Positions 1 through 64,000 of a stretch of DNA of 64,000 nt are shown here, one piece after another. The translations under genes were made by a program, and so were the position numbers. The notes under the pieces were generated by a model. The model was not told where the DNA came from. It did no database searches and was given only the letters and a program-made list of their open reading frames with translations. Source of the DNA: a virus. The DNA lies in IMG/VR virus record IMGVR_UViG_3300032296_003307, positions 1-64,000 of that record. The stretch is one strand, 5' to 3'. Each line of letters opens with the position of its first letter. The first letter of the stretch is position 1.

Positions 1-363
1 TCTTCTATTAGTTTAAAACAAGGTGCTTCATTATCAATTCGTCCTCAAACATTAAATTATTTAGTAAGTAATACATTTGAAACATCAGGATACACAGCAA
101 CAATTTCTGATGTTAGATTGATGAAAACTTTTGAAGGTGTAGGTATTACTGATCCAACAGTAACTGCTTTAAATTTAGCAAACCAAACTACTACTTTAGG
201 TACCTCAGTATCTAAAACTGTAGTTGGTACTGTAATTAATTTAACAGCTACTACTGTAAATACATTATTTGGTACAAATAATTTCCTACAAGCCACTCTA
301 CAAATTACTGGTAGAGATAGTGGTGCTCGTTTAACTATTCCTGTAACTGTAACTAAAGCTTAA
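1..363 (+). CDS. C-terminal end of a phage structural protein (5' truncated)
   Basis: The reading frame is open from base 1 to the TAA at 361-363, so the start lies outside the window. About 120 residues are visible. They are rich in Thr, Ser, Val and Asn and look beta-stranded, as in virion structural proteins. An internal ATG at 118 is not needed as a start because the frame continues upstream. The gene sits directly ahead of two paralogous structural genes, so a structural role is inferred from composition and neighbours only; I do not recognise the family. Confidence 0.6.
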   Translation, partial: SSISLKQGASLSIRPQTLNYLVSNTFETSGYTATISDVRLMKTFEGVGITDPTVTALNLANQTTTLGTSVSKTVVGTVINLTATTVNTLFGTNNFLQATLQITGRDSGARLTIPVTVTKA

Positions 364-379
364 TAAAAATATATAAAAC

Positions 380-1429
380 ATGTCTTTTGTAAGATTACAA
401 CCCGATGATTTTGTAGTAAGCTCTGATGCTATTTCTTCCATTTGTTGGACAACTGGAAGCCCGGCATTAACTTCTTTCTATACTTCCTCAACCCAAGTCA
501 ATGGTAGTTCAGGAAACTATTATATAAATGTATTTGATACCCCAACCACTTCCTCAGTTCAGTTTGCTATTGCTTACGGTAATGCAAATGGTAGTGGTAG
601 TGCTAATTATAATAATTTAGTAAATGGTAAATCACCAACAGCAACAATTTATGGTCAATGGCAAGATTTAGTAATTGGAGACGAAAATACTAATTTTGTA
701 TTTGGTAACATTACTTCATCAGAATTTTTTGCTTTACCAATTGAAAGAGCTTGTTATAAAGAATCTATTTTCTTAGGATCTTTAACTTTAACTCTTAAAA
801 ATCCTTTAAATGCTTCTTCAGGTTCTATTTCATTAACAGACAATAGCAGTTTATATACTACAGGAAATGGTTTAGCAGTTCAATTTACTGAAGCAGGTAG
901 AGTATTTCAATTAGTATCAGGTTCAGCAGGAACAATCAATACAAGCCGGGACTCAAACGGATATACATTAACATCAGGATCTTATGGTTGGTTATTACCT
1001 GATATTGGAGCCATTATTTTAAATCCTTTAGCTTTATCAGCTCCTACAGCAAGTGGAGGTCTTGGTTTTGCATATAGTGGATCAGCTTCAGCAACAGGAT
1101 CTATAGTTACAAGTCCTAATCTGTCACTATTTTCAGCAATTTCAGCATCAGGTTATTTCCAGTTAAATTCCCAAGAAACTATCACTTCAGATTTCGTATT
1201 TGTAAGACCAAGAAGCTCAGAATTTAATTACTCAGAAAATCCAAGCTTTATTTCAGGTTCAACAGGTGAAGTATTGTATTCTAACTTCATTAATAATCCT
1301 CAAACATATATTACCACAATTGGTTTATATAATGATGCAAATGAATTATTAGCTGTAGCTAAATTATCGAGACCTTTATCTAAAAACTTCACAAAAGAAG
1401 CTTTAGTAAGAGTTAAGTTAGATTTCTAA
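380..1429 (+). CDS. Structural protein, paralogue of the next gene
   Basis: A 349-residue Ser/Gly/Thr/Asn-rich protein without signal peptide or membrane segment. Its last 70 residues align with the end of the following protein: both have an EFN(Y/F)S..NP...SGST motif, a TT(I/V)GLY(N/D)(D/E)A segment and a (V/I)A.(G/A)KLS(R/Q)PL segment. The two genes are therefore a tandem duplication with divergent N-terminal parts. T4-like phages carry such proteins in the virion (fibre, baseplate or head decoration), but I cannot place this one. It is separated by 3 nt from the next start. Confidence 0.6.
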   Translation: MSFVRLQPDDFVVSSDAISSICWTTGSPALTSFYTSSTQVNGSSGNYYINVFDTPTTSSVQFAIAYGNANGSGSANYNNLVNGKSPTATIYGQWQDLVIGDENTNFVFGNITSSEFFALPIERACYKESIFLGSLTLTLKNPLNASSGSISLTDNSSLYTTGNGLAVQFTEAGRVFQLVSGSAGTINTSRDSNGYTLTSGSYGWLLPDIGAIILNPLALSAPTASGGLGFAYSGSASATGSIVTSPNLSLFSAISASGYFQLNSQETITSDFVFVRPRSSEFNYSENPSFISGSTGEVLYSNFINNPQTYITTIGLYNDANELLAVAKLSRPLSKNFTKEALVRVKLDF

Positions 1430-1432
1430 TGA

Positions 1433-2416
1433 ATGGGTGCTTACAAACAATTTTTAGCATCGGATATAATCATTACTCCGTTTGAAGTAAATAAATCATT
1501 TACTTTTAAGGGAAATGCCTTAACTGGTTCTGATGTTGGAATTGATAGATTTGTAGGAAGTAACATAACAGGTTCCTTATTCAATCCCCTTTCAGATCCA
1601 ACTACAGGATTTATAACTACTCAATATCAAAGATTAGTTTATAATTCTATTGAGGAATTATATTATTCAAATTATTCAAACAATACCTCAAGCTTTGGTT
1701 CACCTGCAGCAACAGCTAGTTTAATACCTGGTTCAGATCCTTCAGGAGATGTTTTTGTAGGACCAGCCTCTTCGGCAGGTAGATATTGGAATTATCCTCA
1801 AACAACTTTAACTTTTGAACATTATTTTCCTGTTTTACAATCAGATATAATAGGAGTTTTATCCGTACCTGTAAGATTATTTGGTAACTATATTCAACCA
1901 AATTCTTTTATTTGGACAGCAGATAGTGGTTCAATTTATGATGATGGACAGGGTAATTTAATATTCTCTGCCTCAGGAGAAATTTGTGGTAATATATTTT
2001 ATCCTCACGGAATAGCAGTATTAACAGGAACCACTTATACTAGTGGAGGAACCTATGGTTCAGGAACTTATGGAACATCCTCTTATGGTGATGTTAATCC
2101 TGTTTCAGTTTTAAATTTTGTTACCTCTTCTAATGTAACTTGTTCATTTTCCTCTTCATTAACTTTATTTGAAACACAATACAAGTGTACCTCAAGACAA
2201 AATGAATTTAATTTTAGTTTAAATCCAACTATACTTTCAGGTTCAACAGATGATGTTCCTTATAGTTTTGCAACAGGTTCTTATTTTACCCCTTATGTAA
2301 CAACAGTAGGACTTTATGATGAGGCACAAAATTTAGTTGCAATAGGAAAACTATCTCAACCCTTACCTCTATCCCCAGTAACAGACACAACAATTTTAGT
2401 AAATATAGATTTTTAA
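1433..2416 (+). CDS. Structural protein, paralogue of the previous gene
   Basis: A 327-residue protein with the same C-terminal domain as its upstream neighbour (shared SGST, TVGLYDEA and IGKLSQPL-type motifs over about 70 residues). Residues around 200-215 form a short run of Gly, Thr, Ser and Tyr. The start is the ATG at 1433; an overlapping ATGA at 1429 is in another frame. The gene ends one base before the next ATG, so it is probably cotranslated. A virion role is inferred from composition and duplication; the exact location is unknown. Confidence 0.6.
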   Translation: MGAYKQFLASDIIITPFEVNKSFTFKGNALTGSDVGIDRFVGSNITGSLFNPLSDPTTGFITTQYQRLVYNSIEELYYSNYSNNTSSFGSPAATASLIPGSDPSGDVFVGPASSAGRYWNYPQTTLTFEHYFPVLQSDIIGVLSVPVRLFGNYIQPNSFIWTADSGSIYDDGQGNLIFSASGEICGNIFYPHGIAVLTGTTYTSGGTYGSGTYGTSSYGDVNPVSVLNFVTSSNVTCSFSSSLTLFETQYKCTSRQNEFNFSLNPTILSGSTDDVPYSFATGSYFTPYVTTVGLYDEAQNLVAIGKLSQPLPLSPVTDTTILVNIDF

Positions 2417-2417
2417 T

Positions 2418-2858
2418 ATGTGGTTATACAACGAAAAAGTTATAGAAAATATTGAGGATTTTCCTCAAGATACCTTTGGTTTTATTTACATAGTAACACA
2501 TAAACCAAGTGGTATTTCTTACATTGGTAAAAAGGTATTATATTACAATGTAAAGAAAAAATTAACAAAAAAGGAACTAGCAGAACAAACAGGTCCAGGC
2601 AGGAAGTCAACCACAAAGGTGGTAGCAAAAGAATCGGACTGGAAAACCTATTATGGCTCTGCTAAACCAATTTTAGAACTCATTAAGGATGGTAAACAAG
2701 AGGAATTTACCCGTGAAATTTTACAATTGGTTCCTAATAAAAAACTTCTGACTTACTATGAATGTAAGTTTTTATTTAAATATGGTGTATTAGAACATCC
2801 TTTAGAATATTTTAACGATAATATTTTAGGTAAGTTCTTCACTAAAGACTTTAATTAA
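2418..2858 (+). CDS. GIY-YIG-type endonuclease
   Basis: A 146-residue protein. Residues 22-38 carry a GIY-YIG-like core (FIYIVTHKPSGISYIGKK), followed by a W.TYYGS segment near residue 76 and an E at the end of the helical part (TYYECKFL). This is the compact form of GIY-YIG nuclease common in large phages; it lacks a NUMOD-type DNA-binding tail, so it may be a phage recombination or repair nuclease rather than a mobile homing enzyme. It follows a structural gene directly and is closed by a strong terminator that overlaps its stop codon. Confidence 0.65.
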   Translation: MWLYNEKVIENIEDFPQDTFGFIYIVTHKPSGISYIGKKVLYYNVKKKLTKKELAEQTGPGRKSTTKVVAKESDWKTYYGSAKPILELIKDGKQEEFTREILQLVPNKKLLTYYECKFLFKYGVLEHPLEYFNDNILGKFFTKDFN

Positions 2859-2884
2859 GCTTGGGTAACCAAGCTTTCTTTTTT
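2857..2884 (+). terminator. Intrinsic terminator after the GIY-YIG gene
   Basis: Perfect 8-bp stem AAGCTTGG / CCAAGCTT (2857-2864 and 2869-2876) with a GTAA tetraloop, followed by a T-rich tail. It starts inside the TAA stop codon and separates the structural operon from the primase gene. Confidence 0.85.
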
Positions 2885-2891
2885 ATATTGT
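2861..2891 (+). promoter_or_regulatory. Putative TTG-N20-TAnnTT promoter for primase
   Basis: TTG at 2861-2863, then exactly 20 nt, then TATATTGT at 2884-2891. This resembles the Bacteroidota housekeeping promoter (TTG near -33, TAnnTTTG near -7). Two other sites in this window (23217, 62575) have the same 20-nt spacing. The site overlaps the terminator, and transcripts would start at or very near the primase ATG. Confidence 0.4.
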
Positions 2892-2895
2892 GGTT

Positions 2896-3825
2896 ATGCT
2901 CAATCAACCTTTGATAGCATTAGCAAATTCGGTTTTAGGAACCGGAAAACAAACAGCAAGAGGTAATTTTGCTTATCATTGCCCGTTTTGTAACCACCAT
3001 AAACCTAAATTAGAAATTAATTTTACTGAAAATAAAAAAGGAGAAAATCCTTGGCATTGTTGGGTTTGTGATAAACGTGGTAAAAGATTATCTCAAATAT
3101 TTAAACAAGTTAGTGCCTCTCCTAAAGCAATGGAGGAACTAAGAGCACTTGTTAAAACTGAAACAGCAGAACGAGAAGCAGTTGTAGCTGAGGCTGTAAA
3201 TTTACCTAAAGAATTTAAAACATTTAAAAGTATTACTTCCTCAAATATTATAGGAAGACATGCTTTAGCATATCTAAAATCTAGAAATATTACAGAAGAA
3301 GATATCTTAAAATACAATATTGGTTATTGCAAATCAGGACCATACAAAAACATGGTTATTATTCCATCATATGATGGTGAAGGTAGATTAAATTATTTTA
3401 CAGGTCGTTCGTTTGAAAAAGATGTTAAAATAAAATATAAAAACCCATCTGTATCTCGCGACATCATACCATTTGAGTTGTTTATAAACTGGGATATACC
3501 GTTTATATTATGCGAAGGACCATTTGACGCAATAGCCATTAAAAGGAATGTAATTCCGTTATTAGGCAAAAATATACAATCAAAACTAATGAAGAAGATA
3601 GTAATGTCTTCTGTTGATAAAATATATATAGCACTTGATAAAGATGCTCAAAAACAAGCTTTATCATTTTGTGAACAACTAATGAATGAAGGTAAGGAAG
3701 TGTATTTAGTAGATATGAAAGATAAAGACCCAAGCGAAATGGGTTTTGAAAATTTTATTAATCTAATTACAGAAACTTATCCCCTAACACTCTCAGGTTT
3801 ACTTGAGAAAAAATTATTTTTATGA
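2896..3825 (+). CDS. DnaG-type DNA primase (T4 gp61-like)
   Basis: About 309 residues. It makes RNA primers for lagging-strand synthesis. A zinc-binding domain is visible at residues 28-58 (HCPFC and WHCWVC), followed by a TOPRIM domain with the acidic EGPFDA motif and the AL-DKDA motif that bind catalytic metal. Length is close to that of T4 gp61. I chose ATG 2896 over the GTG at 2890 because only two residues are gained and the promoter-like sequence ends at 2891. The gene overlaps the next by 4 nt (ATGA). It is one of very few replication genes in a structural region. Confidence 0.85.
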   Translation: MLNQPLIALANSVLGTGKQTARGNFAYHCPFCNHHKPKLEINFTENKKGENPWHCWVCDKRGKRLSQIFKQVSASPKAMEELRALVKTETAEREAVVAEAVNLPKEFKTFKSITSSNIIGRHALAYLKSRNITEEDILKYNIGYCKSGPYKNMVIIPSYDGEGRLNYFTGRSFEKDVKIKYKNPSVSRDIIPFELFINWDIPFILCEGPFDAIAIKRNVIPLLGKNIQSKLMKKIVMSSVDKIYIALDKDAQKQALSFCEQLMNEGKEVYLVDMKDKDPSEMGFENFINLITETYPLTLSGLLEKKLFL

Positions 3826-4595
3826 CAAAAATCAAACACACCTACAACCGAATTTTAGAAATTTCGGACGATCACAAACAAGTAACACTCCCTGACGCTA
3901 GATATTATAGACGAAATGGCCAGTATTATCCCTCAGTAACCTATGTTTTAGGTTATTATCCAAAAGGAAAACAATTTGAAGAATGGCTTAAAAACATGGG
4001 TCGTTCTGCTGACTACATTGTTAAAAAAGCAGCCGAAGATGGAACTAAAGTTCATGAAATGGTTGAAAAATATTTGAATGGAGAAGAATTAAATTTTCTA
4101 AACAAATGGGGTGATCCTCAATACGACACAGATATTTGGCAAATGTTTTTACGTTTTGTTGAATTTTGGGAAACATATAAACCTAAATTAATTGAAACCG
4201 AAGTTCATTTATTTTCTGATGAATTAAAAGTAGCTGGTACCTGTGATTTGATTTGTGAAATTGATGGTAAAATTTGGTTATTAGATGTTAAAACCTCTAA
4301 TATGATGCACAACACATATCCACTTCAAACAGCAGTTTATGGATATTGTTATAAAGAATGTTATGGAGTTGATGTAGACAACTATGGTATCCTTTGGTTA
4401 AAATCCTCTAAACGTAGACTTAATAAAGAAAAAATGACTGGCAAGGGATGGGAAGTAGTTATGCCTGAACGTTCACAAGAGGAAAATCTAGAAATATTTA
4501 AAATGGTTAGGCGTTTGTTTGATATTGAAAATCCTCAGGACGCTCCTACATTCACAGAATTCAAAACTACAGTAAAGAGAGATTTGGAATCCTAA
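3822..4595 (+). CDS. PD-(D/E)XK nuclease, RecB/Cas4-like
   Basis: A 257-residue protein. A conserved core is visible: a helix with KVHEMVEKYL near residue 75, then GTCDLICEIDGKIWLLDVKTS near residues 137-157, which provides the D...DxK catalytic residues, then LQTAVYGY, the Gln-Tyr motif typical of RecB-family exonucleases. No Cys cluster for an iron-sulphur site is obvious. Translation is coupled to primase through an ATGA overlap, which suggests a role in phage replication, repair or recombination. Family assignment is firm; the substrate is not known. Confidence 0.75.
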   Translation: MTKIKHTYNRILEISDDHKQVTLPDARYYRRNGQYYPSVTYVLGYYPKGKQFEEWLKNMGRSADYIVKKAAEDGTKVHEMVEKYLNGEELNFLNKWGDPQYDTDIWQMFLRFVEFWETYKPKLIETEVHLFSDELKVAGTCDLICEIDGKIWLLDVKTSNMMHNTYPLQTAVYGYCYKECYGVDVDNYGILWLKSSKRRLNKEKMTGKGWEVVMPERSQEENLEIFKMVRRLFDIENPQDAPTFTEFKTTVKRDLES

Positions 4596-4608
4596 CCTGT
4601 TTTCCATA

Positions 4609-4616
4609 TATTTATG
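4609..4616 (+). promoter_or_regulatory. TATTTATG box (variant)
   Basis: Variant of the recurring TATTTATA box, 13 nt before the ATG at 4630. It opens the leader-bearing gene block. Confidence 0.4.
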
Positions 4617-4629
4617 GCAAACTATATCC

Positions 4630-5391
4630 ATGATTGGACTGATCTCTTTATTAAAAGAAATAGAAGGAACCCCAAAAGCTATTTTTATGGCTGGCCCAGC
4701 AGGATCAGGAAAATCTTATATATCTTCTAAATTAGTCCCCTCAGATTTTACAACAATAAATGTAGATGATACTTATGAGGAATTACTTAAATCCTCAGGT
4801 ATTGGAATGAAATTAGCTCAAATGTCACCTGATGAATTAAAAAAAGCAGGTGAGTTAATGGGTCAAGCAAGAAAAGCTACTGATGTAAAATATCAAGATG
4901 CTCTCAAAGATGCTAAAAATCTTATAATTGATAGTGTAGGAGGTTCTCCTAAAACATTACTTAAGAAAAAACAACAATTAGAGGATTTAGGTTACACTAC
5001 GTTTATGATAATGACTTATGTTTCGCCTATTACCTCACTAGAGCGTAATATGAAGCGAGATAGATCATTGTTACCAAGTATCGTGCTTCGTTCTTGGCGC
5101 GATGTAAATAAAAATATAGACACATATAAGCAAGCTTTTGGAGCCGACTTTGTATTATTGAATTTAGATCCTGATGATGCTAATAAAAACTTTGATGAAG
5201 AATACATTTATCAAACATTTATTAAACCTTTAGGACAAATAGGTAAAGAAAAATCACCTGAGGAAATAGCAAAATCCAAAGCAGAAACCCAACAAATCTA
5301 TTCAGATATAAAACAAACTCTTAATACACAACCTGAGTTTGATACTTTAGAATCAGCCCAACAAAAAATTACTAATTTTATAAACAAATGA
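4630..5391 (+). CDS. P-loop kinase (zeta-toxin-like) with capsid-targeting-like leader
   Basis: A 253-residue protein. The first ten residues, MIGLISLLKE, match the T4 internal-protein leader in length and in ending with a Leu-x-Glu site. A Walker A motif GPAGSGKS follows at residues 22-29 and an acidic VDDTYEE segment near residue 45, as in zeta-toxin or polynucleotide kinase-like ATPases. A late Arg-rich stretch (residues 138-155) could be the lid. I infer a kinase delivered from the capsid; the substrate is not visible. It overlaps the next gene by 4 nt. Confidence 0.6.
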   Translation: MIGLISLLKEIEGTPKAIFMAGPAGSGKSYISSKLVPSDFTTINVDDTYEELLKSSGIGMKLAQMSPDELKKAGELMGQARKATDVKYQDALKDAKNLIIDSVGGSPKTLLKKKQQLEDLGYTTFMIMTYVSPITSLERNMKRDRSLLPSIVLRSWRDVNKNIDTYKQAFGADFVLLNLDPDDANKNFDEEYIYQTFIKPLGQIGKEKSPEEIAKSKAETQQIYSDIKQTLNTQPEFDTLESAQQKITNFINK

Positions 5392-6065
5392 AGTTATTAA
5401 ATCTTTTATTAAAAATTTATAAAGAAGAATATGATTTGAATCTTAAAGAGGGTTTAATCAAAACTACTAATATTGGTAAAACTATAAACTTACTCAGAGC
5501 ATCTTTTGATTTTGGGTTTGAATATCAAAGAGATGATAATACATTTGAAGTAACCTTTCATCAAATTAATAAAAATATTTTAGATAATTTTTTAAAATAT
5601 GTTAATAATTTAGGTTGGTTTCCTTCTTATATTTCTACTCCAGCATATAAAGGAAAATGGAGAGAAAATACATATGATGATTATTTGTCTAAAATTAGGT
5701 TTGAAGCAAAATTTGATGAAGAAATAGTTGAAAAAATACCCCAAATTCTTTATCATATCACTCCAACTCAAAATGTTAATAAAATTTTAAAAATAGGATT
5801 AGTACCTAAATCAAGATCAAAAGTATCTTATCATCCTGAAAGAATTTATTTAGGAAAATCTATCGGTGGTATAGAAAAATTAGCTCCTCAAATGAATTTA
5901 AGAACTGGAGATAAAAATTTTACAATATTAAAAATCAACACTGATCTAATTCCTGGAGAATATTTAAGATTATATACTGATCCTAATTATAATAAAGAAG
6001 CATTTTACACTTTAAATAACATTCCTCCACAAGCAATAGAAAAAATTAAAGACATACAATTATGA
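5388..6065 (+). CDS. ADP-ribosyltransferase/Tpt1-like protein with leader
   Basis: A 225-residue protein with an N-terminal leader (MKLLNLLLKIYKEE, then LNLKEG) carrying Leu/Ile-x-Glu-type sites. The C-terminal half from residue 120 has the layout of an ART-fold domain: LYHITP, then a helix, then IGLVPKSRSK and RIYLGKS, and a late E in KEAFYTLNNIPPQAI. Such domains use NAD to modify proteins or RNA. T4 packages the ADP-ribosyltransferase Alt in its head, so an injected enzyme acting on the host is the leading inference. A catalytic H-Y-E triad is suggested but not proven. ATGA overlaps join it to both neighbours. Confidence 0.55.
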   Translation: MKLLNLLLKIYKEEYDLNLKEGLIKTTNIGKTINLLRASFDFGFEYQRDDNTFEVTFHQINKNILDNFLKYVNNLGWFPSYISTPAYKGKWRENTYDDYLSKIRFEAKFDEEIVEKIPQILYHITPTQNVNKILKIGLVPKSRSKVSYHPERIYLGKSIGGIEKLAPQMNLRTGDKNFTILKINTDLIPGEYLRLYTDPNYNKEAFYTLNNIPPQAIEKIKDIQL

Positions 6066-6424
6066 AAAAATTAATAGATTTACTTAACGAAATCGAAGAA
6101 AAAGACAACAAAAAAGTTGTTAAAGAAGAACCATCTGTAGTAGATGAGGTAGGAAAATTCTTTGTAGTTAAAAAACCTAAAAAAGGTATGACCAAAGAAG
6201 ATATGGTATATGAAGCTACTGTATTCGATGAAGTAAAAATGGAAGAGGTAAAAGGTGTTTACAAAAACAAATCAGAAGCCAATCGCCACGCCACTGCATC
6301 TTTAATGGAATATGAAAAACAACTTCAGGAAATGGAAGCCGCTGTAGAAGAGTTCCGTGCCATGAAGAAAGATATTGAAGCAAAAAGAAAAGAAGCAGCC
6401 GAAAAAGTTAAAAGTCTTAAATGA
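6062..6424 (+). CDS. Small charged coiled-coil protein with leader
   Basis: A 120-residue protein that begins MKKLIDLLNE, an exact ten-residue leader ending in Leu-Asn-Glu. The remainder is very rich in Lys and Glu, with a long predicted coiled coil from about residue 75 to 118. No enzyme motif is visible. Composition resembles T4 internal proteins, which are small, charged and abundant in the head. Function is unknown; packaging is inferred from the leader. Overlaps both neighbours by 4 nt. Confidence 0.55.
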   Translation: MKKLIDLLNEIEEKDNKKVVKEEPSVVDEVGKFFVVKKPKKGMTKEDMVYEATVFDEVKMEEVKGVYKNKSEANRHATASLMEYEKQLQEMEAAVEEFRAMKKDIEAKRKEAAEKVKSLK

Positions 6425-9400
6425 TAGATTCTATCCTAGAGATATTATTTGAGGAAGACTACACAAAAACAGTAGCCATTTATGGTGGTGGTTTTAAACC
6501 ACCTACCAAAGGTCATTTTAATGTTGTTGAAAAAACATTACAAGAATTACCTGATATAGATGAAGCAATTGTTTTTGTTGGTGGAGGAGTTAGAGATGGT
6601 ATTACCCAAGAAGAATCCTTAACCATTTGGAATATCTACAAAAAATATCTTTCAGATAAAGTTACTATAGAACCATCTGTAGCTCCTGTTAAATCAATTT
6701 TAAATTACGCTAAAGAACATCCTGAAGAAAAAGTTTATTGGATTTTAGGTGCTCGTGAAGGTAATGAAGAAGATTTGACAGATATTGCCAACAGAACTAA
6801 ATCAATTGAAAAATATCCTAACATTGAGGTTAAAGTGATTACCTCCTCAGGTGGTGTTAGTGGTACTAAAACAAGAAAAACCTTATTAGACAATAATAAA
6901 GAACAATTTTTCCATCTCATTCCAGATATAGAGGAAAAAGAGGAAATATGGAACATACTTTCTCCAAAGGTTCAAGAATCATTAGAGGAAGGTTTTATAG
7001 AAAATGCACAAGAAAATATGAAAAAGTTGCTTTTAGCCATTAAACAAGAAGGCAGAGAAACAAGAGATGCCTTTAAGTTAGTTTTAAAAGCAGCCAAAGG
7101 TGAAATCCAACTGACAGACGAACAAAAGAAACAAATTGGAGATCAACTAAAAGATGTTTTGAAAATGGTTGGTTTAGTTAGTATTGCTGTTCTTCCTGGT
7201 AGTTTTATTGTTGGAGCTTTAATTAAAATTTTTAAAGCAGAACGTTTAGTATTTCCTTCATCATTGATGAATGAAGACAAACCCTCAGGTGATTCTAATC
7301 CTTTAGGATTAAAATATATTGATATTTGGCATGAGGGTCAATACAAAGCTGAAGAAAATAAAACAGAAGAAGCTATAAAATTAATGATTCAAGCTGCTAA
7401 AGAAGCTGAAGAATTAGAAAGTATTGGAGAAGCAAATTATTATAAAGGAACTATAGCTTGGTTAAAAAAAGATTATAATACTGTTAACAAATACATTAAT
7501 GATAAATTTGTTAAATCAACAGGTAATGATGAAGTATTAAAACGACTTTTAAATAATAAAGATAAATCTTATAAAGAGGCATATAATACTTCTATAAATG
7601 AAGTTGGAGAAGCAAGTGCTAAAGTTTATCCTTTTTCTTCTGATAAAGATCCTAGTGAAATAATAAATTTAGCTAAAAACTTTTTTAGTAAAGGAACCTC
7701 ATCTAAAGTTTATCAACGAGTTTTAACATATACTTTTTCTACAGATAAAGCCGATTACGTTGTTAAATTTAACATAGAGGTAGAACGTCAAACATATGTA
7801 AACTTCTCTAAAAACCCTGATTGGAAACCAGGTCCTCCATATAAAACATATGCTTCTGTTGGTTTCAATATTGAGGGAGAGGAAGAAGATAAAGATACTA
7901 ATTTAAATGAACAGTTTTCTGTTTTATCTACAGTAACAAAAATTATTTTTGATTTTATTGACAAAATAAATGAAGCTGAAGGTAATTTAGTGTCATTAGT
8001 AATTGCTCCTAAAAGTGATACTGGTGAAGAATCATCATTGAATTCTAAACGAGGTAGATTCTACACAGCATACATTCAAAAGAATTTATCCAAATACCCA
8101 GAATATAAAACCAGAGATGGTAAAAATAATTCAGGGGGTGAATATGTAGAAATTTATAAAACAAACAGTGTAAATGAATTAGAAGAAGGTAGAAAAAAGA
8201 AACCTGATCCTAAAAAAGGAACAGGCAAAAAACCTGAAGGATCAGGTCGTAGATTATACACAGATGAAGATCCTAAAGATACTGTTAGTATTAAATTTAA
8301 AACCAAAGAAGATATAGTTGATACTTTAAATAAAAAACAATTTAAAGCTAAATCACATGCTCGTCAATCTCAAATTATTAATTTAATTCATCAACGAGTA
8401 AGAGCCGCTTATGGTAAAGCAAAAGATCCTGAGGTAAAAGCAAGATTAAAACGTGCTTTAGATTATATTGAGTCTCGTAAAGAGGCATCAAAAGAAAAAA
8501 CAGAACGTTTACGTAAAATGAAAGAAGCATCCGACCCACAAGCAGGAACAGCTTTACCTTATGGTTCAGGATTTGCTCCTGTAAAAGAAAGTTACCAATT
8601 TAAAGTTTCCGATAAAAACTATGATGAAGAAGATAATTCTTTAATTTCAGTTGATTATAAATTTTCTACCCCAGATAATGATTATAGAGTTGAATTTTAT
8701 TCAGGTGAATACAATCCTGAAGCTAAAATATTTGATGTTTCTTTTGGAATAGACAAATATGGTTCTAAAATTGATACTTTCCAAATGACAGGTGAAGGTA
8801 ATGCTTTAAGTATTCTTAAAACTATTGTTGATATTATTAAAGATTTTACAAAACGTTTTGAAGTAAATAAGTTAGTTATTGATCCAACAAGCGAAAAACG
8901 TGGAAAAATTTATTCAATGATATTAAAATCATTACCCCCAGACATCTTAAATAAAGTAGAACTTATAAATGAAAATGATTTATTTGGTTTAAATAAATTG
9001 GATAAAGATTTTGTAAAAGAATCCAAAGAATTAAACGTTCAAGATTTAGCTTATAAACAAATACCAGGACTATTAGAAAAAGGAATTAATTATGGATTAG
9101 CCCATTTTAGAGGATTCATGAAATCTTCTTACAAATGGAGTGGTCCAAAGGATAGAAATGATTTTTTTGATTTTATAGAAAATATAAAAGGAGAAATAAA
9201 ACGAGTTCCTTTATCATCTATAAAACCTTCTCAATCAGGTAATGATTACAAAAATTCCTCTTCAGAATATGAAGCAGAAGAATTTCAAAAAATATTAGAT
9301 GGAGAAAAAAATATAGAGGATCATAGGAAAGAAGATTTTTATCCTATATTAGTTAATAAAAGAGATAATAAAATATTAGATGGAAATCATAGACATTATG

Positions 9401-10434
9401 CTTTATCAGCAATAAATTCACCCTATGCTGTAGTATTATATGTAGATGTTCCTAAACAATATATAAATGAAAAATCAGATCCTTTTGGTTTAAATAAATT
9501 TGCAAAAGACTTTGTAAAAGAAGTTTTTGAAGAAACTTGGAATCCCAAAGACTCGTTCGTATCTTTATCCGTATTTATGAAAGACAATGGAATGAACATA
9601 ACCCCATTGCCTAAAATTAAGGTTATATCAGACGACAAAGAAAATGCGTCGCATCTTTTGGGTAAGACTGCTTACTACAATCCAGCAGATAAGTCAATTA
9701 CTCTTTATACCTTTGGAAGGCACCCAAAAGATGTTTTACGCTCTTTTGCTCATGAAATGGTTCACCACGAACAAAATCTTAATGGTACTTTAGGAAATGT
9801 TAGTACTACTAACACAAATGAAGATGGTCATTTAGATAAACTTGAGAGAGAAGCATATGAAAAAGGTAATATCATGTTTAGAAATTGGGAAGATAGTATT
9901 AAGAGTTCAGTAAATGAAATATATTTTTTAGATATTCCTAAATTCAATTATCCTAAAACATTTGTGGATAAATTACGTAAATCCTTAAATGAAATTACTT
10001 TATCAAAAGATAATGCTGTGGAAATAAATGGAGATTTAACTAATGGAAAATTTCAAGTAGGAGATATAATATATGTGTATTCTATAAAAAATATACCAAA
10101 TCCATATAAAGATGAAGGGGAATTTTATAATGTTTCTTTTTATCCTGAAGATAATATAATTTCTGAACCTTTAGAAGGAAAAGAAAATTATGTTAAAATT
10201 TTATCAACAATGTTCAAAATAATATCTGATTTTTCCGAAAAAGAAAAACCAAAATATATAGGAATATCATCTATGGATAACGACAACAATAAAAATTACC
10301 ATAGAGTATATGCCAATTTAACAGATAATAAATTTAACAGAATACCAGGATACTTTAGAAAAGATGTTAGTCTAGGATTTGATACTCCTCAAGGAAAAGG
10401 TAGATTTGTAGTATTAAAAAGAAAAGATGTATAA
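6421..10434 (+). CDS. Giant multidomain protein, probable protease-processed polyprotein
   Basis: A 1337-residue protein. Visible parts in order: leader (1-13); cytidylyltransferase-like nucleotidyltransferase (17-180; GGGFKPPTKGH and GVSGTKTRK); a segment resembling LETM1-like domains (190-283, hydrophobic LVSIAVLPGSFIVGAL); TPR-like helices (300-390); repeat domain copy 1 (400-582); basic Lys/Arg-rich domain (588-705); repeat copy 2 (723-850); ParB/sulfiredoxin-like domain (920-1010; ILDGNHRHYAL); zinc metallopeptidase (1040-1160; HEMVH at 1111-1115); repeat copy 3 (1192-1337). Boundaries carry Leu-Met-Asn-Glu 285, Ile-Asn-Glu 394, Val-Asn-Glu 586, Ile-Asn-Glu 851, Ile-Asn-Glu 1017, Val-Asn-Glu 1166 and Leu-Asn-Glu 1191. 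I infer cleavage by the prohead protease into several injected proteins. Confidence 0.6.
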   Translation: MIDSILEILFEEDYTKTVAIYGGGFKPPTKGHFNVVEKTLQELPDIDEAIVFVGGGVRDGITQEESLTIWNIYKKYLSDKVTIEPSVAPVKSILNYAKEHPEEKVYWILGAREGNEEDLTDIANRTKSIEKYPNIEVKVITSSGGVSGTKTRKTLLDNNKEQFFHLIPDIEEKEEIWNILSPKVQESLEEGFIENAQENMKKLLLAIKQEGRETRDAFKLVLKAAKGEIQLTDEQKKQIGDQLKDVLKMVGLVSIAVLPGSFIVGALIKIFKAERLVFPSSLMNEDKPSGDSNPLGLKYIDIWHEGQYKAEENKTEEAIKLMIQAAKEAEELESIGEANYYKGTIAWLKKDYNTVNKYINDKFVKSTGNDEVLKRLLNNKDKSYKEAYNTSINEVGEASAKVYPFSSDKDPSEIINLAKNFFSKGTSSKVYQRVLTYTFSTDKADYVVKFNIEVERQTYVNFSKNPDWKPGPPYKTYASVGFNIEGEEEDKDTNLNEQFSVLSTVTKIIFDFIDKINEAEGNLVSLVIAPKSDTGEESSLNSKRGRFYTAYIQKNLSKYPEYKTRDGKNNSGGEYVEIYKTNSVNELEEGRKKKPDPKKGTGKKPEGSGRRLYTDEDPKDTVSIKFKTKEDIVDTLNKKQFKAKSHARQSQIINLIHQRVRAAYGKAKDPEVKARLKRALDYIESRKEASKEKTERLRKMKEASDPQAGTALPYGSGFAPVKESYQFKVSDKNYDEEDNSLISVDYKFSTPDNDYRVEFYSGEYNPEAKIFDVSFGIDKYGSKIDTFQMTGEGNALSILKTIVDIIKDFTKRFEVNKLVIDPTSEKRGKIYSMILKSLPPDILNKVELINENDLFGLNKLDKDFVKESKELNVQDLAYKQIPGLLEKGINYGLAHFRGFMKSSYKWSGPKDRNDFFDFIENIKGEIKRVPLSSIKPSQSGNDYKNSSSEYEAEEFQKILDGEKNIEDHRKEDFYPILVNKRDNKILDGNHRHYALSAINSPYAVVLYVDVPKQYINEKSDPFGLNKFAKDFVKEVFEETWNPKDSFVSLSVFMKDNGMNITPLPKIKVISDDKENASHLLGKTAYYNPADKSITLYTFGRHPKDVLRSFAHEMVHHEQNLNGTLGNVSTTNTNEDGHLDKLEREAYEKGNIMFRNWEDSIKSSVNEIYFLDIPKFNYPKTFVDKLRKSLNEITLSKDNAVEINGDLTNGKFQVGDIIYVYSIKNIPNPYKDEGEFYNVSFYPEDNIISEPLEGKENYVKILSTMFKIISDFSEKEKPKYIGISSMDNDNNKNYHRVYANLTDNKFNRIPGYFRKDVSLGFDTPQGKGRFVVLKRKDV

Positions 10435-10975
10435 ACTTAAATTAACAGACATATACAAACAAATTAAAGAAGAGGAAACACAACCTCAATCAGCTCAACA
10501 ATATACAATTTATTGTGATATGGATGGAGTTATTGCTGACTTTGATAAACGATTTAAAGATTTAAATCCTGAACATTTATCTGCTGCCCAATACCAAACA
10601 AAATATGGTATAGAAAAGTTTTGGGATTTTATAGATGAAGAAAATAAAGTAAAATTCTGGGTTGGTATTCCTTGGATGCCTGATGGAAAAGAACTTTGGG
10701 ATTATATTAAAAAATACAAACCAACCTTGTTATCAGCCCCTTCTAAAAAACCACAATCTCGTTTAGGAAAAAGATTATGGGTTAAAAACAATATTCCAGG
10801 AACTCCTTTGATTTTAGCAGCAGCTGATAAAAAACAGAATTATTCTGGAGGAAATAAAATACTTATCGACGACAGAAAAGATAATGTTGACCAATGGCGC
10901 TCACAAGGTGGTATTGGGATAGCACATACCTCTGCTCAAGATACAATTAAACAATTACAAAATTTAGGATTATAA
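10427..10975 (+). CDS. 5'(3')-deoxyribonucleotidase-like HAD phosphatase with leader
   Basis: A 182-residue protein. After a 25-residue leader region (MYKLKLTDIYKQIKEEE) comes the HAD motif I, YCDMDGVIADF (about residues 28-38), typical of mitochondrial-type nucleotidases. Then follow a WDFID segment, LLSAPSKK (motif II), and ILIDDRKDN (motif IV) near the end. The family removes phosphate from nucleoside monophosphates. The N-terminal extension before motif I is what marks it as candidate capsid cargo. It overlaps the giant gene by 8 nt. Confidence 0.7.
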   Translation: MYKLKLTDIYKQIKEEETQPQSAQQYTIYCDMDGVIADFDKRFKDLNPEHLSAAQYQTKYGIEKFWDFIDEENKVKFWVGIPWMPDGKELWDYIKKYKPTLLSAPSKKPQSRLGKRLWVKNNIPGTPLILAAADKKQNYSGGNKILIDDRKDNVDQWRSQGGIGIAHTSAQDTIKQLQNLGL

Positions 10976-10980
10976 TTATT

Positions 10981-11607
10981 ATGTATAGATTAAGAGAAAA
11001 TGAAGAAGATGCTCAATCAAGACTTGCCCTTGATTTTGACATTATTTTAACACCAAAAACCAGTGTTGAAGATGCTGTAAAAGCTTTAGAAAACATTGAT
11101 AACTATGGTGCTTATGTTTCTAATATGAGAAATAAAGCATCAATTGAAAAAGCAATAGAAATGCATTTTGGAAACATGGATGATGAAGGTAAAAAAATAT
11201 CACCTGCCAAAAAAGCATCTATTGAAAAACAAAGAGGTGAAAAATTTCCTGTTAAAACAAAACAAGCAATTGATGATTTAGTTAAATCATTAACCAGCAA
11301 ACCAAATCTTTTAAACTATACAGTTAAAGGTAATACTCTTGTTTTCCCTAAAGGAAAAAATCCTTCAAAAGATGTAACCAAAAAAATAATCAAAACTGTA
11401 ATGGACAATGCTGATATTACTTTTTCAGTAAAAGAAAAAGAATCAGTAAGTGAAGATGCAATTACAGATAAAATTAAATCATCTTTTATGTACCAAGTTA
11501 CTGGTGGTAAAAAAGGTGAGCCAATGTCTGCTGGTAAAAAATTACCTGCTAACACTAAAATTAAAAAATCTGAACTAAAAGAAATTATTAAAAATTTCAA
11601 CAAATAA
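10981..11607 (+). CDS. Lys-rich protein of unknown function, possible leader
   Basis: A 208-residue basic protein beginning MYRLRENEED, a short form of the leader pattern. It has two Lys-rich helical regions (residues 60-100 and 115-150) and a late IKKSELKEIIKN helix. No catalytic motif is seen. It overlaps the next start by one base (TAATG). The position inside the leader-bearing block suggests a head-internal or DNA-binding protein; this is inference. Confidence 0.45.
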   Translation: MYRLRENEEDAQSRLALDFDIILTPKTSVEDAVKALENIDNYGAYVSNMRNKASIEKAIEMHFGNMDDEGKKISPAKKASIEKQRGEKFPVKTKQAIDDLVKSLTSKPNLLNYTVKGNTLVFPKGKNPSKDVTKKIIKTVMDNADITFSVKEKESVSEDAITDKIKSSFMYQVTGGKKGEPMSAGKKLPANTKIKKSELKEIIKNFNK

Positions 11608-12179
11608 TGAAAAACCAATCAGTTTTAAAAAAAGAGTTTAAACAGAGAGATGTTCAACGTCTCCGTAACCTTGTTCAAGGCAAGTACGGAGAAAAATCTA
11701 CTGTTGGAACTGGTTATCAAAAAGCAAAAGAATTTCATTCCGAAGGTGATGTTTGGGAAGAGGATGGAAGAACTTGGACTATTAAAAATGGTTTAAAACA
11801 AAACATTACTAAATTAGATAAAGCAAAAGAAGGCATTGTATTGCCTTTGTTTTGTCCTACTTGTTCTCGTACAATGAAACCACATTTGGACAAAAAATGG
11901 TTTGTAATGTATGGACACTGTTTTGATTGTCAAGTGGATTTTGAAGCAAAACTTAAAAAAGAAGGAAAATTAGAGGAATTTGAAAAACAAGTAATAAATG
12001 ACCATTTGGAAGGTACTATCAATGATTTTGAAGCATGGTTTGATGAATTAATTAATTCAAAAGACCAATTCATTACAGAGACAGGCGATATTGAAAAATG
12101 GGATGGTTCCGGTAAAGAGCAGTTGTTAAAATATAAACAAGAAGCATTAGAATATTTAAACAAACAACGAAAAGAATAA
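11607..12179 (+). CDS. Zinc-ribbon protein
   Basis: A 190-residue protein. A CPTC motif (about residue 92) and a CFDC motif (about residue 113) form a four-cysteine zinc ribbon. The N-terminal third has a SVLKKEFKQRDVQRLRN helix and a conserved DVWEEDGRTWTIKNG segment. Similar proteins occur in other marine T4-like phages, from memory, without assigned function. It lacks a clear Leu-x-Glu leader. Role unknown; nucleic-acid or protein binding through the ribbon is likely. Confidence 0.55.
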   Translation: MKNQSVLKKEFKQRDVQRLRNLVQGKYGEKSTVGTGYQKAKEFHSEGDVWEEDGRTWTIKNGLKQNITKLDKAKEGIVLPLFCPTCSRTMKPHLDKKWFVMYGHCFDCQVDFEAKLKKEGKLEEFEKQVINDHLEGTINDFEAWFDELINSKDQFITETGDIEKWDGSGKEQLLKYKQEALEYLNKQRKE

Positions 12180-12796
12180 TGGAAATTACAATGATTACAA
12201 CCATTCTTGTTGCTTTAATTACAGCCGTAATTGGTCCCGCTGTTTTAGAATGGGTTAAAGCAAAATTGAGAAAAAATGAAGACAAAGACTCTTCAGTAAA
12301 AGAAGCAATTGATGTCAATGAATTAGTTGACCATCAATTAGATCAATTGTTAGAGGAATTAGGTTGTGATCGAATTTGGGTTGGACAATTTCATAATGGT
12401 GGTCATTTTTATCCTACAGGAAAATCAATCCAGAAATTTTCTATTTTCTACGAAAAATTAACCCCAAGTACCTCAGCAATCCAACATATATTTCAACAAA
12501 TACCTGTTTCATTATTTCCAAAAGCTTTATCTAAGCTTTACAAAGATGGAGAATTGGCTGTTGTAAATTACAATACTGATGAAACTTATGATTTAAGTAT
12601 GTTTTCTAAAGACTATGGAACCAAATCTTTTTATATGTTAGCCATAGATGATTTGGACGAACATTTCATAGGAGTAATGGGAATTGCATTCAATGATAAA
12701 GAACATAAATTATCCAAAGAAGAATGGATATTTATACGACAGAAAGTAGGGGCGATTGGTTCCCTTTTAACAGACTATTTATACAAGAAAAAATGA
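12179..12796 (+). CDS. Membrane-anchored GAF-like protein
   Basis: A 205-residue protein with one hydrophobic N-terminal segment (residues 5-25, TTILVALITAVIGPAVLEW) followed by positive charges, which suggests an inner-membrane anchor with the rest in the cytoplasm. Residues 50-200 look like a GAF-type sensor fold, with IWVGQFHNGGHFYPTG near residue 67 and GVMGIAFNDKEH near the end. No output domain is attached. It could sense a small ligand or dock on a host complex. Start and stop overlap both neighbours. Confidence 0.5.
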   Translation: MEITMITTILVALITAVIGPAVLEWVKAKLRKNEDKDSSVKEAIDVNELVDHQLDQLLEELGCDRIWVGQFHNGGHFYPTGKSIQKFSIFYEKLTPSTSAIQHIFQQIPVSLFPKALSKLYKDGELAVVNYNTDETYDLSMFSKDYGTKSFYMLAIDDLDEHFIGVMGIAFNDKEHKLSKEEWIFIRQKVGAIGSLLTDYLYKKK

Positions 12797-13548
12797 AAGA
12801 CATAAACAAAATTAAAGAATTTTTCTCTAAACCTTTAGAAGAAGCAAAAAGAGATATTGACAAGATTAAAAAACAATTAGATGCTTTAGGTGTTAAATAT
12901 GAAATGTCAACCACTGATAAAGTTAGACCATTTAAAGTGATTTACAAACCAGTTAATAAATCAGATGAATTTTATGATAAATTTGAAGACATTGTTGATT
13001 TATTTAACTTAAAAAGTTTTGTAAAATCATCAATGAATGAAGCTAAAAAAGAAGATGCCGTTGATACAATTACAATGGATATTCCTTTATTCCTTCGTAT
13101 GTTAGAATATTCAAGAGAAGATGCCTCTCAAGACATGGATTTACATGATGTTACCGAAAAAGCAAATAAATTAGGTAAAGAAAGAGGTATTTTATCCATG
13201 GAAGACTATGAAGAAATTGTAGGTGCTGCCGAAGATATTAACGAACTTTCAGATTATTTTAAACGTAGAAAAGCCCAAGACGATTACGCTGTTAATAAAA
13301 AAGACAAACCAGCAAAACCTTATAATCCCAACTCTTCAGGCAAAACAGACTACATGAAGCGTAGAGAAAAAGAATTAAATGAAAGAATTTCCGAAGCATT
13401 AAATAAAATCAACGAAGAACTTTGCCCTGCTGGTAAAGCATACATTAAAAAAAGAAAAGCAGCTGGTGAAAAATCATCTGCTTACCTTTCAGGTCGTGCT
13501 GTAAAAGTATGTAAAGGCCAAATGTCAGGTAAAGCTAAGAAAAAATAA
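12793..13548 (+). CDS. Basic multi-segment protein with internal cleavage-like site
   Basis: About 251 residues from the ATG at 12793, which overlaps the upstream TGA as ATGA; the longer frame from 12724 runs back inside the upstream gene and is rejected. It starts MKDINKIKEFFSKPLEE, then a small alpha/beta-like segment to residue 80, then SSMNEAKKEDA, a [LIVM]NE-type site. The C-terminus is a basic tail with two Cys (LCPAGKAYIKKRKAAG, SGRAVKVCKGQ) that recurs in large phages as a small DNA-binding-like domain. Function unknown; leader and site suggest packaged, processed cargo. Confidence 0.5.
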   Translation: MKDINKIKEFFSKPLEEAKRDIDKIKKQLDALGVKYEMSTTDKVRPFKVIYKPVNKSDEFYDKFEDIVDLFNLKSFVKSSMNEAKKEDAVDTITMDIPLFLRMLEYSREDASQDMDLHDVTEKANKLGKERGILSMEDYEEIVGAAEDINELSDYFKRRKAQDDYAVNKKDKPAKPYNPNSSGKTDYMKRREKELNERISEALNKINEELCPAGKAYIKKRKAAGEKSSAYLSGRAVKVCKGQMSGKAKKK

Positions 13549-13838
13549 TGGACTTAATTAGATTACAAGAATTAGTATCTGAATCATTACGCGACTGGTT
13601 TAAAAAAGAAGACTGGGTGCGTATTGATACTCAAGGTAACATTACTGGTCCTTGTGGTACTATGAAAAAGGGTCAAGCAACAACTCGTTGCCTACCTCGT
13701 AAAAAAGCTCAATCATTATCTAAAAAAGAAAGAGCGGCAACTGCCCGCAAAAAAGTAGCTGGTTCTAAAAAAGGAGAACAGTTTGTAAAAAACACAGAAA
13801 AAGCAGAATACAAAAAAGGTACATATCATAAAAAATAA
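13548..13838 (+). CDS. Small basic protein with leader and Cys/Lys-rich domain
   Basis: A 96-residue protein. The leader MDLIRLQELVSE is followed by a compact basic domain: W.RID..GNI.GPCG...KG..TTRCLPRKKA, then a Ser/Lys/Arg-rich helix. This small domain is frequent at the ends of phage proteins, from memory. The strong positive charge fits DNA binding in the head. Start overlaps the previous stop (TAATGG). Confidence 0.5.
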   Translation: MDLIRLQELVSESLRDWFKKEDWVRIDTQGNITGPCGTMKKGQATTRCLPRKKAQSLSKKERAATARKKVAGSKKGEQFVKNTEKAEYKKGTYHKK

Positions 13839-13840
13839 CA

Positions 13841-13848
13841 TATTTATA
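13841..13848 (+). promoter_or_regulatory. TATTTATA box
   Basis: Located 10 nt before the ATG at 13859, just after the previous gene. Confidence 0.5.
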
Positions 13849-13858
13849 CACATATATT

Positions 13859-14827
13859 ATGAAAAAATTTGACTTAAAAAAGATGATAGCTGAAAACAAG
13901 GCTACATTCTTTTCTTCCTTGAACGAAGGATACGATGAATTCAAAAGAGCAGAAAAAGGCTCTAAAGATGTAACCGCTAAAGACAAAGGCGAAGAAGAAG
14001 TTTACGGAGCCGGAGTTAAAAAAGGTGAAGAAATCGAAAAGAAAAAAATGAAAGAAAATTTAGATTCAAGTTATGACGATTTATATGATTTTGTAGACCA
14101 AAAAATGGTTGAAGGTGATGAAGAAGCCGAAATGCTATTAAACTCAAACCCAAGTTATGATGATTTATATGATTTTGTAGACCAAAAAATGGTTGAAGGT
14201 GATGATGAAGCAGAAGCATTATTAAATAAAATAAATAATATTAATGAAAATAAATCTTCAAAAATGAAAATGTCTGAATTAAAAGCCAAAATCAAAGAAA
14301 TGGTTTTAGCTGAAATGACTTTAGATGTTGATAATATGGAAGATGCCCCAGAATCAGAAGTTGATTTCTTGACTGAATTAGAAGCAATGTTAGATGAGGC
14401 TGATAAAGACACAGAAAAAGATACAGCCGAAACCGATGCTGATGTAACAATAGACGATACAGAAACTATTGATACTGAAACAACAACCGAAGTAGATCCT
14501 AATGTAAAAGCAGTACAAGATGCTTTAACACAAGCTCAAGCAGCTGCTCAAAAATTAGGTGATAAAAAATTAACAGATCAAATTGGTAACACAATTACCT
14601 TCTTCACTCGTACTCACGTTGTTGAAAAACCAGGTGGAGCAGTAGCAGAAAACTTAAATGAAGGTAGAGCAACTTTACCAAAGTTTAAACAATATTTCAA
14701 AATCATGATTGAAAACCAACCAAATGATGTTTTAGATTTAATTATGGATCTTCTTGAACATGATGGTAAAAATTTTGATGAATGGACAAGTAATATTGCT
14801 GATGATATAATAGATACTTTAGGTTAA
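13859..14827 (+). CDS. Acidic leader protein with 28-residue tandem repeat
   Basis: A 322-residue, strongly acidic protein. Leader MKKFDLKKMIAENK is followed by SSLNEGYDEF, a [LIVM]NE site at Glu23. Residues 70-126 hold two copies of a 28-residue unit starting SYDDLYDFVDQKMVEGD. A second leader-like segment (MKMSELKAKIKEMVLAE) follows near residue 137, then a run of Asp/Glu/Thr, then NLNEGRATLPKF and a helical end. The duplicated leader suggests more than one processed product. Role unknown; an internal head protein is inferred. Confidence 0.5.
   Translation: MKKFDLKKMIAENKATFFSSLNEGYDEFKRAEKGSKDVTAKDKGEEEVYGAGVKKGEEIEKKKMKENLDSSYDDLYDFVDQKMVEGDEEAEMLLNSNPSYDDLYDFVDQKMVEGDDEAEALLNKINNINENKSSKMKMSELKAKIKEMVLAEMTLDVDNMEDAPESEVDFLTELEAMLDEADKDTEKDTAETDADVTIDDTETIDTETTTEVDPNVKAVQDALTQAQAAAQKLGDKKLTDQIGNTITFFTRTHVVEKPGGAVAENLNEGRATLPKFKQYFKIMIENQPNDVLDLIMDLLEHDGKNFDEWTSNIADDIIDTLG
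14068..14235 (+). repeat. Two 84-bp direct repeats inside the acidic gene
   Basis: Two in-phase copies with period 84 bp (starts at 14068 and 14152), encoding a 28-residue unit. DNA identity is highest over the first 60 bp, which points to a recent duplication. Confidence 0.8.
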
Positions 14828-14832
14828 AATAA

Positions 14833-14898
14833 AAAGATAATAATAAACCTTTAGTTAATGAATCAGTATTCCCAATGTTAAAGAAAATTTTAAAATAA
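14833..14898 (+). pseudogene. Possible gene remnant
   Basis: A 21-codon open stretch before a TAA at 14896 reads NKPLVNESVFPMLKKILK at its end, with no start codon at its head. It contains a VNES site like those in the leader proteins and the scaffold, so it may be the tail of a deleted leader-family gene. Short and speculative. Confidence 0.25.
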
Positions 14899-14904
14899 AA
14901 GTAT

Positions 14905-15075
14905 ATGAACACACAAGAAATCTTTGAAAAAATTGAAGCTCTTTATGAGACATTCAAAGCAGAACATGCTGGAAAATCTAAAGCAGCTCACGGTCGTGCT
15001 AGAAAAGTCCTAGGTGAAATCAAGAAATTGGTAGCCGAATACCGTAAAGCCTCTATTGACGAGGACAAAAAGTAA
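14905..15075 (+). CDS. Histone H1-like (Hc1-type) protein
   Basis: A 56-residue protein. It is a single long helix with mixed charge: EKIEALYETFKAEHAG, then KSKAAHGRARKVLGEIKKL, then VAEYRKASIDEDKK. The GRARK.LGEIKKL.AEYRKAS pattern matches the short histone H1-like proteins that are widespread in Bacteroidota. These bind DNA. Here it could compact the phage genome in the head or displace host nucleoid proteins. It has no clear Leu-x-Glu leader. It lies between two leader-bearing genes and ends 5 nt before the next ATG. Confidence 0.7.
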   Translation: MNTQEIFEKIEALYETFKAEHAGKSKAAHGRARKVLGEIKKLVAEYRKASIDEDKK

Positions 15076-15080
15076 TTAAA

Positions 15081-16109
15081 ATGGCCAAACGCGATTTAAC
15101 CCCAGAGGAATTAGCTAAAGTTGAAGCAAAAATGAAAACTTTTATGGCTAATAAAGACTCTTGGGTTAAACGCTATGGTAAAGACGCAGAAAAAGTAATG
15201 CGAGGTCGTGCCATCACAAGCGTAAAAAAAGAAACCGAAACAATGAATAAACAAAAATTAAAAGAATTAGTTAGAAAATCTTTAATGAACGAAGCCGATA
15301 TTGAAGTTGGTGCCGAAGAATATTTTGGAGAAAAAGACTTATCCAAAGCATCAATGATGTTGGACGATCTCGAAACAAAATTAAAAAATCATGATTGGTT
15401 TTATATGATGTCTGATGATAACAGAGCTTATACTAAAGGCTCTTTAGAACAACAATCCATCAGAAACATTATGAAATCTCTTGAAGACATGGGATATGGT
15501 GAGGATGCAAAATCACTCTTCAACCAATATGCTCCTAATGGTCCAGGAGGAAGTACCTTAAAAATGAAAGAAGCTAAAGGTAAAGACATGGATAAAGATG
15601 GAGACATCGATTCAGATGATTACTTGGCTGCTCGTGATGCTGCTATTAAAAAAGCAATGCAAAAAGAAGACATTGATTTAGGTCACGAAGACAACGAACC
15701 ACATATGATTAAAGGCGAATTATACCAAATTGGTAAATACGCTATGGAATTATATGCTGCTTTAGAAGAATTAGAAGAAATGGGTGGTGAATATGATTTT
15801 CCTGCTTGGTGGCAATCAAAAATTACTACAGCCAAAAACATGATATCAGGTGCTAAACATTATTTAGAATTTGAAATGAATGAACCAAAAATTGATGCTG
15901 CTGTAGATGCTTTAACAGGTGAAGAATACCATGAAGGTGAGCCAATGATGGAAAAAAAGTTAACCAAAGCAGAAAAAGCCAAAAAAGAAGATATAGTTAA
16001 AGGAATGAAAAAAAGCTTTAAAGGTGATGAATCAGCAATGTATGCTATTGCCACTGCCAAAGCTAAAAAAGTAGCTGAAACTTTAGCTAAAAAACTAAAA
16101 AATGACTAA
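15081..16109 (+). CDS. Multi-segment protein with EF-hand-like loop and internal leader
   Basis: A 342-residue protein. Residues 1-50 are a basic helical segment; a leader-like stretch follows from Met55 (MNKQKLKELVRKSLMNEADIE), so an alternative start at 15243 or an N-terminal extension is possible. Around residue 170 the loop DMDKDGDIDSDDYLAA matches a calcium-binding EF-hand/dockerin loop. Residues 208-275 form a helical domain containing FPAWWQSKI. The end is Lys-rich (KKSFKGDESAMYAIATAKAKK). These modules recur in large phage proteins. Function unknown; capsid cargo is inferred. Confidence 0.5.
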   Translation: MAKRDLTPEELAKVEAKMKTFMANKDSWVKRYGKDAEKVMRGRAITSVKKETETMNKQKLKELVRKSLMNEADIEVGAEEYFGEKDLSKASMMLDDLETKLKNHDWFYMMSDDNRAYTKGSLEQQSIRNIMKSLEDMGYGEDAKSLFNQYAPNGPGGSTLKMKEAKGKDMDKDGDIDSDDYLAARDAAIKKAMQKEDIDLGHEDNEPHMIKGELYQIGKYAMELYAALEELEEMGGEYDFPAWWQSKITTAKNMISGAKHYLEFEMNEPKIDAAVDALTGEEYHEGEPMMEKKLTKAEKAKKEDIVKGMKKSFKGDESAMYAIATAKAKKVAETLAKKLKND

Positions 16110-16587
16110 AGACGAGTTAAAAGAAAAAATCAAAGTACTTGTTCAACAAGTATATAAACCTGATACTCTACAGGTACAGGATAAAATTTCTTTAGATGCT
16201 CCCAAATTTCCAGTTTTAGAAAAATTCCCTACCTTAAAACAAGTTATTGTTAATTTATTAACAAACCAATACGAAATATTTGTAAAAGACATTCAATGGG
16301 TTGCTCCAAAGCCAACTACTTTCCGAGTTATACTTGCCAATGGAGAACCTTTTACGTTAATTTATACTCCAAGAAGCTGGGTGGCTCAAGTAGAAGGTAA
16401 AAAATACTACTTGTTAAACTTAAGCGAAGAAGAATCAGCAACCGAAGCCATTTCAAGAATATTAGCCTATGGGACGCAAGAAGAAACCACACCAGAAGAA
16501 GGATCAGCAGGAGGAACCGAAACAGGCGGTGAAACAGGCGGAGGTGAAGAAGAAACTCCTGCACCTGAAGAAACACCATCAGCTTAA
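16102..16587 (+). CDS. Leader-like protein with Glu/Gly/Thr-rich tail
   Basis: A 161-residue protein beginning MTKDELKEKIKVLVQQVYK, an amphipathic helix similar to the leaders. Residues 30-115 form a small alpha/beta segment (FRVILANGEPFTLIYTPRSW). The last 35 residues are low-complexity Glu, Gly, Thr and Pro. It overlaps its upstream neighbour by 8 nt. No family is recognised. Confidence 0.45.
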   Translation: MTKDELKEKIKVLVQQVYKPDTLQVQDKISLDAPKFPVLEKFPTLKQVIVNLLTNQYEIFVKDIQWVAPKPTTFRVILANGEPFTLIYTPRSWVAQVEGKKYYLLNLSEEESATEAISRILAYGTQEETTPEEGSAGGTETGGETGGGEEETPAPEETPSA

Positions 16588-16589
16588 TT

Positions 16590-17702
16590 ATGGACGCCTT
16601 AGATATATTTTTCAAAAAGTTCTCTTATAAATTCCCTAAAGGATACCCTGACATGAATAATGAACAGGATAGAGTATTATTGGTAAATTTATTAGAGCAA
16701 ATAGGATTCCCTACTTACAATACTATTATAGTGAAAGAATCAGCCCAAGACATTAAAAATGTTCTTATTGATGCCGGTTACAGTCCTGAAGATATCGTAA
16801 TCAAGAGCAGTAAACAAATACGTTTATTAACAAAAGGTAATGAACGTAAATCCACTATGGATAAACTTGTTCAAGATTTAGGTTATATTTATGACCCTAA
16901 TTTTAAAGGTTCTTCTTTAGGAGCTATTATAGCAGATGACGGAACAGCCATTATTGTTAAGCCAAAAGAAAAACAAGGTACTGGTTCTGCTGGTTTAGAT
17001 AATGAGCAAATGTTGGTTGATTCTATTAATCAATATACCGAAGAAGGTCCTATTAAAGTAGTATTTAAAGGAAGTAATAAAACTATTTCTTTTGATAATG
17101 TAACCAAAGCAAAATCAGTAGGAACAGCAACAGCAGGAAATAAAAAATCAGATGTAGCTCTATATTCTGGTGATAAAATAATTGGTAATCTTTCTCTTAA
17201 AAAGGCAAATGCCTCTATGTGGGAAAGTGCTGATAAAAGATACAAAGAATTAGTTAACAAACTTTCCGAAAAATTAATAAACAATCCCTTTCCTACTATT
17301 GGATTAAGAGAAACAGATAAAAAAGATATTTATCGTTTATATAATCCTAAAACAGGAACAGATTTAAGTGGAATTATTATTACAGATCTTCCGGACAATG
17401 AAAATGAATCAATTGTTTTTGGAACCGATGATCCTAAAGTTCAAGTAATTAAACATACATTCCAACCAAATGATTTTTCTTTCAATAATGGAGTTCTAAC
17501 AATTAATTCAGGCACTACATTTACTGATTTATCTGATATTGAAGGTACAGAATATGAACCTATTTTAGTTTTAAGACATGATGTTACTCGTACAGCAAGT
17601 AAAGGTTTAAGACCAATTGTTTACAATAAAAGCCATGGATACAGAGATGGTGAAATAAAAGGATCTCAAGCCGAGTTAACTTATGATCAAGCTATCTCTT
17701 AA
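16590..17702 (+). CDS. Possible restriction-endonuclease-fold protein
   Basis: A 370-residue protein without a Leu-x-Glu leader. Residues 180-225 read KKSDVALYSGDKIIGNLSLKKANASMWESADKRY. A conserved Asp followed about 10 residues later by S-L-K-K resembles the D...(S/E)xK core of PD-(D/E)XK nucleases, and the following helix fits that fold. The N-terminal part has repeated small alpha/beta elements. The assignment is tentative; it could also be a non-catalytic relative. It lies between two leader-type genes. Confidence 0.4.
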   Translation: MDALDIFFKKFSYKFPKGYPDMNNEQDRVLLVNLLEQIGFPTYNTIIVKESAQDIKNVLIDAGYSPEDIVIKSSKQIRLLTKGNERKSTMDKLVQDLGYIYDPNFKGSSLGAIIADDGTAIIVKPKEKQGTGSAGLDNEQMLVDSINQYTEEGPIKVVFKGSNKTISFDNVTKAKSVGTATAGNKKSDVALYSGDKIIGNLSLKKANASMWESADKRYKELVNKLSEKLINNPFPTIGLRETDKKDIYRLYNPKTGTDLSGIIITDLPDNENESIVFGTDDPKVQVIKHTFQPNDFSFNNGVLTINSGTTFTDLSDIEGTEYEPILVLRHDVTRTASKGLRPIVYNKSHGYRDGEIKGSQAELTYDQAIS

Positions 17703-17710
17703 TATTTATA
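17703..17710 (+). promoter_or_regulatory. TATTTATA box
   Basis: Located 3 nt before the ATG at 17714 and immediately after the previous stop codon. If it acts as a -10 element the transcript would be leaderless. Confidence 0.5.
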
Positions 17711-17713
17711 ACT

Positions 17714-18520
17714 ATGGATTTAAAAAAATTAATTAAAGAAGTATTAGAGGATAAAGATTGCTGCAAAGCAAAAAAACCTACTAAAGCGCCTATATTAAAC
17801 GAAAGCTTAGCTCCGCATGAGATATTGTCTGAGGGATTAAAATATCATATAGACAATAAAAAACCGCTTACCGAGCATGTTTACCGTGCTGGTTCAACTA
17901 ATTATTTCCATTTATGGGCTGAAGCCAGAGCACTATATTCTCGTGGTATTCTAGATTTTTCAGGTGATGATTTAGCAATTTTAACTGAAACCCATTTAGG
18001 TGAATTTGGTTACATAACTGAAATAGAAATAGGAGACAAAGTTAAAGCATCTAAAGAATATGGTGGATTATCAGGTGAGGTAGTAGATATTAGAGGTTCT
18101 TTTATTGTTGTTAAAACAAAAGAAGGAAATCAATCATATCATGAATCTGATTTAAAAGTATTAAACAAAGAAGCTAAAAAAGTTCCATTAGATTTTATAA
18201 TGGAAGAACTAGAAGAAGAATTAGACGAAGCTAAATCTAAACCAAAAAAGAAAAATCCCCCAATTGGAAAACCAATGCGTGGTGGTTCTAAAAAGTTTTA
18301 TGTTTATGTAAAAGCACCTGGTGGTAAAATTAAAAAAGTATCATTTGGTCAAGCAGGTATGTCTGCTAAAATTAATAACCCTGAAGCACGTAGAGCATTT
18401 GCTGCTAGACACGATTGTAAAAATAAAAAAGATAGAACAAAAGCATCTTATTGGTCTTGTCGTTTACCTCGTTATGCTAAATTATTAGGATTAAAGTCTA
18501 ATTTTTCAGGATTTTGGTAA
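17714..18520 (+). CDS. Leader protein with conserved phage basic C-terminal domain
   Basis: A 268-residue protein. Leader MDLKKLIKEVLED, then a CC pair, then ILNESLAPHEILSEGLKYHI with two [LIVM]xE sites. Residues 60-95 hold a conserved VYRAGSTNYFHLWAEARALY segment. The C-terminal 80 residues form a basic domain: KFYVYVKAPGGKIKKVSFG, then NPEARRAFAARHDCK and YWSCRLPRYAK. This C-terminal domain is widespread in T4-like marine phages, from memory, without known function. Capsid packaging is inferred from the leader. Confidence 0.5.
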   Translation: MDLKKLIKEVLEDKDCCKAKKPTKAPILNESLAPHEILSEGLKYHIDNKKPLTEHVYRAGSTNYFHLWAEARALYSRGILDFSGDDLAILTETHLGEFGYITEIEIGDKVKASKEYGGLSGEVVDIRGSFIVVKTKEGNQSYHESDLKVLNKEAKKVPLDFIMEELEEELDEAKSKPKKKNPPIGKPMRGGSKKFYVYVKAPGGKIKKVSFGQAGMSAKINNPEARRAFAARHDCKNKKDRTKASYWSCRLPRYAKLLGLKSNFSGFW

Positions 18521-18849
18521 TGATTAAATTTTCAAATATATTAAATGAGGTAAAAAAAGTTAAAGAAACTTTTGAAGAATTTGCTGGAATTAGAGGTAAA
18601 GGTGCTGCTAAAATAGCCGAAAATGCAGAAAAAAAAGGTGGTTTAGCACTTTTAACTTGGCACCATTTTAAGGTGAAAGCTCCCTACTACAAAAAAGCAA
18701 ATGAAGGTAAACTTGATTTAAAAGAAGCCGAAAAAGAATTTAAAGAAACATATAAAAAAATATCCTTAAACATGAGTCAAATCGAATTTCAAAGAGAGGT
18801 TGGTCGTTTAGAGGTTTTAGGTGAGCTTTTAATTAGAAATAAAAAGTGA
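18520..18849 (+). CDS. Small helical protein with ten-residue leader
   Basis: 109 residues from the ATG that overlaps the previous stop (TAATG); an upstream TTG at 18514 adds two residues and would spoil the leader, so I reject it. The protein starts MIKFSNILNE, an exact ten-residue leader. The rest is helical, with GAAKIAENAEKKGGLALLTWHHFKVKAPYY in the centre. Similar small proteins occur in other T4-like phages. Role unknown. Confidence 0.5.
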   Translation: MIKFSNILNEVKKVKETFEEFAGIRGKGAAKIAENAEKKGGLALLTWHHFKVKAPYYKKANEGKLDLKEAEKEFKETYKKISLNMSQIEFQREVGRLEVLGELLIRNKK

Positions 18850-19367
18850 TTAAATTATTAGATATATTAAGAGAAGCTAAACAAGCAGGTACTTTATATC
18901 ATTATACAACAATATTATCTTTACTTAAAATACTTGATAGTAATGTTCTAGGTGATGAAAGTCTTGGAAAATACGCTACAGTTTCTCTCACCAGAGATAA
19001 AAATTTTCATAAGAGAACTAGTATAATACCTACTGAATGTTGTATTGTTATAGATGGAGATAAACTTTCAAATAATTATAAGATTGTTCCTTACCAATGG
19101 AATGCAGCACATTTTAGTGGAAAAAAATCCACAGATACTGGAAAAATTGAGGACCAGATGGAAGAAGAAGTACAAGGTTCAATCAAAGGAGTTAGTAAAT
19201 ATATTAAAGAAATTATTATATATGAACTAGAACTTGATCCTTTACCATTTGATGATGATTTTACTTATGAGGCATCTAAAATAATTGATAAACCTAGTGA
19301 TGAAATAACAGCAAATGATATTATTGAATGGATTGAAAAAAAGGGATATAAAGTATCATTAGCATAA
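18846..19367 (+). CDS. ART-like protein with ten-residue leader, GTG start
   Basis: A 173-residue protein. The GTG start overlaps the previous TGA as GTGA, and gives MIKLLDILRE, an exact ten-residue leader, so this start is well supported. Residues 15-60 read TLYHYTTILSLLKIL, then LGKYATVSLTRDKNFH, which resembles the beginning of ADP-ribosyltransferase-type toxin domains (H-Y-T, then S-L-T-R). A late acidic IKEIIIYELELD segment could supply the catalytic Glu. It is the second ART-like protein of the block. Confidence 0.5.
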   Translation: MIKLLDILREAKQAGTLYHYTTILSLLKILDSNVLGDESLGKYATVSLTRDKNFHKRTSIIPTECCIVIDGDKLSNNYKIVPYQWNAAHFSGKKSTDTGKIEDQMEEEVQGSIKGVSKYIKEIIIYELELDPLPFDDDFTYEASKIIDKPSDEITANDIIEWIEKKGYKVSLA

Positions 19368-19378
19368 AATATATTAAC

Positions 19379-19648
19379 ATGATTAAATTATTAGAAGTAT
19401 TAAACGAATCTCCTCAAAGCAGCTATCCTCCCTACATGTATTCTCCTATTGGGTTTGGATGTCATGTATGTAAATATCATTACATAGAAGAAGGAAAACA
19501 TATGTGTTCCAACAAATACTATCAAGAATACATTTCAGAACAGTTTCCTGATTTAGAGGATCCTGCTGAATTAGTAGATAATGAAGGTAATCCGATTAAA
19601 GATCCTTCAAAATGGTGTTCAAATTGGTTTATGCCTAAAGGTAAATGA
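19379..19648 (+). CDS. Small Cys-rich protein with ten-residue leader
   Basis: An 89-residue protein that starts MIKLLEVLNE. It then has GCHVCKYHY, HMCSNKYY and a late KWCSNWF, so four cysteines that may bind zinc or an iron-sulphur centre. No known enzyme is recognised. The ATG at 19379 follows an AATATATTAAC sequence, a weak relative of the TATTTATA box. It overlaps the next gene by 4 nt (ATGA). Confidence 0.5.
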   Translation: MIKLLEVLNESPQSSYPPYMYSPIGFGCHVCKYHYIEEGKHMCSNKYYQEYISEQFPDLEDPAELVDNEGNPIKDPSKWCSNWFMPKGK

Positions 19649-19905
19649 GACCTTACATAGACTTAGAGGTTACAGATTCTTATATTATTCGTGAATTTAG
19701 CGAAAATATAGACCCTATAGAATTACTATGGCATCGTGATGATGAAAACAGAACAGTTGAAATAATTGGTGAAACAGATTGGAAATTACAATTAGATAAT
19801 CAATTACCAACCTCTATAAATCAACCCATATTTATACCAAAACACGAATGGCATCGTGTTATTAAAGGAACAGGAACACTAAAATTAAAAATATACAAAT
19901 CATGA
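19645..19905 (+). CDS. Small cupin-like protein
   Basis: An 86-residue protein. The core LLWHRDDENRTVEIIGETDWKLQLDNQLP and late IFIPKHEWHRVIKG carries His and Asp residues spaced like a metal-binding cupin barrel. It has no leader. A partial second copy lies at 20672. Such proteins are frequent in large phages, from memory; function unknown. It overlaps the next gene by 4 nt. Confidence 0.5.
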   Translation: MRPYIDLEVTDSYIIREFSENIDPIELLWHRDDENRTVEIIGETDWKLQLDNQLPTSINQPIFIPKHEWHRVIKGTGTLKLKIYKS

Positions 19906-20507
19906 TTTTAACAGAAGAGATATTATTACTTCAAAAAAGAGCAGGCATCATTACTGAGGCCGAATACAAACAAAAACTTTCAGAAGTTGATGTTGAAGAT
20001 GAAATGTTTGCTGCAATGAAATCTGTAGCCAATATGATAGATACAGGTGCAGATAAGGTAAAACCTTCAACAAAAGATGGTCAACTACAAGAGGTTGGTG
20101 CTTTAACTTTAGGTGCTTTAGTAACTGGTGCTCCTGGATTACTTTCTGTTTTGGGTAAAGGTGCTAATTTAATAGGAAAAGTATTTGGAAAAAATAAAAA
20201 CAAAGTTGGTGAATTTTTAAAGAAAAAAGGACATCAATTAGAAGAATATTATCTTGAATCAATTGGAGGTTGGCTAAAATCAGCTTATCCTTCAAAATAC
20301 AATGATCAAGATCCTTTAGACAAAACAACTCCTTTATATGATGCTGCCCATAAAATTTATGGATCTCTTTTAATAGGAGCAGCCCTAGTATCAGGATACG
20401 AAGCAGGACAAGCATCAGGAATAGTACAAAAAGGAGTTGAAGGAGGTTTAGCTCTTCTTAAAGGTAAAGAAGTAATTGATATTGCTCAAAAGATAGCTGC
20501 TGCTTAA
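19902..20507 (+). CDS. Leader protein with two hydrophobic segments
   Basis: A 201-residue protein. MILTEEILLLQKRAGIITEAEYKQKL carries Ile-x-Glu sites; its LQKRAGI resembles the WQKLAGI end of the scaffold. Hydrophobic, Gly-rich segments lie at about residues 63-95 (LTLGALVTGAPGLLSVLG) and 148-185 (YGSLLIGAALVSGYEAGQA). The polar region between them is helical. If packaged, it could insert into the membrane during DNA entry; that is inference from hydrophobicity. Confidence 0.5.
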   Translation: MILTEEILLLQKRAGIITEAEYKQKLSEVDVEDEMFAAMKSVANMIDTGADKVKPSTKDGQLQEVGALTLGALVTGAPGLLSVLGKGANLIGKVFGKNKNKVGEFLKKKGHQLEEYYLESIGGWLKSAYPSKYNDQDPLDKTTPLYDAAHKIYGSLLIGAALVSGYEAGQASGIVQKGVEGGLALLKGKEVIDIAQKIAAA

Positions 20508-20515
20508 CTTATAGA

Positions 20516-20527
20516 CCGATTCATAGC
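20516..20527 (+). repeat. 12-bp direct repeat, left copy
   Basis: CCGATTCATAGC, repeated exactly at 21074-21085. The pair brackets the endonuclease fragment, the cupin remnant and a small gene. Confidence 0.6.
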
Positions 20528-20544
20528 TTCTTATATATTTTATA

Positions 20545-20552
20545 TATTTATA
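20545..20552 (+). promoter_or_regulatory. TATTTATA box
   Basis: Located 10 nt before the ATG of the truncated GIY-YIG frame at 20563. Confidence 0.4.
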
Positions 20553-20562
20553 ATAAAATACA

Positions 20563-20661
20563 ATGATAGGAATCTATAAAATTACAAATCCTGAAGGTAA
20601 AATTTATATTGGTTTATCTAAAAATATTGAAAAACGTTTTAAAAATCATAAAAATTTATAA
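20563..20661 (+). pseudogene. Truncated GIY-YIG endonuclease
   Basis: Thirty-two codons encode the complete GIY-YIG start (MIGIYKITNPEGKIYIGLSK, then NIEKRFKNHKNL) and then stop. Homing endonucleases with this start are usually over 150 residues, so the catalytic helix and DNA-binding parts are missing. The break point is followed within 11 nt by cupin-like coding sequence, which indicates deletion after insertion. Confidence 0.65.
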
Positions 20662-20671
20662 TTTAATAAAA

Positions 20672-20809
20672 ATAACTATTTTAGAAGGAGATGGATGGTA
20701 TTTTCAAAGAGACAATGAATTACCTTTTGAACTTAAAGAAGGAGTTGACATATTTATACCAAGATTAGAATGGCACCGTGTTATTAAAATAAAAAGAAAA
20801 CTAAAATAA
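20672..20809 (+). pseudogene. 5'-truncated second copy of the cupin-like gene
   Basis: The frame reads ITILEGDGWYFQRDNELP, then IFIPRLEWHRVIK, clearly related to the gene at 19645 (WKLQLDNQLP, IFIPKHEWHRVIK). The first 30 or so residues with the WHRD motif are absent. Its frame continues upstream only into the endonuclease fragment in another frame. It is probably non-functional. Confidence 0.6.
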
Positions 20810-20819
20810 AAATAGAAAA

Positions 20820-21059
20820 ATGAAATACTCAGAATTAAAACAAATTATTAAAGAAGAAATCCAAAAAGTTTTAAAAGAAAATTCTATAAAAAAGGATATT
20901 AATTATGATGAAGAATATCAAAAAATTCGACAAGAAATAATGGATGATTGGGGTTTAGTAGATGATGATATGGATGATGAAGAAAATGAGAATGATGTTA
21001 ACAGGGAGGCTGATGAAATTTTTTATGAAAAATTTGGAATAAACTTTTCAGATTTATAA
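20820..21059 (+). CDS. Small acidic protein with leader
   Basis: A 79-residue protein. MKYSELKQIIKEEIQKVLKENS has two Ile/Leu-x-Glu sites. The rest is very acidic (a run of Asp, Met and Glu around residues 45-60). No family is recognised. It is the last gene before a terminator. Confidence 0.45.
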   Translation: MKYSELKQIIKEEIQKVLKENSIKKDINYDEEYQKIRQEIMDDWGLVDDDMDDEENENDVNREADEIFYEKFGINFSDL

Positions 21060-21073
21060 ATAATATTTACAGG

Positions 21074-21085
21074 CCGATTCATAGC
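21074..21085 (+). repeat. 12-bp direct repeat, right copy
   Basis: Exact second copy of CCGATTCATAGC, 558 bp from the first. Confidence 0.6.
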
Positions 21086-21119
21086 CGGTCGCCCTTAATG
21101 GGATAAAATTATGATAGCT

Positions 21120-21148
21120 GTGGCATCTCCAAAAAAGATGCCACTTTT
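21120..21148 (+). terminator. Intrinsic terminator
   Basis: Perfect 9-bp stem GTGGCATCT / AGATGCCAC (21120-21128, 21136-21144), 7-nt A-rich loop, then TTTTAA. Lies in the 145-nt gap after the small acidic gene; the rest of the gap holds only the 12-bp repeat and the next TATTTATA box. Confidence 0.75.
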
Positions 21149-21186
21149 AATTTAAAAACAGGTGGTGGTCTGATGGGGTTTTCATA

Positions 21187-21194
21187 TATTTATA
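21187..21194 (+). promoter_or_regulatory. TATTTATA box
   Basis: Located 10 nt before the ATG at 21205. Confidence 0.5.
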
Positions 21195-21204
21195 ATAGAA
21201 TAAT

Positions 21205-21846
21205 ATGATTAGTATATATATTTTAGAAAAAAATAATATTCCTTTTTATGTAGGAAAATCAAAAGATCCTATAAGAAGAAAACATAGACATAGACAAATA
21301 TATGGAGATGATATTGTTTTTTATGTAATAGATAAAGTAGAAGAAAATAATTGGAAATTCTGGGAATGTTATTGGATAGAACAATTTAGGCAATGGGGAT
21401 TTAATTTAACTAATAAAAACAAGGGTGGAGGAGGGCCTACAAAATGGACAGATATTCAAAAAGAAAATATTAATCCCTCTCGAATTAATGAAATAAAAAA
21501 TAATAAAGATAGAGGAATAAAAATTAGTAAAACTTTAAAAGAAAGAAACCATTCTCAATATTATACACAAGAGGTTAAAAATAAAATTAGCATAAAAAAT
21601 CAAAAACCAAGACCATTTACTAAAAAACACATTGAAAATATGGGTATAGCTAAACGAAAACAAGCCACTCCTGTACTACAGTACGATTTAGAAGGTAATT
21701 TTATTAAAGAATGGGAAAGTAAAGGACAAGCCGCCCTTTGGATAAAAGAACAAACAGGTAAAACAAGTAATTTGGTTTCTCAAATAAAAGATTGTATATT
21801 AGGGAGACAAAAAACCGCTTTTGGATATAAATGGAAATATAAATAA
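21205..21846 (+). CDS. GIY-YIG homing endonuclease with NUMOD1-type tail
   Basis: A 213-residue protein. SIYILEKNNIPFYVGKSKDPIRRKHRH is the GIY-YIG core at residues 3-30, with the catalytic E in FWECYWIEQF near residue 53. Residues 115-150 are Lys-rich helices with modular DNA-binding features, and the end (VLQYDLEGNFIKEWESKGQAA, then GYKWKY) matches the NUMOD1 pattern. It is a free-standing mobile endonuclease, with its own box and preceded by a terminator. It lacks the capsid leader. Confidence 0.8.
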   Translation: MISIYILEKNNIPFYVGKSKDPIRRKHRHRQIYGDDIVFYVIDKVEENNWKFWECYWIEQFRQWGFNLTNKNKGGGGPTKWTDIQKENINPSRINEIKNNKDRGIKISKTLKERNHSQYYTQEVKNKISIKNQKPRPFTKKHIENMGIAKRKQATPVLQYDLEGNFIKEWESKGQAALWIKEQTGKTSNLVSQIKDCILGRQKTAFGYKWKYK

Positions 21847-21854
21847 TAAATAAT

Positions 21855-23213
21855 ATGGATAAATATAATAAAAAAATTGTAATTGTTGGAAGTGGAGTAG
21901 CGGGAGCTAACGCTGCCACTAAATTAGTAGACAATGGATACCCCGGTCATCTGATAACAATGATTGATATGGGTAATGATCCTTATGAGCGTAAACCTGA
22001 AGAAGTAATGACAGGTTGGCTAGGTAGTGGAGGGTGGAGCGACGGCAAATTAACTTACCATACAGCAATTGGAGGTCAATTATCTAAATATGTTGGTGAA
22101 AAAAAAGCAATGGAATTAATGGATGAAGTCATTAATAACTTCAAACGTTTTCACCCTAAACCAGAGGAAGTACAATGTTCAAATCCAGAGGAAGAACCAG
22201 AATTTATTAAACCATATTTCGGATTAAGACTGTTTCCTGTTTGGCACGTAGGAACTGATTACCTACATGAAATTGGAAAAAATTGGTATGATTATTTAGT
22301 TTCTAAAGGTGTAGAATTTATTTGGAATGAAAGAGTATTTAAAGTTGATTTTGAGTCTCATTTAGTATATCGTACTGTTGATGGAAAAGAAGGTCATTAT
22401 GCTTTAGAATACGACCAACTTATTTTTGGAGTAGGTAAATCAGGTATTGACTTTGCTCAATCAATCCAAGATGAATATCAATTAGAAACAGAACCAAAAT
22501 CAGTTCAAATTGGAGTTAGATTTGAAGCACCACAACACCATTTTCAAAAATTAATTGACATTTCTTATGATTTTAAATTGTATCGTAAATTTGAAGATAA
22601 AGGTGTTTCATTACGTTCGTTCTGTACTAACAACAATGCTGCTTATGTTGCTGTAGAGGAAACTTATGGTGATTTGTCTTATAATGGCCATGCTAAAAAA
22701 GATCCAAAATATAGAAACGATATGACTAATTTTGGTATTTTGATGGAAATCAATGGAATTAATAATCCTTTTGAATGGTCACGTAATGTTGTAAATAAAC
22801 TACAATTTGGAGGTAGAGGTTTGTATTATTCTCCCTCTCGTACTCCTTCTAAAACATCTGAAGGTGAAGAAGTTAATGCTTTCCAAATTGATTTTTTACA
22901 TGGTGTAAAAGAAGTTATGGGTGAATATTGGAATTATATAGAGGATTTTATTGAGGATATGAAAAAAGTATTCCCAACACTTAAAGATGATTGGGGAGTT
23001 TATATTCCTGAGGTAAAATATCTTTCACCTGAACCCCTAGTTTATCCAAGTGATTTAGCTCTAATTGATTACCCAGATGTTCATTTTGTTGGTGATGCTT
23101 TATCAGCAAGAGGAATTACAGTAGCCGGAAGTCAGGGAATATTATCTGTTTCTAAACTAATTAAAAAAGAGGATGCGTGGGATAATATCCATGGTGATAT
23201 AGTTCATTGGTAA
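21855..23213 (+). CDS. FAD-dependent oxidoreductase-like protein
   Basis: A 452-residue protein. The N-terminus has a dinucleotide-binding motif (IVIVGSGVAGANAA, residues 7-20). A GSGGWSDGKL segment follows near residue 55 and the C-terminal VHFVGDALSARGITVAGSQG provides the second FAD contact, as in NAD(FAD)-utilising dehydrogenases of the HI0933-like type. It is intact and of full length. Substrate cannot be told. Such a flavoprotein is an unusual phage cargo and may alter host metabolism or RNA/protein modification. It has no leader, so it probably acts in the infected cell. Confidence 0.7.
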   Translation: MDKYNKKIVIVGSGVAGANAATKLVDNGYPGHLITMIDMGNDPYERKPEEVMTGWLGSGGWSDGKLTYHTAIGGQLSKYVGEKKAMELMDEVINNFKRFHPKPEEVQCSNPEEEPEFIKPYFGLRLFPVWHVGTDYLHEIGKNWYDYLVSKGVEFIWNERVFKVDFESHLVYRTVDGKEGHYALEYDQLIFGVGKSGIDFAQSIQDEYQLETEPKSVQIGVRFEAPQHHFQKLIDISYDFKLYRKFEDKGVSLRSFCTNNNAAYVAVEETYGDLSYNGHAKKDPKYRNDMTNFGILMEINGINNPFEWSRNVVNKLQFGGRGLYYSPSRTPSKTSEGEEVNAFQIDFLHGVKEVMGEYWNYIEDFIEDMKKVFPTLKDDWGVYIPEVKYLSPEPLVYPSDLALIDYPDVHFVGDALSARGITVAGSQGILSVSKLIKKEDAWDNIHGDIVHW

Positions 23214-23216
23214 AAT

Positions 23217-23247
23217 TTGGCTTTTTAAAATAAATTTATTATATTAC
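23217..23247 (+). promoter_or_regulatory. Putative TTG-N20-TAnATT promoter
   Basis: TTG at 23217-23219, 20 nt, then TATATTAC at 23240-23247, just upstream of the ATG at 23252. Same spacing as the sites at 2861 and 62575. Confidence 0.4.
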
Positions 23248-23251
23248 AGTT

Positions 23252-23500
23252 ATGAATACGAAATACGAACCAAGTAAACGACTGAAAAAAGCAGATGGTA
23301 CTATTGCTTATGTTTGGGATGGTAAACTACATAATTGGGAAGGTCCTGCTTTAATTCCTGAAGGCAACGAACGTAAAAGAGAATATTATATTCATGGTAT
23401 TCAATATACTGAAGATGGTTGGAAAGAAGCAAGACGTAATCGTGAGGGATTACCATGGTTTAAAAATCCATCAATTACAAATTCAAGAACAGCTGGTTAA
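23252..23500 (+). CDS. Small protein of unknown function
   Basis: An 82-residue protein with an AYVWDGKLHNWEGPALIPEG segment and EYYIHGIQYTEDGW, a short W.G.A..YY.nG beta-repeat pattern seen in phage and bacterial proteins. No signal peptide, leader or catalytic motif. It is 2 nt from the following kinase gene. Confidence 0.45.
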   Translation: MNTKYEPSKRLKKADGTIAYVWDGKLHNWEGPALIPEGNERKREYYIHGIQYTEDGWKEARRNREGLPWFKNPSITNSRTAG

Positions 23501-23502
23501 TT

Positions 23503-24033
23503 ATGAAAATAGGATTATGTGGAACAATGAGTGTAGGTAAAACTACATTAGTAAATGCTTTAAAGCAATTACCTGAATTTGCAGATTATAATTTTGCAAC
23601 TGAACGTTCAAAGTATTTACGTGATTTAGGTATTCCATTGAATACTGATTCGACATTAAAAGGTCAAGTTATATTTTTGGCAGAAAGAGCTGCTGAATTA
23701 ATGAATGAAAATATCATTACTGATAGAACAGTTATTGATGTTATGGCTTTTACTAAAGTAGCTCAATCAATTAATTACTATGAGGCAGAAACTTTTTGTG
23801 ATTTAGCTAAAAATCTACTTCATGAATATGATTATATATTTTATGTATCTCCTGATGGTGTTGAAATGGAAGATAATGGAGTAAGAGAAATTGACTTGAA
23901 ATACAGAGAGCTTATTGATAATATTATTCAATTAAATTTAGAAAAATATAAACTTCGTATTAAAAACCTTGCTGAAATATCAGGAACAACTGAAGAACGG
24001 ATTGAAAAAATTAAAGAGACAATTTTTGGTTGA
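23503..24033 (+). CDS. P-loop ATPase/kinase, NadR- or deoxynucleoside-kinase-like
   Basis: A 176-residue protein. Walker A is GTMSVGKTT at residues 7-15, followed by a RSKYLRDLG element and an ITDRTVIDVMAF motif near residue 72 (D-R as in nucleoside kinases). A C-terminal Arg/Lys helix may be the lid. This organisation fits the NadR-type ribosylnicotinamide kinase or AAA-type nucleotide kinases. No leader is present. Substrate uncertain. Confidence 0.6.
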   Translation: MKIGLCGTMSVGKTTLVNALKQLPEFADYNFATERSKYLRDLGIPLNTDSTLKGQVIFLAERAAELMNENIITDRTVIDVMAFTKVAQSINYYEAETFCDLAKNLLHEYDYIFYVSPDGVEMEDNGVREIDLKYRELIDNIIQLNLEKYKLRIKNLAEISGTTEERIEKIKETIFG

Positions 24034-24041
24034 TATTTATA
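24034..24041 (+). promoter_or_regulatory. TATTTATA box
   Basis: Located 3 nt before the ATG at 24045, just after the previous stop. Confidence 0.5.
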
Positions 24042-24044
24042 ATC

Positions 24045-24506
24045 ATGAGAAAATCTGATTTAAAAAACGAAATCAAAGAATATATCTACGAAATATTATC
24101 TGAAGTAACAATGGTTGGTCCTGATACAGAACTTTCTGATATCCCTTCTATAGCCAAATCAGAAAAAACAAATCCAACAACAGTTAAAGCAGCAATTGAT
24201 CAAGCTAAAAAAACAAAACAAGCAGTTGCTGTAGCTGAATCTGATGATGAAGATAGAGAACCTACCAAAGCAGAATTAGCAAAAGAAAAAGTAAAAACTG
24301 TTTCTAAATTCAAAATCCCAAACTCTGAATTTGAAGATTTTAAAACTAAACTTAAAACTTTAGTTAAGAAAATCAAAGCAATGGAATCAGGTGAAGAAAA
24401 AACCAAAAAGATGGCCGCTTTAAAACAATTCATTAAAAAACCAGAACTGGTTAAAGCATTCAAAGAAAGAGACGTTCAAATTGATACTGACGGATTAGTC
24501 GGTTAA
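24045..24506 (+). CDS. Lys-rich protein with leader
   Basis: About 153 residues from ATG 24045; an upstream start at 24030 lies before the box and adds MIFII, so it is rejected. MRKSDLKNEIKEYIYEILSEVT carries Ile-x-Glu and Leu-x-Glu sites. The remainder is Lys/Glu-rich and helical, with no enzyme motif. Last of the continuous leader-bearing block. Confidence 0.5.
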   Translation: MRKSDLKNEIKEYIYEILSEVTMVGPDTELSDIPSIAKSEKTNPTTVKAAIDQAKKTKQAVAVAESDDEDREPTKAELAKEKVKTVSKFKIPNSEFEDFKTKLKTLVKKIKAMESGEEKTKKMAALKQFIKKPELVKAFKERDVQIDTDGLVG

Positions 24507-24512
24507 TATTAT

Positions 24513-25076
24513 ATGAAAAAAGGGTTTCCTTATTTAGTAATAGCAATATTAATTGCTGTAATCATTTGGCTTACTAAATGTAACGGTGATACTATTGTTA
24601 CTAAAATAGATACCCAAACCACAATAAAATATAAGTGGGATACTTTTACTAAAAAGGAAACTGTTTATAAACCCAAATGGGAAAAAATTTATTTAACAGA
24701 TACTATTCATGATTCAATTCCTGTATATCAAGTTTTACCTTTTGTATTAACAAAAGATTCAATGATTATAAAAAATGATTCTACAGAAATTAAAGTAAAA
24801 TATGAAATAGTTAGTGAAAATCCTTTATATAAAATAGATAAAAGTATAAATTACAAAATTAGATACAAAGAAATTGAAAAAATAATAACAAAAGAGGTTG
24901 TTAGAAAACATGCCCTTTTTGCTGGTCCTTCAGTAGGTGTAGGTAAAACAAGTTATATTTCCTTAGATGGTTTATATGAAAGAAAAGGTAAAATCATCTA
25001 TAGAGCAGGAGTAGGAGTCAATACTCGTTTTGAACCTATGCTTAAGGCAGGGGTGTATTGGCAAATCTCCAAATAA
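24513..25076 (+). CDS. Membrane-anchored protein, possible spanin-like
   Basis: A 187-residue protein with a single N-terminal hydrophobic segment (residues 5-20, YLVIAILIAVIIWLT) ending in TKCNGD, then a long polar, probably helical/extended periplasmic part. The last 55 residues (GPSVGVGKTSY, LDGLYERKGKII, AGVYWQIS) look like short beta strands. The arrangement of anchor, extended stalk and membrane-interacting end would suit an envelope-spanning lysis protein, but no spanin signature is certain. It abuts the terminase gene. Confidence 0.35.
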   Translation: MKKGFPYLVIAILIAVIIWLTKCNGDTIVTKIDTQTTIKYKWDTFTKKETVYKPKWEKIYLTDTIHDSIPVYQVLPFVLTKDSMIIKNDSTEIKVKYEIVSENPLYKIDKSINYKIRYKEIEKIITKEVVRKHALFAGPSVGVGKTSYISLDGLYERKGKIIYRAGVGVNTRFEPMLKAGVYWQISK

Positions 25077-25077
25077 T

Positions 25078-26646
25078 ATGAGTCAAGATCTAAGACAAAT
25101 AATCAGAGAAGAATATCTAAAGTGCGCTCAAGATCCAGCCCACTTTATGAAAAAATATTGCCACATACAACACCCTCAACGTGGCAGAGTAATATTCAAT
25201 TTATACCCCTTTCAGGAAAAAACATTACGTTTATTTAGAGATAATCCATATTCAATTGTATTAAAATCTCGTCAGTTAGGTATTTCAACATTAGCCGCAG
25301 GTTATTCTTTATGGTTAATGTTATTCCATAAAGACAAAAACGTACTTTGTATTGCAACTAAACAAGAAACAGCTCGTAACATGGTTACGAAGGTTAAGTT
25401 TATGTTTGATAATTTACCTTCTTGGTTAAAAATAAATGCTGAGGAAAACAATAAATTATCATTACGATTAAGTAATGGTTCACAAATTAAAGCCACCTCA
25501 GCAAGTTCAGATGCTGGTCGTTCAGAAGCAGTATCTTTGTTGATAGTCGATGAGGCAGCATTTATTGAACAAATTGGTGAAATTTGGGCTTCTGCTCAAC
25601 AAACATTAGCAACTGGTGGTGGTGCAATTGTATTATCAACTCCTTATGGTACCGGTAACTGGTTCCACAAAACTTGGGTTTCAGCAGAAAATGCTGAAAA
25701 TGATTTTTTACCAATTAAATTACCTTGGTATGTTCACCCTGAACGAGATGAAAATTGGAGAAAACGTCAAGATGAATTATTAGGAGATCCTAGATTAGCA
25801 GCACAAGAATGTGATTGCGATTTTAGTACTTCAGGTGATGTTGTATTTTATCCTGAATGGGTAGATTTTATAAAACAAACAACTATTAAAGATCCATTAG
25901 AGCGAAGAGGTGCTGACCAAAATTTATGGGTTTGGGAACCAGCAGATTACACTAGAGAATATATGATAGTAGCTGACGTAGCTAGAGGTGATGGTAAAGA
26001 CTCCTCAGCATGTCATGTTATTGATATAGCAACTAATACACAAGTTGCCGAATATAGAGGACAATTACCTCCTAAAGAATTTGGTTTCTTTTTAGTTGGG
26101 TTAGCCTCCGAATACAACAATGCAATGTTAGTAGTTGAAAATGCCTCTGTTGGTTGGGCTACTTTAGATGCTATTATTGAAAGAGGTTATCGTAACTTAT
26201 ATCATTCACCAAAATCAGACCAATTAACTGCCGAATCATACCTAAGAGTATTTGAAGGCAGTTCAGATATGACTCCTGGTTTTACAATGTCTTTAAGAAC
26301 AAGACCATTAGTAGTAAATAAATTTAGAGAATATGTTGGTGATCGTTCTGTAACAATTCGTTCAAAACGATTGTTAGAGGAAATGAAAGTATTTGTTTGG
26401 AAAAATGGTAGACCAGAAGCTCAAACAGGATACAACGATGATTTGGTAATGAGTTTTGGTATAGGAATGTATTTGAGAGATACTTCTTTAAAATTCCAAC
26501 AACTTTCTCATGATATGACTCGCGCTACACTTGGAAGTATGAAAAAAGTCACGTATACTGGTGCATACGGTACCAACCAAAATAAAAATCCTTTTCAAGT
26601 AGAAAATCCATATGGTGGATTTGAGGACATTAGTTGGATATTGTAA
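25078..26646 (+). CDS. Terminase large subunit (T4 gp17-like)
   Basis: About 522 residues from ATG 25078; the longer frame from 25030 overlaps the upstream gene. It pumps DNA into the prohead. The ATPase has a Walker A-like LKSRQLGIST (around residues 62-72) and Walker B LLIVDEAAF, followed by STPYGTGN. The nuclease half has MIVADVARGDGKDSS, VVENASVG and a late GYNDDLVMS with metal-binding Asp. Portal follows immediately. No separate small subunit gene is recognised in the window. Confidence 0.92.
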   Translation: MSQDLRQIIREEYLKCAQDPAHFMKKYCHIQHPQRGRVIFNLYPFQEKTLRLFRDNPYSIVLKSRQLGISTLAAGYSLWLMLFHKDKNVLCIATKQETARNMVTKVKFMFDNLPSWLKINAEENNKLSLRLSNGSQIKATSASSDAGRSEAVSLLIVDEAAFIEQIGEIWASAQQTLATGGGAIVLSTPYGTGNWFHKTWVSAENAENDFLPIKLPWYVHPERDENWRKRQDELLGDPRLAAQECDCDFSTSGDVVFYPEWVDFIKQTTIKDPLERRGADQNLWVWEPADYTREYMIVADVARGDGKDSSACHVIDIATNTQVAEYRGQLPPKEFGFFLVGLASEYNNAMLVVENASVGWATLDAIIERGYRNLYHSPKSDQLTAESYLRVFEGSSDMTPGFTMSLRTRPLVVNKFREYVGDRSVTIRSKRLLEEMKVFVWKNGRPEAQTGYNDDLVMSFGIGMYLRDTSLKFQQLSHDMTRATLGSMKKVTYTGAYGTNQNKNPFQVENPYGGFEDISWIL

Positions 26647-26654
26647 TATTTATA
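26647..26654 (+). promoter_or_regulatory. TATTTATA box
   Basis: Located 19 nt before the portal ATG at 26674. Confidence 0.5.
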
Positions 26655-26673
26655 ATATATAATTTATTCTAAA

Positions 26674-28587
26674 ATGGCAGACAAAAATCTATTCTCCCGA
26701 TTACAACGACTGTTTTCAACAGACGTCATTATAAGAAATCAGGGAGGAAATGAATTAAAAGTTATGGACGTGGATTCAATCCAACGTTCAGGAGACATAG
26801 CAACAAACTCTTTAATGGATAGATACAATCGTTTGTATTCTCCAGCATCAACCTCTTTATTAGGAGCCCAATTAAATGTAAACTGGCAGTATCTAAGAAC
26901 CATGGTTTATTCAGATTATGATAACATGGATTATGATGCTATTGTTGCCTCCGCTCTTGATATTATTGCCGATGAATCTACTTTAAAAAATGATTTAGGT
27001 GAAGTATTACATATTAAATCTAGTGATGATGATATTCAACAAATACTTTATAACTTATTTTATGATGTATTAAATATTGAATTTAATTTATGGAGTTGGA
27101 TTCGCCAAATGTGTAAATATGGTGACTTTTTCTTAAAACTAGAAATTGCTGAAAAATATGGTGTTTATAATGTAATTCCTTACACTGCTTTCCATATTGA
27201 AAGACAAGAAAATTACGATAAAGAACATCCAAATGCTGTAAGATTTAAATATTCACCAGAAGGTATTTATGCTGGTGGTTCAGGATATTATGGAACTCCT
27301 GTATTAGGAACTTTTAATAATAACGAAAACCAACCAGGTATTTTCTTTGACAACTATGAAATGGCTCACTTTAGATTGTTAACAGATGTTAACTATCTTC
27401 CTTATGGTCGTTCATATTTGGAACCAGCTCGTCGTATTTTTAAACAATATGTGTTAATGGAAGATGCTATGTTGATTCATAGAATTTCTCGTAGCCCAGA
27501 TCGTCGTATTTTCTATATTAACGTTGGTTCTATTCCTCCTAATGAGGTAGAAAATTTCATGCAGAAAACTATTTCTACAATGAAACGTACTCCTTTAATG
27601 GATAACCAAACAGGTGATTATAATTTAAAGTATAATATGCAAAACTTATTGGAAGACTTTTATATTCCAATTCGTGGTAATGATGTATCAACTAAAATTG
27701 AAACTACACCTGGTTTACAATATGATGGTATTCAAGATGTTACTTACTTAAGAGATAAATTATTTGCTGCCCTTAAAGTTCCTAAAGCATTTATGGGTTA
27801 TGAAAAAGATTTAACTGGTAAAGCAACATTAGCAGCCGAAGATATTCGTTTTGCTCGTACAATCAACAGAATACAAAGAATAACTCTATCAGAATTATAC
27901 AAAATTGCCTTAGTACATTTATATTCTCAGGGTTATACAGGTGAGCAATTAACTAATTTTGAATTAGAATTAACTACCCCATCAATTATCTATGACCAAG
28001 AAAAAATTGCCTTATTAACTCAAAAGGTAGACTTAGCTCAAAAGATTATGGATCTTAAAATATTACCTTCTGATTGGATTTATGATAATATATTCCACTT
28101 TAGTGAAGATCAATATGATGAGTATAGAGATCTAATTGTTGAAGACCAAAAACGTGCCTTTAGACAAAAACAAATTTCCGAAGAAGGAAATGATCCTAAA
28201 GTAACAGGTAAATCTTATGGTACACCACACGATTTAGCATCATTATATGGTAAAGGAAGAATGTATTCTGAACCTGAAAATGTACCTGTTGGTTATGGTG
28301 ATGATTTAAAATTAGGTCGTCCTGAAGAAAAATCAACTAATCGAAATACACAAGATGATAATTTTGGTAAAGATAGATTAGGTGCTAAGGGTATGAATGA
28401 TAAAGATAACGAAAATGAACAAGGAGGAATTAAACCAAACTATAAAGGAGGTTCACCCTTAGCTCTAGAGGCAAATCAAGTTTACCTTAAAAATAAAACT
28501 TTAATTGAGGGATTATTTAAAAATTCCACTCCTGAAAAAACAAACGAAGGAGAATCATTGTTAGATGAAAGTAAATTGAAGGAGTAA
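26674..28587 (+). CDS. Portal vertex protein (T4 gp20-like)
   Basis: A 637-residue protein that forms the dodecameric DNA entry ring. Characteristic segments include the N-terminal NVNWQYLRTMVYSDYDNMD, the central ISRSPDRRIFYINVG and GYEKDLTGKATLAAEDIRFARTI, all typical of the gp20 family. It is longer than T4 gp20 (about 520 residues) because of an extended Gly/Asn/Glu-rich C-terminus. Order terminase-portal-protease-scaffold-capsid is T4-like. Confidence 0.92.
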   Translation: MADKNLFSRLQRLFSTDVIIRNQGGNELKVMDVDSIQRSGDIATNSLMDRYNRLYSPASTSLLGAQLNVNWQYLRTMVYSDYDNMDYDAIVASALDIIADESTLKNDLGEVLHIKSSDDDIQQILYNLFYDVLNIEFNLWSWIRQMCKYGDFFLKLEIAEKYGVYNVIPYTAFHIERQENYDKEHPNAVRFKYSPEGIYAGGSGYYGTPVLGTFNNNENQPGIFFDNYEMAHFRLLTDVNYLPYGRSYLEPARRIFKQYVLMEDAMLIHRISRSPDRRIFYINVGSIPPNEVENFMQKTISTMKRTPLMDNQTGDYNLKYNMQNLLEDFYIPIRGNDVSTKIETTPGLQYDGIQDVTYLRDKLFAALKVPKAFMGYEKDLTGKATLAAEDIRFARTINRIQRITLSELYKIALVHLYSQGYTGEQLTNFELELTTPSIIYDQEKIALLTQKVDLAQKIMDLKILPSDWIYDNIFHFSEDQYDEYRDLIVEDQKRAFRQKQISEEGNDPKVTGKSYGTPHDLASLYGKGRMYSEPENVPVGYGDDLKLGRPEEKSTNRNTQDDNFGKDRLGAKGMNDKDNENEQGGIKPNYKGGSPLALEANQVYLKNKTLIEGLFKNSTPEKTNEGESLLDESKLKE

Positions 28588-28598
28588 GGATCTTTATA

Positions 28599-28606
28599 TA
28601 TTTATA
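28599..28606 (+). promoter_or_regulatory. TATTTATA box
   Basis: Located 15 nt before the ATG at 28622. Confidence 0.5.
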
Positions 28607-28621
28607 ACAAAATCTTTAGGG

Positions 28622-29479
28622 ATGAATATTAAACACTCTAAGTATAAAAATACGGGAATCTTGTTTGAGCTTTTAGTAAGACAAATTACCTCTGATACTT
28701 TATCAGGTAAAGATTCAAAAGCATCAAGTATCCTTAAAAAATACTTTGTAAAAACCGAGTTAGGTAGAGAATACAAATTGTATGAAACTCTTACCAAACA
28801 CAAAAACTTAACAGAAGGTAAAGCCGAGGTTGTAATTAATTCAGTTATTGAGTCCTCTAAACATTTGAATAGAGGAGCTTTAAAAAGACAAAAATACAAT
28901 CTGATTAAAGAAATTCAAAACCATTATAACTTGGAAGAGTTCTTTAAAACTAAATTACCTAACTACAAAACTCACGCTGCATTATATACGTTGATAGAGA
29001 TATATAACAGCGAAAACTTATCCAACCCCGACCAACTAATTTCAAACAAAATTGCTATTTTAGAAAGTTTAACAACCAAACAGGTTAATAAACAAAAGGT
29101 TGAGGATGATTTAATAACTGAGTTCCAATCTTACGATAAAGACTTACGTATTTTAACTTACAAAGTAATGTTGGAAAAATTCAATGGTAAATATTCTACA
29201 TTGAATGATAATCAAAAAATAGTATTAAAAGAATTCATTAATTCAGTAGATTCTACTCCAAAATTAAGAGACTTTTATAATACTAAAGTTACAGAAATTA
29301 AAGAAGAATTAAATAAGTTATATAAAAAAGTTACTGAAAAAGTAATTCAGATTAAATTAAATGAGGTTACTAATTTATTGACTCCATTAGGAAAAACATC
29401 TAATGTGGGTAATGATGATTTAGTAAATTTATTACAATATTACGAACTTTTAGAAGAACTTACAAAAGCAAATGGGTAA
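28622..29479 (+). CDS. Head-cluster protein of unknown function
   Basis: A 285-residue, mostly helical Lys/Glu/Asn/Leu-rich protein beginning MNIKHSKYKNTGILFELLVRQ. The start region looks conserved in marine T4-like phages at this position, from memory. No enzyme motif is visible. Position between portal and protease suggests a role in prohead assembly or as a head component. Overlaps the next gene by 8 nt. Confidence 0.55.
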   Translation: MNIKHSKYKNTGILFELLVRQITSDTLSGKDSKASSILKKYFVKTELGREYKLYETLTKHKNLTEGKAEVVINSVIESSKHLNRGALKRQKYNLIKEIQNHYNLEEFFKTKLPNYKTHAALYTLIEIYNSENLSNPDQLISNKIAILESLTTKQVNKQKVEDDLITEFQSYDKDLRILTYKVMLEKFNGKYSTLNDNQKIVLKEFINSVDSTPKLRDFYNTKVTEIKEELNKLYKKVTEKVIQIKLNEVTNLLTPLGKTSNVGNDDLVNLLQYYELLEELTKANG

Positions 29480-30410
29480 ATATAAATTCAAATTAAGCGA
29501 AGTTGATAGAAAAGTCCTTAAACCAAAGGATGTTGACCCTGCCTTAATTAAAAGAATAGAAGCCCAATACGGTCCTGTTGATATGGTAAATGACTTCTTC
29601 TCCAGTGACCTAAAAACTTATTTTAAAACAGACAGTATTAACCCAGAAACAGGCTCAATTAGTCATGAATTGATTCAATTGGCTTCTTTTACTGAAAGTT
29701 TTTCTAAATTATATTCTACTATACAAGCATTTAAAAACTTATTAACTTCCCCTGAAGGTAAAAACGATAAGGTAGTAAATGATACTTTAGTTAAATTAAA
29801 AGATCTTTTTAATGCTTATAGAACCTACCTTCGTAAATACTATCCTGACCAATATGAGGCTGTTAAATCACAATTGGATGAAATATCTTCAATAGCTTCA
29901 AATTCCTTTTTTACTTCCGGAGGTGAAGGTGAAAACCATACAGGTCCTTCTCCACGTAAATCTACTTACGGAGCTTATACACAAGCCGGATTCAAACCAG
30001 TAAAAGAAGGTCCTGGAGCAACATTAGGTCCTGGTCCTAAAGCTGGTCCTGAAGGTGTTAAAGACAATATGTATGTGAAGAAGTTCAAATACAAATTAGT
30101 TGACCAACCTGCCTTAAATAAAGCAGCCAAAGGAATTGAGGTTAAAAAATTATGGGAGGCAGAAGATATTGAACAGTTTTTAAATGACATGCAGATAAAT
30201 GATCCTAAAAAAAGAAAATTTGTTGCATCTCGTTTACTGGCTTTTGATTCATTAGAGGATAAATTAAATCAATTAGTTCCTATGATGCAACAAGCCAAAC
30301 ATAAAACTGTTGATTATTACAGAGAAAATCCTGAATCATATGAAATTGTTTATGGAACAGATTTAGCTCAAGAATACTTAAACGACTTATTACAATTATT
30401 TAAAGATTAA
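29472..30410 (+). CDS. Head protein with leader-like start and capsid-shared motif
   Basis: A 312-residue protein. It starts MGKYKFKLSE, a ten-residue leader ending in Leu-Ser-Glu. At residues 143-155 it has SNSFFTSGGEGEN, almost identical to SNSFYQSGGQGEN just after the predicted cleavage site of the major capsid protein. A Gly/Pro-rich linker follows at 178-195. The C-terminal part is helical. I infer a processed head component that contacts the same partner as the capsid arm. The family is not recognised. Confidence 0.5.
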   Translation: MGKYKFKLSEVDRKVLKPKDVDPALIKRIEAQYGPVDMVNDFFSSDLKTYFKTDSINPETGSISHELIQLASFTESFSKLYSTIQAFKNLLTSPEGKNDKVVNDTLVKLKDLFNAYRTYLRKYYPDQYEAVKSQLDEISSIASNSFFTSGGEGENHTGPSPRKSTYGAYTQAGFKPVKEGPGATLGPGPKAGPEGVKDNMYVKKFKYKLVDQPALNKAAKGIEVKKLWEAEDIEQFLNDMQINDPKKRKFVASRLLAFDSLEDKLNQLVPMMQQAKHKTVDYYRENPESYEIVYGTDLAQEYLNDLLQLFKD

Positions 30411-30413
30411 CAT

Positions 30414-30641
30414 ATGGCAAATATACCAGTAAACCCACTAGGAGTAGTAACAACAACATCAATAACAGGTAGTTTCGCAGGCTTTACAGTAGTGTCAGGT
30501 TCTGCCACTATTACAGGCTTAAAAGATGCTAACGGAGGAGAATTAACAACTACTGACTGGGTTATTCCAGCAGGATTCACTATTCCTATTTACGTAACAA
30601 GTGCTTCTCTTTCATCAGGAGCAATATTACTTTATCCTTAA
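30414..30641 (+). CDS. Small head-cluster protein
   Basis: A 75-residue Thr/Ser/Gly/Ile-rich, beta-type protein beginning MANIPVNPLGVV. No Cys and few charges. Size and position near the capsid genes suggest a small structural or decoration protein, but nothing in the sequence proves it. Confidence 0.45.
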   Translation: MANIPVNPLGVVTTTSITGSFAGFTVVSGSATITGLKDANGGELTTTDWVIPAGFTIPIYVTSASLSSGAILLYP

Positions 30642-30649
30642 TATTTATA
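30642..30649 (+). promoter_or_regulatory. TATTTATA box
   Basis: Located 4 nt before the ATG at 30654, inside AATATTTATAACAAA, and overlapping the previous stop codon region. Confidence 0.55.
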
Positions 30650-30653
30650 ACAA

Positions 30654-31268
30654 ATGGAAAAAACATTGCAACAACAATACATCCTTATTAAAGAAGGAAA
30701 AGGAAACAAAGATGACTTTTTAAAAAGTGCTCGTCGTGTATTTCCTGAATACATTTCTCCTTTAACTGACTACAAAACAGCAGTTCATATTCTAAAAGGT
30801 AAAAGTGTTTTATCTGAGGGTGTAGGAGGAATAGCTACCCAAAACCCAAACAAACCAGATTGGTTTAAAATTTTTAACGAAAACTTGAAAGAAGCCGTTG
30901 GTGTTAAAGATAAAAAAGAATACGGTGACCAAAACACATTTGAAAAAATTGATAAAGATGTAGCTAAAGCCTTAGAAAGCAACTTTGATAATAAAGATCC
31001 TAAAAACATAGATAATGTTTATGGTCAATCATTTTTGTTAGGTTACTACACCGAAATGAAAGATCCTAAAAATGCTGATAAAACAGTTGATGAATTAAAA
31101 GCCATTGTTTTAAAAAACATGGATAAAGACATTAACTACTATCACACAGAAGCATCTTTTGGTGTTAAAGGAATCGGATACACTAAAGAAGCACCAGGAT
31201 TAGGTGAGCCAAAAGCACCAAAAGGCAAATACAAATCCTCAGGATACGGTGATTTAGATAAAAAATAA
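30654..31268 (+). CDS. Internal-head-protein-like protein with leader
   Basis: A 204-residue protein. MEKTLQQQYILIKEGKG has an Ile-Lys-Glu-Gly site at Glu14. Later sites VLSEGVGG and NLKEAVG are similar. A conserved SARRVFPEYI segment lies near residue 27. The rest is Lys/Asp-rich. It stands 1 nt from the protease gene. A protein of this type sits next to gene 21 in other marine T4-like phages, from memory. I infer a processed core protein. Confidence 0.5.
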   Translation: MEKTLQQQYILIKEGKGNKDDFLKSARRVFPEYISPLTDYKTAVHILKGKSVLSEGVGGIATQNPNKPDWFKIFNENLKEAVGVKDKKEYGDQNTFEKIDKDVAKALESNFDNKDPKNIDNVYGQSFLLGYYTEMKDPKNADKTVDELKAIVLKNMDKDINYYHTEASFGVKGIGYTKEAPGLGEPKAPKGKYKSSGYGDLDKK

Positions 31269-31269
31269 A

Positions 31270-31872
31270 ATGAAACAAGTATTAATTGAAACCATACCAT
31301 TTACAGTCTCACGTGAACAATTACACGAGGGTCTTAAAGCATCTTCAGGCAATCCTTTGGTTGAAGGAATACTTGCTACAGCCGAGGTAAAAAATGGTAA
31401 TGGTCGTTATTATCCAAAAGAGTTATGGGAAAGAGAAATTGACAAGTATCAACAAATGATTGATAGTAATACTTCAACAGGTGAGCTAGATCACCCTGAT
31501 TCCTCAATTATCTCTTTAAAAAATGTTTCTCACATCATCAGAAAATGCTGGTGGGATGGTGATAAAGTAATGGGTAAAATAGAAATTTTACCTACAGTGT
31601 CAGGCAACATATTAAAAGCCCTTATTGATAATGGAGTTACAGTAGGTGTATCCTCTAGAGGAATGGGTTCTCTAAAACAAATTGGAGAAACATTAGAGGT
31701 ACAAGATGATTTTGAATTATTGTGTTGGGACTTTGTATCAACACCTTCAAATCCAGGTTCATATATGACATTGGTTAAAGAAGGTAAAGAAGTTCAAGCA
31801 TACAAATATGGTAAAGTAAATTCTTTACTAACTGAGATCCTTTGTGCAAACGGATCTTGCCCAATATTTTAA
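31270..31872 (+). CDS. Prohead protease (T4 gp21-like)
   Basis: A 200-residue serine protease of the herpes/HK97-type assemblin fold that matures the prohead. Catalytic His is in STGELDHPD (about residue 76) and Ser in VTVGVSSRGMG (about residue 128), separated as in gp21. KNGNGRYYPKELWE near residue 40 is also typical. T4 gp21 cleaves after Glu in Leu/Ile-x-Glu; candidate substrates here are the scaffold, the capsid N-terminus and about 20 leader-bearing proteins. Followed by a terminator. Confidence 0.9.
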   Translation: MKQVLIETIPFTVSREQLHEGLKASSGNPLVEGILATAEVKNGNGRYYPKELWEREIDKYQQMIDSNTSTGELDHPDSSIISLKNVSHIIRKCWWDGDKVMGKIEILPTVSGNILKALIDNGVTVGVSSRGMGSLKQIGETLEVQDDFELLCWDFVSTPSNPGSYMTLVKEGKEVQAYKYGKVNSLLTEILCANGSCPIF

Positions 31873-31901
31873 CCCCCTCCTTGGATAGTATCCCTGGACC
31901 G

Positions 31902-31931
31902 ACCCTCCCCTAAAAAGGAGGGTTTCATTTT
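31902..31931 (+). terminator. Intrinsic terminator after prohead protease
   Basis: Stem ACCCTCC / GGAGGGT (31902-31908, 31917-31923), 8-nt loop, followed by TTCATTTT. Lies in the 208-nt gap before the scaffold gene. Confidence 0.75.
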
Positions 31932-31957
31932 GCGACCTTTAGAAATTCCCATATATG

Positions 31958-31965
31958 TATATTTG
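31958..31965 (+). promoter_or_regulatory. Putative TAnnTTTG promoter element for scaffold/capsid
   Basis: TATATTTG is an exact match to the Bacteroidota -7 consensus. A TTTG lies at 31929-31932, but its distance (25 nt) is longer than usual. Between here and the scaffold ATG, two hairpins occur: GCGAT/ATCGC (31971-31986) and TACGCTT/AAGCGTA (32007-32041). The implied transcript would have a structured leader of about 110 nt. Confidence 0.35.
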
Positions 31966-32080
31966 AATATGCGATCTCTATATCGCATTTATTGAAAATA
32001 TTCTATTACGCTTCGACCTTCGTCAGTCATCAATAAGCGTACTTCCAACAAAAATTATTTGAGGACAAAAACCAAACAAA

Positions 32081-33172
32081 ATGGCAAACAGAGACTTACT
32101 TAAAGAAGCCATTGCCGATGCTAAAGCTGTTAAGGAAACAGCCATCGCCAATGCAAAGGCCGCTCTTGAAGAAGCTTTCGCTCCACGCATGAAAGAAATG
32201 CTATCTGCAAAGTTAGCAGAAATGGATGCAATGGATGAAGCTGAAGAGATGGACGAAATGAAAAAGAAGGAAGTTGAGGAAACTTACAGCATGGACGAAG
32301 CTGATTACATGGACGAAGCTGATACAATGGATGAAGCTGAAGAAATGAAAGAAGCTGAAAAAATGGATGAAGTTGATCTTGACGAACTTTTAAGAGAGCT
32401 TGAATCTATGGAAGAAGAAACCATGGAAGAAGCTAAAAAAGAAGACAAGAAGAAAAAATCATTAGAAGAAGAAGTTGAAGAAGCTTTAGGAACAATTAAT
32501 GACCCTGACACCCCTACAGCCCACGGTAACGTAGCTGAAGAAGAGGATGTAACTGTTTCCGATGATGAAGAAATCGATCTTGAAAACATGTCAGAAGATG
32601 ATCTTAAATCTTTCATCGAAGACGTAATCGCCGACATGGTATCCGCTGGTGAATTAGAAGCCGGTGAAGGTGCTGAAGAAAAAGGCGAAGAAAAAGGTGA
32701 AGAAGAAATTAAAGTTAGTGATGAAGAAGATGTTAATCTTGATGAATTAATGTATGAAATCAAGAAAGACAAAGCAAACAAGGAAAAAGAAACAAAGAAG
32801 AAAATGGAAGAAATGAAGAAAGAGTTAGACGAGGCTTATTCTGCATTAGCAACCATCAAATCTGAATTGAATGAAGTTAACTTGTTTAACGCTAAACTTC
32901 TTTATACCAACAAAATCTTCAGAACCAAAAACTTGACTGAAAGTCAAAAAGTAAAAGTATTGGCTAGCTTTGATAAAGCCACTAGTGTTAAAGAAGCAAA
33001 ACTTGTTTATGAAACCCTTTCAGAAGGATTTAATGAAAAGAAAGCTCCTGTCAATGAATCATTGTTAAGAGGATCTGCTTCTAAACCTGCTGGTGTCGTT
33101 AAAGAAAGAAAACCAATCATGGAAGTAAACGACCAATTTGCCCGTTGGCAGAAATTGGCTGGAATTAAGTAA
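32081..33172 (+). CDS. Prohead core scaffold (T4 gp22-like)
   Basis: A 363-residue, extremely acidic helical protein with many Met-Asp-Glu-Ala repeats (residues 68-115), several coiled coils and a C-terminus VNDQFARWQKLAGIK that is typical of T4-like scaffolds. It contains potential protease sites, for example PVNESLLRG near residue 328 and LSEGFNE. Such proteins fill the prohead and are degraded by the protease. Position directly before the capsid gene fits. Confidence 0.88.
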   Translation: MANRDLLKEAIADAKAVKETAIANAKAALEEAFAPRMKEMLSAKLAEMDAMDEAEEMDEMKKKEVEETYSMDEADYMDEADTMDEAEEMKEAEKMDEVDLDELLRELESMEEETMEEAKKEDKKKKSLEEEVEEALGTINDPDTPTAHGNVAEEEDVTVSDDEEIDLENMSEDDLKSFIEDVIADMVSAGELEAGEGAEEKGEEKGEEEIKVSDEEDVNLDELMYEIKKDKANKEKETKKKMEEMKKELDEAYSALATIKSELNEVNLFNAKLLYTNKIFRTKNLTESQKVKVLASFDKATSVKEAKLVYETLSEGFNEKKAPVNESLLRGSASKPAGVVKERKPIMEVNDQFARWQKLAGIK

Positions 33173-33212
33173 AAACAAAACAAAAAACAAACAATTAAAA
33201 AAACTAAACAAA

Positions 33213-34976
33213 ATGTCACAAGTACAACAATTACTCGAAAGCGCAGCTGGCTCATGGAAGTCACTCCAGAGCGATGCTGCTAAATTGGCCGGTAAATGGT
33301 CAAGAACTGGATTGTTAGAAGGTTTAGATGAAGTTAACAAAAATAACATGTCTATCTTGTTAGAAAACCAAGCTAAACAGTTAGTAACTGAAACTAACAC
33401 TATCTCTTCTAACTCATTTTATCAATCAGGTGGTCAAGGTGAAAACTGGGCTGGTATTGCTTTGCCTTTAGTTCGTAAGGTATTCGGAACTATCGTAGCT
33501 AAAGAATTCGTTTCAGTTCAGCCTATGAACATGCCTTCAGGTCTCGTGTTCTTCTTAGATTTCCAATACGGAAATAACAAGACTCCTTACACTGCAGGTT
33601 CTTCAATCTATGGTAACAGAAACACTGCTTCTCAGTTCCCATTCTCTACTCCTGCTGCCGAAGGTGGTCTTTATGGTGGTCCTGAAGGTCGTTTCACCTA
33701 CTCTACTAACCAATTCTCTGCTTCATTCACAGCAACTGGTTCAGTAGGTGGTGGTACTTTACCTACAGTTACTGCTGGTAACGCTACTGTAGTTACAGCT
33801 TCTTGGGCTGAATTAAATTTTGATTCTGATTACTCATCTTCAGTTATTGCTAACCAAATCTACAAAATAACTATCACTGCTTCAAACGCTACTTTACCTA
33901 GCTTTGATCAAGATGCAGTTCGTGGTTTCGTAGGTTCAGGTAGCACAGCTGGTTTCGGTACTGCTTTTGCTCCTGCTAACTTATTACCTCAGTTCACTAC
34001 CTACAACTACAGCGCTAACAGCATTAGCTTGTTCTATACTGCTTCTGCTACCGCTACTTGTTCTGGTTCTTTCACAGTATTCTATGAAAAATCAACTTCA
34101 AGAGATGGTCTTAATGTAACCTCAGGTGACAACGTAACCTCAGGTAATTACTCAGGTCGTGGTGATTTCGAAGCTGATGGCGCTTTCTCAATCCCTAACG
34201 CTGCTTCTGCTACTCAAATCGTTATCCCTGAAATCAACGTTAGAATGCAGTCACAGCCTATCACAGCTAAAACCAAGAAATTGAAAGCTGTATGGACTCC
34301 TGAATTTGCTCAAGACTTAGCTGCTTACCAAAACATCGATGCTGAAGCTGAATTAACCAACATCATGAGCGAGTACATTTCTATGGAAATTGACCTCGAA
34401 ATTCTTGACATGTTGATTGAAGATGCTGCCGCTGGTACTGAATACTGGTCAGCTGTTAACAACCAGATCTACAACGGAACTACTTTAGTAACTAATGCTT
34501 CTGGTTTCTACAACACTCAAGGTCAGTGGTTCCAAACTTTAGGAACTAAGATCCAGAAGTTAAGCAACAAAATCCACCAGTTAACTCTTCGTGGAGGCGC
34601 TAACTTCTTAGTAACTTCTCCAACTATCGCTACTATTCTTGAATCTATCCCTGGATTCGCTTCTACTAACAACGGTGAAGCTGATCAAATGGAATATGCT
34701 TTCGGAGTACAGAAAGTTGGTTCAGTTAACGGTCGTTACAAGGTTTATAAAAACCCATACATGACTGAAAACTTGATCTTGTTAGGTTACAGAGGTAGCC
34801 AGTTCCTTGAAACAGGTGCTGTGTTTGCTCCTTACATTCCTTTGATCATGACTCCTCTAGTGTACGATCCTGATACCTTCACTCCACGTAAAGGTCTCTT
34901 GACTCGCTACGCTAAGAAGATGTTACGTCCTGAATTCTACGCTAAGATCTATGTTAGTGGATTAAACACTATCTAA
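33213..34976 (+). CDS. Major capsid protein (T4 gp23-like)
   Basis: About 587 residues from the ATG at 33213, which has a Bacteroidota-like AACAAA leader; a longer frame from 33138 overlaps the scaffold and is rejected. The N-terminal arm (1-60) is helical and ends KQLVTE, followed by SNSFYQSGGQGEN, so cleavage after Glu60 is predicted, close to T4 Glu65. SGLVFFLDFQYGN, LKAVWTPEFAQDLAAYQNID and MTPLVYDPDTFTPRKGLLTRY are typical gp23 segments. Codons are richer in C than in neighbours, as expected for a highly expressed gene. Confidence 0.93.
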   Translation: MSQVQQLLESAAGSWKSLQSDAAKLAGKWSRTGLLEGLDEVNKNNMSILLENQAKQLVTETNTISSNSFYQSGGQGENWAGIALPLVRKVFGTIVAKEFVSVQPMNMPSGLVFFLDFQYGNNKTPYTAGSSIYGNRNTASQFPFSTPAAEGGLYGGPEGRFTYSTNQFSASFTATGSVGGGTLPTVTAGNATVVTASWAELNFDSDYSSSVIANQIYKITITASNATLPSFDQDAVRGFVGSGSTAGFGTAFAPANLLPQFTTYNYSANSISLFYTASATATCSGSFTVFYEKSTSRDGLNVTSGDNVTSGNYSGRGDFEADGAFSIPNAASATQIVIPEINVRMQSQPITAKTKKLKAVWTPEFAQDLAAYQNIDAEAELTNIMSEYISMEIDLEILDMLIEDAAAGTEYWSAVNNQIYNGTTLVTNASGFYNTQGQWFQTLGTKIQKLSNKIHQLTLRGGANFLVTSPTIATILESIPGFASTNNGEADQMEYAFGVQKVGSVNGRYKVYKNPYMTENLILLGYRGSQFLETGAVFAPYIPLIMTPLVYDPDTFTPRKGLLTRYAKKMLRPEFYAKIYVSGLNTI

Positions 34977-35005
34977 TCTTAGAGAAAGGATAAACAACTC
35001 ACAAA

Positions 35006-35040
35006 AGGGCCTAGATTTTTCTAGGCCCTCTTTGTTTTTA
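35006..35040 (+). terminator. Strong intrinsic terminator after major capsid gene
   Basis: Nine-bp stem AGGGCCTAG / CTAGGCCCT (35006-35014, 35021-35029), 6-nt loop, then CTTTGTTTTTA. Confidence 0.88.
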
Positions 35041-35053
35041 GGTATTCCTACTA

Positions 35054-35061
35054 TATTTATA
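35054..35061 (+). promoter_or_regulatory. TATTTATA box
   Basis: Located 27 nt before the ATG at 35089, after the capsid terminator. Confidence 0.5.
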
Positions 35062-35088
35062 GGAAACACAGTTATAAAAATAAATTTT

Positions 35089-36003
35089 ATGAAACAAACA
35101 CCAAGTCAGTTACCTATTCAAAGTTATGTAATGAACTTTCCTTTCACCTTATCAACCTCAGATCCAAACAATATTTGGATGCAGGAATTAACAGATGAGG
35201 AATTATCAATTAATAAACCTAAAGCCTATAAACAATTTATGGACCTGTACAATTTTATGGCAGGAGGTTCTTTAGTTTATTTATTGCCTTCAGAAGGTAA
35301 TTTTCAAGACCAGGTTTATGTAGCTAATTTAGGTATTCAATTACCCCATATTAAAAACGAAAACCACATTATTTTATCAAACTTTTCTTCTGACCCTCGT
35401 AAAGGTGAAGAATTGGTTGGTGAAAAATTCTTTCAACAAATGGGTTACAAAACAGCAATTTGTCCTTACAAATGGGAAGGTGAAGCCGATTTAAAATATC
35501 TTTATGGCAACAAATACATTGGTGGTTATGGTATCCGTTCTAACATCAAATCTTATGAATGGATGGAAGAACAATACAATATGGACATCATTAAGGTGGC
35601 TATGGTTGATGAATATCTTTACCATTTAGACTGTTCTATATTTGCTCTAAACGCAGACCAAACATTGGTATGTACAGAATTATTTGACCCTGAAGAACTC
35701 GCGTTAATAGAAAAAGAAACAGAAATTATTGATATTGATGTTGATGATGCTTTGTGTGGATTAACCAATTCAGTCAAATATGGAAACATGATTTTATGTG
35801 CCTCCAACATTTCAGAATTGAAAAAATCACATGAATATTATGAAGGTGAAAAACACAAATTAGAAACATTAGAAAAGATTTGTGGTGATGCTGGTATGGA
35901 ACCTGTTATCTTCAACCTATCAGAATATATGAAATCAGGTGCTATGTTGTCTTGTATGGTAATGCATTTGAATAGAGTAGACCATAACAAAGTATTACTA
36001 TAA
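35089..36003 (+). CDS. Amidinotransferase/dimethylargininase-like protein
   Basis: About 304 residues from ATG 35089; an upstream start at 35032 lies inside the terminator. It has the arginine-modifying alpha/beta propeller layout: YVANLGIQLP near 77-86, KWEGEADLKYL (acidic residue 130-134), GGYGIRS, EYLYHLDC (His179) and GAMLSCMVMHLN (Cys289). These supply the Cys-His-acid triad of amidinotransferases, DDAH and arginine deiminases. The substrate (arginine, ornithine, methylarginine or protein) cannot be told. It overlaps the next gene by one base. Confidence 0.7.
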   Translation: MKQTPSQLPIQSYVMNFPFTLSTSDPNNIWMQELTDEELSINKPKAYKQFMDLYNFMAGGSLVYLLPSEGNFQDQVYVANLGIQLPHIKNENHIILSNFSSDPRKGEELVGEKFFQQMGYKTAICPYKWEGEADLKYLYGNKYIGGYGIRSNIKSYEWMEEQYNMDIIKVAMVDEYLYHLDCSIFALNADQTLVCTELFDPEELALIEKETEIIDIDVDDALCGLTNSVKYGNMILCASNISELKKSHEYYEGEKHKLETLEKICGDAGMEPVIFNLSEYMKSGAMLSCMVMHLNRVDHNKVLL

Positions 36004-36743
36004 TGGCACAGACTTTACAAGAATGGTTAAGCACTGAAGTTAAACAACTTCAAAAGATGCCGGTAGGTGATCTATCTAATACTTTCTTTTTTAGAGATCC
36101 TATCCGCCCAAATTTTATAGACCATGAGCACTTTTATAGTCCTGCTGATGGTACTATATTATATCAGAAATTTATCAAAGATCCTACTGAACCAGTAGTT
36201 GAAATTAAGGGAATAAATTATACATTACAAGATGTCGTAGGCGATGATGAATACAATACCCCCTCATTAGTCATCGGTATATTCATGTCGTTCTACGATG
36301 TTCATATAAATCGTATACCTTATGGAGGTATTTTAAAATATAAACCACTAGACGCGATACAATCAACTAACAAACCTATGTTGGCTGTAGAAAAGGATAT
36401 CTTAAATAAAAAGATTAATCCTGCCAATATGGAGTACTTAAAATACAATGAAAGAATGTGGAACCAAATCTATGTTCCTTCATTGGATTACAAATATTAT
36501 TTAATCCAAATTGCAGATGAGGATGTAAACGTGATTGCTCCTTTTACTATGGATCAAAATGATATTTTTGCACAAAATGAAAGATTTTCTTTAATTAGAT
36601 GGGGTTCACAAGTTGATCTTGTATTACCTTTAGATAATAGATTTGACTTCGAGTTATGTTTAGAGGATGCTATGCATGTGAATGCTGGCCTAGACAAGTT
36701 AGTAAAAATCAATTTTAAAGATTATGACAACCATAAGTCATGA
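36003..36743 (+). CDS. Phosphatidylserine decarboxylase-like protein
   Basis: A 246-residue protein. It has HFYSPADGTIL (Asp49), GIFMSFYDVHINRIPYGG (His101) and ERFSLIRWGSQVDLVLP, where Gly201-Ser202 is the position of the self-cleavage that makes the pyruvoyl cofactor in Psd enzymes. These three motifs in this order are diagnostic for the family. No hydrophobic membrane anchor is seen. The reaction would convert phosphatidylserine to phosphatidylethanolamine, or decarboxylate a related substrate. It overlaps PhoH by 20 nt. Confidence 0.72.
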   Translation: MAQTLQEWLSTEVKQLQKMPVGDLSNTFFFRDPIRPNFIDHEHFYSPADGTILYQKFIKDPTEPVVEIKGINYTLQDVVGDDEYNTPSLVIGIFMSFYDVHINRIPYGGILKYKPLDAIQSTNKPMLAVEKDILNKKINPANMEYLKYNERMWNQIYVPSLDYKYYLIQIADEDVNVIAPFTMDQNDIFAQNERFSLIRWGSQVDLVLPLDNRFDFELCLEDAMHVNAGLDKLVKINFKDYDNHKS

Positions 36744-37449
36744 AGATGAAATCTTCAAAGAAAAAAGAAAACCAAAAAATCCTATTAAGTTTAAAATCCA
36801 ATTAAACGAGGAACAAAAAGAAGCCAAAGCTAAAATCCTAGAAAACACTATAACATTGTTAGCTGGAGCAGCAGGTTCAGGAAAAACAATGTTAGCTTGT
36901 CAAATTGCTTTAGAAAAACTCTTTATGAGAGATGTTGATAAAGTAATTATTACTCGACCAACAGTATCAAAAGAAGATATTGGATTTCTACCAGGTGATT
37001 TAAGAGAAAAAATGGATCCTTGGGTACAACCTATTTATCAAAACATGTTTTTACTTTATGATAAAGATAAAATAGAAAAGTGTATAAATGAGGGTCAAAT
37101 TGAAATTGTACCTGTTTCATTTATGAGAGGTAGAACATTTGTAAATTCTGTAGTAATTGTGGATGAGGCACAAAACGTTACACATGAACAAATGGAAATG
37201 ATTGTTACTCGTATTGGTAAAGGATCTAAAATGGTTATTTGTGGTGATGATGCTCAAGTAGATTTAAAACAAAAGAGAGATTCAGGATTTAAATTTTTAT
37301 ATGCGGCAGCCAAAAAAATTAAAAACTTGTGTGCTATATCTTTAAAACAAAACCACCGAGATCCTATTGTAGAAGACTTGATTAATTTGTACAATGATGC
37401 CTACGAACAAGGCTTTAGTTTAAACACAAACGGAACTTCTAAAAAATAG
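36724..37449 (+). CDS. phoH: PhoH-like ATPase
   Basis: A 241-residue protein. Walker A is LAGAAGSGKTMLA (about residues 45-57), followed by ITRPTVSKEDIGFLPGD, Walker B VIVDEAQN and ICGDDAQVD, all canonical PhoH features. PhoH is common in marine phages; its function is unresolved, with RNA-related and phosphate-stress roles proposed. It shares its start region with the upstream enzyme. Confidence 0.88.
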   Translation: MTTISHEDEIFKEKRKPKNPIKFKIQLNEEQKEAKAKILENTITLLAGAAGSGKTMLACQIALEKLFMRDVDKVIITRPTVSKEDIGFLPGDLREKMDPWVQPIYQNMFLLYDKDKIEKCINEGQIEIVPVSFMRGRTFVNSVVIVDEAQNVTHEQMEMIVTRIGKGSKMVICGDDAQVDLKQKRDSGFKFLYAAAKKIKNLCAISLKQNHRDPIVEDLINLYNDAYEQGFSLNTNGTSKK

Positions 37450-37470
37450 GACGAAGCCATAGCTTTTTAA

Positions 37471-37478
37471 TATTTATA
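37471..37478 (+). promoter_or_regulatory. TATTTATA box
   Basis: Located 10 nt before the ATG at 37489; opens the neck gene cluster. Confidence 0.5.
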
Positions 37479-37488
37479 CCCAAAAAGC

Positions 37489-37911
37489 ATGGCAACTTTT
37501 ACTTCACAAATAATTGAATCCTTAACTTTAAATGGAGACAAAATAAATGCCTCTGTTGTTAATATAATTAATAATATAAATTATGTTGACAATAGAGTTT
37601 TAAACGCTCCTTCAGGATCAGTAACAACATTATTTTCATTTGATTCTTTACCTGGTGCTGGTACTTTTGTAACAAGCAGTGTTCAATACATTAGAGTAAC
37701 AAATAATTCAACTGCTGTTCCTGTTAAATTGATTGTTTCCTCTTCAGTAGAGGCAATGAGTTATTTAATTGCTACTGGTAGTTCTTATATGTTATCTACT
37801 ACTAAAGTAACAGGAAGTACTTCAGGATTTAATTTTAATGACATCAAATCAGTTAAAGTAGAACCATCAGGAAGTTCTGCTTCAATTGAATATTACATAG
37901 CAACAAATTAA
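37489..37911 (+). CDS. Small structural protein
   Basis: A 140-residue Ser/Thr/Val-rich beta-type protein with an N-terminal helix (TSQIIESLTLNGDKINASVV). No Cys. Lies at the start of the neck gene cluster, so a virion role is inferred; family unknown. Confidence 0.5.
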   Translation: MATFTSQIIESLTLNGDKINASVVNIINNINYVDNRVLNAPSGSVTTLFSFDSLPGAGTFVTSSVQYIRVTNNSTAVPVKLIVSSSVEAMSYLIATGSSYMLSTTKVTGSTSGFNFNDIKSVKVEPSGSSASIEYYIATN

Positions 37912-37917
37912 TAAATT

Positions 37918-39150
37918 ATGGCATCAACAGTAATTCCAATTTGGCCTGGCTCCTCATCATTTGCTCAAGTATATAATAATTATTACTTGACAGGGAGTTG
38001 GCCTCCTCCTACTCCATTTGGGTTTTATGATAATGACCCCCAATTCCAATCTGATGCTAATAAAGTAGCTAACTTTTGTGCTTTACGTTTAGGTTATCCT
38101 ATTGAAAACGTAGAATTACAAGATATTAACTTTTGGGCTGGATTTGAAGAAGCAGTAACAGTTTATGGAAATGAGGTTTATGCCTATCAATTAAGAGATA
38201 ATTACTTATCTTTAGAAGGTGCTTCATCTTTTATTGATGTAAATGATTCAATATTTACTCCCTCAATGGATGGTATTGTCAGATTATCTCAACAATATGG
38301 AGAGGAAGCAGGAGCAGGGGGTAATGTAACTTGGTATAAAGGAAGACTTGATTTAACACCAGGTCAACAAAGATATGATTTGTCTGCTTGGGCTTTAGAA
38401 CAAGGTATTTCCGGTGGAATTGAAATTAAAAATGTTTGGTATCAACCACCACCTGCAATCAATCAATTATATTCTCCATTTTTAGGAACTGGTCCTGGTG
38501 GTTTAGGAGGTGTTCCTGCCGCTGGTATATATGGTTTAGGATATGGTTATACAAACTATCTTATGATGCCTACCAGCTTTACTATGCAAAACATTCAAGC
38601 AATTGAAATGCAAAACACAGTAACTCTTTCAAATTATACCTTCAATGTTATAAACAATGTTTTAACAGTATTTCCTATTCCAGGTACTGGATTAGCAGGA
38701 GGAGAATTTGATGGGGGTGATGCTTTATATTACGGCGAGTATCTAATTTTTGATTTCATAAAAATACAAGATAGAATTGATGCATCTTTTTCAGATGGAA
38801 CAAATAAAATAACAAATACTTTTGATGTTCCTTATATAAATCCAATTTATTCTAAAATAAATTCTGTAGGTAGAAGCTGGATTTTTGAATATGCTTTAGC
38901 AAAAGCAAAAGAGGTACTAGGTTTAGTAAGAAATAAATACTCACAAATCCCAGTACCAGGAGCCGAAGTTACCTTAAATGGTGATAGTTTAATCACTCAA
39001 GCTACTGCTGAAAAAGAAGCATTAATTGTAAGATTAAGAGAATATTTAGATTCAACATCACGTCAAGCATTGCTTGAAAGAAGAGCCGCAGAAAGTACAG
39101 CTCGACAAACCGAACTTTTACAAGTACCAATGACAATTTTTATAGGATAA
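37918..39150 (+). CDS. Neck protein (T4 gp13-like)
   Basis: A 410-residue protein. The C-terminal helical domain (FEYALAKAKEVLGLVRNKYSQIP, then VTLNGDSLITQATAEKEALIVRL) matches gp13-family neck proteins of T4-like phages. The N-terminus WPGSSSF and CALRLGYPIENVELQDINFW are also typical. Gly/Pro loops in the middle (residues 190-205) enlarge it relative to T4 gp13 (about 309). gp13 completes the head for tail attachment. Confidence 0.75.
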   Translation: MASTVIPIWPGSSSFAQVYNNYYLTGSWPPPTPFGFYDNDPQFQSDANKVANFCALRLGYPIENVELQDINFWAGFEEAVTVYGNEVYAYQLRDNYLSLEGASSFIDVNDSIFTPSMDGIVRLSQQYGEEAGAGGNVTWYKGRLDLTPGQQRYDLSAWALEQGISGGIEIKNVWYQPPPAINQLYSPFLGTGPGGLGGVPAAGIYGLGYGYTNYLMMPTSFTMQNIQAIEMQNTVTLSNYTFNVINNVLTVFPIPGTGLAGGEFDGGDALYYGEYLIFDFIKIQDRIDASFSDGTNKITNTFDVPYINPIYSKINSVGRSWIFEYALAKAKEVLGLVRNKYSQIPVPGAEVTLNGDSLITQATAEKEALIVRLREYLDSTSRQALLERRAAESTARQTELLQVPMTIFIG

Positions 39151-39151
39151 T

Positions 39152-39673
39152 ATGGCACTATACGGACAAATGAGAGATATTAGTATGTTTCGATTCATTA
39201 ATCGTGAATTGATACAGAAAATTATTTCTCAACAAGTAGCCTTTTACAAATATAATACCACATCCACCAAAGTAAACATGTATGGAGAAGCATCCGAAGG
39301 TAGAAACTTTGCTGATCCTGTTTTACTATTTGGATTAATTGAAACAAGTCAATTTGAATATCCTGTAAGTGATTTTGGTCCTGATTTTAGATGGCAAGTA
39401 ACTTACAAATTTTTAAAAGATGATTTAGTTGATGCTAATGTTTATCCTGATGTAGGAGATGTAATTTATTTCCAAAATGGTTATTGGGAAATAGATAATG
39501 TAAGTACTGCTCAATTCTTTATGGGTAAAGATCCTGAATATCCTTATTTGGATGCTGCTGGAAACAATCCTTATGAAGAAGACTTAGGACAATTTGGTTA
39601 CAGTGTTTCAGTAATTTGTAATGCCCATTACGTCCCTTCAGACAGATTAAATATTCAATTATCAAGATTATAA
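39152..39673 (+). CDS. Neck protein (T4 gp14-like)
   Basis: A 173-residue protein beginning MALYGQMRDISMFRFINRELI, with FPGPDF-type and VGDVIYFQNGYWEIDNV segments. Order after a gp13-like protein and before a gp15-like one supports gp14. It is shorter than T4 gp14 (256). It ends one base into the next start (TAATG). Confidence 0.65.
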   Translation: MALYGQMRDISMFRFINRELIQKIISQQVAFYKYNTTSTKVNMYGEASEGRNFADPVLLFGLIETSQFEYPVSDFGPDFRWQVTYKFLKDDLVDANVYPDVGDVIYFQNGYWEIDNVSTAQFFMGKDPEYPYLDAAGNNPYEEDLGQFGYSVSVICNAHYVPSDRLNIQLSRL

Positions 39674-40665
39674 TGCCTAATAATAGAAAACCAATACCAA
39701 AAACCCAACAACAGCTGTCTAAAGAACAGCATACACCTTATTATCCACAGGCAGGTAATCCTAATGATTTTATAGAAACTCCTCAAACCAATAGAGCATT
39801 AAATACCTCTTTTAAAGGAGATACTACAAAACCATTTTCGATTGGTATTCAAGATATTGATGAATCGGTTTTTTATTATTTTCAAAATGTAATTAAACCA
39901 ACTGTAATACAAAATGGCTCTCGTTTGCCTGTTCCTGTAATCTATGGTTCTCCTGAAAAATGGAAATCATTTCAAAAGGATGGTTATTACAGAGACCAAA
40001 AAGGTAAAATCATGGCTCCTTTAATTATGTTTAAAAGAACAGACATAACCAAAAACAGAGCCATTGCAAATAAATTAGATGCAAATTACCCTAATCTATT
40101 CCAGGTTTTTACTAAAAATTATAGTCCTAAAAATGCTTATGATAATTTTAAGGTATTAAACAATAGAGTTCCTCAAAAAGAATATTATGCTGTTGTTATG
40201 CCTGATTATTTGACTGTAACTTATGAGGTAGCAGTATTTACTTATTACGTAGAACAGTTAAATAAAATAGTTGAAGCAATGGAATATGCTTCAGATGCTT
40301 ATTGGGGTGATCCTCAACGTTATCAATTTAAAGCAATGATTGATTCATTTGGATTCCAAACCGAATTAGCACAAGATGATGAGAGAATTGTAAGAAGTAC
40401 ATTCAGTGTTAAATTAAATGGTTACATTATTCCTGATACAATACAGAAAGATGTTACTGCTCTGAAGAAATTCTCTAATAAAACTAAAACAGTATTTAGT
40501 CTTGAGGCCTCTAGTATAGATAATATTACTTTAGATTCAAGATTCATAGATACTAACAATAGAAATAGTACCACTTTTATTGATCCTTCACCCCCAGTAA
40601 CACCCCCTCCAGCAACAACTGATTCGGCTTTTTCTTCTGCCTTTAGTAGTGCTTTTAATGTTTAA
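39673..40665 (+). CDS. Tail terminator/sheath stabiliser (T4 gp15-like)
   Basis: A 330-residue protein. The core PVIYGSPEKWKSFQKDGYYRDQKGK, then APLIMFKRTDI, then PDYLTVTYEVAVFTYYVEQLNKIVEAM matches phage tail terminator proteins of the gp15 type. The C-terminal 50 residues are Ser/Thr/Pro-rich and probably disordered. Neck gene order gp13-gp14-gp15 is as in T4. Confidence 0.72.
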   Translation: MPNNRKPIPKTQQQLSKEQHTPYYPQAGNPNDFIETPQTNRALNTSFKGDTTKPFSIGIQDIDESVFYYFQNVIKPTVIQNGSRLPVPVIYGSPEKWKSFQKDGYYRDQKGKIMAPLIMFKRTDITKNRAIANKLDANYPNLFQVFTKNYSPKNAYDNFKVLNNRVPQKEYYAVVMPDYLTVTYEVAVFTYYVEQLNKIVEAMEYASDAYWGDPQRYQFKAMIDSFGFQTELAQDDERIVRSTFSVKLNGYIIPDTIQKDVTALKKFSNKTKTVFSLEASSIDNITLDSRFIDTNNRNSTTFIDPSPPVTPPPATTDSAFSSAFSSAFNV

Positions 40666-40680
40666 AAATATTAGTTTTTA

Positions 40681-41016
40681 ATGGCTATATTAAATAATTC
40701 AAATGGTTTAACCTTTTTAAAAGTTTATAGTGGAAGTGTTCTACTAACCACTTACCTAAATGAATTAGTTATAACAGGTTCTGGAGCTGGAGTTTCAATA
40801 GGAAATTTTAACAACCTAACATTAGATATTTCAGGAGGAGGTGGAGGAGGATCAGTTAATACAGGTTCATTATTAACTACTGCCTCTTTTTCAAATCCTA
40901 ATCTAATATTCACTAAAGGAAACGGAAGTACTTTTCCAGTAAATTTATCTACTTTAACAGTTACAAGTGCTTCTTATGCTTTGACTGCTTCATACATTGA
41001 TGGAGGTACATTCTAA
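40681..41016 (+). CDS. Small fibre-type structural protein
   Basis: A 111-residue Ser/Thr/Gly-rich protein with a Gly-run near residue 60. Its end, SASYALTASYIDGGTF, is shared with the large fibre protein at 42034 (ALTASY...IDGGTF). The shared end suggests a common attachment or assembly element. Function unknown. Confidence 0.5.
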   Translation: MAILNNSNGLTFLKVYSGSVLLTTYLNELVITGSGAGVSIGNFNNLTLDISGGGGGGSVNTGSLLTTASFSNPNLIFTKGNGSTFPVNLSTLTVTSASYALTASYIDGGTF

Positions 41017-41040
41017 ACGGTTTATTACCTTATATAATAA

Positions 41041-41472
41041 ATGGGAGAAATTACCCCGGTAAATATCAACATAAACAATCCTCTTGGTGTTATAACGCAA
41101 GTAGAACTAGTTAACTGGAATGAAGCTGATGTTACCTGGGACCAATATTTTGGAGACAATGCTTATGCTTCTTATCTTTATGAGGCATTTGATTTAGAAA
41201 TTCCTCCTCCATTTGCGGTACTTTGGAATCATGCCGTAATACTTACTGTTGCTTTTCCTTCCGGTTACGATTATCAAGATCAACAAACAGGTCGTAAAAA
41301 GCGAAAGAAAAAGATAAAGATAATATTTATGATAGATGATTTGACTAAGGTCATTGAAAAGGATAAAAACCTTGAGGTTAAAGCCGAATTCAAAGACAAA
41401 GTTGAAAACATCCTAACAGAAAAAATAGGACAAAAAGTAGTATTAGAAAATGTTCAAATTATACACAGATAA
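41041..41472 (+). CDS. Tail-region protein of unknown function
   Basis: A 143-residue protein with a hydrophobic, Trp-rich N-terminal half (WNEADVTWDQYFGDNAYASYLYEAF) and a strongly basic stretch RKKRKKKIKI at residues 93-102, then a helical end. No family is recognised. It overlaps the next gene by 23 nt, which suggests coupled translation. Confidence 0.45.
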   Translation: MGEITPVNININNPLGVITQVELVNWNEADVTWDQYFGDNAYASYLYEAFDLEIPPPFAVLWNHAVILTVAFPSGYDYQDQQTGRKKRKKKIKIIFMIDDLTKVIEKDKNLEVKAEFKDKVENILTEKIGQKVVLENVQIIHR

Positions 41473-42022
41473 AATCAACACCTTCAAATGCAAAGTAGTT
41501 TTAGAAGGTGCTTCAGAATCCTCGGCTTTAGCTCGTTTAGTAGTTGAAGGAGAAAACCACAATTTAATGTTTGATGGTAAAATCAAGGATGGAATTTGTG
41601 AGGTAAACATTGGTAAATTTAAAAACTTTGATAATTTCAAAGGCAAAGGTATCATGAAATTAGAGGTTGTGGCAGATGATGTTTATTTTACTCCCTGGAG
41701 ATCAGATTACATGATAGAACAATCCAAAAATGTGTTTGTTGAAATGATAGATGAAAAAACCTCTTCAAAACCACTTGTAGAAGTAACAGAGGTTTCTTAT
41801 ATTGATTACGATACTAAAAAAGTTAATTCTGATACCAACGGAGAAAAGATATATAAAAAGCTAGTTAAAGAAAACATTGATTTTACAAAATATCCCTCAT
41901 TGGATGTTATGTTAAAAACAAATAAAACAGCAAAAAATATCGTTAAAAACCACATTTTAGAAAACCAAATCTCAGGAAAAGTATTAGAATCAACTTTAGA
42001 ATATCTTGTAGATAAATTTTAA
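41450..42022 (+). CDS. Tail/virion-associated protein of unknown function
   Basis: A 190-residue protein with an N-terminal beta-sandwich-like part (KVVLEGASESSALARLVVEG and KGKGIMKLEVVADD, ending YFTPWRSDY) and a helical C-terminus. Similar proteins occur in the neck-fibre region of T4-like phages, from memory. No catalytic motif. Confidence 0.45.
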   Translation: MFKLYTDKINTFKCKVVLEGASESSALARLVVEGENHNLMFDGKIKDGICEVNIGKFKNFDNFKGKGIMKLEVVADDVYFTPWRSDYMIEQSKNVFVEMIDEKTSSKPLVEVTEVSYIDYDTKKVNSDTNGEKIYKKLVKENIDFTKYPSLDVMLKTNKTAKNIVKNHILENQISGKVLESTLEYLVDKF

Positions 42023-42033
42023 GTTGAAAACTA

Positions 42034-43584
42034 ATGCCATTCAATTCAGGGTCAATAACTGATTTTACTAATACAGCCATAAGTAATACCTACCAAAGGG
42101 TAGTTCAAACTGATGGTACATTATTGGCCGATGGTACAGGCAGTATTTTAGATAATTTAAATCTTCCTAATTTAAGCATCAGTGGTAACTTGTATGTAAG
42201 TGGTACTTTATATGCAGAAAACACAGTAACAGTTACCCAATCTTATTATTCAGGTTCTCAAATATTTGGTGACCAATTAACAGATACTCATAGATTTACA
42301 GGTTCTATTTTATCAACAGGATCAAATGTTTTTAATGGAGTAAACACCTTTACAGGGTCAGTAAATATAACAGGATCCCTAAACATAAATGGAGTTGATT
42401 ATAATCAAACTAGTGCCTCTTTTGATACTAGAATCCTAAATAACAGCTCTAGTATAGCTTTATTAAGTGGAAGCTTCGAATCATTTAGTGGTTCATACCT
42501 AATAGATAGTGCTTCTTTTAGTTCTAGTATTGCTTTCTTAAGTAGTAGTTATTTGTTTTCTAGTGCATCTTTTGACACAAGAATTTTAAACAACAGTTCT
42601 AGCATTGCTTTATTAAGTGGAAGCTTCGAATCATTTAGTGGTTCTTATTTATTAGATAGTGCCTCATTTGACACAAGAATTTTAAACAACAGTTCTAGCA
42701 TTGCTTTCCTAAGTGGTAGTTACCTATTCTCAAGTGCCTCTTTTGATACTAGAATCTTAAATAACAGCTCGAGCATAGCTTATTTATCATCTTCGTTTTT
42801 AACTTTTAGTGGTTCATACAATACAGGATCTTTTACAGGTAGTTTTACAGGTTCTTTATTTGGGACTTCTTCTTATGCACTGAATGCTTTAACAGCTTCA
42901 CATGCTCTAACAGCATCCTCTGCTGACTCATTTGTTGTAAGAAATTCATTTACAGCAAGTGGATTAAGATATCCAATAGCAGATAATGGTGAATTTTCTT
43001 TTATACAAACTGATGGTCTTGGTAATTTAAGTTTACAATATGTAAATACATTGTATGAGGTTATTGTTAATGGTGAAACAACAACCATTACAAAAGGAAC
43101 ACCAGTTTATGTATCAGGATCACAAGGTGCTAATTCAATAGTTTATAGAGCAGATGCAGGAAACCCTGCTAAAATGCCTGTAATCTATATTTCAGCCGAT
43201 AATATAGCAGCAGGAGATACAGGCAGAGGTGTTGTTTTAGGTTTAATCACCGGAGTTAATACAACAGGATATCCAGCAGGAACAGAAATATTTGTAGCCG
43301 TAGGAGGAGGTTATACAGCAACAAGACCAACAGGATCAGCAATAGTTCAGGTACTAGGAATTGTAACCAAAGAAGGAAATGGAGGACAAGGAGTAGTATT
43401 AAACCCCGGTCCTGCAAACTTACCAAATTTACCTTCAGGATCGGTTTGGGTTGGAAATAGTGGAAGTTTTCCTACAGCAGTATTAACTTCTTCTTTAAGT
43501 GTCGCTAGTGCTTCTTTTGCAATAAGTGCATCTTATGCTTTAACTGCATCTTATGTTCCAATAATAGATGGAGGAACTTTTTAA
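42034..43584 (+). CDS. Tail fibre-like protein with Ser-rich repeats
   Basis: A 516-residue protein. Residues 125-260 contain four copies of a SASFDTRILNNSSSIA.LS unit with spacers such as GSFESFSGSYL. A later region (300-480) is a Gly/Thr-rich beta domain (ITKGTPVYVSGSQGAN, GRGVVLGLITG) typical of phage fibre head domains, then ALTASY...IDGGTF at the end. It probably forms a trimeric fibre or adhesin. No chaperone gene is evident next to it. Confidence 0.6.
   Translation: MPFNSGSITDFTNTAISNTYQRVVQTDGTLLADGTGSILDNLNLPNLSISGNLYVSGTLYAENTVTVTQSYYSGSQIFGDQLTDTHRFTGSILSTGSNVFNGVNTFTGSVNITGSLNINGVDYNQTSASFDTRILNNSSSIALLSGSFESFSGSYLIDSASFSSSIAFLSSSYLFSSASFDTRILNNSSSIALLSGSFESFSGSYLLDSASFDTRILNNSSSIAFLSGSYLFSSASFDTRILNNSSSIAYLSSSFLTFSGSYNTGSFTGSFTGSLFGTSSYALNALTASHALTASSADSFVVRNSFTASGLRYPIADNGEFSFIQTDGLGNLSLQYVNTLYEVIVNGETTTITKGTPVYVSGSQGANSIVYRADAGNPAKMPVIYISADNIAAGDTGRGVVLGLITGVNTTGYPAGTEIFVAVGGGYTATRPTGSAIVQVLGIVTKEGNGGQGVVLNPGPANLPNLPSGSVWVGNSGSFPTAVLTSSLSVASASFAISASYALTASYVPIIDGGTF
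42412..42790 (+). repeat. Four diverged direct repeats in the fibre gene
   Basis: Copies begin near 42412, 42562, 42658 and 42732, each encoding SASFDTRILNNSSSIA.LS. Copies 2 and 3 are nearly identical in DNA, which indicates recent expansion or conversion. Confidence 0.75.
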
Positions 43585-43592
43585 TATTTATA
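43585..43592 (+). promoter_or_regulatory. TATTTATA box
   Basis: Located 4 nt before the ATG at 43597 and directly after the previous stop. Confidence 0.5.
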
Positions 43593-43596
43593 AACA

Positions 43597-46371
43597 ATGA
43601 GCAGTACCATAATAATAAAAAATAGTGCAACTTCGGGAAGTGTTCCACCATCTTTGGTACAAGGTGAATTTGGTATTAATGTTTACGATGGTAAATTATA
43701 TTACGGAAGTGGTTCAGGAAATGTTGTAAAAGAATTTAATTCTTCCTCTTATGCAAGTTTTGCTGTAAGTGCCTCTTATGCTGCAACCTCTTCCTATGCA
43801 AACAATTTTAATGTAGCAGGAACTTTAACAGCTTTAAGTGCCTCTATAACTTATTTAGTAAATGTTTTTGAAACATCATCAACAATTTATTCTTCCGGTT
43901 CAAACCAATTTGGTGATGATGCAAGTGATTTACAAACCTTATACGGTACAGTAGATATAAAAACAGGTCCTGTTTTAATATCAGGCTCTTTAATTACAAC
44001 TGGTTCAAATACTTTAATAGGAAACACTTTCTTAACAGGTAGCTTAAATGTAACAGGTTCCACTACTCAAGTAGGAAACAATACTTTATTAGGAAACACT
44101 TCTTTATCAGGTAGTATTATAATATCAGGATCACTTGGAACAAATAATCCAACAGTTAAAATATACGGTGATACAACACATGATGGATATATCCGTTTTG
44201 ACCCAGTATCAACAAATATTGATAATACAATATCTGCCTCTTATATTTATGTTTCTGGCTCTACAAACGATTTATACTTTTCTCAAAATGGTAATGGATA
44301 TAATAATACAACTCGTTTAAGATGGTTAGAAGGTAATTTATATACAGGTTTATTAAATGGAGGTGTAATTACAACCCAATCAGCTACTGTTTATCAAATA
44401 TCAAGTGGTAGTGGTATTATTGTTGATTTAAATGCAAGTTTAAGTGATAACCCATACCCAACAATACAATATTTAAATTGGGGAAATTTATCAGCAAGTA
44501 TTGCTGCTTTTACAGCATCTTATCAACAAGCCTTTGTTGGTATTGATTCAACAAATAATATTTTTGCACAAGGAGAACCGTTTACAAATGGTCAATTTGA
44601 TAGTATAATCAATATTGGTAATGTATTATTTCAAAATGGATCTACAATTAACGGTGTTAAAACACAGCCTTCAGTAGCATACGGCTTTGAACAACAACAA
44701 AACATATTTAATAGAGCATTTGGACCTTTAAAACTTTCAGGCTATACTTTAGCACCAAGTGCTTCCTCAACAGGCAGTCTTATAGTTGGAAGTGGTACCG
44801 CTTATGCTCCTGGTTCCAATTATATAAATGACCCAAATGAATCCTTCTATACCGTTGATAGTGGAACTAATATATCTAAAATATTTAGATACTATCAATC
44901 AGGATCTACTTGGGTTTATTTAACAAATGCTGGTGCTGGATATCCAACAATAGATCCAACTCAATATTCTAACAACGGTACTTTAACTGGAGTAGGTGCT
45001 GGTAATTGGTCTATACAAAGGTGTTTTTGGTATCCTAATTCAGTAACAAAAGCAATTGTTGTTTATTATGGTAATGCTATTTATCCAACAGAGGCAGAAG
45101 CTTTAGCAAATATTAGTTTTGAATCATTTACTGAAGCACCAAACACAGCAGCCAATGCCATTTATCTTGGTGCCATTATTATAAATCAAAATGGTGTATT
45201 TACAAATACTAATACTTTTACAATTTATCCTAGTGGTTTATTTAGACAAGTAGGAGGATCTGGTGGGGGAGGTTCAATAATAACAACCACTTTATCAGGT
45301 TTATCTGATGTAAATATTTCTGGACCAACCGATGGTCAGGCTTTAGTTTATAATGCTACTGCTTTAAAGTGGGAAAACGAATCCTATTTTTCAGGCTCTA
45401 TTTCAGGAAATGCTGCAACAGCAACAAGTGCCTCTTATGCAACAACAGCCTCTTATGTTTTAAATGCTGTAAGTGCCTCATTTGCTACTACTGCTTCTTT
45501 TTCCACAACTTCTCTAACAGCTTCTTTAGCTTTAAGAGCATCAGGATCATTAACAGGTAGTTTATTAGGAACAGCCTCTTATGCCTCTCAGGCCTTAAGT
45601 TCATCTTTTGCAACAACAGCCTCTTATGTTGCAAATGCCTCATCTTTCCCTTTTACAGGTTCAGCCATCATAACAGGAAGTCTAAGTGTTATAGGACCTT
45701 CCACAGTAACTGGTTCTTTTACAGTAATAACTGGCTCCTCTATTGAATTACAAGTTACAAACACAGGAGTAAAAATAGGAAATGCCTCAACCGATACTCA
45801 TACAGTAACAGGTTCTCTACAGGTTGCAGGACAAACCCGTATTTCAGGTTCCTTCAACACAGCAATTTCAGGAACCATTTTAACAGTAGTAGGATCAGGC
45901 TCTACACAACCAATCTTTACTGTTCAAGGTTCTCAAGGTGAATTATTCTCAGTAACAGATTCACTTTCAGGATCTTTATTCAGTGTAAACGATATTTCAG
46001 GTTTACCAATCTTGGAAGTATTTTCAAATAGTACCACAAACATGGGTAACTATTTGGCTCCAGCCCTTTACACAACAAACAAAATAACACAAACCAATTC
46101 AGGTTCGTTTGTTGTTTATAGTTTACCAACAGCCTCTTACGATGGAGCATTTTATGATTACACAGTAAGATCAGGCTCTAATGCAAGAGCAGGTCAAATT
46201 ATGGCAATTTGGAGTGGCTCTTCTGTAAACTTTACAGAAACAACTACAACATCTTTTGGAGATACTTCAGCAATAAACTTTATAGTTATAGTAACAGGTT
46301 CAAATATGGCTTTAACAGGTTCTTCAGCAACAGGTTCTTGGACAATTAAAACAATAATAAGGAGTATATAA
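43597..46371 (+). CDS. Large tail fibre/adhesin
   Basis: A 924-residue protein. The N-terminus (IKNSATSGSVPPSLVQGEFGINVYDGKLYYG) is a common phage fibre domain. Several SASYATTASY-type Ser/Ala/Thr/Tyr repeats follow at residues 45-70 and 600-690, with GSL.VTGS repeats between. Residues 225-560 form a large beta domain with GYEQQQN-like and FWYPNSVTKAIVVYYGNA segments. Attachment to the host surface is inferred. Confidence 0.6.
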   Translation: MSSTIIIKNSATSGSVPPSLVQGEFGINVYDGKLYYGSGSGNVVKEFNSSSYASFAVSASYAATSSYANNFNVAGTLTALSASITYLVNVFETSSTIYSSGSNQFGDDASDLQTLYGTVDIKTGPVLISGSLITTGSNTLIGNTFLTGSLNVTGSTTQVGNNTLLGNTSLSGSIIISGSLGTNNPTVKIYGDTTHDGYIRFDPVSTNIDNTISASYIYVSGSTNDLYFSQNGNGYNNTTRLRWLEGNLYTGLLNGGVITTQSATVYQISSGSGIIVDLNASLSDNPYPTIQYLNWGNLSASIAAFTASYQQAFVGIDSTNNIFAQGEPFTNGQFDSIINIGNVLFQNGSTINGVKTQPSVAYGFEQQQNIFNRAFGPLKLSGYTLAPSASSTGSLIVGSGTAYAPGSNYINDPNESFYTVDSGTNISKIFRYYQSGSTWVYLTNAGAGYPTIDPTQYSNNGTLTGVGAGNWSIQRCFWYPNSVTKAIVVYYGNAIYPTEAEALANISFESFTEAPNTAANAIYLGAIIINQNGVFTNTNTFTIYPSGLFRQVGGSGGGGSIITTTLSGLSDVNISGPTDGQALVYNATALKWENESYFSGSISGNAATATSASYATTASYVLNAVSASFATTASFSTTSLTASLALRASGSLTGSLLGTASYASQALSSSFATTASYVANASSFPFTGSAIITGSLSVIGPSTVTGSFTVITGSSIELQVTNTGVKIGNASTDTHTVTGSLQVAGQTRISGSFNTAISGTILTVVGSGSTQPIFTVQGSQGELFSVTDSLSGSLFSVNDISGLPILEVFSNSTTNMGNYLAPALYTTNKITQTNSGSFVVYSLPTASYDGAFYDYTVRSGSNARAGQIMAIWSGSSVNFTETTTTSFGDTSAINFIVIVTGSNMALTGSSATGSWTIKTIIRSI

Positions 46372-47171
46372 TGGCTTTTAACTATAGTCCTAAGGTAATT
46401 ACAGATGGATTGGTTTTGTATTTAGATGCTGCCAATACAAGATCTTATCCTGGTTCAGGAACAGCTTGGAATGATTTAAGTAGAAGTGGAAACAATGGTA
46501 CTTTAGTAAATGGACCTACTTTTAATTCGGCTAACTTAGGTTCGATTGTTTTTGATGGTACAAATGATTATTCAGAAGTAACAAGCAGAAATACAAACTT
46601 AGAATTTCAACCAACAAGTGGTTATTCCTGTATGGTTTTTTATAAAAGTACTGCAACCTCTACTACTAATGGAGCTTTAATTTCAAATATGGTTTCAAGC
46701 CCACCATATCAAGGATGGGATCTTTGGTTTAATACATCTATCAGTAATACTATAGCTATGCATCTTATTTCATCATGGGGTGGTAATGCTATTAAGGTAG
46801 CTGTTGACTATAATTATTCAACTTATACTAATCAATGGTTATGTTTTGGTTATACTTATGATGGTTCTTGTCCTACTACAACACAAGGTACTTTAAATAG
46901 TGTAGATTTTTATTTAAATGGACAATTATATACTTCCGGAAAACAATTAGGTGAATCTACAGCAGGTTTTGGAGACGGATTTAATACCTCCTCAGAAACT
47001 ATAACTTATAATACTTCTCAAAGATTTAGAGTAGCAAGTAGATGGCTTTCAGGAACATATTCAGCGGGATGTCCTGCTACAATAGGAACAATACTAGTAT
47101 ATAATAGAAAACTACCATCATCTGGAATGTTACAAAATTATAACGCCTTAAAAGGCAGATTCGGACTATAA
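46371..47171 (+). CDS. LamG/concanavalin-like adhesin, copy 1
   Basis: A 266-residue protein. The start TDGLVLYLDAANTRSYPGSGTAWNDLS, then NNGTL.NGPTFNS and SIVFDGTNDY, is the LamG-like jelly-roll pattern of surface-binding proteins. The C-terminus ends ILVYNRKLP...NYNALKGRFGL. It begins at the stop of the large fibre gene (ATGA-type overlap). Two paralogues follow, at 47175 and 48214. Probably a carbohydrate-binding virion protein. Confidence 0.65.
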   Translation: MAFNYSPKVITDGLVLYLDAANTRSYPGSGTAWNDLSRSGNNGTLVNGPTFNSANLGSIVFDGTNDYSEVTSRNTNLEFQPTSGYSCMVFYKSTATSTTNGALISNMVSSPPYQGWDLWFNTSISNTIAMHLISSWGGNAIKVAVDYNYSTYTNQWLCFGYTYDGSCPTTTQGTLNSVDFYLNGQLYTSGKQLGESTAGFGDGFNTSSETITYNTSQRFRVASRWLSGTYSAGCPATIGTILVYNRKLPSSGMLQNYNALKGRFGL

Positions 47172-47174
47172 ACA

Positions 47175-47903
47175 ATGGCAGGCAGAATAGCATATTACGG
47201 TGGAATAGTAACAAATGGTTTAGTCCTAGATTTGGATGCAGCCAAAAAAGATTCTTATCCCGGTACAGGAACAGCTTGGAATGATATTAGTGGAAATAGA
47301 AACAATGGTACGTTAATTAATGGTCCTACGTTTAATTCAAGTAATGGAGGTTCAATTGTGTTTGATGGGACAAATGATTATGTGAACTGTGGAAATAATA
47401 GTTCAATAAACATAACAGGAATTGAATTAACATTATCTGCTTGGATCTATAGAACAGCAACAAATCCTAATAGTTACTATAGAAGAATTATAGAAAAAGC
47501 AGCCGCTTATCCTGCTTTACAATATTCATTAGTTACAACCCCTCCCGAAGCTTCATCCGGTGAAGGTAGAGTATTATTTGATTTATATATTAATAATTCA
47601 TTACCTACTTCTGTAATAGGTTCAACACAACTTCAATTAAATACTTGGTATAATGTTATTGCAACTTATGATGGTAGTTTTAGAAGAATATATTTGAATA
47701 GTGTTATTGATGGACAATTAGCAACAACAGGAAATATATCATCTACAGTTTCAAGTTTAGTACTAGGAGACTACCTTTCAGGAGCAGGAACATCATATGT
47801 TTGGAATGGAAGAATAGCTAATACTCAAATCTACAACCGTGCTTTAAGTGCAACAGAAATAACTCAAAACTACAACGCCTTAAAAGGCAGATACGGACTT
47901 TAA
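47175..47903 (+). CDS. LamG/concanavalin-like adhesin, copy 2
   Basis: A 242-residue paralogue of the previous protein: TNGLVLDLDAAKKDSYPGTGTAWNDIS, NNGTL.NGPTFNSSNGGSIVFDGTNDYV, and the same YNALKGRYGL end. The middle is divergent and likely forms the ligand site. 3 nt gap to the previous stop. Confidence 0.65.
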   Translation: MAGRIAYYGGIVTNGLVLDLDAAKKDSYPGTGTAWNDISGNRNNGTLINGPTFNSSNGGSIVFDGTNDYVNCGNNSSINITGIELTLSAWIYRTATNPNSYYRRIIEKAAAYPALQYSLVTTPPEASSGEGRVLFDLYINNSLPTSVIGSTQLQLNTWYNVIATYDGSFRRIYLNSVIDGQLATTGNISSTVSSLVLGDYLSGAGTSYVWNGRIANTQIYNRALSATEITQNYNALKGRYGL

Positions 47904-47905
47904 AA

Positions 47906-47913
47906 TATTTATA
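47906..47913 (+). promoter_or_regulatory. TATTTATA box
   Basis: Located 8 nt before the ATG at 47922. Confidence 0.5.
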
Positions 47914-47921
47914 ATAAACCA

Positions 47922-48212
47922 ATGGAAGAAACAACATTAGAATTACAAGAGTATGACAACAGAGAATTTATGATTTTCTCCGTTACCGAATTAGATCAAA
48001 TAGACTTTACTCAAGTTTTAGAAACATCAATCGATACAGTAAGAAAATCTGTTGACGGATTAAAAACATTTGTAAAATGGGATGGACCTATTATTCCTTC
48101 ATCAGTGGAGGCTTTAACTACAAAGGAAGGTCCTTACACCTATGAAGAAATTTTACAAATTTTATCTACCCCTGAGTGGACAGATCCAAACCCATTTCCT
48201 TTAGGAGTTTAA
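47922..48212 (+). CDS. Small protein between LamG paralogues
   Basis: A 96-residue acidic protein with TSIDTVRKSVDGLKTFVKWDG and a late EEILQILSTPEW segment. It lies between two LamG copies. It may assist fibre assembly, as small proteins placed in fibre clusters often do; nothing in the sequence proves this. Confidence 0.4.
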   Translation: MEETTLELQEYDNREFMIFSVTELDQIDFTQVLETSIDTVRKSVDGLKTFVKWDGPIIPSSVEALTTKEGPYTYEEILQILSTPEWTDPNPFPLGV

Positions 48213-48213
48213 T

Positions 48214-48951
48214 ATGAGTACCGTACAAGGAGGTCAAGGAAATATTGTAACAAGTGGATTGGTTCTAAATCTAGATGCAGCCAATCCAAGAAGTTACTTA
48301 CCTCCTTATAATGGAACTACTTGGAGAGATCTATCAGGAAATGGCAACAATGGTACTTTAACCAACGGACCTACTTTCAATAGTGGGAATGGAGGGAGTA
48401 TTGTGTTTGATGGAGTGGATGATCGTGTAACTGATACAGATACAAATTTTCCAAGCGGAGGAAACAGTAGAACATTTTCAGTCTGGTTTAAAACACCTTC
48501 CTCGCTTCCTGGAGCAAGTGATATTCCTATGTTTTTAACATATGGTACTTATGATTTCAACAAGAGTATGTTTTTTGGATGGGAAGGAAGAAACTTCCCC
48601 GGTATTACTTTTCCTTATAGACTTATGGTTTCAAATTACGGAAATCAAGTTTATAGCAATACAGCTCTTTCTACTAATACAATTTATAATGCCACCGTTA
48701 CAAAAACCTCAGGAAGCGAATTTTATACTTTCTATTTAAACGGAGTTGCTGATGGAACTAATACTTGGACGGGAGGATCTTATACTACCACTAACACTGT
48801 ATTAAATGGATCTTCTAACATTGGAGGAAATACTTTTAGCGGACAATATTTAAAAGGTAATTTATACAATATGCTAATCTACAACCGTGCCCTCTCAGCC
48901 TCAGAAGTCAACCAAAACTTCCAAGCCACTCGAGCACGTTTTGGAATTTAA
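48214..48951 (+). CDS. LamG/concanavalin-like adhesin, copy 3
   Basis: A 245-residue third paralogue: TSGLVLNLDAANPRSYLPPYNGTTWRDLSG, then NNGTL.NGPTFNSGNGGSIVFDGVDD, and LIYNRALSASEVNQNFQATRARFGI at the end. Copies 2 and 3 share the SxxE(I/V)xQN end. Likely another receptor-binding variant. Confidence 0.65.
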   Translation: MSTVQGGQGNIVTSGLVLNLDAANPRSYLPPYNGTTWRDLSGNGNNGTLTNGPTFNSGNGGSIVFDGVDDRVTDTDTNFPSGGNSRTFSVWFKTPSSLPGASDIPMFLTYGTYDFNKSMFFGWEGRNFPGITFPYRLMVSNYGNQVYSNTALSTNTIYNATVTKTSGSEFYTFYLNGVADGTNTWTGGSYTTTNTVLNGSSNIGGNTFSGQYLKGNLYNMLIYNRALSASEVNQNFQATRARFGI

Positions 48952-48954
48952 TAA

Positions 48955-48962
48955 TATTTATA
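48955..48962 (+). promoter_or_regulatory. TATTTATA box
   Basis: Located 27 nt before the ATG at 48990. Confidence 0.5.
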
Positions 48963-48989
48963 ACAAACCTGGAAAGTGAAAGGTAACTT

Positions 48990-49388
48990 ATGCCAAACGA
49001 ATTTATAATAAGAAATGGACTTGTTGTCCAAAGTGGTACAACCACAATAACCGGTTCGGTAACAGCAACTGGAGACGTTGTAACACGAACCCAACTAAAA
49101 TCAATGTATCAAGCCGGAGATGAAGGTGGAGAAATTTTTCTTAGTACTCCTGCTACTAATACAACTATACCTAATGGTGTAACTATAGATGTTTACCAAA
49201 ATAGGTTTAGAATATTTGAACAAGGTGGATCAGCTAATGGATATTACCTTGAGATGCCATCAGGAAGTGCAGGTGTAGGAACAAATTTAAGCCCAATAGG
49301 ATTTACAGGTAATGTTCCTATTGCTGGAAATCCTCCTGGATTTCAAACCTTAACTTTTAGTAACGGTATTTTAATTAGTGTATCTTAA
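48990..49388 (+). CDS. Small fibre-type protein
   Basis: A 132-residue protein. The start EFIIRNGLVVQSGTTTITGSV is the typical phage fibre N-terminal beta pattern. The rest is Gly/Thr/Asn-rich. A minor fibre or adhesin subunit is inferred from this and the neighbours. Confidence 0.5.
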   Translation: MPNEFIIRNGLVVQSGTTTITGSVTATGDVVTRTQLKSMYQAGDEGGEIFLSTPATNTTIPNGVTIDVYQNRFRIFEQGGSANGYYLEMPSGSAGVGTNLSPIGFTGNVPIAGNPPGFQTLTFSNGILISVS

Positions 49389-49400
49389 TTGATTTAATAA

Positions 49401-49408
49401 TATTTATA
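49401..49408 (+). promoter_or_regulatory. TATTTATA box
   Basis: Located 7 nt before the ATG at 49416. Confidence 0.5.
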
Positions 49409-49415
49409 ACAAAAC

Positions 49416-50117
49416 ATGGCTTTAAATCTCTCAAAAACAGGTATATCAACCTCACAAACTATTGAGGCATGGCACGTTACCCAAAGTATTGATGCTTTAA
49501 CTGGAGTAGAAGCATACAATATTACGATTTCTGGTTCTTTTACTTTGAATGGAGGAACCACAGGAAGTGGATGGTTTACTAATGCAGTATCATCTTCAAG
49601 AGCAATAGATGCTACTTTTGCTGATAGTGCCTATATTACTTCTTCTGTAGCAACTTCCCCATTAGCTATAGCATTATTTAATAGTACTTCTTCAAACAAT
49701 GCTACTTTTAGGTTTGATAACGATGATTTAAAATATCAACCTTCAAACAATACATTGTATGTTACAAATTTAGTAGGAACAGCTTCATTGGCAACAACAG
49801 CAAGCTATACTTCAACTGTAGGATCAGCCAATACTGTAGCAGGAACTATAGTTCCAAGTGGTAGTAGTCCTATTACAGCTAATTTAAATTTTATAGCTGG
49901 AGCAACACAAACAGATGCTTCAATAACACCAACAGCAACAGTAGTATTACCTGCTTTAATTGGAAAAACTTTAGGACAAAATTGTTTTGTAACTATTGGA
50001 GTTACAGGAAGTGCAGCCACTGATTTAGTTGTTGTGAGAAATTTATTAGGAGCCAATTTAACATTTGATTCAGCGAACGCAAATACAGATTTTTATTATC
50101 ATATAATTTACACATAA
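49416..50117 (+). CDS. Fibre-type structural protein
   Basis: A 233-residue Ser/Thr/Ala-rich protein. TSQTIEAWHVTQSIDALTG near residue 12, then GSFTLNGGTTGSGWFTNAVSSSRA, then a beta-type C-terminus. The pattern is that of short fibre proteins. It is 2 nt upstream of the next gene. Confidence 0.5.
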   Translation: MALNLSKTGISTSQTIEAWHVTQSIDALTGVEAYNITISGSFTLNGGTTGSGWFTNAVSSSRAIDATFADSAYITSSVATSPLAIALFNSTSSNNATFRFDNDDLKYQPSNNTLYVTNLVGTASLATTASYTSTVGSANTVAGTIVPSGSSPITANLNFIAGATQTDASITPTATVVLPALIGKTLGQNCFVTIGVTGSAATDLVVVRNLLGANLTFDSANANTDFYYHIIYT

Positions 50118-50119
50118 AC

Positions 50120-50371
50120 ATGGAAAAACAAGTTTTAACACAAGAAGAGTTACAAGAACTAACAAACTTACGTACAAAAAGAGATCAAATTATGGCCGAT
50201 TTTGGATACATTGAACTCCAAATTCAAGAGCTAGAATTGGTAAAAGAAACCTTAGTTGAAAATCTTTCGGCTTTAAAAGCAGAAGAAGCACAATTAGGTA
50301 CAATGATACAAAACAAATATGGAAAAATCTCAGTAAATATGGAAACAGGAGAAATTACTTCTGTAGACTAA
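50120..50371 (+). CDS. Small coiled-coil protein
   Basis: An 83-residue protein that is almost entirely a Leu/Glu-rich coiled coil (TQEELQELTNLRTKRDQIM to ALKAEEAQLG), with a short beta-type end. Such small proteins lie near fibre genes in large phages and may be trimerisation or assembly aids. Function unknown. Confidence 0.45.
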   Translation: MEKQVLTQEELQELTNLRTKRDQIMADFGYIELQIQELELVKETLVENLSALKAEEAQLGTMIQNKYGKISVNMETGEITSVD

Positions 50372-50390
50372 TTTTTGAGGTTCCCTGCCA

Positions 50391-50398
50391 TATTTATC
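50391..50398 (+). promoter_or_regulatory. TATTTATC box (variant)
   Basis: Variant of the TATTTATA box, 31 nt before the sheath ATG at 50430; the longest spacing in the set. Confidence 0.35.
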
Positions 50399-50429
50399 AT
50401 AGAATAAAACAAATTATAATTTAAAGAAC

Positions 50430-52178
50430 ATGGCAGAAACATTAATATCACCTGGCGTACTAGCATTAGAAAACGACCAGTCATTTGTATCCCAACAACC
50501 TGTTACCGTTGGTGCCGCTATCATTGGTCCTACAGTTAAAGGCCCTGTAGAAGTTCCTACAATTGTTACCTCTTACAGTGATTATCAGAATAAATTTGGT
50601 ACTACTTTCTTAAGTAGCAGCCAAGTTTATACTTATTTCACTTCTATCGCCGCTTACAATTATTTTGCAAACGGTGGTCAAACATTATTGGTAGCAAGAG
50701 TAGTAAGTGGTTCATTCACTTCAGCTACTACAGCAACCGCTTCTGTAACTGGTCCTTCTGGTGGTGGAGTATCTATTCTTAACTTTAATACTTCTCAATC
50801 TTTAGTATTAAACACTATTTCTCAAGGAACTGTTATGAATAGTTCAAGCTCCTTAGATTCAGCAGGTGCTTTGGCTTCAGGTTCATCTGATAACATTAGA
50901 TGGCAAATTGCTAACGCTGATACATCATCAGGTACTTTCTCATTACTAATTAGACAAGGTGATGATACTACTCTTACTCCTACAGTATTAGAAACATGGA
51001 CTAACTTATCAATGGATCCTACAGCTCCTAACTATGTAGCAAGAGTAATTGGTGACCAATATAGACAATACAATGTAGCCGATAACCAAATTGAAGTTTT
51101 AGGTACTTATCCTAATGCTTCAAGATATGTTTATGTATCTAGTGTTCCAACAGCAACTCCTTTCTATTTTGATAACAACGGTATAGCTAAATCTAGCTTT
51201 ACTGGTTCTATTCCTAGAAATGCAAGTGGTTCTTTTACAGGTGCTACTGGTAATTTATTTGGAAACAATGCTAAATTCTATAGTAATATAGTTTCTGGTG
51301 TAACAAATATTCAAGGTGTTTTAAGTTCAAGCTATGATAACATGATTGCTTTATTAGCAAACCAAGATGATTATGTATTCAATGTATTAATGACTCCTGG
51401 TTTGTTTGCTTCTGAAGCCCCACTTGGTTCTTCTCAAGTAACTTCAATCATTTCAAACACTGAAAACAGAGGTGATAATATCTATGTAAGTGATTTAGTA
51501 CCTTTTAGCTCAAGCATTACATCAGTAACTAGTCAAGCAAATTCTAAAAACACTTCATACGCTGCTACTTACTGGCCTTGGGTTCAAGTAATTGATCCTG
51601 ATTCTGCTCAATTAGTATGGGTACCTGCCTCAACAATGATTGGTGGTGTGTATGCATTTAACGATTCAGTTTCAGAACCTTGGTTTGCTCCTGCTGGTAT
51701 TAACAGAGGTGGATTAAGCACAGTAGTAAGAGCTGAAAAGAAATTATCTCAAGCTAACCGCGATACTTTATACCAAAATAAAGTTAACCCAATTGCAACA
51801 TTCCCTGGAAACGGAGTTGTAGTATATGGTCAGAAAACATTACAAACTAAAGCATCTGCACTTGATCGTGTGAATGTAAGAAGATTGTTAATTGCTCTTA
51901 AATCTTATATCTCTCAAGTTGCTCAAAACTTGGTGTTTGAACAAAACACAATAGCTACTCGTACTAGCTTCTTAAACCAAGTTAATCCATATTTGGAATC
52001 AGTTCAACAGAGACAAGGTTTATATGCCTTCAGAGTAGTAATGGATGATTCAAATAATACTCCTGATGTAATTGATAGAAATCAGTTAGTTGGTGCTATT
52101 TACTTACAACCAACCAAAACAGCTGAATTCATTTACTTAAACTTCAATATTTTACCAACTGGAGTTTCTTTTGAATAA
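50430..52178 (+). CDS. Tail sheath protein (T4 gp18-like)
   Basis: A 582-residue contractile sheath subunit. N-terminal ISPGVLALENDQS and GAAIIGPTVKGPVEVPTIV are sheath signatures, and the C-terminal domain NVRRLLIALKSYISQVAQNLVFEQN to FRVVMDDSNNTPDVIDRNQLVGAIYLQPTKTAEFI is very characteristic. Length is close to T4 gp18 (659). Adjacent to the tube gene. Confidence 0.92.
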   Translation: MAETLISPGVLALENDQSFVSQQPVTVGAAIIGPTVKGPVEVPTIVTSYSDYQNKFGTTFLSSSQVYTYFTSIAAYNYFANGGQTLLVARVVSGSFTSATTATASVTGPSGGGVSILNFNTSQSLVLNTISQGTVMNSSSSLDSAGALASGSSDNIRWQIANADTSSGTFSLLIRQGDDTTLTPTVLETWTNLSMDPTAPNYVARVIGDQYRQYNVADNQIEVLGTYPNASRYVYVSSVPTATPFYFDNNGIAKSSFTGSIPRNASGSFTGATGNLFGNNAKFYSNIVSGVTNIQGVLSSSYDNMIALLANQDDYVFNVLMTPGLFASEAPLGSSQVTSIISNTENRGDNIYVSDLVPFSSSITSVTSQANSKNTSYAATYWPWVQVIDPDSAQLVWVPASTMIGGVYAFNDSVSEPWFAPAGINRGGLSTVVRAEKKLSQANRDTLYQNKVNPIATFPGNGVVVYGQKTLQTKASALDRVNVRRLLIALKSYISQVAQNLVFEQNTIATRTSFLNQVNPYLESVQQRQGLYAFRVVMDDSNNTPDVIDRNQLVGAIYLQPTKTAEFIYLNFNILPTGVSFE

Positions 52179-52194
52179 TTTTTTAAAGATAGAA

Positions 52195-52202
52195 TATTTA
52201 TA
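52195..52202 (+). promoter_or_regulatory. TATTTATA box
   Basis: Located 23 nt before the tube ATG at 52226. Confidence 0.5.
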
Positions 52203-52225
52203 ACAAAATAAAATAGATAAATAAA

Positions 52226-52714
52226 ATGGCAGTATTAAATCCAAACGAAATATTTTTCACAGCCTTTGAACCAAAACAGGCAAACCGTTTCATCATGTAT
52301 ATAGACGGTATACCAGCGTATGAAATCAAAGGTGTTGGTGCAGTCACATTAACCCAAGGTACTGTTCCTTTAAACCATATAAACGTACAACGCTTTGTTA
52401 AAGGTAAAACAACATGGGGTACTATCCAATTCACATTGTTTGACCCTATCACTCCTTCAGGTGCTCAAGCAGTAATGGAATGGGTACGTTTACATCACGA
52501 ATCAGTAACTGGTAGAGATGGTTACTCAGACTTCTACAAGAAAGATTTAACTTTTGATGTATTAGGTCCTGTGGGTGATATCGTATCAGAATGGATTATC
52601 AAAGGTGCTTTAATTACAGAAGCCAACTTTGGTGATTACAACTGGGATACTGTTGATACTGCTGTAAACATTACTATGACCGTTCAACCAGATTACTGTG
52701 TATTGAACTTCTAA
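52226..52714 (+). CDS. Tail tube protein (T4 gp19-like)
   Basis: A 162-residue protein, almost exactly the size of T4 gp19 (163). FIMYIDGIPAYEIKG and the YSDFYKKDLTFDVLGPVGDIVSEW segment fit the tube family. It forms the inner tube through which DNA passes. It is followed by a strong terminator. Confidence 0.9.
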   Translation: MAVLNPNEIFFTAFEPKQANRFIMYIDGIPAYEIKGVGAVTLTQGTVPLNHINVQRFVKGKTTWGTIQFTLFDPITPSGAQAVMEWVRLHHESVTGRDGYSDFYKKDLTFDVLGPVGDIVSEWIIKGALITEANFGDYNWDTVDTAVNITMTVQPDYCVLNF

Positions 52715-52737
52715 TCTAAAAAAGAAAATCATAAAAG

Positions 52738-52768
52738 AGCTCGCATTTTTTGCGAGCTTCTTTTTTTC
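52738..52768 (+). terminator. Intrinsic terminator after tail tube gene
   Basis: Eight-bp stem AGCTCGCA / TGCGAGCT (52738-52745, 52751-52758), 5-nt T loop, then TCTTTTTTTC. Confidence 0.85.
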
Positions 52769-52773
52769 TATAA

Positions 52774-52781
52774 TATTTATA
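52774..52781 (+). promoter_or_regulatory. TATTTATA box
   Basis: Located 13 nt before the ATG at 52795 and downstream of the tube terminator, inside AATATTTATAACAAA. Confidence 0.55.
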
Positions 52782-52794
52782 ACAAAATAAGTTT

Positions 52795-53535
52795 ATGAGC
52801 GAATTTAAGTTTCCAACAGAAGTTGTGGAGTTGCCTTCAAAAGGTTTATTATATCCTGAAGGCTCACCTTTAGCAGAAGGTAAAATTGAAATGAAATACA
52901 TGACTGCTAAAGAAGAAGACATTTTAACTAACCAAAATTACATTAGACAAGGTATTGTAATTGACAAATTGCTTCAATCCATGATTGTAAGTGAAATCGA
53001 TTATAATGATCTTTTAGTGGCAGATAAAGATGCTATTATGGTTGCAGCCCGTATTTTAGGTTATGGTAAAGATTATTCTTTTAATTACGGAGGTAAAGAA
53101 GTAACAGTTGATTTAACCTTAATGAAAGAAAAATTATTAGATGAATCTTTAATCAAAAACAAACGAACCAATGAATTCCATTTCACATTACCCCACTCAG
53201 GAAATGAAATTTCTTTCAAATTATTTACTCATGGTGATGAAAAGAAAATAGAAAAAGAATTAGAAGGTTTAAAAAAGATTGACCCTAAAGGAAGTTTTGA
53301 ATTATCTACAAGATTAAAACACATGGTTTTATCCGTTAATGGAAACAGAGATACCAAATCAATCAGGGAATTTGTAGATAATGTATTTCTAGCCAGAGAT
53401 TCAAAAGCATTTAGAGATTATGTATCCAAAATATCTCCAGGAATTGATTTAAAATTTGATTTTGAAGATGATGGTTACGTTGAGGAGGGCGTAAATCTTC
53501 CTATTACTGTTAACTTTTTTTGGCCTGACGCCTGA
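52795..53535 (+). CDS. Tail assembly chaperone/baseplate protein (T4 gp26-like)
   Basis: A 246-residue protein. FPTEVVELPSKGLLYPEGSPLAEGKIEMKYMTAKEEDIL is diagnostic of the T4 gp26 baseplate family. It ends NFFWPDA-stop immediately after a run of seven T (53515-53521). Position between tube and tape measure is that of the G/GT tail chaperones of other tailed phages. A longer product by frameshifting into the next reading frame is probable. Confidence 0.75.
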   Translation: MSEFKFPTEVVELPSKGLLYPEGSPLAEGKIEMKYMTAKEEDILTNQNYIRQGIVIDKLLQSMIVSEIDYNDLLVADKDAIMVAARILGYGKDYSFNYGGKEVTVDLTLMKEKLLDESLIKNKRTNEFHFTLPHSGNEISFKLFTHGDEKKIEKELEGLKKIDPKGSFELSTRLKHMVLSVNGNRDTKSIREFVDNVFLARDSKAFRDYVSKISPGIDLKFDFEDDGYVEEGVNLPITVNFFWPDA

Positions 53536-53797
53536 TTATAGATGGACTCTTTTTACTCAAATACATGAAATATGTTTTTGGGGTCAAGGAGGTTATGATT
53601 ATGAAACTGTTTATAACATGCCTATTTGGTTAAGAAAGTATACTTTTAATAAAATTTTAGATTTTCATAAACAAAAGAATAATTCTCAACAAAATGATGT
53701 AGTTGAACAATCTATAAAAAATATGAAATCAGCAGGATCGGTTAATAATAAAAAAATACAAGTTCCTGATTATGTAACGAAGGCATCTAAAAAATGA
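53522..53797 (+). CDS. Frameshift extension of the chaperone (gp51-like part)
   Basis: This frame is open from 53495 (after a TAA at 53492) to the TGA at 53795. It has no start codon ahead of its conserved part; the first in-frame ATG falls in the middle of YNMPIWLRKYTFNKI. It reads PDYRWTLFTQIHEICFWGQGGYDYETVYNMP, a sequence type I associate with the gene next to gene 26 in T4-like phages. The junction is T7 (TTT TTT TGG), where a +1 or -2 shift pairs perfectly on Phe codons. Expression as a fusion of about 334 residues is inferred. A sequencing error of one T would give the same picture. Confidence 0.65.
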   Translation, partial: GLTPDYRWTLFTQIHEICFWGQGGYDYETVYNMPIWLRKYTFNKILDFHKQKNNSQQNDVVEQSIKNMKSAGSVNNKKIQVPDYVTKASKK

Positions 53798-53807
53798 TGC
53801 CTTCAAA

Positions 53808-53815
53808 TATTTATC
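53808..53815 (+). promoter_or_regulatory. TATTTATC box (variant)
   Basis: Variant of the TATTTATA box, 14 nt before the ATG at 53830. Confidence 0.35.
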
Positions 53816-53829
53816 ATAAATAGTTTCTA

Positions 53830-56427
53830 ATGGCTAAAAAAATAGATAATGAACAAGATTTAAGAAAATTAACTAAAGAAACTTCTGTAGTTGTTGAAGA
53901 TGCACTTAGAAGTATAGCTAGTAATGTTGGTAGTATTTTTAAACAAGCCTTAGAAGAAACTCAAGATGTTTCAAAATCTTTAGTTAGAGATACTACTTCC
54001 TCTTTAAATAGTTTAGCTAAAGTTTCCAATGTTTTAGCAACAAACATGGAAAAAGCAGCTAATGGTACTTTAAAACAAAGTGATGTCCTAAAAACAATCC
54101 AGGACAGACAAGCTAAAATAAAAGCTCTTGAAGCTCAAATAGCTATTGCTAGTAATAATAATACAAAAGCTAAAGAAAAATTAGAAAAACAACTTCAACA
54201 AATTAAAGAATATGAAGAAGAAGTAAATATTCAATTAAAACAACAATTAGAACTTTCTAAAAAAGTTAATAAAAATATGGGGGTTACTGGAGATATTCTT
54301 AAAGGAATATCTAAGATCCCAATTTTAGGAAATTTTATAGATGCTGAAGAAGCTTTGATGGCTGCTCAAGTAGAAGCTTCTAAACAAGGTGCTACTAGAG
54401 CTAAAGCTATGAATGCTGCTTTTTCTCAAATGGGTAAAACCATGAAAGAAAAATTAACAGATCCTTTAGTTTTATTTGGAGTTGGTTTATCTATTTTTAA
54501 ATCTTTAATTAATTTAGGATTAAGATATGATCAAGTTACAACTGATATAGCCCGAAACCAAGGAATAAGTACCTCAGAGGCTGAAAAAACTCATCTTTAT
54601 TTAAAAGAAGCAGCAACTACTTCACGAGATTTATTAGCTACTACTCACAATTTTGCTATGGCTCAAGCATCCTTAAATGATGCTTTTGGAACATCAGCAG
54701 ATTTTTCTGCAAAAACATTAGAAGATTTTACTAATTTAACCAAAAAACTTGGTTTAACTAATGAAGAAGCAGCTGTTTTTGCAGGCTTTAGTGCAACTAC
54801 TGGTAAAACTTCTGAACAAATTGTTAACAGTATAGGTAAACAAAACAAAGGAGTTATAAATAATAAAAAAGTAATTTCTGAAGTTGCCAAAATTAATGGA
54901 CAATTATATGCCCAATATAAAGGTAGTCCTATAGAATTAGCTAAAGCAGTAATTCAAACACAAAAATTAGGAATGAGCTTACAACAAGCTTCATCCGCTT
55001 CAAAAAATCTTTTAAATTTTGAAGAATCAATTTCAGCAGAATTAGAAGCAGAATTATTAACAGGTAGAGATTTAAATCTAGAAAAAGCCAGATATTTGGC
55101 TTTACAAGGAGATTCAGCGGGAGCTGCTGCTGAATTAATGAAAAATGTAGGTAGTTTAAAAGATTTTACTAGATTAAATGTTATTCAACAAGAAGCATTA
55201 GCAAGAGCAGTAGGAATGACTGCAGATGAGTTAACTGATTCTTTAAGAAAACAAGAACAAATAAAAGAACTTGATAAAGGCCAAGTAAAACTTTATCAAA
55301 AACAAATTCAAGATTTAAGAGATAAAGGAAAGATAGAGGAAGCAAATGCTTTGGAAAAACAAATGATCCAAGGAAAAGACTTTGAACTATCCAAACTCCA
55401 GTTATCTGCCCAAGAAAAATTATCAGCTGCTGCTGATAAACTTAAAGACACTTTTGCAGCTATTGTATCTGGTCCTATTGGAGGTTTTGTTTCTAAATTT
55501 GTTGATATAATAGCTAAAATAGCTTCTACAGGTATAGGTAAATTAGCATTAGGAGGAGTAGCAATAGTTGCTTTAGGAACAGCTATTTTAGCAATGACCA
55601 AAGTATTTGGTAAAATGGCTATATTAGGAGCAATGCCTGTTATTCCTGTTGGTGGTGGAGGAATAGGTGGAGGTGGTGGAGTAACAGACATGTTAGGAAA
55701 AGGATTAGGTGGAGGAAGATCAGCAGGTTTAGGTAAACAATTAATGACCGCTGCTACAAAACCTAAAGTTTTAGGAAAAGCTCTTAGTCGTGCTGGTGGT
55801 GGAAGTATGCTTAGAGGACTAGGTAGAAGTGCTTTAGGTGGAGTAGCCGGTAAAGTAATAGCTCCTGCTACTTCTGTTGCTATGACCTTGGGAGGTCTTT
55901 ATGATTTCTTTTCAGAAGATAAACTAAGAGATACAGGTGTAGGAGGATTTTTTGAAAGTTTAGGAGGTACAGGAATGCATCTTCTTGATACCTTAACTTT
56001 CGGAGGTACTAAACTAATCACTAATGCCACAGGAATATCCATTCCAGGAATGGATACAGATGATGTAGCGAGTGCTAGAGCAATTTTCCATGATTCAGGT
56101 AGAGACCCAGATGATAGTAGATTCCCTATTTCTACCGATAACAAACAATTAATTGAAGATATTCTAAAAAACCCATCTGCCTATCCTGAAGGTATTGTTC
56201 AACAAGCCCAAGGAGTTAATATAACTGAATTGGCTGTAGGAGGTATGGTTACTAGACCTACAAGAGCTTTAATAGGTGAAGCAGGTCCTGAAGCTGTTGT
56301 TCCTCTTGATAAATTTTATGCCAAATTAGATGAATTAATAATGGCTGTTAAATCAGGAGGAAATGTATATTTAGATGGAACTAGAGTAGGTACAGCAATG
56401 AATGTTAGTACGTATAAAGTTCAATAA
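53830..56427 (+). CDS. Tape measure protein
   Basis: An 865-residue protein. The N-terminal 150 residues are coiled coil. A hydrophobic region lies at about 555-605 (IGKLALGGVAIVALGTAILAM). Gly-rich segments follow. The C-terminus GGMVTRPTRALIGEAGPEAVVPLDKF is highly typical of tape measure proteins. It sets tail length and helps DNA pass the membrane. It follows the chaperone as expected. Confidence 0.85.
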   Translation: MAKKIDNEQDLRKLTKETSVVVEDALRSIASNVGSIFKQALEETQDVSKSLVRDTTSSLNSLAKVSNVLATNMEKAANGTLKQSDVLKTIQDRQAKIKALEAQIAIASNNNTKAKEKLEKQLQQIKEYEEEVNIQLKQQLELSKKVNKNMGVTGDILKGISKIPILGNFIDAEEALMAAQVEASKQGATRAKAMNAAFSQMGKTMKEKLTDPLVLFGVGLSIFKSLINLGLRYDQVTTDIARNQGISTSEAEKTHLYLKEAATTSRDLLATTHNFAMAQASLNDAFGTSADFSAKTLEDFTNLTKKLGLTNEEAAVFAGFSATTGKTSEQIVNSIGKQNKGVINNKKVISEVAKINGQLYAQYKGSPIELAKAVIQTQKLGMSLQQASSASKNLLNFEESISAELEAELLTGRDLNLEKARYLALQGDSAGAAAELMKNVGSLKDFTRLNVIQQEALARAVGMTADELTDSLRKQEQIKELDKGQVKLYQKQIQDLRDKGKIEEANALEKQMIQGKDFELSKLQLSAQEKLSAAADKLKDTFAAIVSGPIGGFVSKFVDIIAKIASTGIGKLALGGVAIVALGTAILAMTKVFGKMAILGAMPVIPVGGGGIGGGGGVTDMLGKGLGGGRSAGLGKQLMTAATKPKVLGKALSRAGGGSMLRGLGRSALGGVAGKVIAPATSVAMTLGGLYDFFSEDKLRDTGVGGFFESLGGTGMHLLDTLTFGGTKLITNATGISIPGMDTDDVASARAIFHDSGRDPDDSRFPISTDNKQLIEDILKNPSAYPEGIVQQAQGVNITELAVGGMVTRPTRALIGEAGPEAVVPLDKFYAKLDELIMAVKSGGNVYLDGTRVGTAMNVSTYKVQ

Positions 56428-56434
56428 TTTTTAA

Positions 56435-56442
56435 TATTTATA
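56435..56442 (+). promoter_or_regulatory. TATTTATA box
   Basis: Located 13 nt before the ATG at 56456, inside AATATTTATAACAAA. Confidence 0.55.
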
Positions 56443-56455
56443 ACAAAATAAAACT

Positions 56456-56779
56456 ATGAGCTCACTATTAGATAAATTACAAAAAGGCGGTTCTAATTTA
56501 ACCGCTTTTGATGGAACAACCCCAAGAGTTAATCCCGGAGCAACTAAACAATCTAAATTACATGCTTCAAACCAACAACCAGGATATTCTTTAGATGGTG
56601 CTTTTAAAGGAGAAGTTACTACTGCTTACAATTCTTATTTAGATGGTGTTACTACTAACAAATTACCCCAACCATCTCAATTGGATTTAAATGGTAAAAT
56701 CCCTGCAAACAATTACCTAAGTAATCCCCCAGAACAAGGAATTTCTCAAAGATTAGTTGATTTGACACCTCCTCGTTAA
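56456..56779 (+). CDS. Small baseplate-region protein
   Basis: A 107-residue Asn/Gln/Pro/Leu-rich protein, probably extended and lacking regular domains (FDGTTPRVNPGATKQSK, PGYSLDGAFKGEVTTAYNSYLDG). It overlaps the next start by one base (TAATG). Probably a minor baseplate component; family not recognised. Confidence 0.45.
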   Translation: MSSLLDKLQKGGSNLTAFDGTTPRVNPGATKQSKLHASNQQPGYSLDGAFKGEVTTAYNSYLDGVTTNKLPQPSQLDLNGKIPANNYLSNPPEQGISQRLVDLTPPR

Positions 56780-58683
56780 TGCCTTTAATTAACCTACAAA
56801 CTAATCTTAAGTCCCTTAAATATGGGAGAGACAGGTTTAATGGTGGAGATAGTGGACAACCCTATATCCAAACCAATATCCCTGATGAGATATCTCCTTA
56901 TATTGGTACTACAGATTTTTTATTAAGAGGAGGACTTAGAGCAGTTCAAGATTCAGTTGTAGATGTTGAACGTTTAGGTAAAATGTTTGATAGTACTAAG
57001 TCTCCTAACGGAATACTTTTTACTGCCAAACAACAATTATTATCTCGTACCGCTGTCCGTACTCAAACCAGTGGTATACTGAATGAAGGCGTCTATACAC
57101 CATTATCTACTTTGGCTCAAGCCGGGCTAGTGGCTTTTGGAAACCATTTAAATAAACAAGGTATAGACCCGTTTGCAAATACAGGAGCTTTTTCTACAAA
57201 TACAAATCTTTATCAAAATAAAGTAACCCCTTCCCAATTACCTAAAGATAATAGATTAGTAAGATTAGCCGGAGGAGTTATTTCTAAGGAACCTACAAAA
57301 ATAAATAATATAACCTTAACATCCAATAGTCCTGTTGACATAATGACTTATGGAGGAGGACCAGGTTCTGATTTAGGTATTGGTAAAACAGCAATAAGAT
57401 ATTCTCCAACATCTAAAACATTTTTAACCCAAAATCCAGGAGATTCTATTTATGGAGGTATAATTAAAAGTCCTTTTTATTTTGGGGCCAATTATTGTTA
57501 TGTTTACAGTTCTCAACAAGTCTTTAATCCATATACAACTATAGGAAATAGAAATGGAATTTCTTCATCCCCAGAAGCTCAGGTTAATGGACAAAATCAA
57601 ATCCAAAATCATTCAAACCCCAAAATCCAAGATTTTAGAAGAATAATAAGAAATAATTTAAAAGATATAAATATTACTAAAATAGCAGCCGACAGTGGAG
57701 TTCTTCCGGATAATTCATTTTCAGAAACTGATGTTACCTATGGTATATCCTATACCACTGATCCTGGTCAAAGAGCAGGAAAAAGTTACGCAAATTATGT
57801 TAAGGGAGTAACTAATTCTTTAACAGGAAAATCTGTATATAATCCCTATAATACAGGGTTTGGAGAAGGTTCAGGAACAGGTACTTTTTATCCTGGTTTA
57901 GATGCAATCAATTCCGTCCCAGTATATAGAAGTGAACAAGCAACCCCTAATTTACCAGATTATGTTCAATTTAGAATAGCTATTATAGATAATGATGCTC
58001 CATCATTTAAAACTTTTATACATTTTAGAGCATTTATAGACTCAATGAGTGATTCCTATACAGCTGATTGGACACCATTTAAATACTTAGGAAGAGGAGA
58101 AAACTTCTATAACTACCAGGGATTTTCTAGACAGATTTCATTATCTTGGACAGTTGCTGCTCAATCAAAAGAAGAACTAATTATAATGTATAAAAAATTA
58201 AATTACTTAGCTTCATCTTTAACCCCAGACTATAGTCCTAAAGGTTATATGAGAGGTAATTTAGCTCAATTAACAGTAGGAGGTTATCTTTATGAACAAC
58301 CAGGAATTATAACTAGTTTAACTTATGATATTCCTGAAGAAAGTCCTTGGGAAATAGCTAGTGATATAAATGGACTTATAGGAGGAGATGGAACGGTAAA
58401 ACAGTTACCTCATATTATTAAAGTAACAGGATTTAATTTTATTCCTATTCAAAGATTTAGACCTTCTATTCAAGATCTTACTTTTAAAAATACTAATAAT
58501 ACAGACAATACATTAGATGATAGAGGATTTATTAATACTTATGGTCCTCAACATTATATATCTTTAGCCAATTCTTTTGGAAATAATTATGATAATTATA
58601 ATACAAACCCTATAGTGAACACAATTGTATCTCAAAATAATGAATATTCTTTCCTTCCAGGTGAAGGACCTTTTATTCCTTAA
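56779..58683 (+). CDS. Baseplate/tube-initiator-like protein
   Basis: A 634-residue protein. The C-terminal third (VQFRIAIIDNDAPSFKTFIHFRAFIDSMSD, then LGRGENFYNYQGFSRQISLSWTVAAQSKEEL, then PHIIKVTGFNFIPI) has the tube-like fold motif of T4 gp48/gp54 tube initiators. The N-terminal part is Asn/Gly/Thr-rich. It is larger than either T4 protein, so it could combine their functions. Placement after the tape measure matches T4 (29-48-54). Confidence 0.6.
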   Translation: MPLINLQTNLKSLKYGRDRFNGGDSGQPYIQTNIPDEISPYIGTTDFLLRGGLRAVQDSVVDVERLGKMFDSTKSPNGILFTAKQQLLSRTAVRTQTSGILNEGVYTPLSTLAQAGLVAFGNHLNKQGIDPFANTGAFSTNTNLYQNKVTPSQLPKDNRLVRLAGGVISKEPTKINNITLTSNSPVDIMTYGGGPGSDLGIGKTAIRYSPTSKTFLTQNPGDSIYGGIIKSPFYFGANYCYVYSSQQVFNPYTTIGNRNGISSSPEAQVNGQNQIQNHSNPKIQDFRRIIRNNLKDINITKIAADSGVLPDNSFSETDVTYGISYTTDPGQRAGKSYANYVKGVTNSLTGKSVYNPYNTGFGEGSGTGTFYPGLDAINSVPVYRSEQATPNLPDYVQFRIAIIDNDAPSFKTFIHFRAFIDSMSDSYTADWTPFKYLGRGENFYNYQGFSRQISLSWTVAAQSKEELIIMYKKLNYLASSLTPDYSPKGYMRGNLAQLTVGGYLYEQPGIITSLTYDIPEESPWEIASDINGLIGGDGTVKQLPHIIKVTGFNFIPIQRFRPSIQDLTFKNTNNTDNTLDDRGFINTYGPQHYISLANSFGNNYDNYNTNPIVNTIVSQNNEYSFLPGEGPFIP

Positions 58684-58693
58684 TTTAAATTAA

Positions 58694-59017
58694 ATGAACA
58701 GATATCAAAATATACCAAAAACCAAAATAGATGGAAAAGAAGTTTATGTAACTTCTCGCTATCCTGAGGTTCCATTATCAACAAATGATATTTATGTTTA
58801 TACTACTCAAGGAGATAGATTTGATATTTTAGCCCAACAATATTATGGAAATAGTTCTTTATGGTGGGTTATTTCAATTGCCAATACCGGTAATGCTGGT
58901 GCTAATACATTAGTAAGTTTACCTCAAAATACTTTAGTTATACCTGAAGGTATTCAGATAAGAATACCTGCTAACTATTCAAATGTTGTAAGAAATTTTA
59001 ACACAATAAACGCTTAA
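58694..59017 (+). CDS. LysM-like baseplate wedge protein (T4 gp53-like)
   Basis: A 107-residue protein. IYVYTTQGDRFDILAQQYYGNSSLWWVISIANTG is a LysM-like fold, as in baseplate protein gp53, followed by an IPEGIQIRIP end. It probably joins wedge units to the hub. It lies between the tube-initiator-like gene and the hub. Confidence 0.72.
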   Translation: MNRYQNIPKTKIDGKEVYVTSRYPEVPLSTNDIYVYTTQGDRFDILAQQYYGNSSLWWVISIANTGNAGANTLVSLPQNTLVIPEGIQIRIPANYSNVVRNFNTINA

Positions 59018-59018
59018 T

Positions 59019-61916
59019 ATGGGAAATATTATAGGTGAAGGTTTTGCTCCTGAAATTATTAAACAGATTAATGTAAGACAAACAATATATGGTTCTGTAA
59101 ATAGAGATAATGAACAATTATCATATCTAGAAGCAAGAACAGGATGGTGTACTTTAGTTTCTTCAGTTGATGTTAAATCTGTTTTTAGAAACCTCCCATC
59201 TTATGGAGATTCTTTAGCTACAGAATTTGTTTTATGGGGAGGTGTAACAAATGAAAGAAATCGTTATGGACAATCTAGTTTTCAACGTTTTGGAGTTTGG
59301 GATGGACAAGATTATATTGATGTAGGAGACAACCGTACTTCCCTTGACCAGGCTTATAATTATTATGCTTATGGTGTTGGAGGAACAGAATTTGGTTTAA
59401 AACCAATGCCAGGAATAAAATCAGCCTCTATTAAAACAGAAACAAGAGGATCATTAAAAACAGCAACTATTCAAATCCAAGCCAACAATAGAGCTCAATT
59501 TGATATTATTGATGCTTTATATTTACGTTTAGGATATACTATGTTATTAGAATGGGGACATTCCTCTTATTATGATAATGATGGTAATTACATACAAGAT
59601 AATCCTTATTCTTTTTCAGATATTTTTCTAACAAGAAAAAATGGTAATCAAATTTTATCATTAAGTGAGCTTCAAACAGATATAAATTATATTCGCGAAG
59701 CCTCAGCTGGTAATTATGATGCTGTAATAGGAAAAGTAGTAAATTTTAATTGGACTTACACTAAAGAAGGTACTTATGATATAACATTAACTTTAAGAAG
59801 TGTAGGAGATGTTATTGAATCTCTAAAAGCAAATTTACTTCTACCGGGTGGATCTTTAAATACCCCAGAAGACAAAGTAACTCCTGAAGATCCTGAAAAC
59901 CCAACATCAAACGATCTTATTGAAGCTTTTGCTAATACAAATGAAATAACAAAATTCTTTTTTACAATCCAACAAACTTTAAAAAATGAACCAGTAGCCA
60001 CAAACGGAATGGCTGTTGCAAAAACAGATGATATAGTAGATGCTGTTAAACAAAATTATAATGGTCATGGGTATGAATATTATATAAGATTTGGTTATTT
60101 TTTAGATTTTCTAGCAACCAAAATTATTCCCTATATAGACAATAATACAGCAGACAGATTAATTTATATAGATACTGATGTTGAATCTAATATTATCTAT
60201 ATGGTAAATAGACAAATAAGCGCTGATCCTAGAATATGCTTATTTAATACAGGATTTAGAGGTACACAAGGTTCAACTTTGTCTTTTCTTCCGGATGCTG
60301 AACCTTTTGAAATAGAAAAAAATGGTAACACTTATGGAAAAATAATGAATGCTTATTTTAACATGACGTGGATTATTACTAGTATGGAAGAACTAAAAGA
60401 TGATAAAGGAAAAGTTAGTTTATATGATTTAATAGATGCTTTATGTAAAGGATGGAATCAGTCAACAGGTAACTATAATTCACTAGAACCAATAATAGAT
60501 TCTGAAACTAATACTATTAAAATTATAGACGAAAGTCCTTTACCTGATAAAGATACTTTTTTAACAGAAAATAAATTACCAACCCAACTAGCTTCTTTTG
60601 ATGTTTATGGTTATTATTTAGGTAATGGTAAAGATGGTTATGAGAATAACCAATATCATGCTGGTTTTATTAAAGATTTAAGTTTTAACACTACTGTTCC
60701 TCCTAACTTAGCAACAATGATTACTGTTGGAGCAACATCTCAAGGTTATATTGTAGGACAAGATGCTACTGCTTTATCCCAAATGAATGCTGGATTAATA
60801 GATAGATGGAAACCAACAATAAATCAACCAGCTCCTTCAGGATCAGCTTCTACTTCTTCTTTACAACAAGATTATGCTGGTCCATTGGAAGCCTTTAATA
60901 AATATCTTGCTAATATATCCTCAGTTAATGGGGGGTTACCGGGATGGGATGAAGAAATTATTGATACTTTTGTTTCCAATCAGACTCAATTTCTTGAATA
61001 TGATCAAGCAAAACAAACTCAAGCACGAACAGGTTCAGCTTCCCCATCAAACGGATTTTTACCTTTTGATTTATCCTTAACTATGGATGGACTTTCAGGA
61101 ATGAAAATATATCAACAGTTTACCATTGATTCTGATTTTTTACCTTTAAATTATCCTAGATCCTTAAACTTTTTAATAAAAGGTATAACTCATGATATTA
61201 CCTCAAACCAATGGAATACAACCATAGAATCTATAGCTGTATCTAAAAATCCTAGTGGTACTGTAAAAAGTAGAAATATACAAATAAGTTCTACAACAGC
61301 TAATATTCCTGTTGCTACTCCTCCTAATTTCTCTGCTGTTGATACTGCAACGGATTTAAGAACAGCAATAGTAGAAACAGCTTTAGCATATGCTAGAGTT
61401 CAACCTGGTTTATATCCAATTGGAGGAGGTCGATTTAATGAAGCTTCATTTACAAGTGATATGCAGTCTGTAGGATATTCTGGTCAAGCTTGGTGTAATT
61501 TATTTACTAAATTAGTGTGGAAAAAAGCATATGAAGCTGTTGGAAAAAATAATGCCAACATAAAAAATATAGCATCTTCCCAATTTGGTAACTTTAGTGT
61601 AGTTTCAGGACCTATAACTTCTTATGTTCCTACTACTTTCGCTAATATGTTTGCAAAAGGAAAAGCAGCAAACTGGCAAGGAAAAAATGGTTTAATTAAA
61701 TTAGTACCTGGAGATATGGTAATATATGATGTAATAGGAACAACAGGACACCAAGAAAGAGATCACATAGGAATAGTAGTAGCTGTAAATTATACTAATG
61801 GAACCTTTACTTCAGTAGATGGAAATTTCTCAAATAAAGTAACCCAATATACTCAACCTATGGATGGAGTAGCTAATGGACAAAGATTATATGCTGTTGT
61901 TAAACCTATAGAATAA
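59019..61916 (+). CDS. Baseplate hub with C-terminal CHAP-type lysin
   Basis: A 965-residue protein. The N-terminal half has hub-type features (IKTETRGSLKTATIQIQANNRAQFDIIDALYLRLGYTMLLEWGH). Residues from about 780 form a CHAP/NlpC-like peptidoglycan hydrolase: GQAWCNLFTKLVWKKAY with Cys near 824, then PGDMVIYDV and RDHIGIVVAV with His near 914. In T4, hub gp27 and lysozyme gp5 are separate; here they seem fused and the enzyme is of another class. It digests cell wall during infection. Confidence 0.72.
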   Translation: MGNIIGEGFAPEIIKQINVRQTIYGSVNRDNEQLSYLEARTGWCTLVSSVDVKSVFRNLPSYGDSLATEFVLWGGVTNERNRYGQSSFQRFGVWDGQDYIDVGDNRTSLDQAYNYYAYGVGGTEFGLKPMPGIKSASIKTETRGSLKTATIQIQANNRAQFDIIDALYLRLGYTMLLEWGHSSYYDNDGNYIQDNPYSFSDIFLTRKNGNQILSLSELQTDINYIREASAGNYDAVIGKVVNFNWTYTKEGTYDITLTLRSVGDVIESLKANLLLPGGSLNTPEDKVTPEDPENPTSNDLIEAFANTNEITKFFFTIQQTLKNEPVATNGMAVAKTDDIVDAVKQNYNGHGYEYYIRFGYFLDFLATKIIPYIDNNTADRLIYIDTDVESNIIYMVNRQISADPRICLFNTGFRGTQGSTLSFLPDAEPFEIEKNGNTYGKIMNAYFNMTWIITSMEELKDDKGKVSLYDLIDALCKGWNQSTGNYNSLEPIIDSETNTIKIIDESPLPDKDTFLTENKLPTQLASFDVYGYYLGNGKDGYENNQYHAGFIKDLSFNTTVPPNLATMITVGATSQGYIVGQDATALSQMNAGLIDRWKPTINQPAPSGSASTSSLQQDYAGPLEAFNKYLANISSVNGGLPGWDEEIIDTFVSNQTQFLEYDQAKQTQARTGSASPSNGFLPFDLSLTMDGLSGMKIYQQFTIDSDFLPLNYPRSLNFLIKGITHDITSNQWNTTIESIAVSKNPSGTVKSRNIQISSTTANIPVATPPNFSAVDTATDLRTAIVETALAYARVQPGLYPIGGGRFNEASFTSDMQSVGYSGQAWCNLFTKLVWKKAYEAVGKNNANIKNIASSQFGNFSVVSGPITSYVPTTFANMFAKGKAANWQGKNGLIKLVPGDMVIYDVIGTTGHQERDHIGIVVAVNYTNGTFTSVDGNFSNKVTQYTQPMDGVANGQRLYAVVKPIE

Positions 61917-61928
61917 TTATTATAGATA

Positions 61929-62573
61929 ATGCCTTACTATCCTAAATCTCAAGTAAAAACTAATTTATATACTAATGGGACAAGTCCTACTTTATATAAA
62001 ATAGAAGACCAAACAATTTATTCAGGTTATTATCATCAATTAAGCAATGGTAAATATTTCTCAGGTAAAACACCACAAGATACTCCTAGTTTTGAATTAA
62101 CTACATTTACAAGAACTTCTTTTCCTTCTCCTATTACTCTAAATTCAGTACCTGTATATCCTGTTTTAACACCTGAGGGAACAGAAATATATGTTTCTTA
62201 TCCTAATGATTTTAGTAGTCAAGAATACCCTAAATTTGAAGAGGTAACTCTTAATTCTCCCTCTTATAACCCAAATTATCCATCCCCTCAAGATTACCAA
62301 ATAGGGGAATTTAGAAGATATTTCTGTAAAAAAACCAATGAAATAAAATATATAGAAATAGATAAAAATTATTTTGATTCATTAGTAGCCAAATCCACAA
62401 ATGTGCTTTGGTCATTATATTTACCTTTTTATTTAGATTGGCAATTAACAGGAAACGAAGAACAAGTAGCTAGAGTCAATAAAAACAATGCTGAATTAAC
62501 AGCCCAAAGATTAAAATTACCTGGTTTACTAGAATATCTAAGATTCGATTTTACAAAATATTATAAACCTTAA
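61929..62573 (+). CDS. Baseplate-region protein of unknown function
   Basis: A 214-residue Tyr/Pro/Thr-rich protein (YKIEDQTIYSGYYHQLSNGKYFSGKTPQ, RRYFCKKTNEIKYIEIDKNYFDSLVAKST, then a helical end with LPFYLDWQLTG). Close to the hub gene and last of the tail run. No family is recognised. Confidence 0.5.
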   Translation: MPYYPKSQVKTNLYTNGTSPTLYKIEDQTIYSGYYHQLSNGKYFSGKTPQDTPSFELTTFTRTSFPSPITLNSVPVYPVLTPEGTEIYVSYPNDFSSQEYPKFEEVTLNSPSYNPNYPSPQDYQIGEFRRYFCKKTNEIKYIEIDKNYFDSLVAKSTNVLWSLYLPFYLDWQLTGNEEQVARVNKNNAELTAQRLKLPGLLEYLRFDFTKYYKP

Positions 62574-62574
62574 T

Positions 62575-62605
62575 TTGGCAACTTAAAACCTTGATGGTAC
62601 ATTCA
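62575..62605 (+). promoter_or_regulatory. Putative TTG-N20-TAnATT promoter for polymerase-like gene
   Basis: TTG at 62575-62577, 20 nt, then TACATTCA at 62598-62605, just upstream of the ATG at 62620. Same spacing as the sites at 2861 and 23217. Confidence 0.38.
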
Positions 62606-62619
62606 TCTCAATCAAGGTT
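62587..62619 (+). promoter_or_regulatory. Hairpin abutting the start codon
   Basis: Perfect 9-bp inverted repeat AACCTTGAT (62587-62595) and ATCAAGGTT (62611-62619) with a 15-nt loop. The ATG begins at the very next base. It could end tail transcripts weakly (TATGTTTTGG follows) or control translation of the polymerase-like gene. Confidence 0.6.
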
Positions 62620-63930
62620 ATGTTTTGGTTAATTGAAAAAGAAGAGCATTTAGATTATTTAAGGCAAAGGCCAATCCAAGAAGCATTTGTTGAAATAATC
62701 CCATATCACGACAACATACACCCTGCTTTAAACGATGTGTCTCTAGTGTATATTAGACCGTTTAATGACACGAAAGGTTATATGCTATGCGTTGACCATA
62801 GTGAAACTGACTCGCTTAATAAAACGGTTATAAACGGTATACTACAAAATATAGATAAGGTGTGGGTACAAGATAAAAAACAAGCATTATATTATTTTCC
62901 AATAAAATGTTTGCATGACCTATCCCAATTCTCTCCTCCGTATATACAAAACACTAAAGCACACGAACACTTTTATTTCAAAAATACGGATTATCCAAAA
63001 GTAAATAAACTTGTGCCCGTAAGCAAACACTATGAAAAATGCCAACATATTTATAATCACGTTCGTAGTGTTATACCTCAAGAGCTACCTTCATGGTTTG
63101 ATTTTTACAACAACAAGGTAGTATTGGCGTTTTTCGGAATAGAAAAGAACGGAATTAAAATAGATAAATATGAATTTGATAAACACTATGAGCTTAATCA
63201 CGAATTTTATTCAATCCAAGGCGATAGAACAATCCATCAGGATTGTTTCAGGATTTACACATGCTACAATTTGGCTACAACAACACGTAGACCAAGTAAC
63301 TCTTTTAATGGCATTAATTTTGCCGCAATAAATAAAGATAATGGCGCAAGGAGGAGCTTTAGATCGAGTCATGGTTTCATTGAGTTCGATATTAGCGCAT
63401 ACCATCCTCATCTTGTTTCTCGTATGGTTGCCTTTGATTTCCTCGATGGTGATGTCCACCAAACGTTCGCGAACCTCTATGGCACCTCGTATCAAGAGGC
63501 AAAAGAAATCACCTTCAAACAACTCTATGGTGGTGTATTTAAAGAGTACGCGCATTTGGAATTTTTTCAAAAAGTAAGTAAATTTGTAGACGATAACTGG
63601 AAAGAGTTCAATAACTCAGGCCAAGTTATTGTACCAATTTCAGGTTATTGTTTTGAAAAAGACAAGCTGGAGAATATGAATCCACAGAAACTGTTTAATT
63701 ATATGTTACAGAATGTGGAATCGGCTGTCAACACTTATATTTTAATGGATATACATAAGTTGTTGAGAGGCAAAAAAACAAAAATTGTATTATATACTTA
63801 CGATAGTTTCTTATTTGAAATGGGAGAGGGTGAGGAAGACATTGAAACAGATATACAAAACATTTTTAAAAAATATAAATTAACAACAAAAACAAAACGA
63901 GGTTACGATTATGACTTTACAGGAAAATAA
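62620..63930 (+). CDS. Short family A DNA polymerase-like protein
   Basis: A 436-residue protein. TTRRPSNSFNGINFAAI (221-237) matches the family A T.R.SS..PN.QN region. Motif A is FIEFDISAYHPHLVSRM (Asp257), motif B is KEITFKQLYGG (295-305), and motif C is LYTYDSF (Asp395). The usual HDE is YDS, so the Glu is replaced by Ser. There is no visible exonuclease domain and the protein is shorter than typical. T4 uses a family B polymerase, so this is unusual for a T4-like phage. Its polymerase status is strong by motif; activity is uncertain. Confidence 0.72.
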   Translation: MFWLIEKEEHLDYLRQRPIQEAFVEIIPYHDNIHPALNDVSLVYIRPFNDTKGYMLCVDHSETDSLNKTVINGILQNIDKVWVQDKKQALYYFPIKCLHDLSQFSPPYIQNTKAHEHFYFKNTDYPKVNKLVPVSKHYEKCQHIYNHVRSVIPQELPSWFDFYNNKVVLAFFGIEKNGIKIDKYEFDKHYELNHEFYSIQGDRTIHQDCFRIYTCYNLATTTRRPSNSFNGINFAAINKDNGARRSFRSSHGFIEFDISAYHPHLVSRMVAFDFLDGDVHQTFANLYGTSYQEAKEITFKQLYGGVFKEYAHLEFFQKVSKFVDDNWKEFNNSGQVIVPISGYCFEKDKLENMNPQKLFNYMLQNVESAVNTYILMDIHKLLRGKKTKIVLYTYDSFLFEMGEGEEDIETDIQNIFKKYKLTTKTKRGYDYDFTGK

Positions 63931-64000
63931 ACATATGTATATGGGATACGATTTTGAACCCATAACTACGAGAGACGTGAATAATAAACTGTTTTGTACA
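63911..64000 (+). CDS. Start of a gene cut by the window edge
   Basis: An open frame begins at ATG 63911 within the end of the polymerase-like gene and runs to the window end (30 codons, no stop), passing GYDFEPITTRDVNNK. An alternative start is ATG 63935. Too short to name a product. Confidence 0.45.
   Translation, partial: MTLQENKHMYMGYDFEPITTRDVNNKLFCT

Follow-up and report, generated by a model that had tools for sequence, protein, structure and literature searches.

A putative modular head-cargo system with candidate capsid-targeting leaders in an uncultured T4-like phage

The leader-gene block and the head genes

A T4-like myovirus is encoded in the window, the whole 64,000-base stretch of DNA analysed here, which covers bases 1-64,000 of a viral record 268,739 bases long. 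Among isolates, the myovirus is closest to Flavobacterium phage vB_FspM_immuto (NC_055915; host Flavobacterium sp. LMO8), with 53% identity between the capsid proteins. The order primase, exonuclease, block of leader genes, terminase, portal, S77 protease, scaffold and capsid protein is common to both phages. Leaders of the A, B, C and D types described below are also carried by immuto, where predicted cut sites (marked here by a slash) are MISIYNILKE/VISPTQ, MIKLIDLLTE/SLFPFH, MRLLELLRE/AKEAIE, MENFDLKKFLVE/NKLTTN and, in the capsid protein, IVSE/ANVTG. The block genes of immuto are annotated as hypothetical or mis-named proteins, and no mention of its leaders was found in the literature searched. 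The immuto orthologue of the gene starting at 18520 (L016:12261-12575), for example, is labelled as the tRNA(Ile2) agmatinyltransferase TiaS, apparently in error.

The record contains two full head modules, one per half, each complete with terminase, portal, S77 protease and capsid protein. Genomes related to the first half measure 136-176 kb and those related to the second half 272-296 kb. Because the relatives of each half have a single S77 gene, and because the best gene matches change near ~121 kb of the record from an immuto-like group to the 272-296 kb jumbo group, the record is most likely a chimeric assembly of two T4-like phages, with the window inside one of them. The same grounds led us to discard, as the likeliest reading, one genome bearing both head modules. 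All claims made here rest on the first phage of the record and its relatives.

The genes listed in a first-pass annotation of this DNA, which are named here by their start positions, were recovered by an ORF check at or near the positions given there. For 18520 the start is an ATG that lies 6 nt into an ORF opening with TTG; the start at 12793 lies in frame within an ORF listed at 12724, and one relative likewise begins MKDIQKIKEFFSKPLNE. The gp21-like protease that had been proposed at 31270 is well supported as an S77 enzyme (Table 1), with the invariant His of GEL[DN]HP, the Ser of SSRG and the Asp columns in common with T4 gp21. The adjacent candidate scaffold has a conserved end, as 22 distinct sequences of its C-terminus finish in RWQKLAGIK or a close variant, and V/IxE is kept across the group at the predicted cut site of the major capsid protein. 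In addition, the protein encoded at 29472-30410 contains SNSFFTSGGEGENHTG, which resembles the capsid protein segment SNSFYQSGGQGENWAG just past the predicted cut site.

Table 1. Leaders, cargo genes and head genes in the window. A slash marks the predicted cut site.
Feature	Position	Strand	Evidence or remark
A-type leader MIGLISLLKE/ of P-loop kinase of zeta-toxin type (gene 4630-5391)	4630..4659	+	Pfam Zeta_toxin 4.8e-9
Predicted Tpt1/ADP-ribosyltransferase-fold protein, leader MKLLNLLLK without Glu	5388..6065	+	fold search, orthologue leaders
A-type leader MKKLIDLLNE/ (gene 6062-6424); homologues with A-, C- or other leaders	6062..6091	+	
1337-aa multidomain protein, leader MIDSILEILFE/E, internal LxE junctions	6421..10434	+	
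Leader MYKLKLTDIYKQIKE/ of NT5C-type deoxyribonucleotidase (gene 10427-10975)	10427..10471	+	PHROG 2643, 9.9e-25
Leader MKDINKIKEFFSKPLEE/, internal junction KINE/ELCPAG further on	12793..12843	+	
Leader MDLIRLQELVSE/ before SLRDWFKKE body	13548..13583	+	body elsewhere after unrelated domains, always with LxE junction
B-type leader MKKFDLKKMIAE/, second site SSLNE/	13859..13894	+	
Leader MDLKKLIKEVLE/ (gene 17714-18520)	17714..17749	+	63 relatives
A-type leader MIKFSNILNE/ (gene 18520-18849)	18520..18549	+	28 distinct orthologue leaders
A-type leader MIKLLDILRE/ (GTG start), predicted ADP-ribosyltransferase-fold protein	18846..18875	+	L8, E10 invariant in 7 aligned sequences
A-type leader MIKLLEVLNE/ of small Cys-rich protein	19379..19408	+	
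D-type leader MILTEEILLLQKRAGIITE/	19902..19958	+	QKxAGI peptide in common with scaffold tail
C-type leader MKYSELKQIIKEEIQKVLKE/	20820..20879	+	
C-type leader MRKSDLKNEIKEYIYEILSE/	24045..24104	+	47/60 family members scored C-type
Leader MGKYKFKLSE/, non-T4 register	29472..29501	+	Lys at 7
Leader MEKTLQQQYILIKE/ in head cluster	30654..30695	+	
S77 (gp21-like) prohead protease	31270..31872	+	PF03420 2.1e-30; PHROG 207, 2.1e-57
Candidate scaffold/core protein, starts MANRDLLKE/AIADAK	32081..33172	+	between protease and capsid protein; acidic, LxE-rich; conserved termini
Scaffold C-terminal tail FARWQKLAGIK	33137..33169	+	peptide copied in D-type leaders
Predicted 60-residue propeptide of major capsid protein, ends LVTE/TN	33213..33392	+	same place as FLTE/AE in T4 gp23

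Leader enrichment, register and classes

The frequency of [LI]xE with its Glu at residues 5-14 was compared with that in random internal windows of the same proteins. The motif is found in 15 of the 27 block proteins (expected 3.6±1.8, with a maximum of 9 in 1000 random sets) and in six of the nine proteins of the head cluster (expected 1.4±1.0), while the neck and tail genes have it in 7/30 (expected 2.3) and the rest of the window's phage is not enriched (15/83 vs 11.6±2.8 expected). Thus, the LxE signal is concentrated in the block and the head cluster, where it had first been noticed. Over whole genomes the enrichment is significant in the window's phage and weak in two relatives, G006 (29 vs 27.4 expected) and G008 (35 vs 28.1), because only a minority of genes have leaders, and LxE alone is therefore insufficient as a per-gene test.

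The first-pass annotation counted at least 18 proteins with a single T4-type leader. That observation is confirmed, with the list slightly too generous; 5388, 16102 and 29472 are non-canonical: the leader of 5388 has Lys where three orthologues have Glu (MKLLNILLE), 16102 has no LxE after its helix, and 29472, whose relatives keep FKYK[LI]KE, has Lys at position 7 and hence departs from the T4 capsid-targeting form. The Glu is indeed residue 10 in all six of the proteins for which this had been claimed (4630, 6062, 18520, 18846, 19379 and 29472); the strict T4 form is present in the first five, vs ~0.3 expected from shuffles, and the other listed members belong to further leader classes or are polyprotein junctions. 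Leaders are absent from 11607, 12179, 16590, 19645, 21855 and 23503 in the block. Among the genes resembling in-cell enzymes or mobile elements that had been described as leaderless, this holds for 21855 and 23503, and the GIY-YIG-like 21205 contains ILE by chance.

In T4, IPII and IPIII start with MKTYQEFIAE and gp24 with MAKINELLRE. Residues 4 and 7 of the T4 leader serve targeting and residues 8 and 10 processing, and an altered residue 10 can stop cutting without stopping targeting, as seen with Asp at that position (PMC9026906). The A-type leaders described here have hydrophobic residues at 4, 7 and 8 and Glu at 10, which is the same register. Among 28 distinct leaders of 18520 orthologues, Glu is at position 10 in 24 and at position 9 in four, and in the 24 the residues at 4, 7 and 8 are always hydrophobic and those at 5, 6 and 9 variable. 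Similarly, M1, I2, L4, L8 and E10 are invariant over 49 distinct leader DNAs of the 4630 kinase family, in which position 7 is Leu or Ile. The residues used by T4 for targeting and processing are thus conserved in A-type leaders of two body families, and this pattern is absent from 29472 and from the non-A leader classes. In the 4630 family, L4 is encoded by five codons and position 7 by six; this synonymous variation at conserved residues shows selection on the peptide, and a DNA- or RNA-level element was rejected.

The A-type form occurs 112 times at residue 1 vs 0.4 in shuffles and at 1/9728 internal Met, counts for a form defined post hoc and inflated by orthologues; more generally, the motifs for some counts were written after examples had been seen, and related phages do not supply independent contexts. 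In ~160 related loci, the A-type leader precedes no fewer than 27 non-homologous bodies, predicted enzyme folds among them, in agreement with the earlier suggestion of an arsenal larger than that of T4 and with varied enzyme domains. Further recurring classes are FDLKKYLAE (B), SELKxxIKE...LxE (C) and MQKLAGIITE (D), and leaders are swapped before the same body, with A or B found in the CPxPTQ family, D or B in that of 19902 and A or C in that of 6062. N-terminal sharing among otherwise unrelated genes was above the internal and C-terminal controls for most of the genomes tested, fragment G009 being an exception. In tblastn searches of isolates with bare leaders, the B and D types matched immuto only and the leader type of the second phage group matched nothing.

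Cargo bodies, internal junctions and the scaffold tail

In addition to the kinase and the nucleotidase (Table 1), two bodies are predicted to have ADP-ribosyltransferase folds. Fold searches placed Tpt1 and DarT on top for a model of 18846 of moderate quality (E 3e-3, probability 0.99-1.0), and Tpt1/KptA for a poor model of 5388 (pLDDT 63; E 6.7e-5). Sequence searches of the PDB with 18846, 5388 and 4630 gave nothing significant, no relatives of the predicted ADP-ribosyltransferases were confirmed in bacterial genomes, and no cargo body was matched to a T4 internal protein or to Alt. T4 packages Alt, an ADP-ribosyltransferase; 18846 and 5388 have no Alt-family match in Pfam or PHROGs and have only the superfamily fold in common with it, and the parallel is therefore functional only. 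The 1337-aa protein 6421 has Pfam matches to DUF6934, weakly to a nucleotidyltransferase at its start and to zincins, and a ParB-like region was recognized in it from reading the sequence only. A 56-aa protein (window 14905-15075) that starts MNTQEIFEKIEALYETFKAEHAGKSKAAHG and has a basic end of histone-like appearance is also kept in the block of relatives.

Body modules were also found inside larger proteins, after unrelated domains, and there a hydrophobic-x-Glu lies no more than 13 residues upstream in 38/38 distinct cases, against 6/38, 5/38, 15/38 and 3/38 in four control windows, a count that does not translate into a probability because the cases share ancestry. For example, the predicted ADP-ribosyltransferase body follows its leader as LLRE/AKQVG and appears inside polyproteins as PLSE/AKQVG, DLNE/GKQVG and RLNE/GKQIG. 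In 6421, internal LxE junctions fall after residues such as 589, 702, 723, 867 and 1038. With P3 and P1 fixed by the selection of contexts, hydrophobic residues at P4/P7 have frequencies of 0.08/0.22 at internal sites vs 0.57/0.66 in leaders. Internal sites that keep P3 and P1 and lose the hydrophobics at P4 and P7 are what would be predicted if targeting and cutting were separate functions. Both phage groups contain a recurring zinc-ribbon-like module, CxKCGWxWxLxxGGxDxYxCHxCGHxN (e.g., L006:7287-8018), which in the window's group is positioned directly before LxE junctions.

The D-type class, RMQKLAGIITE, resembles the scaffold tail RWQKLAGIK. Of 29 QxLAGI-type matches, cargo N-termini account for 15 and C-terminal ends, nearly all belonging to scaffolds, for 11; when 490,492 11-mers were scored with the D-leader profile, scaffold tails were among the highest-ranking. 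D-type leaders copy the conserved C-terminal tail of the scaffold. The second phage (L006-L007, record positions 124,000-163,000) has dozens of genes with shared N-termini of their own (MKKIVRLTESDLLRIVKRVLKE, MKIIITESQ, MNLQESIRRILREE and MKRFIITEEEKKRIL). An N-terminal similarity graph joined 70-103 genes per genome in its group, some of them falsely; Pfam domains are scattered among these genes, and some members (a glycosyltransferase and a sigma-70 protein) look like false leaders. The scaffold of this group (L011:10386-12026) ends in a tail, FLRMKDLMGKLQK, that resembles the group's RIKEMMGLL leader and ranks 4th of 192,493 11-mers, which is suggestive of a possible second case of scaffold-tail copying.

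A proposed head-cargo system and its known counterparts

Taken together, we consider it very probable that the leaders are capsid-targeting propeptides of an expanded, modular head-cargo system of T4 type, from which we infer packaging, cleavage and injection of the proteins that bear them. Within the prohead as it grows, the N-terminal leader would dock a protein on the scaffold or core, or on the shell like the tail of the scaffold itself; the S77 protease encoded at 31270 would then cut after [L/I/V]-x-Glu to release the mature protein, and would also cut polyprotein cargo such as 6421 at its internal LxE junctions. DNA would be packaged around the cargo, and both would enter the next host cell. 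The cargo would comprise the two predicted ADP-ribosyltransferase folds, the P-loop kinase, the deoxyribonucleotidase and the multidomain protein, and it probably serves takeover or counter-defence, such effector roles being predicted from the bodies. A T4-type leader cleaved by a gp21-like protease, as first proposed for this block, is the best-supported explanation in light of register conservation, peptide-level selection, leader swaps, internal cut sites and scaffold-tail mimicry. We lean slightly towards a broader reading, in which head loading is general and uses several interchangeable address peptides, one of them copied from the scaffold C-terminal tail, polyproteins are cut in the head into separate effectors by the prohead protease, and a second large-phage group has expanded leader families of its own to dozens of genes per genome.

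Alternatively, the leaders could anchor minor structural proteins or assembly factors in the core of the prohead and be cleaved in head maturation, most of the proteins that bear them not being injected effectors. The LxE motifs near the starts of the S77 protease, scaffold and capsid protein themselves are consistent with such a role, as is the contiguity of the block with the head genes; however, the bodies turn over fast between relatives and, like the T-even internal proteins, include enzyme folds for which a part in assembly is not obvious, which makes this an unlikely account. We hold it to be very improbable that the N-termini serve some other purpose, such as addressing the protein to a membrane or replication site, acting as a degron or promoting translation, with LxE as a by-product of amphipathic helices. 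The leaders are short amphipathic helices, and residues 4-11 of the 18846 model form a low-confidence helix, but codons are free to vary at the fixed residues, LxE is kept at internal junctions that lack the helix hydrophobics, and one peptide is common to the scaffold tail and leaders.

Chance would require only that Glu- and Leu-rich phage gene starts often yield LxE, and the background of ~1.2 LxE per 100 residues and the near-expected totals of G006 and G008 point in that direction. It is refuted statistically for the block as a whole by the block count, and the A-type count at residue 1, even if inflated by orthologues and a post hoc form, argues the same way; its probability is close to nil, and single genes such as 21205 remain chance. 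If the head-cargo interpretation is true, the injected protein set would be readable from sequence in uncultured T4-like phages, and a large stock of enzymes that are candidates for counter-defence and takeover would become accessible beyond the three T4 internal proteins. In addition, a concrete mechanism of docking is suggested by the scaffold-tail copy, and since immuto is in culture, the head-cargo prediction can be tested directly. The literature searched, which covered few subscription papers, contained no report of scaffold-tail copying or of a leader code this large.

Three known systems invite comparison. As in the ejection proteins of SPN3US and phiKZ, head cargo here would be made with N-terminal propeptides, and a gp21-related protease would cut these after x-x-Glu; however, the SPN3US protease cuts after AxE and most SPN3US propeptides have 111-254 residues (PMC10052503), whereas sites in the window's group are [LIV]xE and leaders mostly span 9-20 residues. 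Polyvalent proteins of phages and conjugative elements are predicted to be injected (PMC5512222), and 6421 is similarly multidomain, near virion genes, and has nucleotidyltransferase-, ParB- and metallopeptidase-like parts. Unlike polyvalent proteins, modules in the window's group recur as separate leader-tagged genes, and their junctions have sites of the prohead-protease type, which suggests S77 processing rather than self-cleavage. T4 has three internal proteins, all of which inhibit GmrSD restriction enzymes, each blocking one, and about ten internal proteins have been reported across the T-evens (PMC12373910). The likeness to IPI-III, Alt and gp24 propeptides lies in the 10-residue leader with hydrophobic residues at 4, 7 and 8, Glu at 10 and an [LI]xE cut, and, as with the T4 internal proteins, short propeptides (10-20 residues) ending in [LI]xE are found in the window, a cognate S77 protease is encoded in the same genome and unrelated bodies stand behind one leader. 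Unlike T4, the window's phage group has leaders of several classes, one of which copies the scaffold C-terminus, as well as internal junctions and a far larger number of bodies.

Follow-up and report, generated by a model that had tools for sequence, protein, structure and literature searches.

Introduction

A close precedent for the locus described here is the processing of single head proteins in phage T4, in which the internal proteins carry leaders and Alt is cut at both ends; the key positions of the IPIII leader are hydrophobic residues at 4, 7 and 8 and Glu10 (PMC9026906). A second related group is that of the 'polyvalent proteins' of phages and conjugative elements, which are believed to enter the host alongside the DNA (Iyer et al., 2017, PMC5512222). 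Finally, the ejection proteins of SPN3US and phiKZ are head cargo cut by a gp21 relative (gp245/gp175) at a short Glu-ending motif, with multiple cuts per protein, but it is propeptides that are removed, and each chain yields one mature protein rather than a set (PMC10052503).

Here we analyse a window of 64,000 nucleotides from a T4-like phage (positions 1 to 64,000 of the IMG/VR virus record IMGVR_UViG_3300032296_003307), in which all features discussed below lie on the + strand. We estimate at roughly 0.82 the probability that its ORF 6421-10434 encodes a head-cargo polyprotein that is processed by a gp21-type protease and whose modules are injected as a set of early effectors.

Module organization of the 1337-residue protein

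The ORF, to which the earlier note had assigned the same extent, is intact, starts with ATG and encodes a product of 1337 aa, about 150 kDa. The product opens with MIDSILEILFE (6421..6453, ending LFE11), a predicted capsid-targeting propeptide, followed by a HIGH-type nucleotidyltransferase module (residues 12-190, 6454..6990; phrog_3041, 1.1e-7), which has a NadD/PPAT-like fold according to Foldseek (E 6e-6 against NadD 8aih) and carries the motifs GGFKPPTKGH and SGTKTR, the motif columns being invariant. Two helical modules come next, one of residues 191-285 (6991..7275, ending MNE285), beginning behind LEE190 and in relatives behind IKE or VKE, and one of residues 286-394 (7276..7602, ending INE394), missing from contigs L004 and L005, in which MNE285 is joined straight to VGEASAK. 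The nucleotidyltransferase had been correctly recognized beforehand; by contrast, the names LETM1-like and TPR-like proposed for the two helical modules found no database support, Pfam offering none for the first and only TPR_16, at an E-value of 0.09, as the best match for the second.

A domain previously proposed to occur in three copies resembles DUF6934: the second copy (residues 724-851, 8590..8973, ending INE851) matches PF22028 at 3e-8 and the third (residues 1192-1337, 9994..10431) at 0.008, along with phrog_16075 at 0.004, whereas the first (residues 395-589, 7603..8187, ending VNE586/LEE589) is assigned by motif only. The junctions of the first copy read [LIVM]NE followed by VGEA or IGDA in all six distinct cases, and the DUFc junctions, at the border of the third copy, carry LNE, LHE or INE. 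Between the first two copies lies a basic module (residues 590-723, 8188..8589, ending VKE723), which in relatives also occurs as a stand-alone gene with a MIKLIDILxE leader. The second copy is followed by the recurrent linker phrase NDLFGLNKLDKDFVKE (residues 852-867, 8974..9021, ending VKE867) and by a putatively ParB/sulfiredoxin-like module (residues 868-1017, 9022..9471, ending INE1017), a name already suggested and here tentatively kept on a weak match to phrog_8071 (8.4e-4); a related stand-alone gene, L100:7748-8890, starts with MIKLTDILNE. The linker phrase then returns as KSDPFGLNKFAKDFVKE (residues 1018-1034, 9472..9522, ending VKE1034). Its repetition, FGLNK..KDFVKE at 854-867 and 1022-1034, had been noticed from the window itself and extends to the relatives, in which 44 distinct copies precede at least five kinds of module.

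The expected zinc metallopeptidase (residues 1035-1166, 9523..9918, HEMVH, ending VNE1166) is borne out by the invariance of H93/E94/H97 (HExxH) and E124 in 25 relatives in addition to an AF2 model (pLDDT 83) and IrrE-like viral matches; against the PDB, Foldseek returned weak selecase/IrrE matches only and a sequence search no match. A spacer peptide (residues 1167-1191, 9919..9993, ending LNE1191) separates it from the third DUF6934-like copy. A single chain thus holds disparate domains (nucleotidyltransferase, basic, zincin, ParB-like and DUF6934), as is typical of polyvalent proteins, and relatives additionally carry ART and zinc ribbon modules. For the GRYD module, a PDB sequence search gave chance matches only, and PADLOC detected no defence-related families.

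The sequence motif at module borders

The 1337-aa protein contains nine [LIVM]NE motifs against 1.8 expected from composition shuffles, none of 5000 of which reached nine; the remainder of the window holds 27 [LIVMF]NE for 18.8 expected. A mere N/E-rich composition as the source of the motif was ruled out by the shuffles together with permuted-motif controls. Seven of the nine place their Glu (P1) at module borders (E285, E394, E586, E851, E1017, E1166 and E1191), exactly the linker positions singled out in the earlier note, whereas LNE497 and INE518, absent from its list, fall within the first DUF6934-like domain, away from any border and inside or at the beginning of a predicted helix (495-520, AF2). 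The pattern given there proved too narrow, however, as the border signal is [LIVMF]-x-E, which adds LFE11, LEE190, LEE589, VKE723, VKE867 and VKE1034 in the window protein; in relatives P2 is free, being N in about half of the cases. All seven listed sites lie in low-confidence linkers of the AF2 model, which lends weak support, since the model of the whole chain is of poor quality, with a mean pLDDT of 54.

A cassette system emerged when some 140 contigs of related phages were compared, the same modules occurring in more than 45 different orders across 85 non-redundant relatives. Among these 85, homology breakpoints lie within 8 residues of [LIVMF]xE in 3414 of 5237 cases, against 1390 expected. 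Control motifs such as N[LIVMF]E, [LIVMF]NK and [LIVMF]ND are depleted near breakpoints, whereas the permuted motifs NE[LIVMF] and EN[LIVMF] are enriched too, probably reflecting a hydrophobic residue or N that often stands just behind the seam. Because of this enrichment, a fixed-register test was used in place of the breakpoint test, with the basic module excluded, as its border had been placed by the motif itself. Five module families start exactly behind [LIVMF]-x-E at 63 of 68 distinct internal junctions; P3 conforms in 94% and P1 is Glu in 93%, compared with a background of 26% and 8%, and the flanking positions are mostly near background. A site stands behind the metallopeptidase for 28 of the 29 distinct internal copies but for none of the 17 terminal ones (p 1e-11, although the junction p-values overstate independence, because junctions share descent).

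Such seams could also belong to a multidomain polyvalent protein that is injected whole, in the manner of the virion RNA polymerase of phage N4, the [LIVMF]xE linkers marking only points of recombination and never being cut. The exchange of modules is real and could exploit short stretches of DNA shared at the seams, for example AATGAA, common to the junctions of contig L004 and the window. Packaged, uncut polyvalent proteins are also described by Iyer et al. (PMC5512222). We nonetheless consider this explanation unlikely. P3 and P1 are kept while P2 is free, and P3 is encoded by different codons (TTA, ATT, ATA, CTA, GTA and GTT), so that the constraint acts on the protein and not on the DNA; moreover, the motif is lacking behind a terminal metallopeptidase, closes single-gene leaders at the identical residue and agrees with the kind of site cut by the protease family to which the phage's own enzyme belongs.

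Leaders and single-gene versions of the modules

Modules encoded by single genes carry a 10-residue leader that ends at the same bond as the internal junctions, as in MIKLIDILKE|GAYDS, MIKLKHILTE|AIIGNSIKCDNCGW, MIKLKDILLE|AKQVGNLYHFTS and MIKLIDILTE|ADPKTGTGKKP. These leaders have hydrophobic residues at 4, 7 and 8 and Glu10, exactly the spacing of the T4 IPIII leader (T4 leaders compared: MKTYQEFIAE and, for gp24, MAKINELLRE), and in the window leader MIDSILEILFE the spacing is offset by one. In each of the 56 distinct relatives that begin with the nucleotidyltransferase, an [LIVMF]xE lies within the first 20 residues, although only 17 of them show the exact leader spacing plus or minus one. 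Two leader types were seen, MIKLIDILKE and DPFGLNAYARELAKGLEE.

As anticipated from the window alone, the motif closes several leaders: the pattern is found in 6 of the 25 genes in 4630-24506 as opposed to none of the 43 genes located elsewhere, those for replication and the tail included. The gene downstream of the polyprotein encodes a 5'-deoxynucleotidase (10427..10975; phrog_2643, 1e-24) with the leader MYKLKLTDIYKQIKEE, which in at least seven relatives is part of the polyprotein by fusion. Conversely, an ART-like module, here a single gene (18846..19367) with the leader MIKLLDILRE followed by AKQAGTLYHYTT, is internal in contigs L005, L075, L118 and L134. Predicted separate cargo further includes a Zeta-toxin/AAA kinase (4630..5391; PF06414, 4.8e-9), whose leader MIGLISLLKE is common to 19 ORFs in the comparison set, and two small genes with the leaders MKKLIDLLNE (6062..6424) and MIKLLEVLNE (19379..19648).

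The metabolic look of some products, namely the nucleotidyltransferase and the neighbouring 5'-nucleotidase, would also suit an unpackaged polyprotein, cut or uncut, with a late role in the cytoplasm of the infected cell. This is quite improbable, given the similarity of the leader to T4 head propeptides, its absence from the replication and tail genes of the window and the fact that T4 gp21 works within the prohead core (PMC9026906).

Prohead protease and its predicted substrates

The predicted cutter is a prohead protease of the T4 gp21 family (Peptidase_S77; 31270..31872; PF03420, 1.8e-29), in which the active-site motifs ELDHP and GVSSRG are conserved with T4; of the 12 related records that reach 100 kb, 11 encode an S77 protease. 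In the major capsid protein gp23 (33213..34976; PF07068, 1.9e-75), LVTE is aligned with the T4 cut site FLTE, and across the clade this position is occupied by LVTE, IVSE or LINE, which indirectly suggests an [LI]xE specificity of the clade protease. In T4, replacing the P1 Glu by Asp blocks processing. A probable scaffold/core protein (32081..33172), without a family match, contains 35 [LIVMF]xE against 17.7 expected.

Alternatively, the linkers might be cut by the built-in zinc metallopeptidase modules instead of the S77 protease. Most members of the relative set contain such a module, and zincin self-processing is proposed for polyvalent proteins by Iyer et al. (2017, PMC5512222). Yet the same sites occur in the metallopeptidase-free multi-module proteins L100:8890-9681 and L142:2312-3232, the same leader motif stands on single genes lacking a metallopeptidase, and the motif is that of the gp21 class and of the gp23 cut site. 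Self-processing is accordingly very improbable.

The earlier proposal that one precursor is packaged and several effectors are released from it by the prohead protease draws support from the register of the junctions, the matching leaders, the dependence of the post-metallopeptidase site on a following module, and the protease and gp23 motifs. Under this reading, the S77 protease would cut the linkers behind [LIVMF]-x-E while the head matures, yielding about nine separate modules and short peptides, among them the nucleotidyltransferase, the basic protein, the zinc metallopeptidase and the ParB-like and DUF6934 domains. Counting against this reading, the motif is short and frequent inside domains, so that selectivity must stem from exposure. 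The released proteins would stay with the DNA in the head and reach the next host as early effectors; it is solely from the leader that we infer delivery of the polyprotein with the DNA. Because the same bond bounds every module, modules could be gained, lost, swapped or moved to and from leader-bearing single genes with their mature ends unharmed.

Implications and comparison with known systems

Protease-cut polyproteins are familiar in RNA viruses. If the proposed processing takes place, a tailed phage would load and deliver early effectors in a fixed ratio in this manner, and many uncharacterized phage genes would gain a testable role as products that are packaged and injected early, with ART-like proteins, the kinase, the metallopeptidase and nucleotide enzymes as candidate cargo. 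In these genomes, the border rule could serve to find hidden effectors: any sequence flanked by a pair of [LIVMF]xE seams is predicted head cargo, as is any sequence that follows a MIKLxxILxE leader. More tentatively, and with somewhat less than even odds, a plug-in cargo system may be common to T4-like phages whose hosts include aquatic Bacteroidetes. Any module bounded by two [LIVMF]xE bonds would then be packaged in a fixed ratio, released by the prohead protease and injected, provided that it is preceded either by an N-terminal leader of 10 residues or by the helix DPFGLxxYAxELxxGLEE, which would act within the chain as another capsid-targeting element; the effectors that hosts encounter would be continually reshuffled. 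We found no description of prohead-protease-delimited polyproteins in the open-licence literature, which is weak evidence, and a search for proteomic or cleavage data on any of these phages likewise gave no result.

An orthologous locus, QQO91862, is present in an isolate, Flavobacterium phage immuto (MW353175), where genes for an exonuclease and a 5'-nucleotidase flank it. It shares the nucleotidyltransferase, metallopeptidase and GRYD modules and a VMAE|GRYD junction, and the phage has an S77 protease, but the module set differs, the N-terminus is Pol-beta-like and [LIVMF]NE is absent. QQO91862 is annotated only as NMN adenylyltransferase.

Polyvalent proteins likewise unite metallopeptidase, ART, ParB-like and Pol-beta nucleotidyltransferase domains in one chain; their processing, however, is attributed to built-in metallopeptidases or, for a small number of them, to an assemblin-like peptidase that is part of the fusion, and the parts of that paper considered here describe neither module-delimiting prohead-protease sites nor swaps with leader-bearing single genes (PMC5512222). 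With T4 IPI-III and Alt, the locus shares a leader some 10 residues long, in which positions 4, 7 and 8 are hydrophobic and position 10 is Glu, a cut (here predicted) behind [LI]-x-E by an S77 protease, and varied cargo with only the leader in common. The T4 proteins, in contrast, are encoded by separate genes with one leader each, whereas the window polyprotein has one leader, many modules in a chain and a predicted site between each pair. Hence, the delivery logic that the earlier note considered foreign to T4 is new as regards the multi-module chain, its single-protein principle being already present in T4, and the polyprotein is best read as a mix of T4 internal proteins and polyvalent proteins.

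Results

The ORF at 6421-10434 is one unbroken frame of 1337 residues, and its product holds nine [LIVM]NE motifs against 1.8 expected (composition-preserving shuffles; none of 5000 reached nine). The seven that the earlier note had placed at domain borders were all found (E285, E394, E586, E851, E1017, E1166 and E1191); two that it had missed, E497 and E518, map to helix 495-520 of the first DUF6934-like domain in the AF2 model, either inside it or at its start, and are therefore not border sites. All seven border sites fall in segments of AF2 pLDDT below 50, which lends modest backing to a placement in linkers, modest because about half of the chain is likewise below 50.

Among the domain names proposed earlier, profile and structure searches bore out the HIGH-type nucleotidyltransferase (phrog_3041, 1e-7; NadD/PPAT fold) and the minimal zinc metallopeptidase (invariant HExxH, AF2 pLDDT 83, IrrE-like viral neighbours). 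The repeated domain is DUF6934 in its second copy (3e-8), matches weakly in the third and is recognized by motif alone in the first. A phrog match (8e-4) weakly suggests the ParB-like domain, whereas the LETM1 and TPR labels found no backing in these databases. Relatives carry further modules: an ART-like domain (Tox-ART-HYD1, 7e-5), a zinc ribbon and a second HExxH module, GRYD, named after its first residues. A second basic module, with 73% identity to the first, lies beside a zinc ribbon module at 131584-131916 of the full record (G000:C1; L013).

Three IMG/VR scans yielded about 140 related loci with 100 multi-module proteins, 85 of them non-redundant and displaying more than 45 module orders. 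In L004 and L005, window residues 1-285 (97% identical) are fused straight to residue 392 onward (93%), giving SSLMNE/VGEASAK (slashes mark predicted cut bonds) against SSLMNE/DKPSGD...TSINE/VGEASAK in the window; the seam coincides exactly with the site, at the DNA level too. Over all pairs, whose counts are not independent, 3414 of 5237 homology ends lie within 8 residues of [LIVMF]xE (1390 expected), and permuted or altered motifs are depleted there (N[LIVMF]E 0.41, [LIVMF]NK 0.77, [LIVMF]ND 0.79). A fixed-register test of five module families, in which each distinct upstream context counted once, placed [LIVMF]xE immediately before the module in 63 of 68 internal junctions. P3 is hydrophobic in 94% and P1 Glu in 93%, but P2 is Asn in only 50%, and most positions beyond the motif are near background; the border motif [LIVM]NE was thus correctly located but too narrowly drawn, the true signal being [LIVMF]xE. 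Further such sites of the window protein are LFE11, LEE190, LEE589, VKE723, VKE867 and VKE1034. Relatives (e.g. L084:748, L089:8890, L100:8890, L006) also share a short mobile peptide, EGTCGYDTDVKTGKKLDTPGGLEE, that is found repeatedly both between modules and after leaders. The small protein SLRDWFKKEDWVRIDTQGNITGPCG... of 13548-13838 is shared with a zinc-ribbon fusion (L106:10399-10803), a hint that cassette exchange reaches other genes of the cluster.

The linkers could be recombination seams and nothing more, with no cutting. Yet P3 and P1 are conserved while P2 is free, and the P3 codons differ in their first base (TTA, CTA, ATT, ATA, GTA, GTT), so that selection acts on the protein. Nor would a mere seam disappear after a terminal metallopeptidase: of 29 distinct internal copies of this module, 28 are followed by a site, as against none of 17 that end the protein. 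This contrast is somewhat overstated because terminal tails (no longer than 16 residues, with a chance near 0.26) are shorter than the 30-residue window used (chance 0.46), but it is still far from chance. GRYD likewise ends ...LNLPPIQ in single-gene proteins and ...LNLPAIQE/ in internal copies. Moreover, these modules are also encoded by single genes, whose products open with a 10-residue leader that meets the module at the same residue as in the polyprotein (MIKLIDILKE/GAYDS; MIKLKHILTE/AIIGNSIKCDNCGW; MIKLKDILLE/AKQVGNLYHFTS; MIKLIDILTE/ADPKTGTGKKP). Intermediates with a leader and two or three modules that have no metallopeptidase (L100:8890-9681 and L142:2312-3232) speak in turn against cutting by the polyprotein's own metallopeptidase module.

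The phrase FGLNK..KDFVKE, whose repetition had been pointed out, belongs to a recurrent element, DPFGLN.YA.EL..GLEE or DPFGLNELA..FVKE, with 44 distinct copies, 43 of them ending in xxE. It precedes metallopeptidase, basic, GRYD, ParB-like and 5'-nucleotidase modules and may serve as an internal targeting helix. The gene next to the polyprotein (10427-10975) encodes a 5'-deoxynucleotidase (5'-nucleotidase) that bears a leader of its own, MYKLKLTDIYKQIKEE; at least seven relatives (L105, L115, L118, L134, L136, L137, L144) have this enzyme fused into the polyprotein behind the phrase.

The window belongs to a virus record of 268,739 bases with a T4-type head gene set, including an S77 (gp21-type) prohead protease at 31270 (PF03420, 1.8e-29) and the major capsid protein gp23 at 33213 (1.9e-75). 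Among related records no shorter than 100 kb, 11 of 12 also encode an S77 protease. Both the S77 protease and gp23 occur twice in the full record, at 31-35 kb and 233-238 kb (L152, L153, L157, L158), the two proteases being divergent; this may reflect either two head gene sets or an assembly that is chimeric between two phages. The closest isolate, Flavobacterium phage immuto, has an orthologous gene, annotated only as NMN adenylyltransferase, that likewise lies between an exonuclease gene on its upstream side and a 5'-nucleotidase gene on its downstream side.

T4 gp21 cleaves after L/I-x-E; IPIII bears the T4 capsid-targeting sequence as its first 10 residues, in which positions 4 and 7 serve targeting and positions 8 and 10 processing (PMC9026906). 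The T4 record gives MKTYQEFIAE for IPII and IPIII, MAKINELLRE for gp24, MELITE for Alt and ...SFLTE/AEIGG for gp23. The window protease retains ELDHP and GVSSRG (T4: ELNHP, GVSSRG), and at the position where T4 gp23 is cut the window has LVTE, immuto IVSE and the second gp23 of the record LINE. The probable scaffold at 32081-33172, which contains repeated MDEA units and has no family match, contains 35 [LIVMF]xE against 17.7 expected, as would fit a degraded core protein. Motif-ending leaders on other genes, also noted earlier, were recovered in 6 of the 25 genes of 4630-24506 and in none of the 43 others in the window (primase, exonuclease and tail genes included); across the full set of loci the pattern fits 263 of 1957 ORFs, against 31 once the N-termini are shuffled. 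One of these leaders, MIGLISLLKE, is common to 19 ORFs of related loci and opens a zeta-toxin/AAA kinase (4630-5391) that is likely separate head cargo. Single-gene module leaders have the same spacing as the T4 head propeptides, whereas polyprotein leaders are more varied and amphipathic, all with [LIVMF]xE by residue 20.

Discussion

The window protein is most likely, at roughly four chances in five, a polyprotein that undergoes gp21-type processing and whose effectors are packaged and injected. The earlier proposal that the prohead protease releases several effectors from one precursor is accordingly retained. What the data show directly are the module borders, their motif, the exchange of modules and the leaders, whereas packaging, cutting, injection and activity are inferred from the T4 precedent. 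We found no description in open-licence papers of such a union of T4-internal-protein and polyvalent-protein traits. In the polyvalent-protein study, self-processing by metallopeptidases is proposed, and processing during virion assembly only for assemblin-like peptidase fusions (PMC5512222). In its way of working, the polyprotein would resemble both the T4 internal proteins and the polyvalent proteins (PMC5512222).
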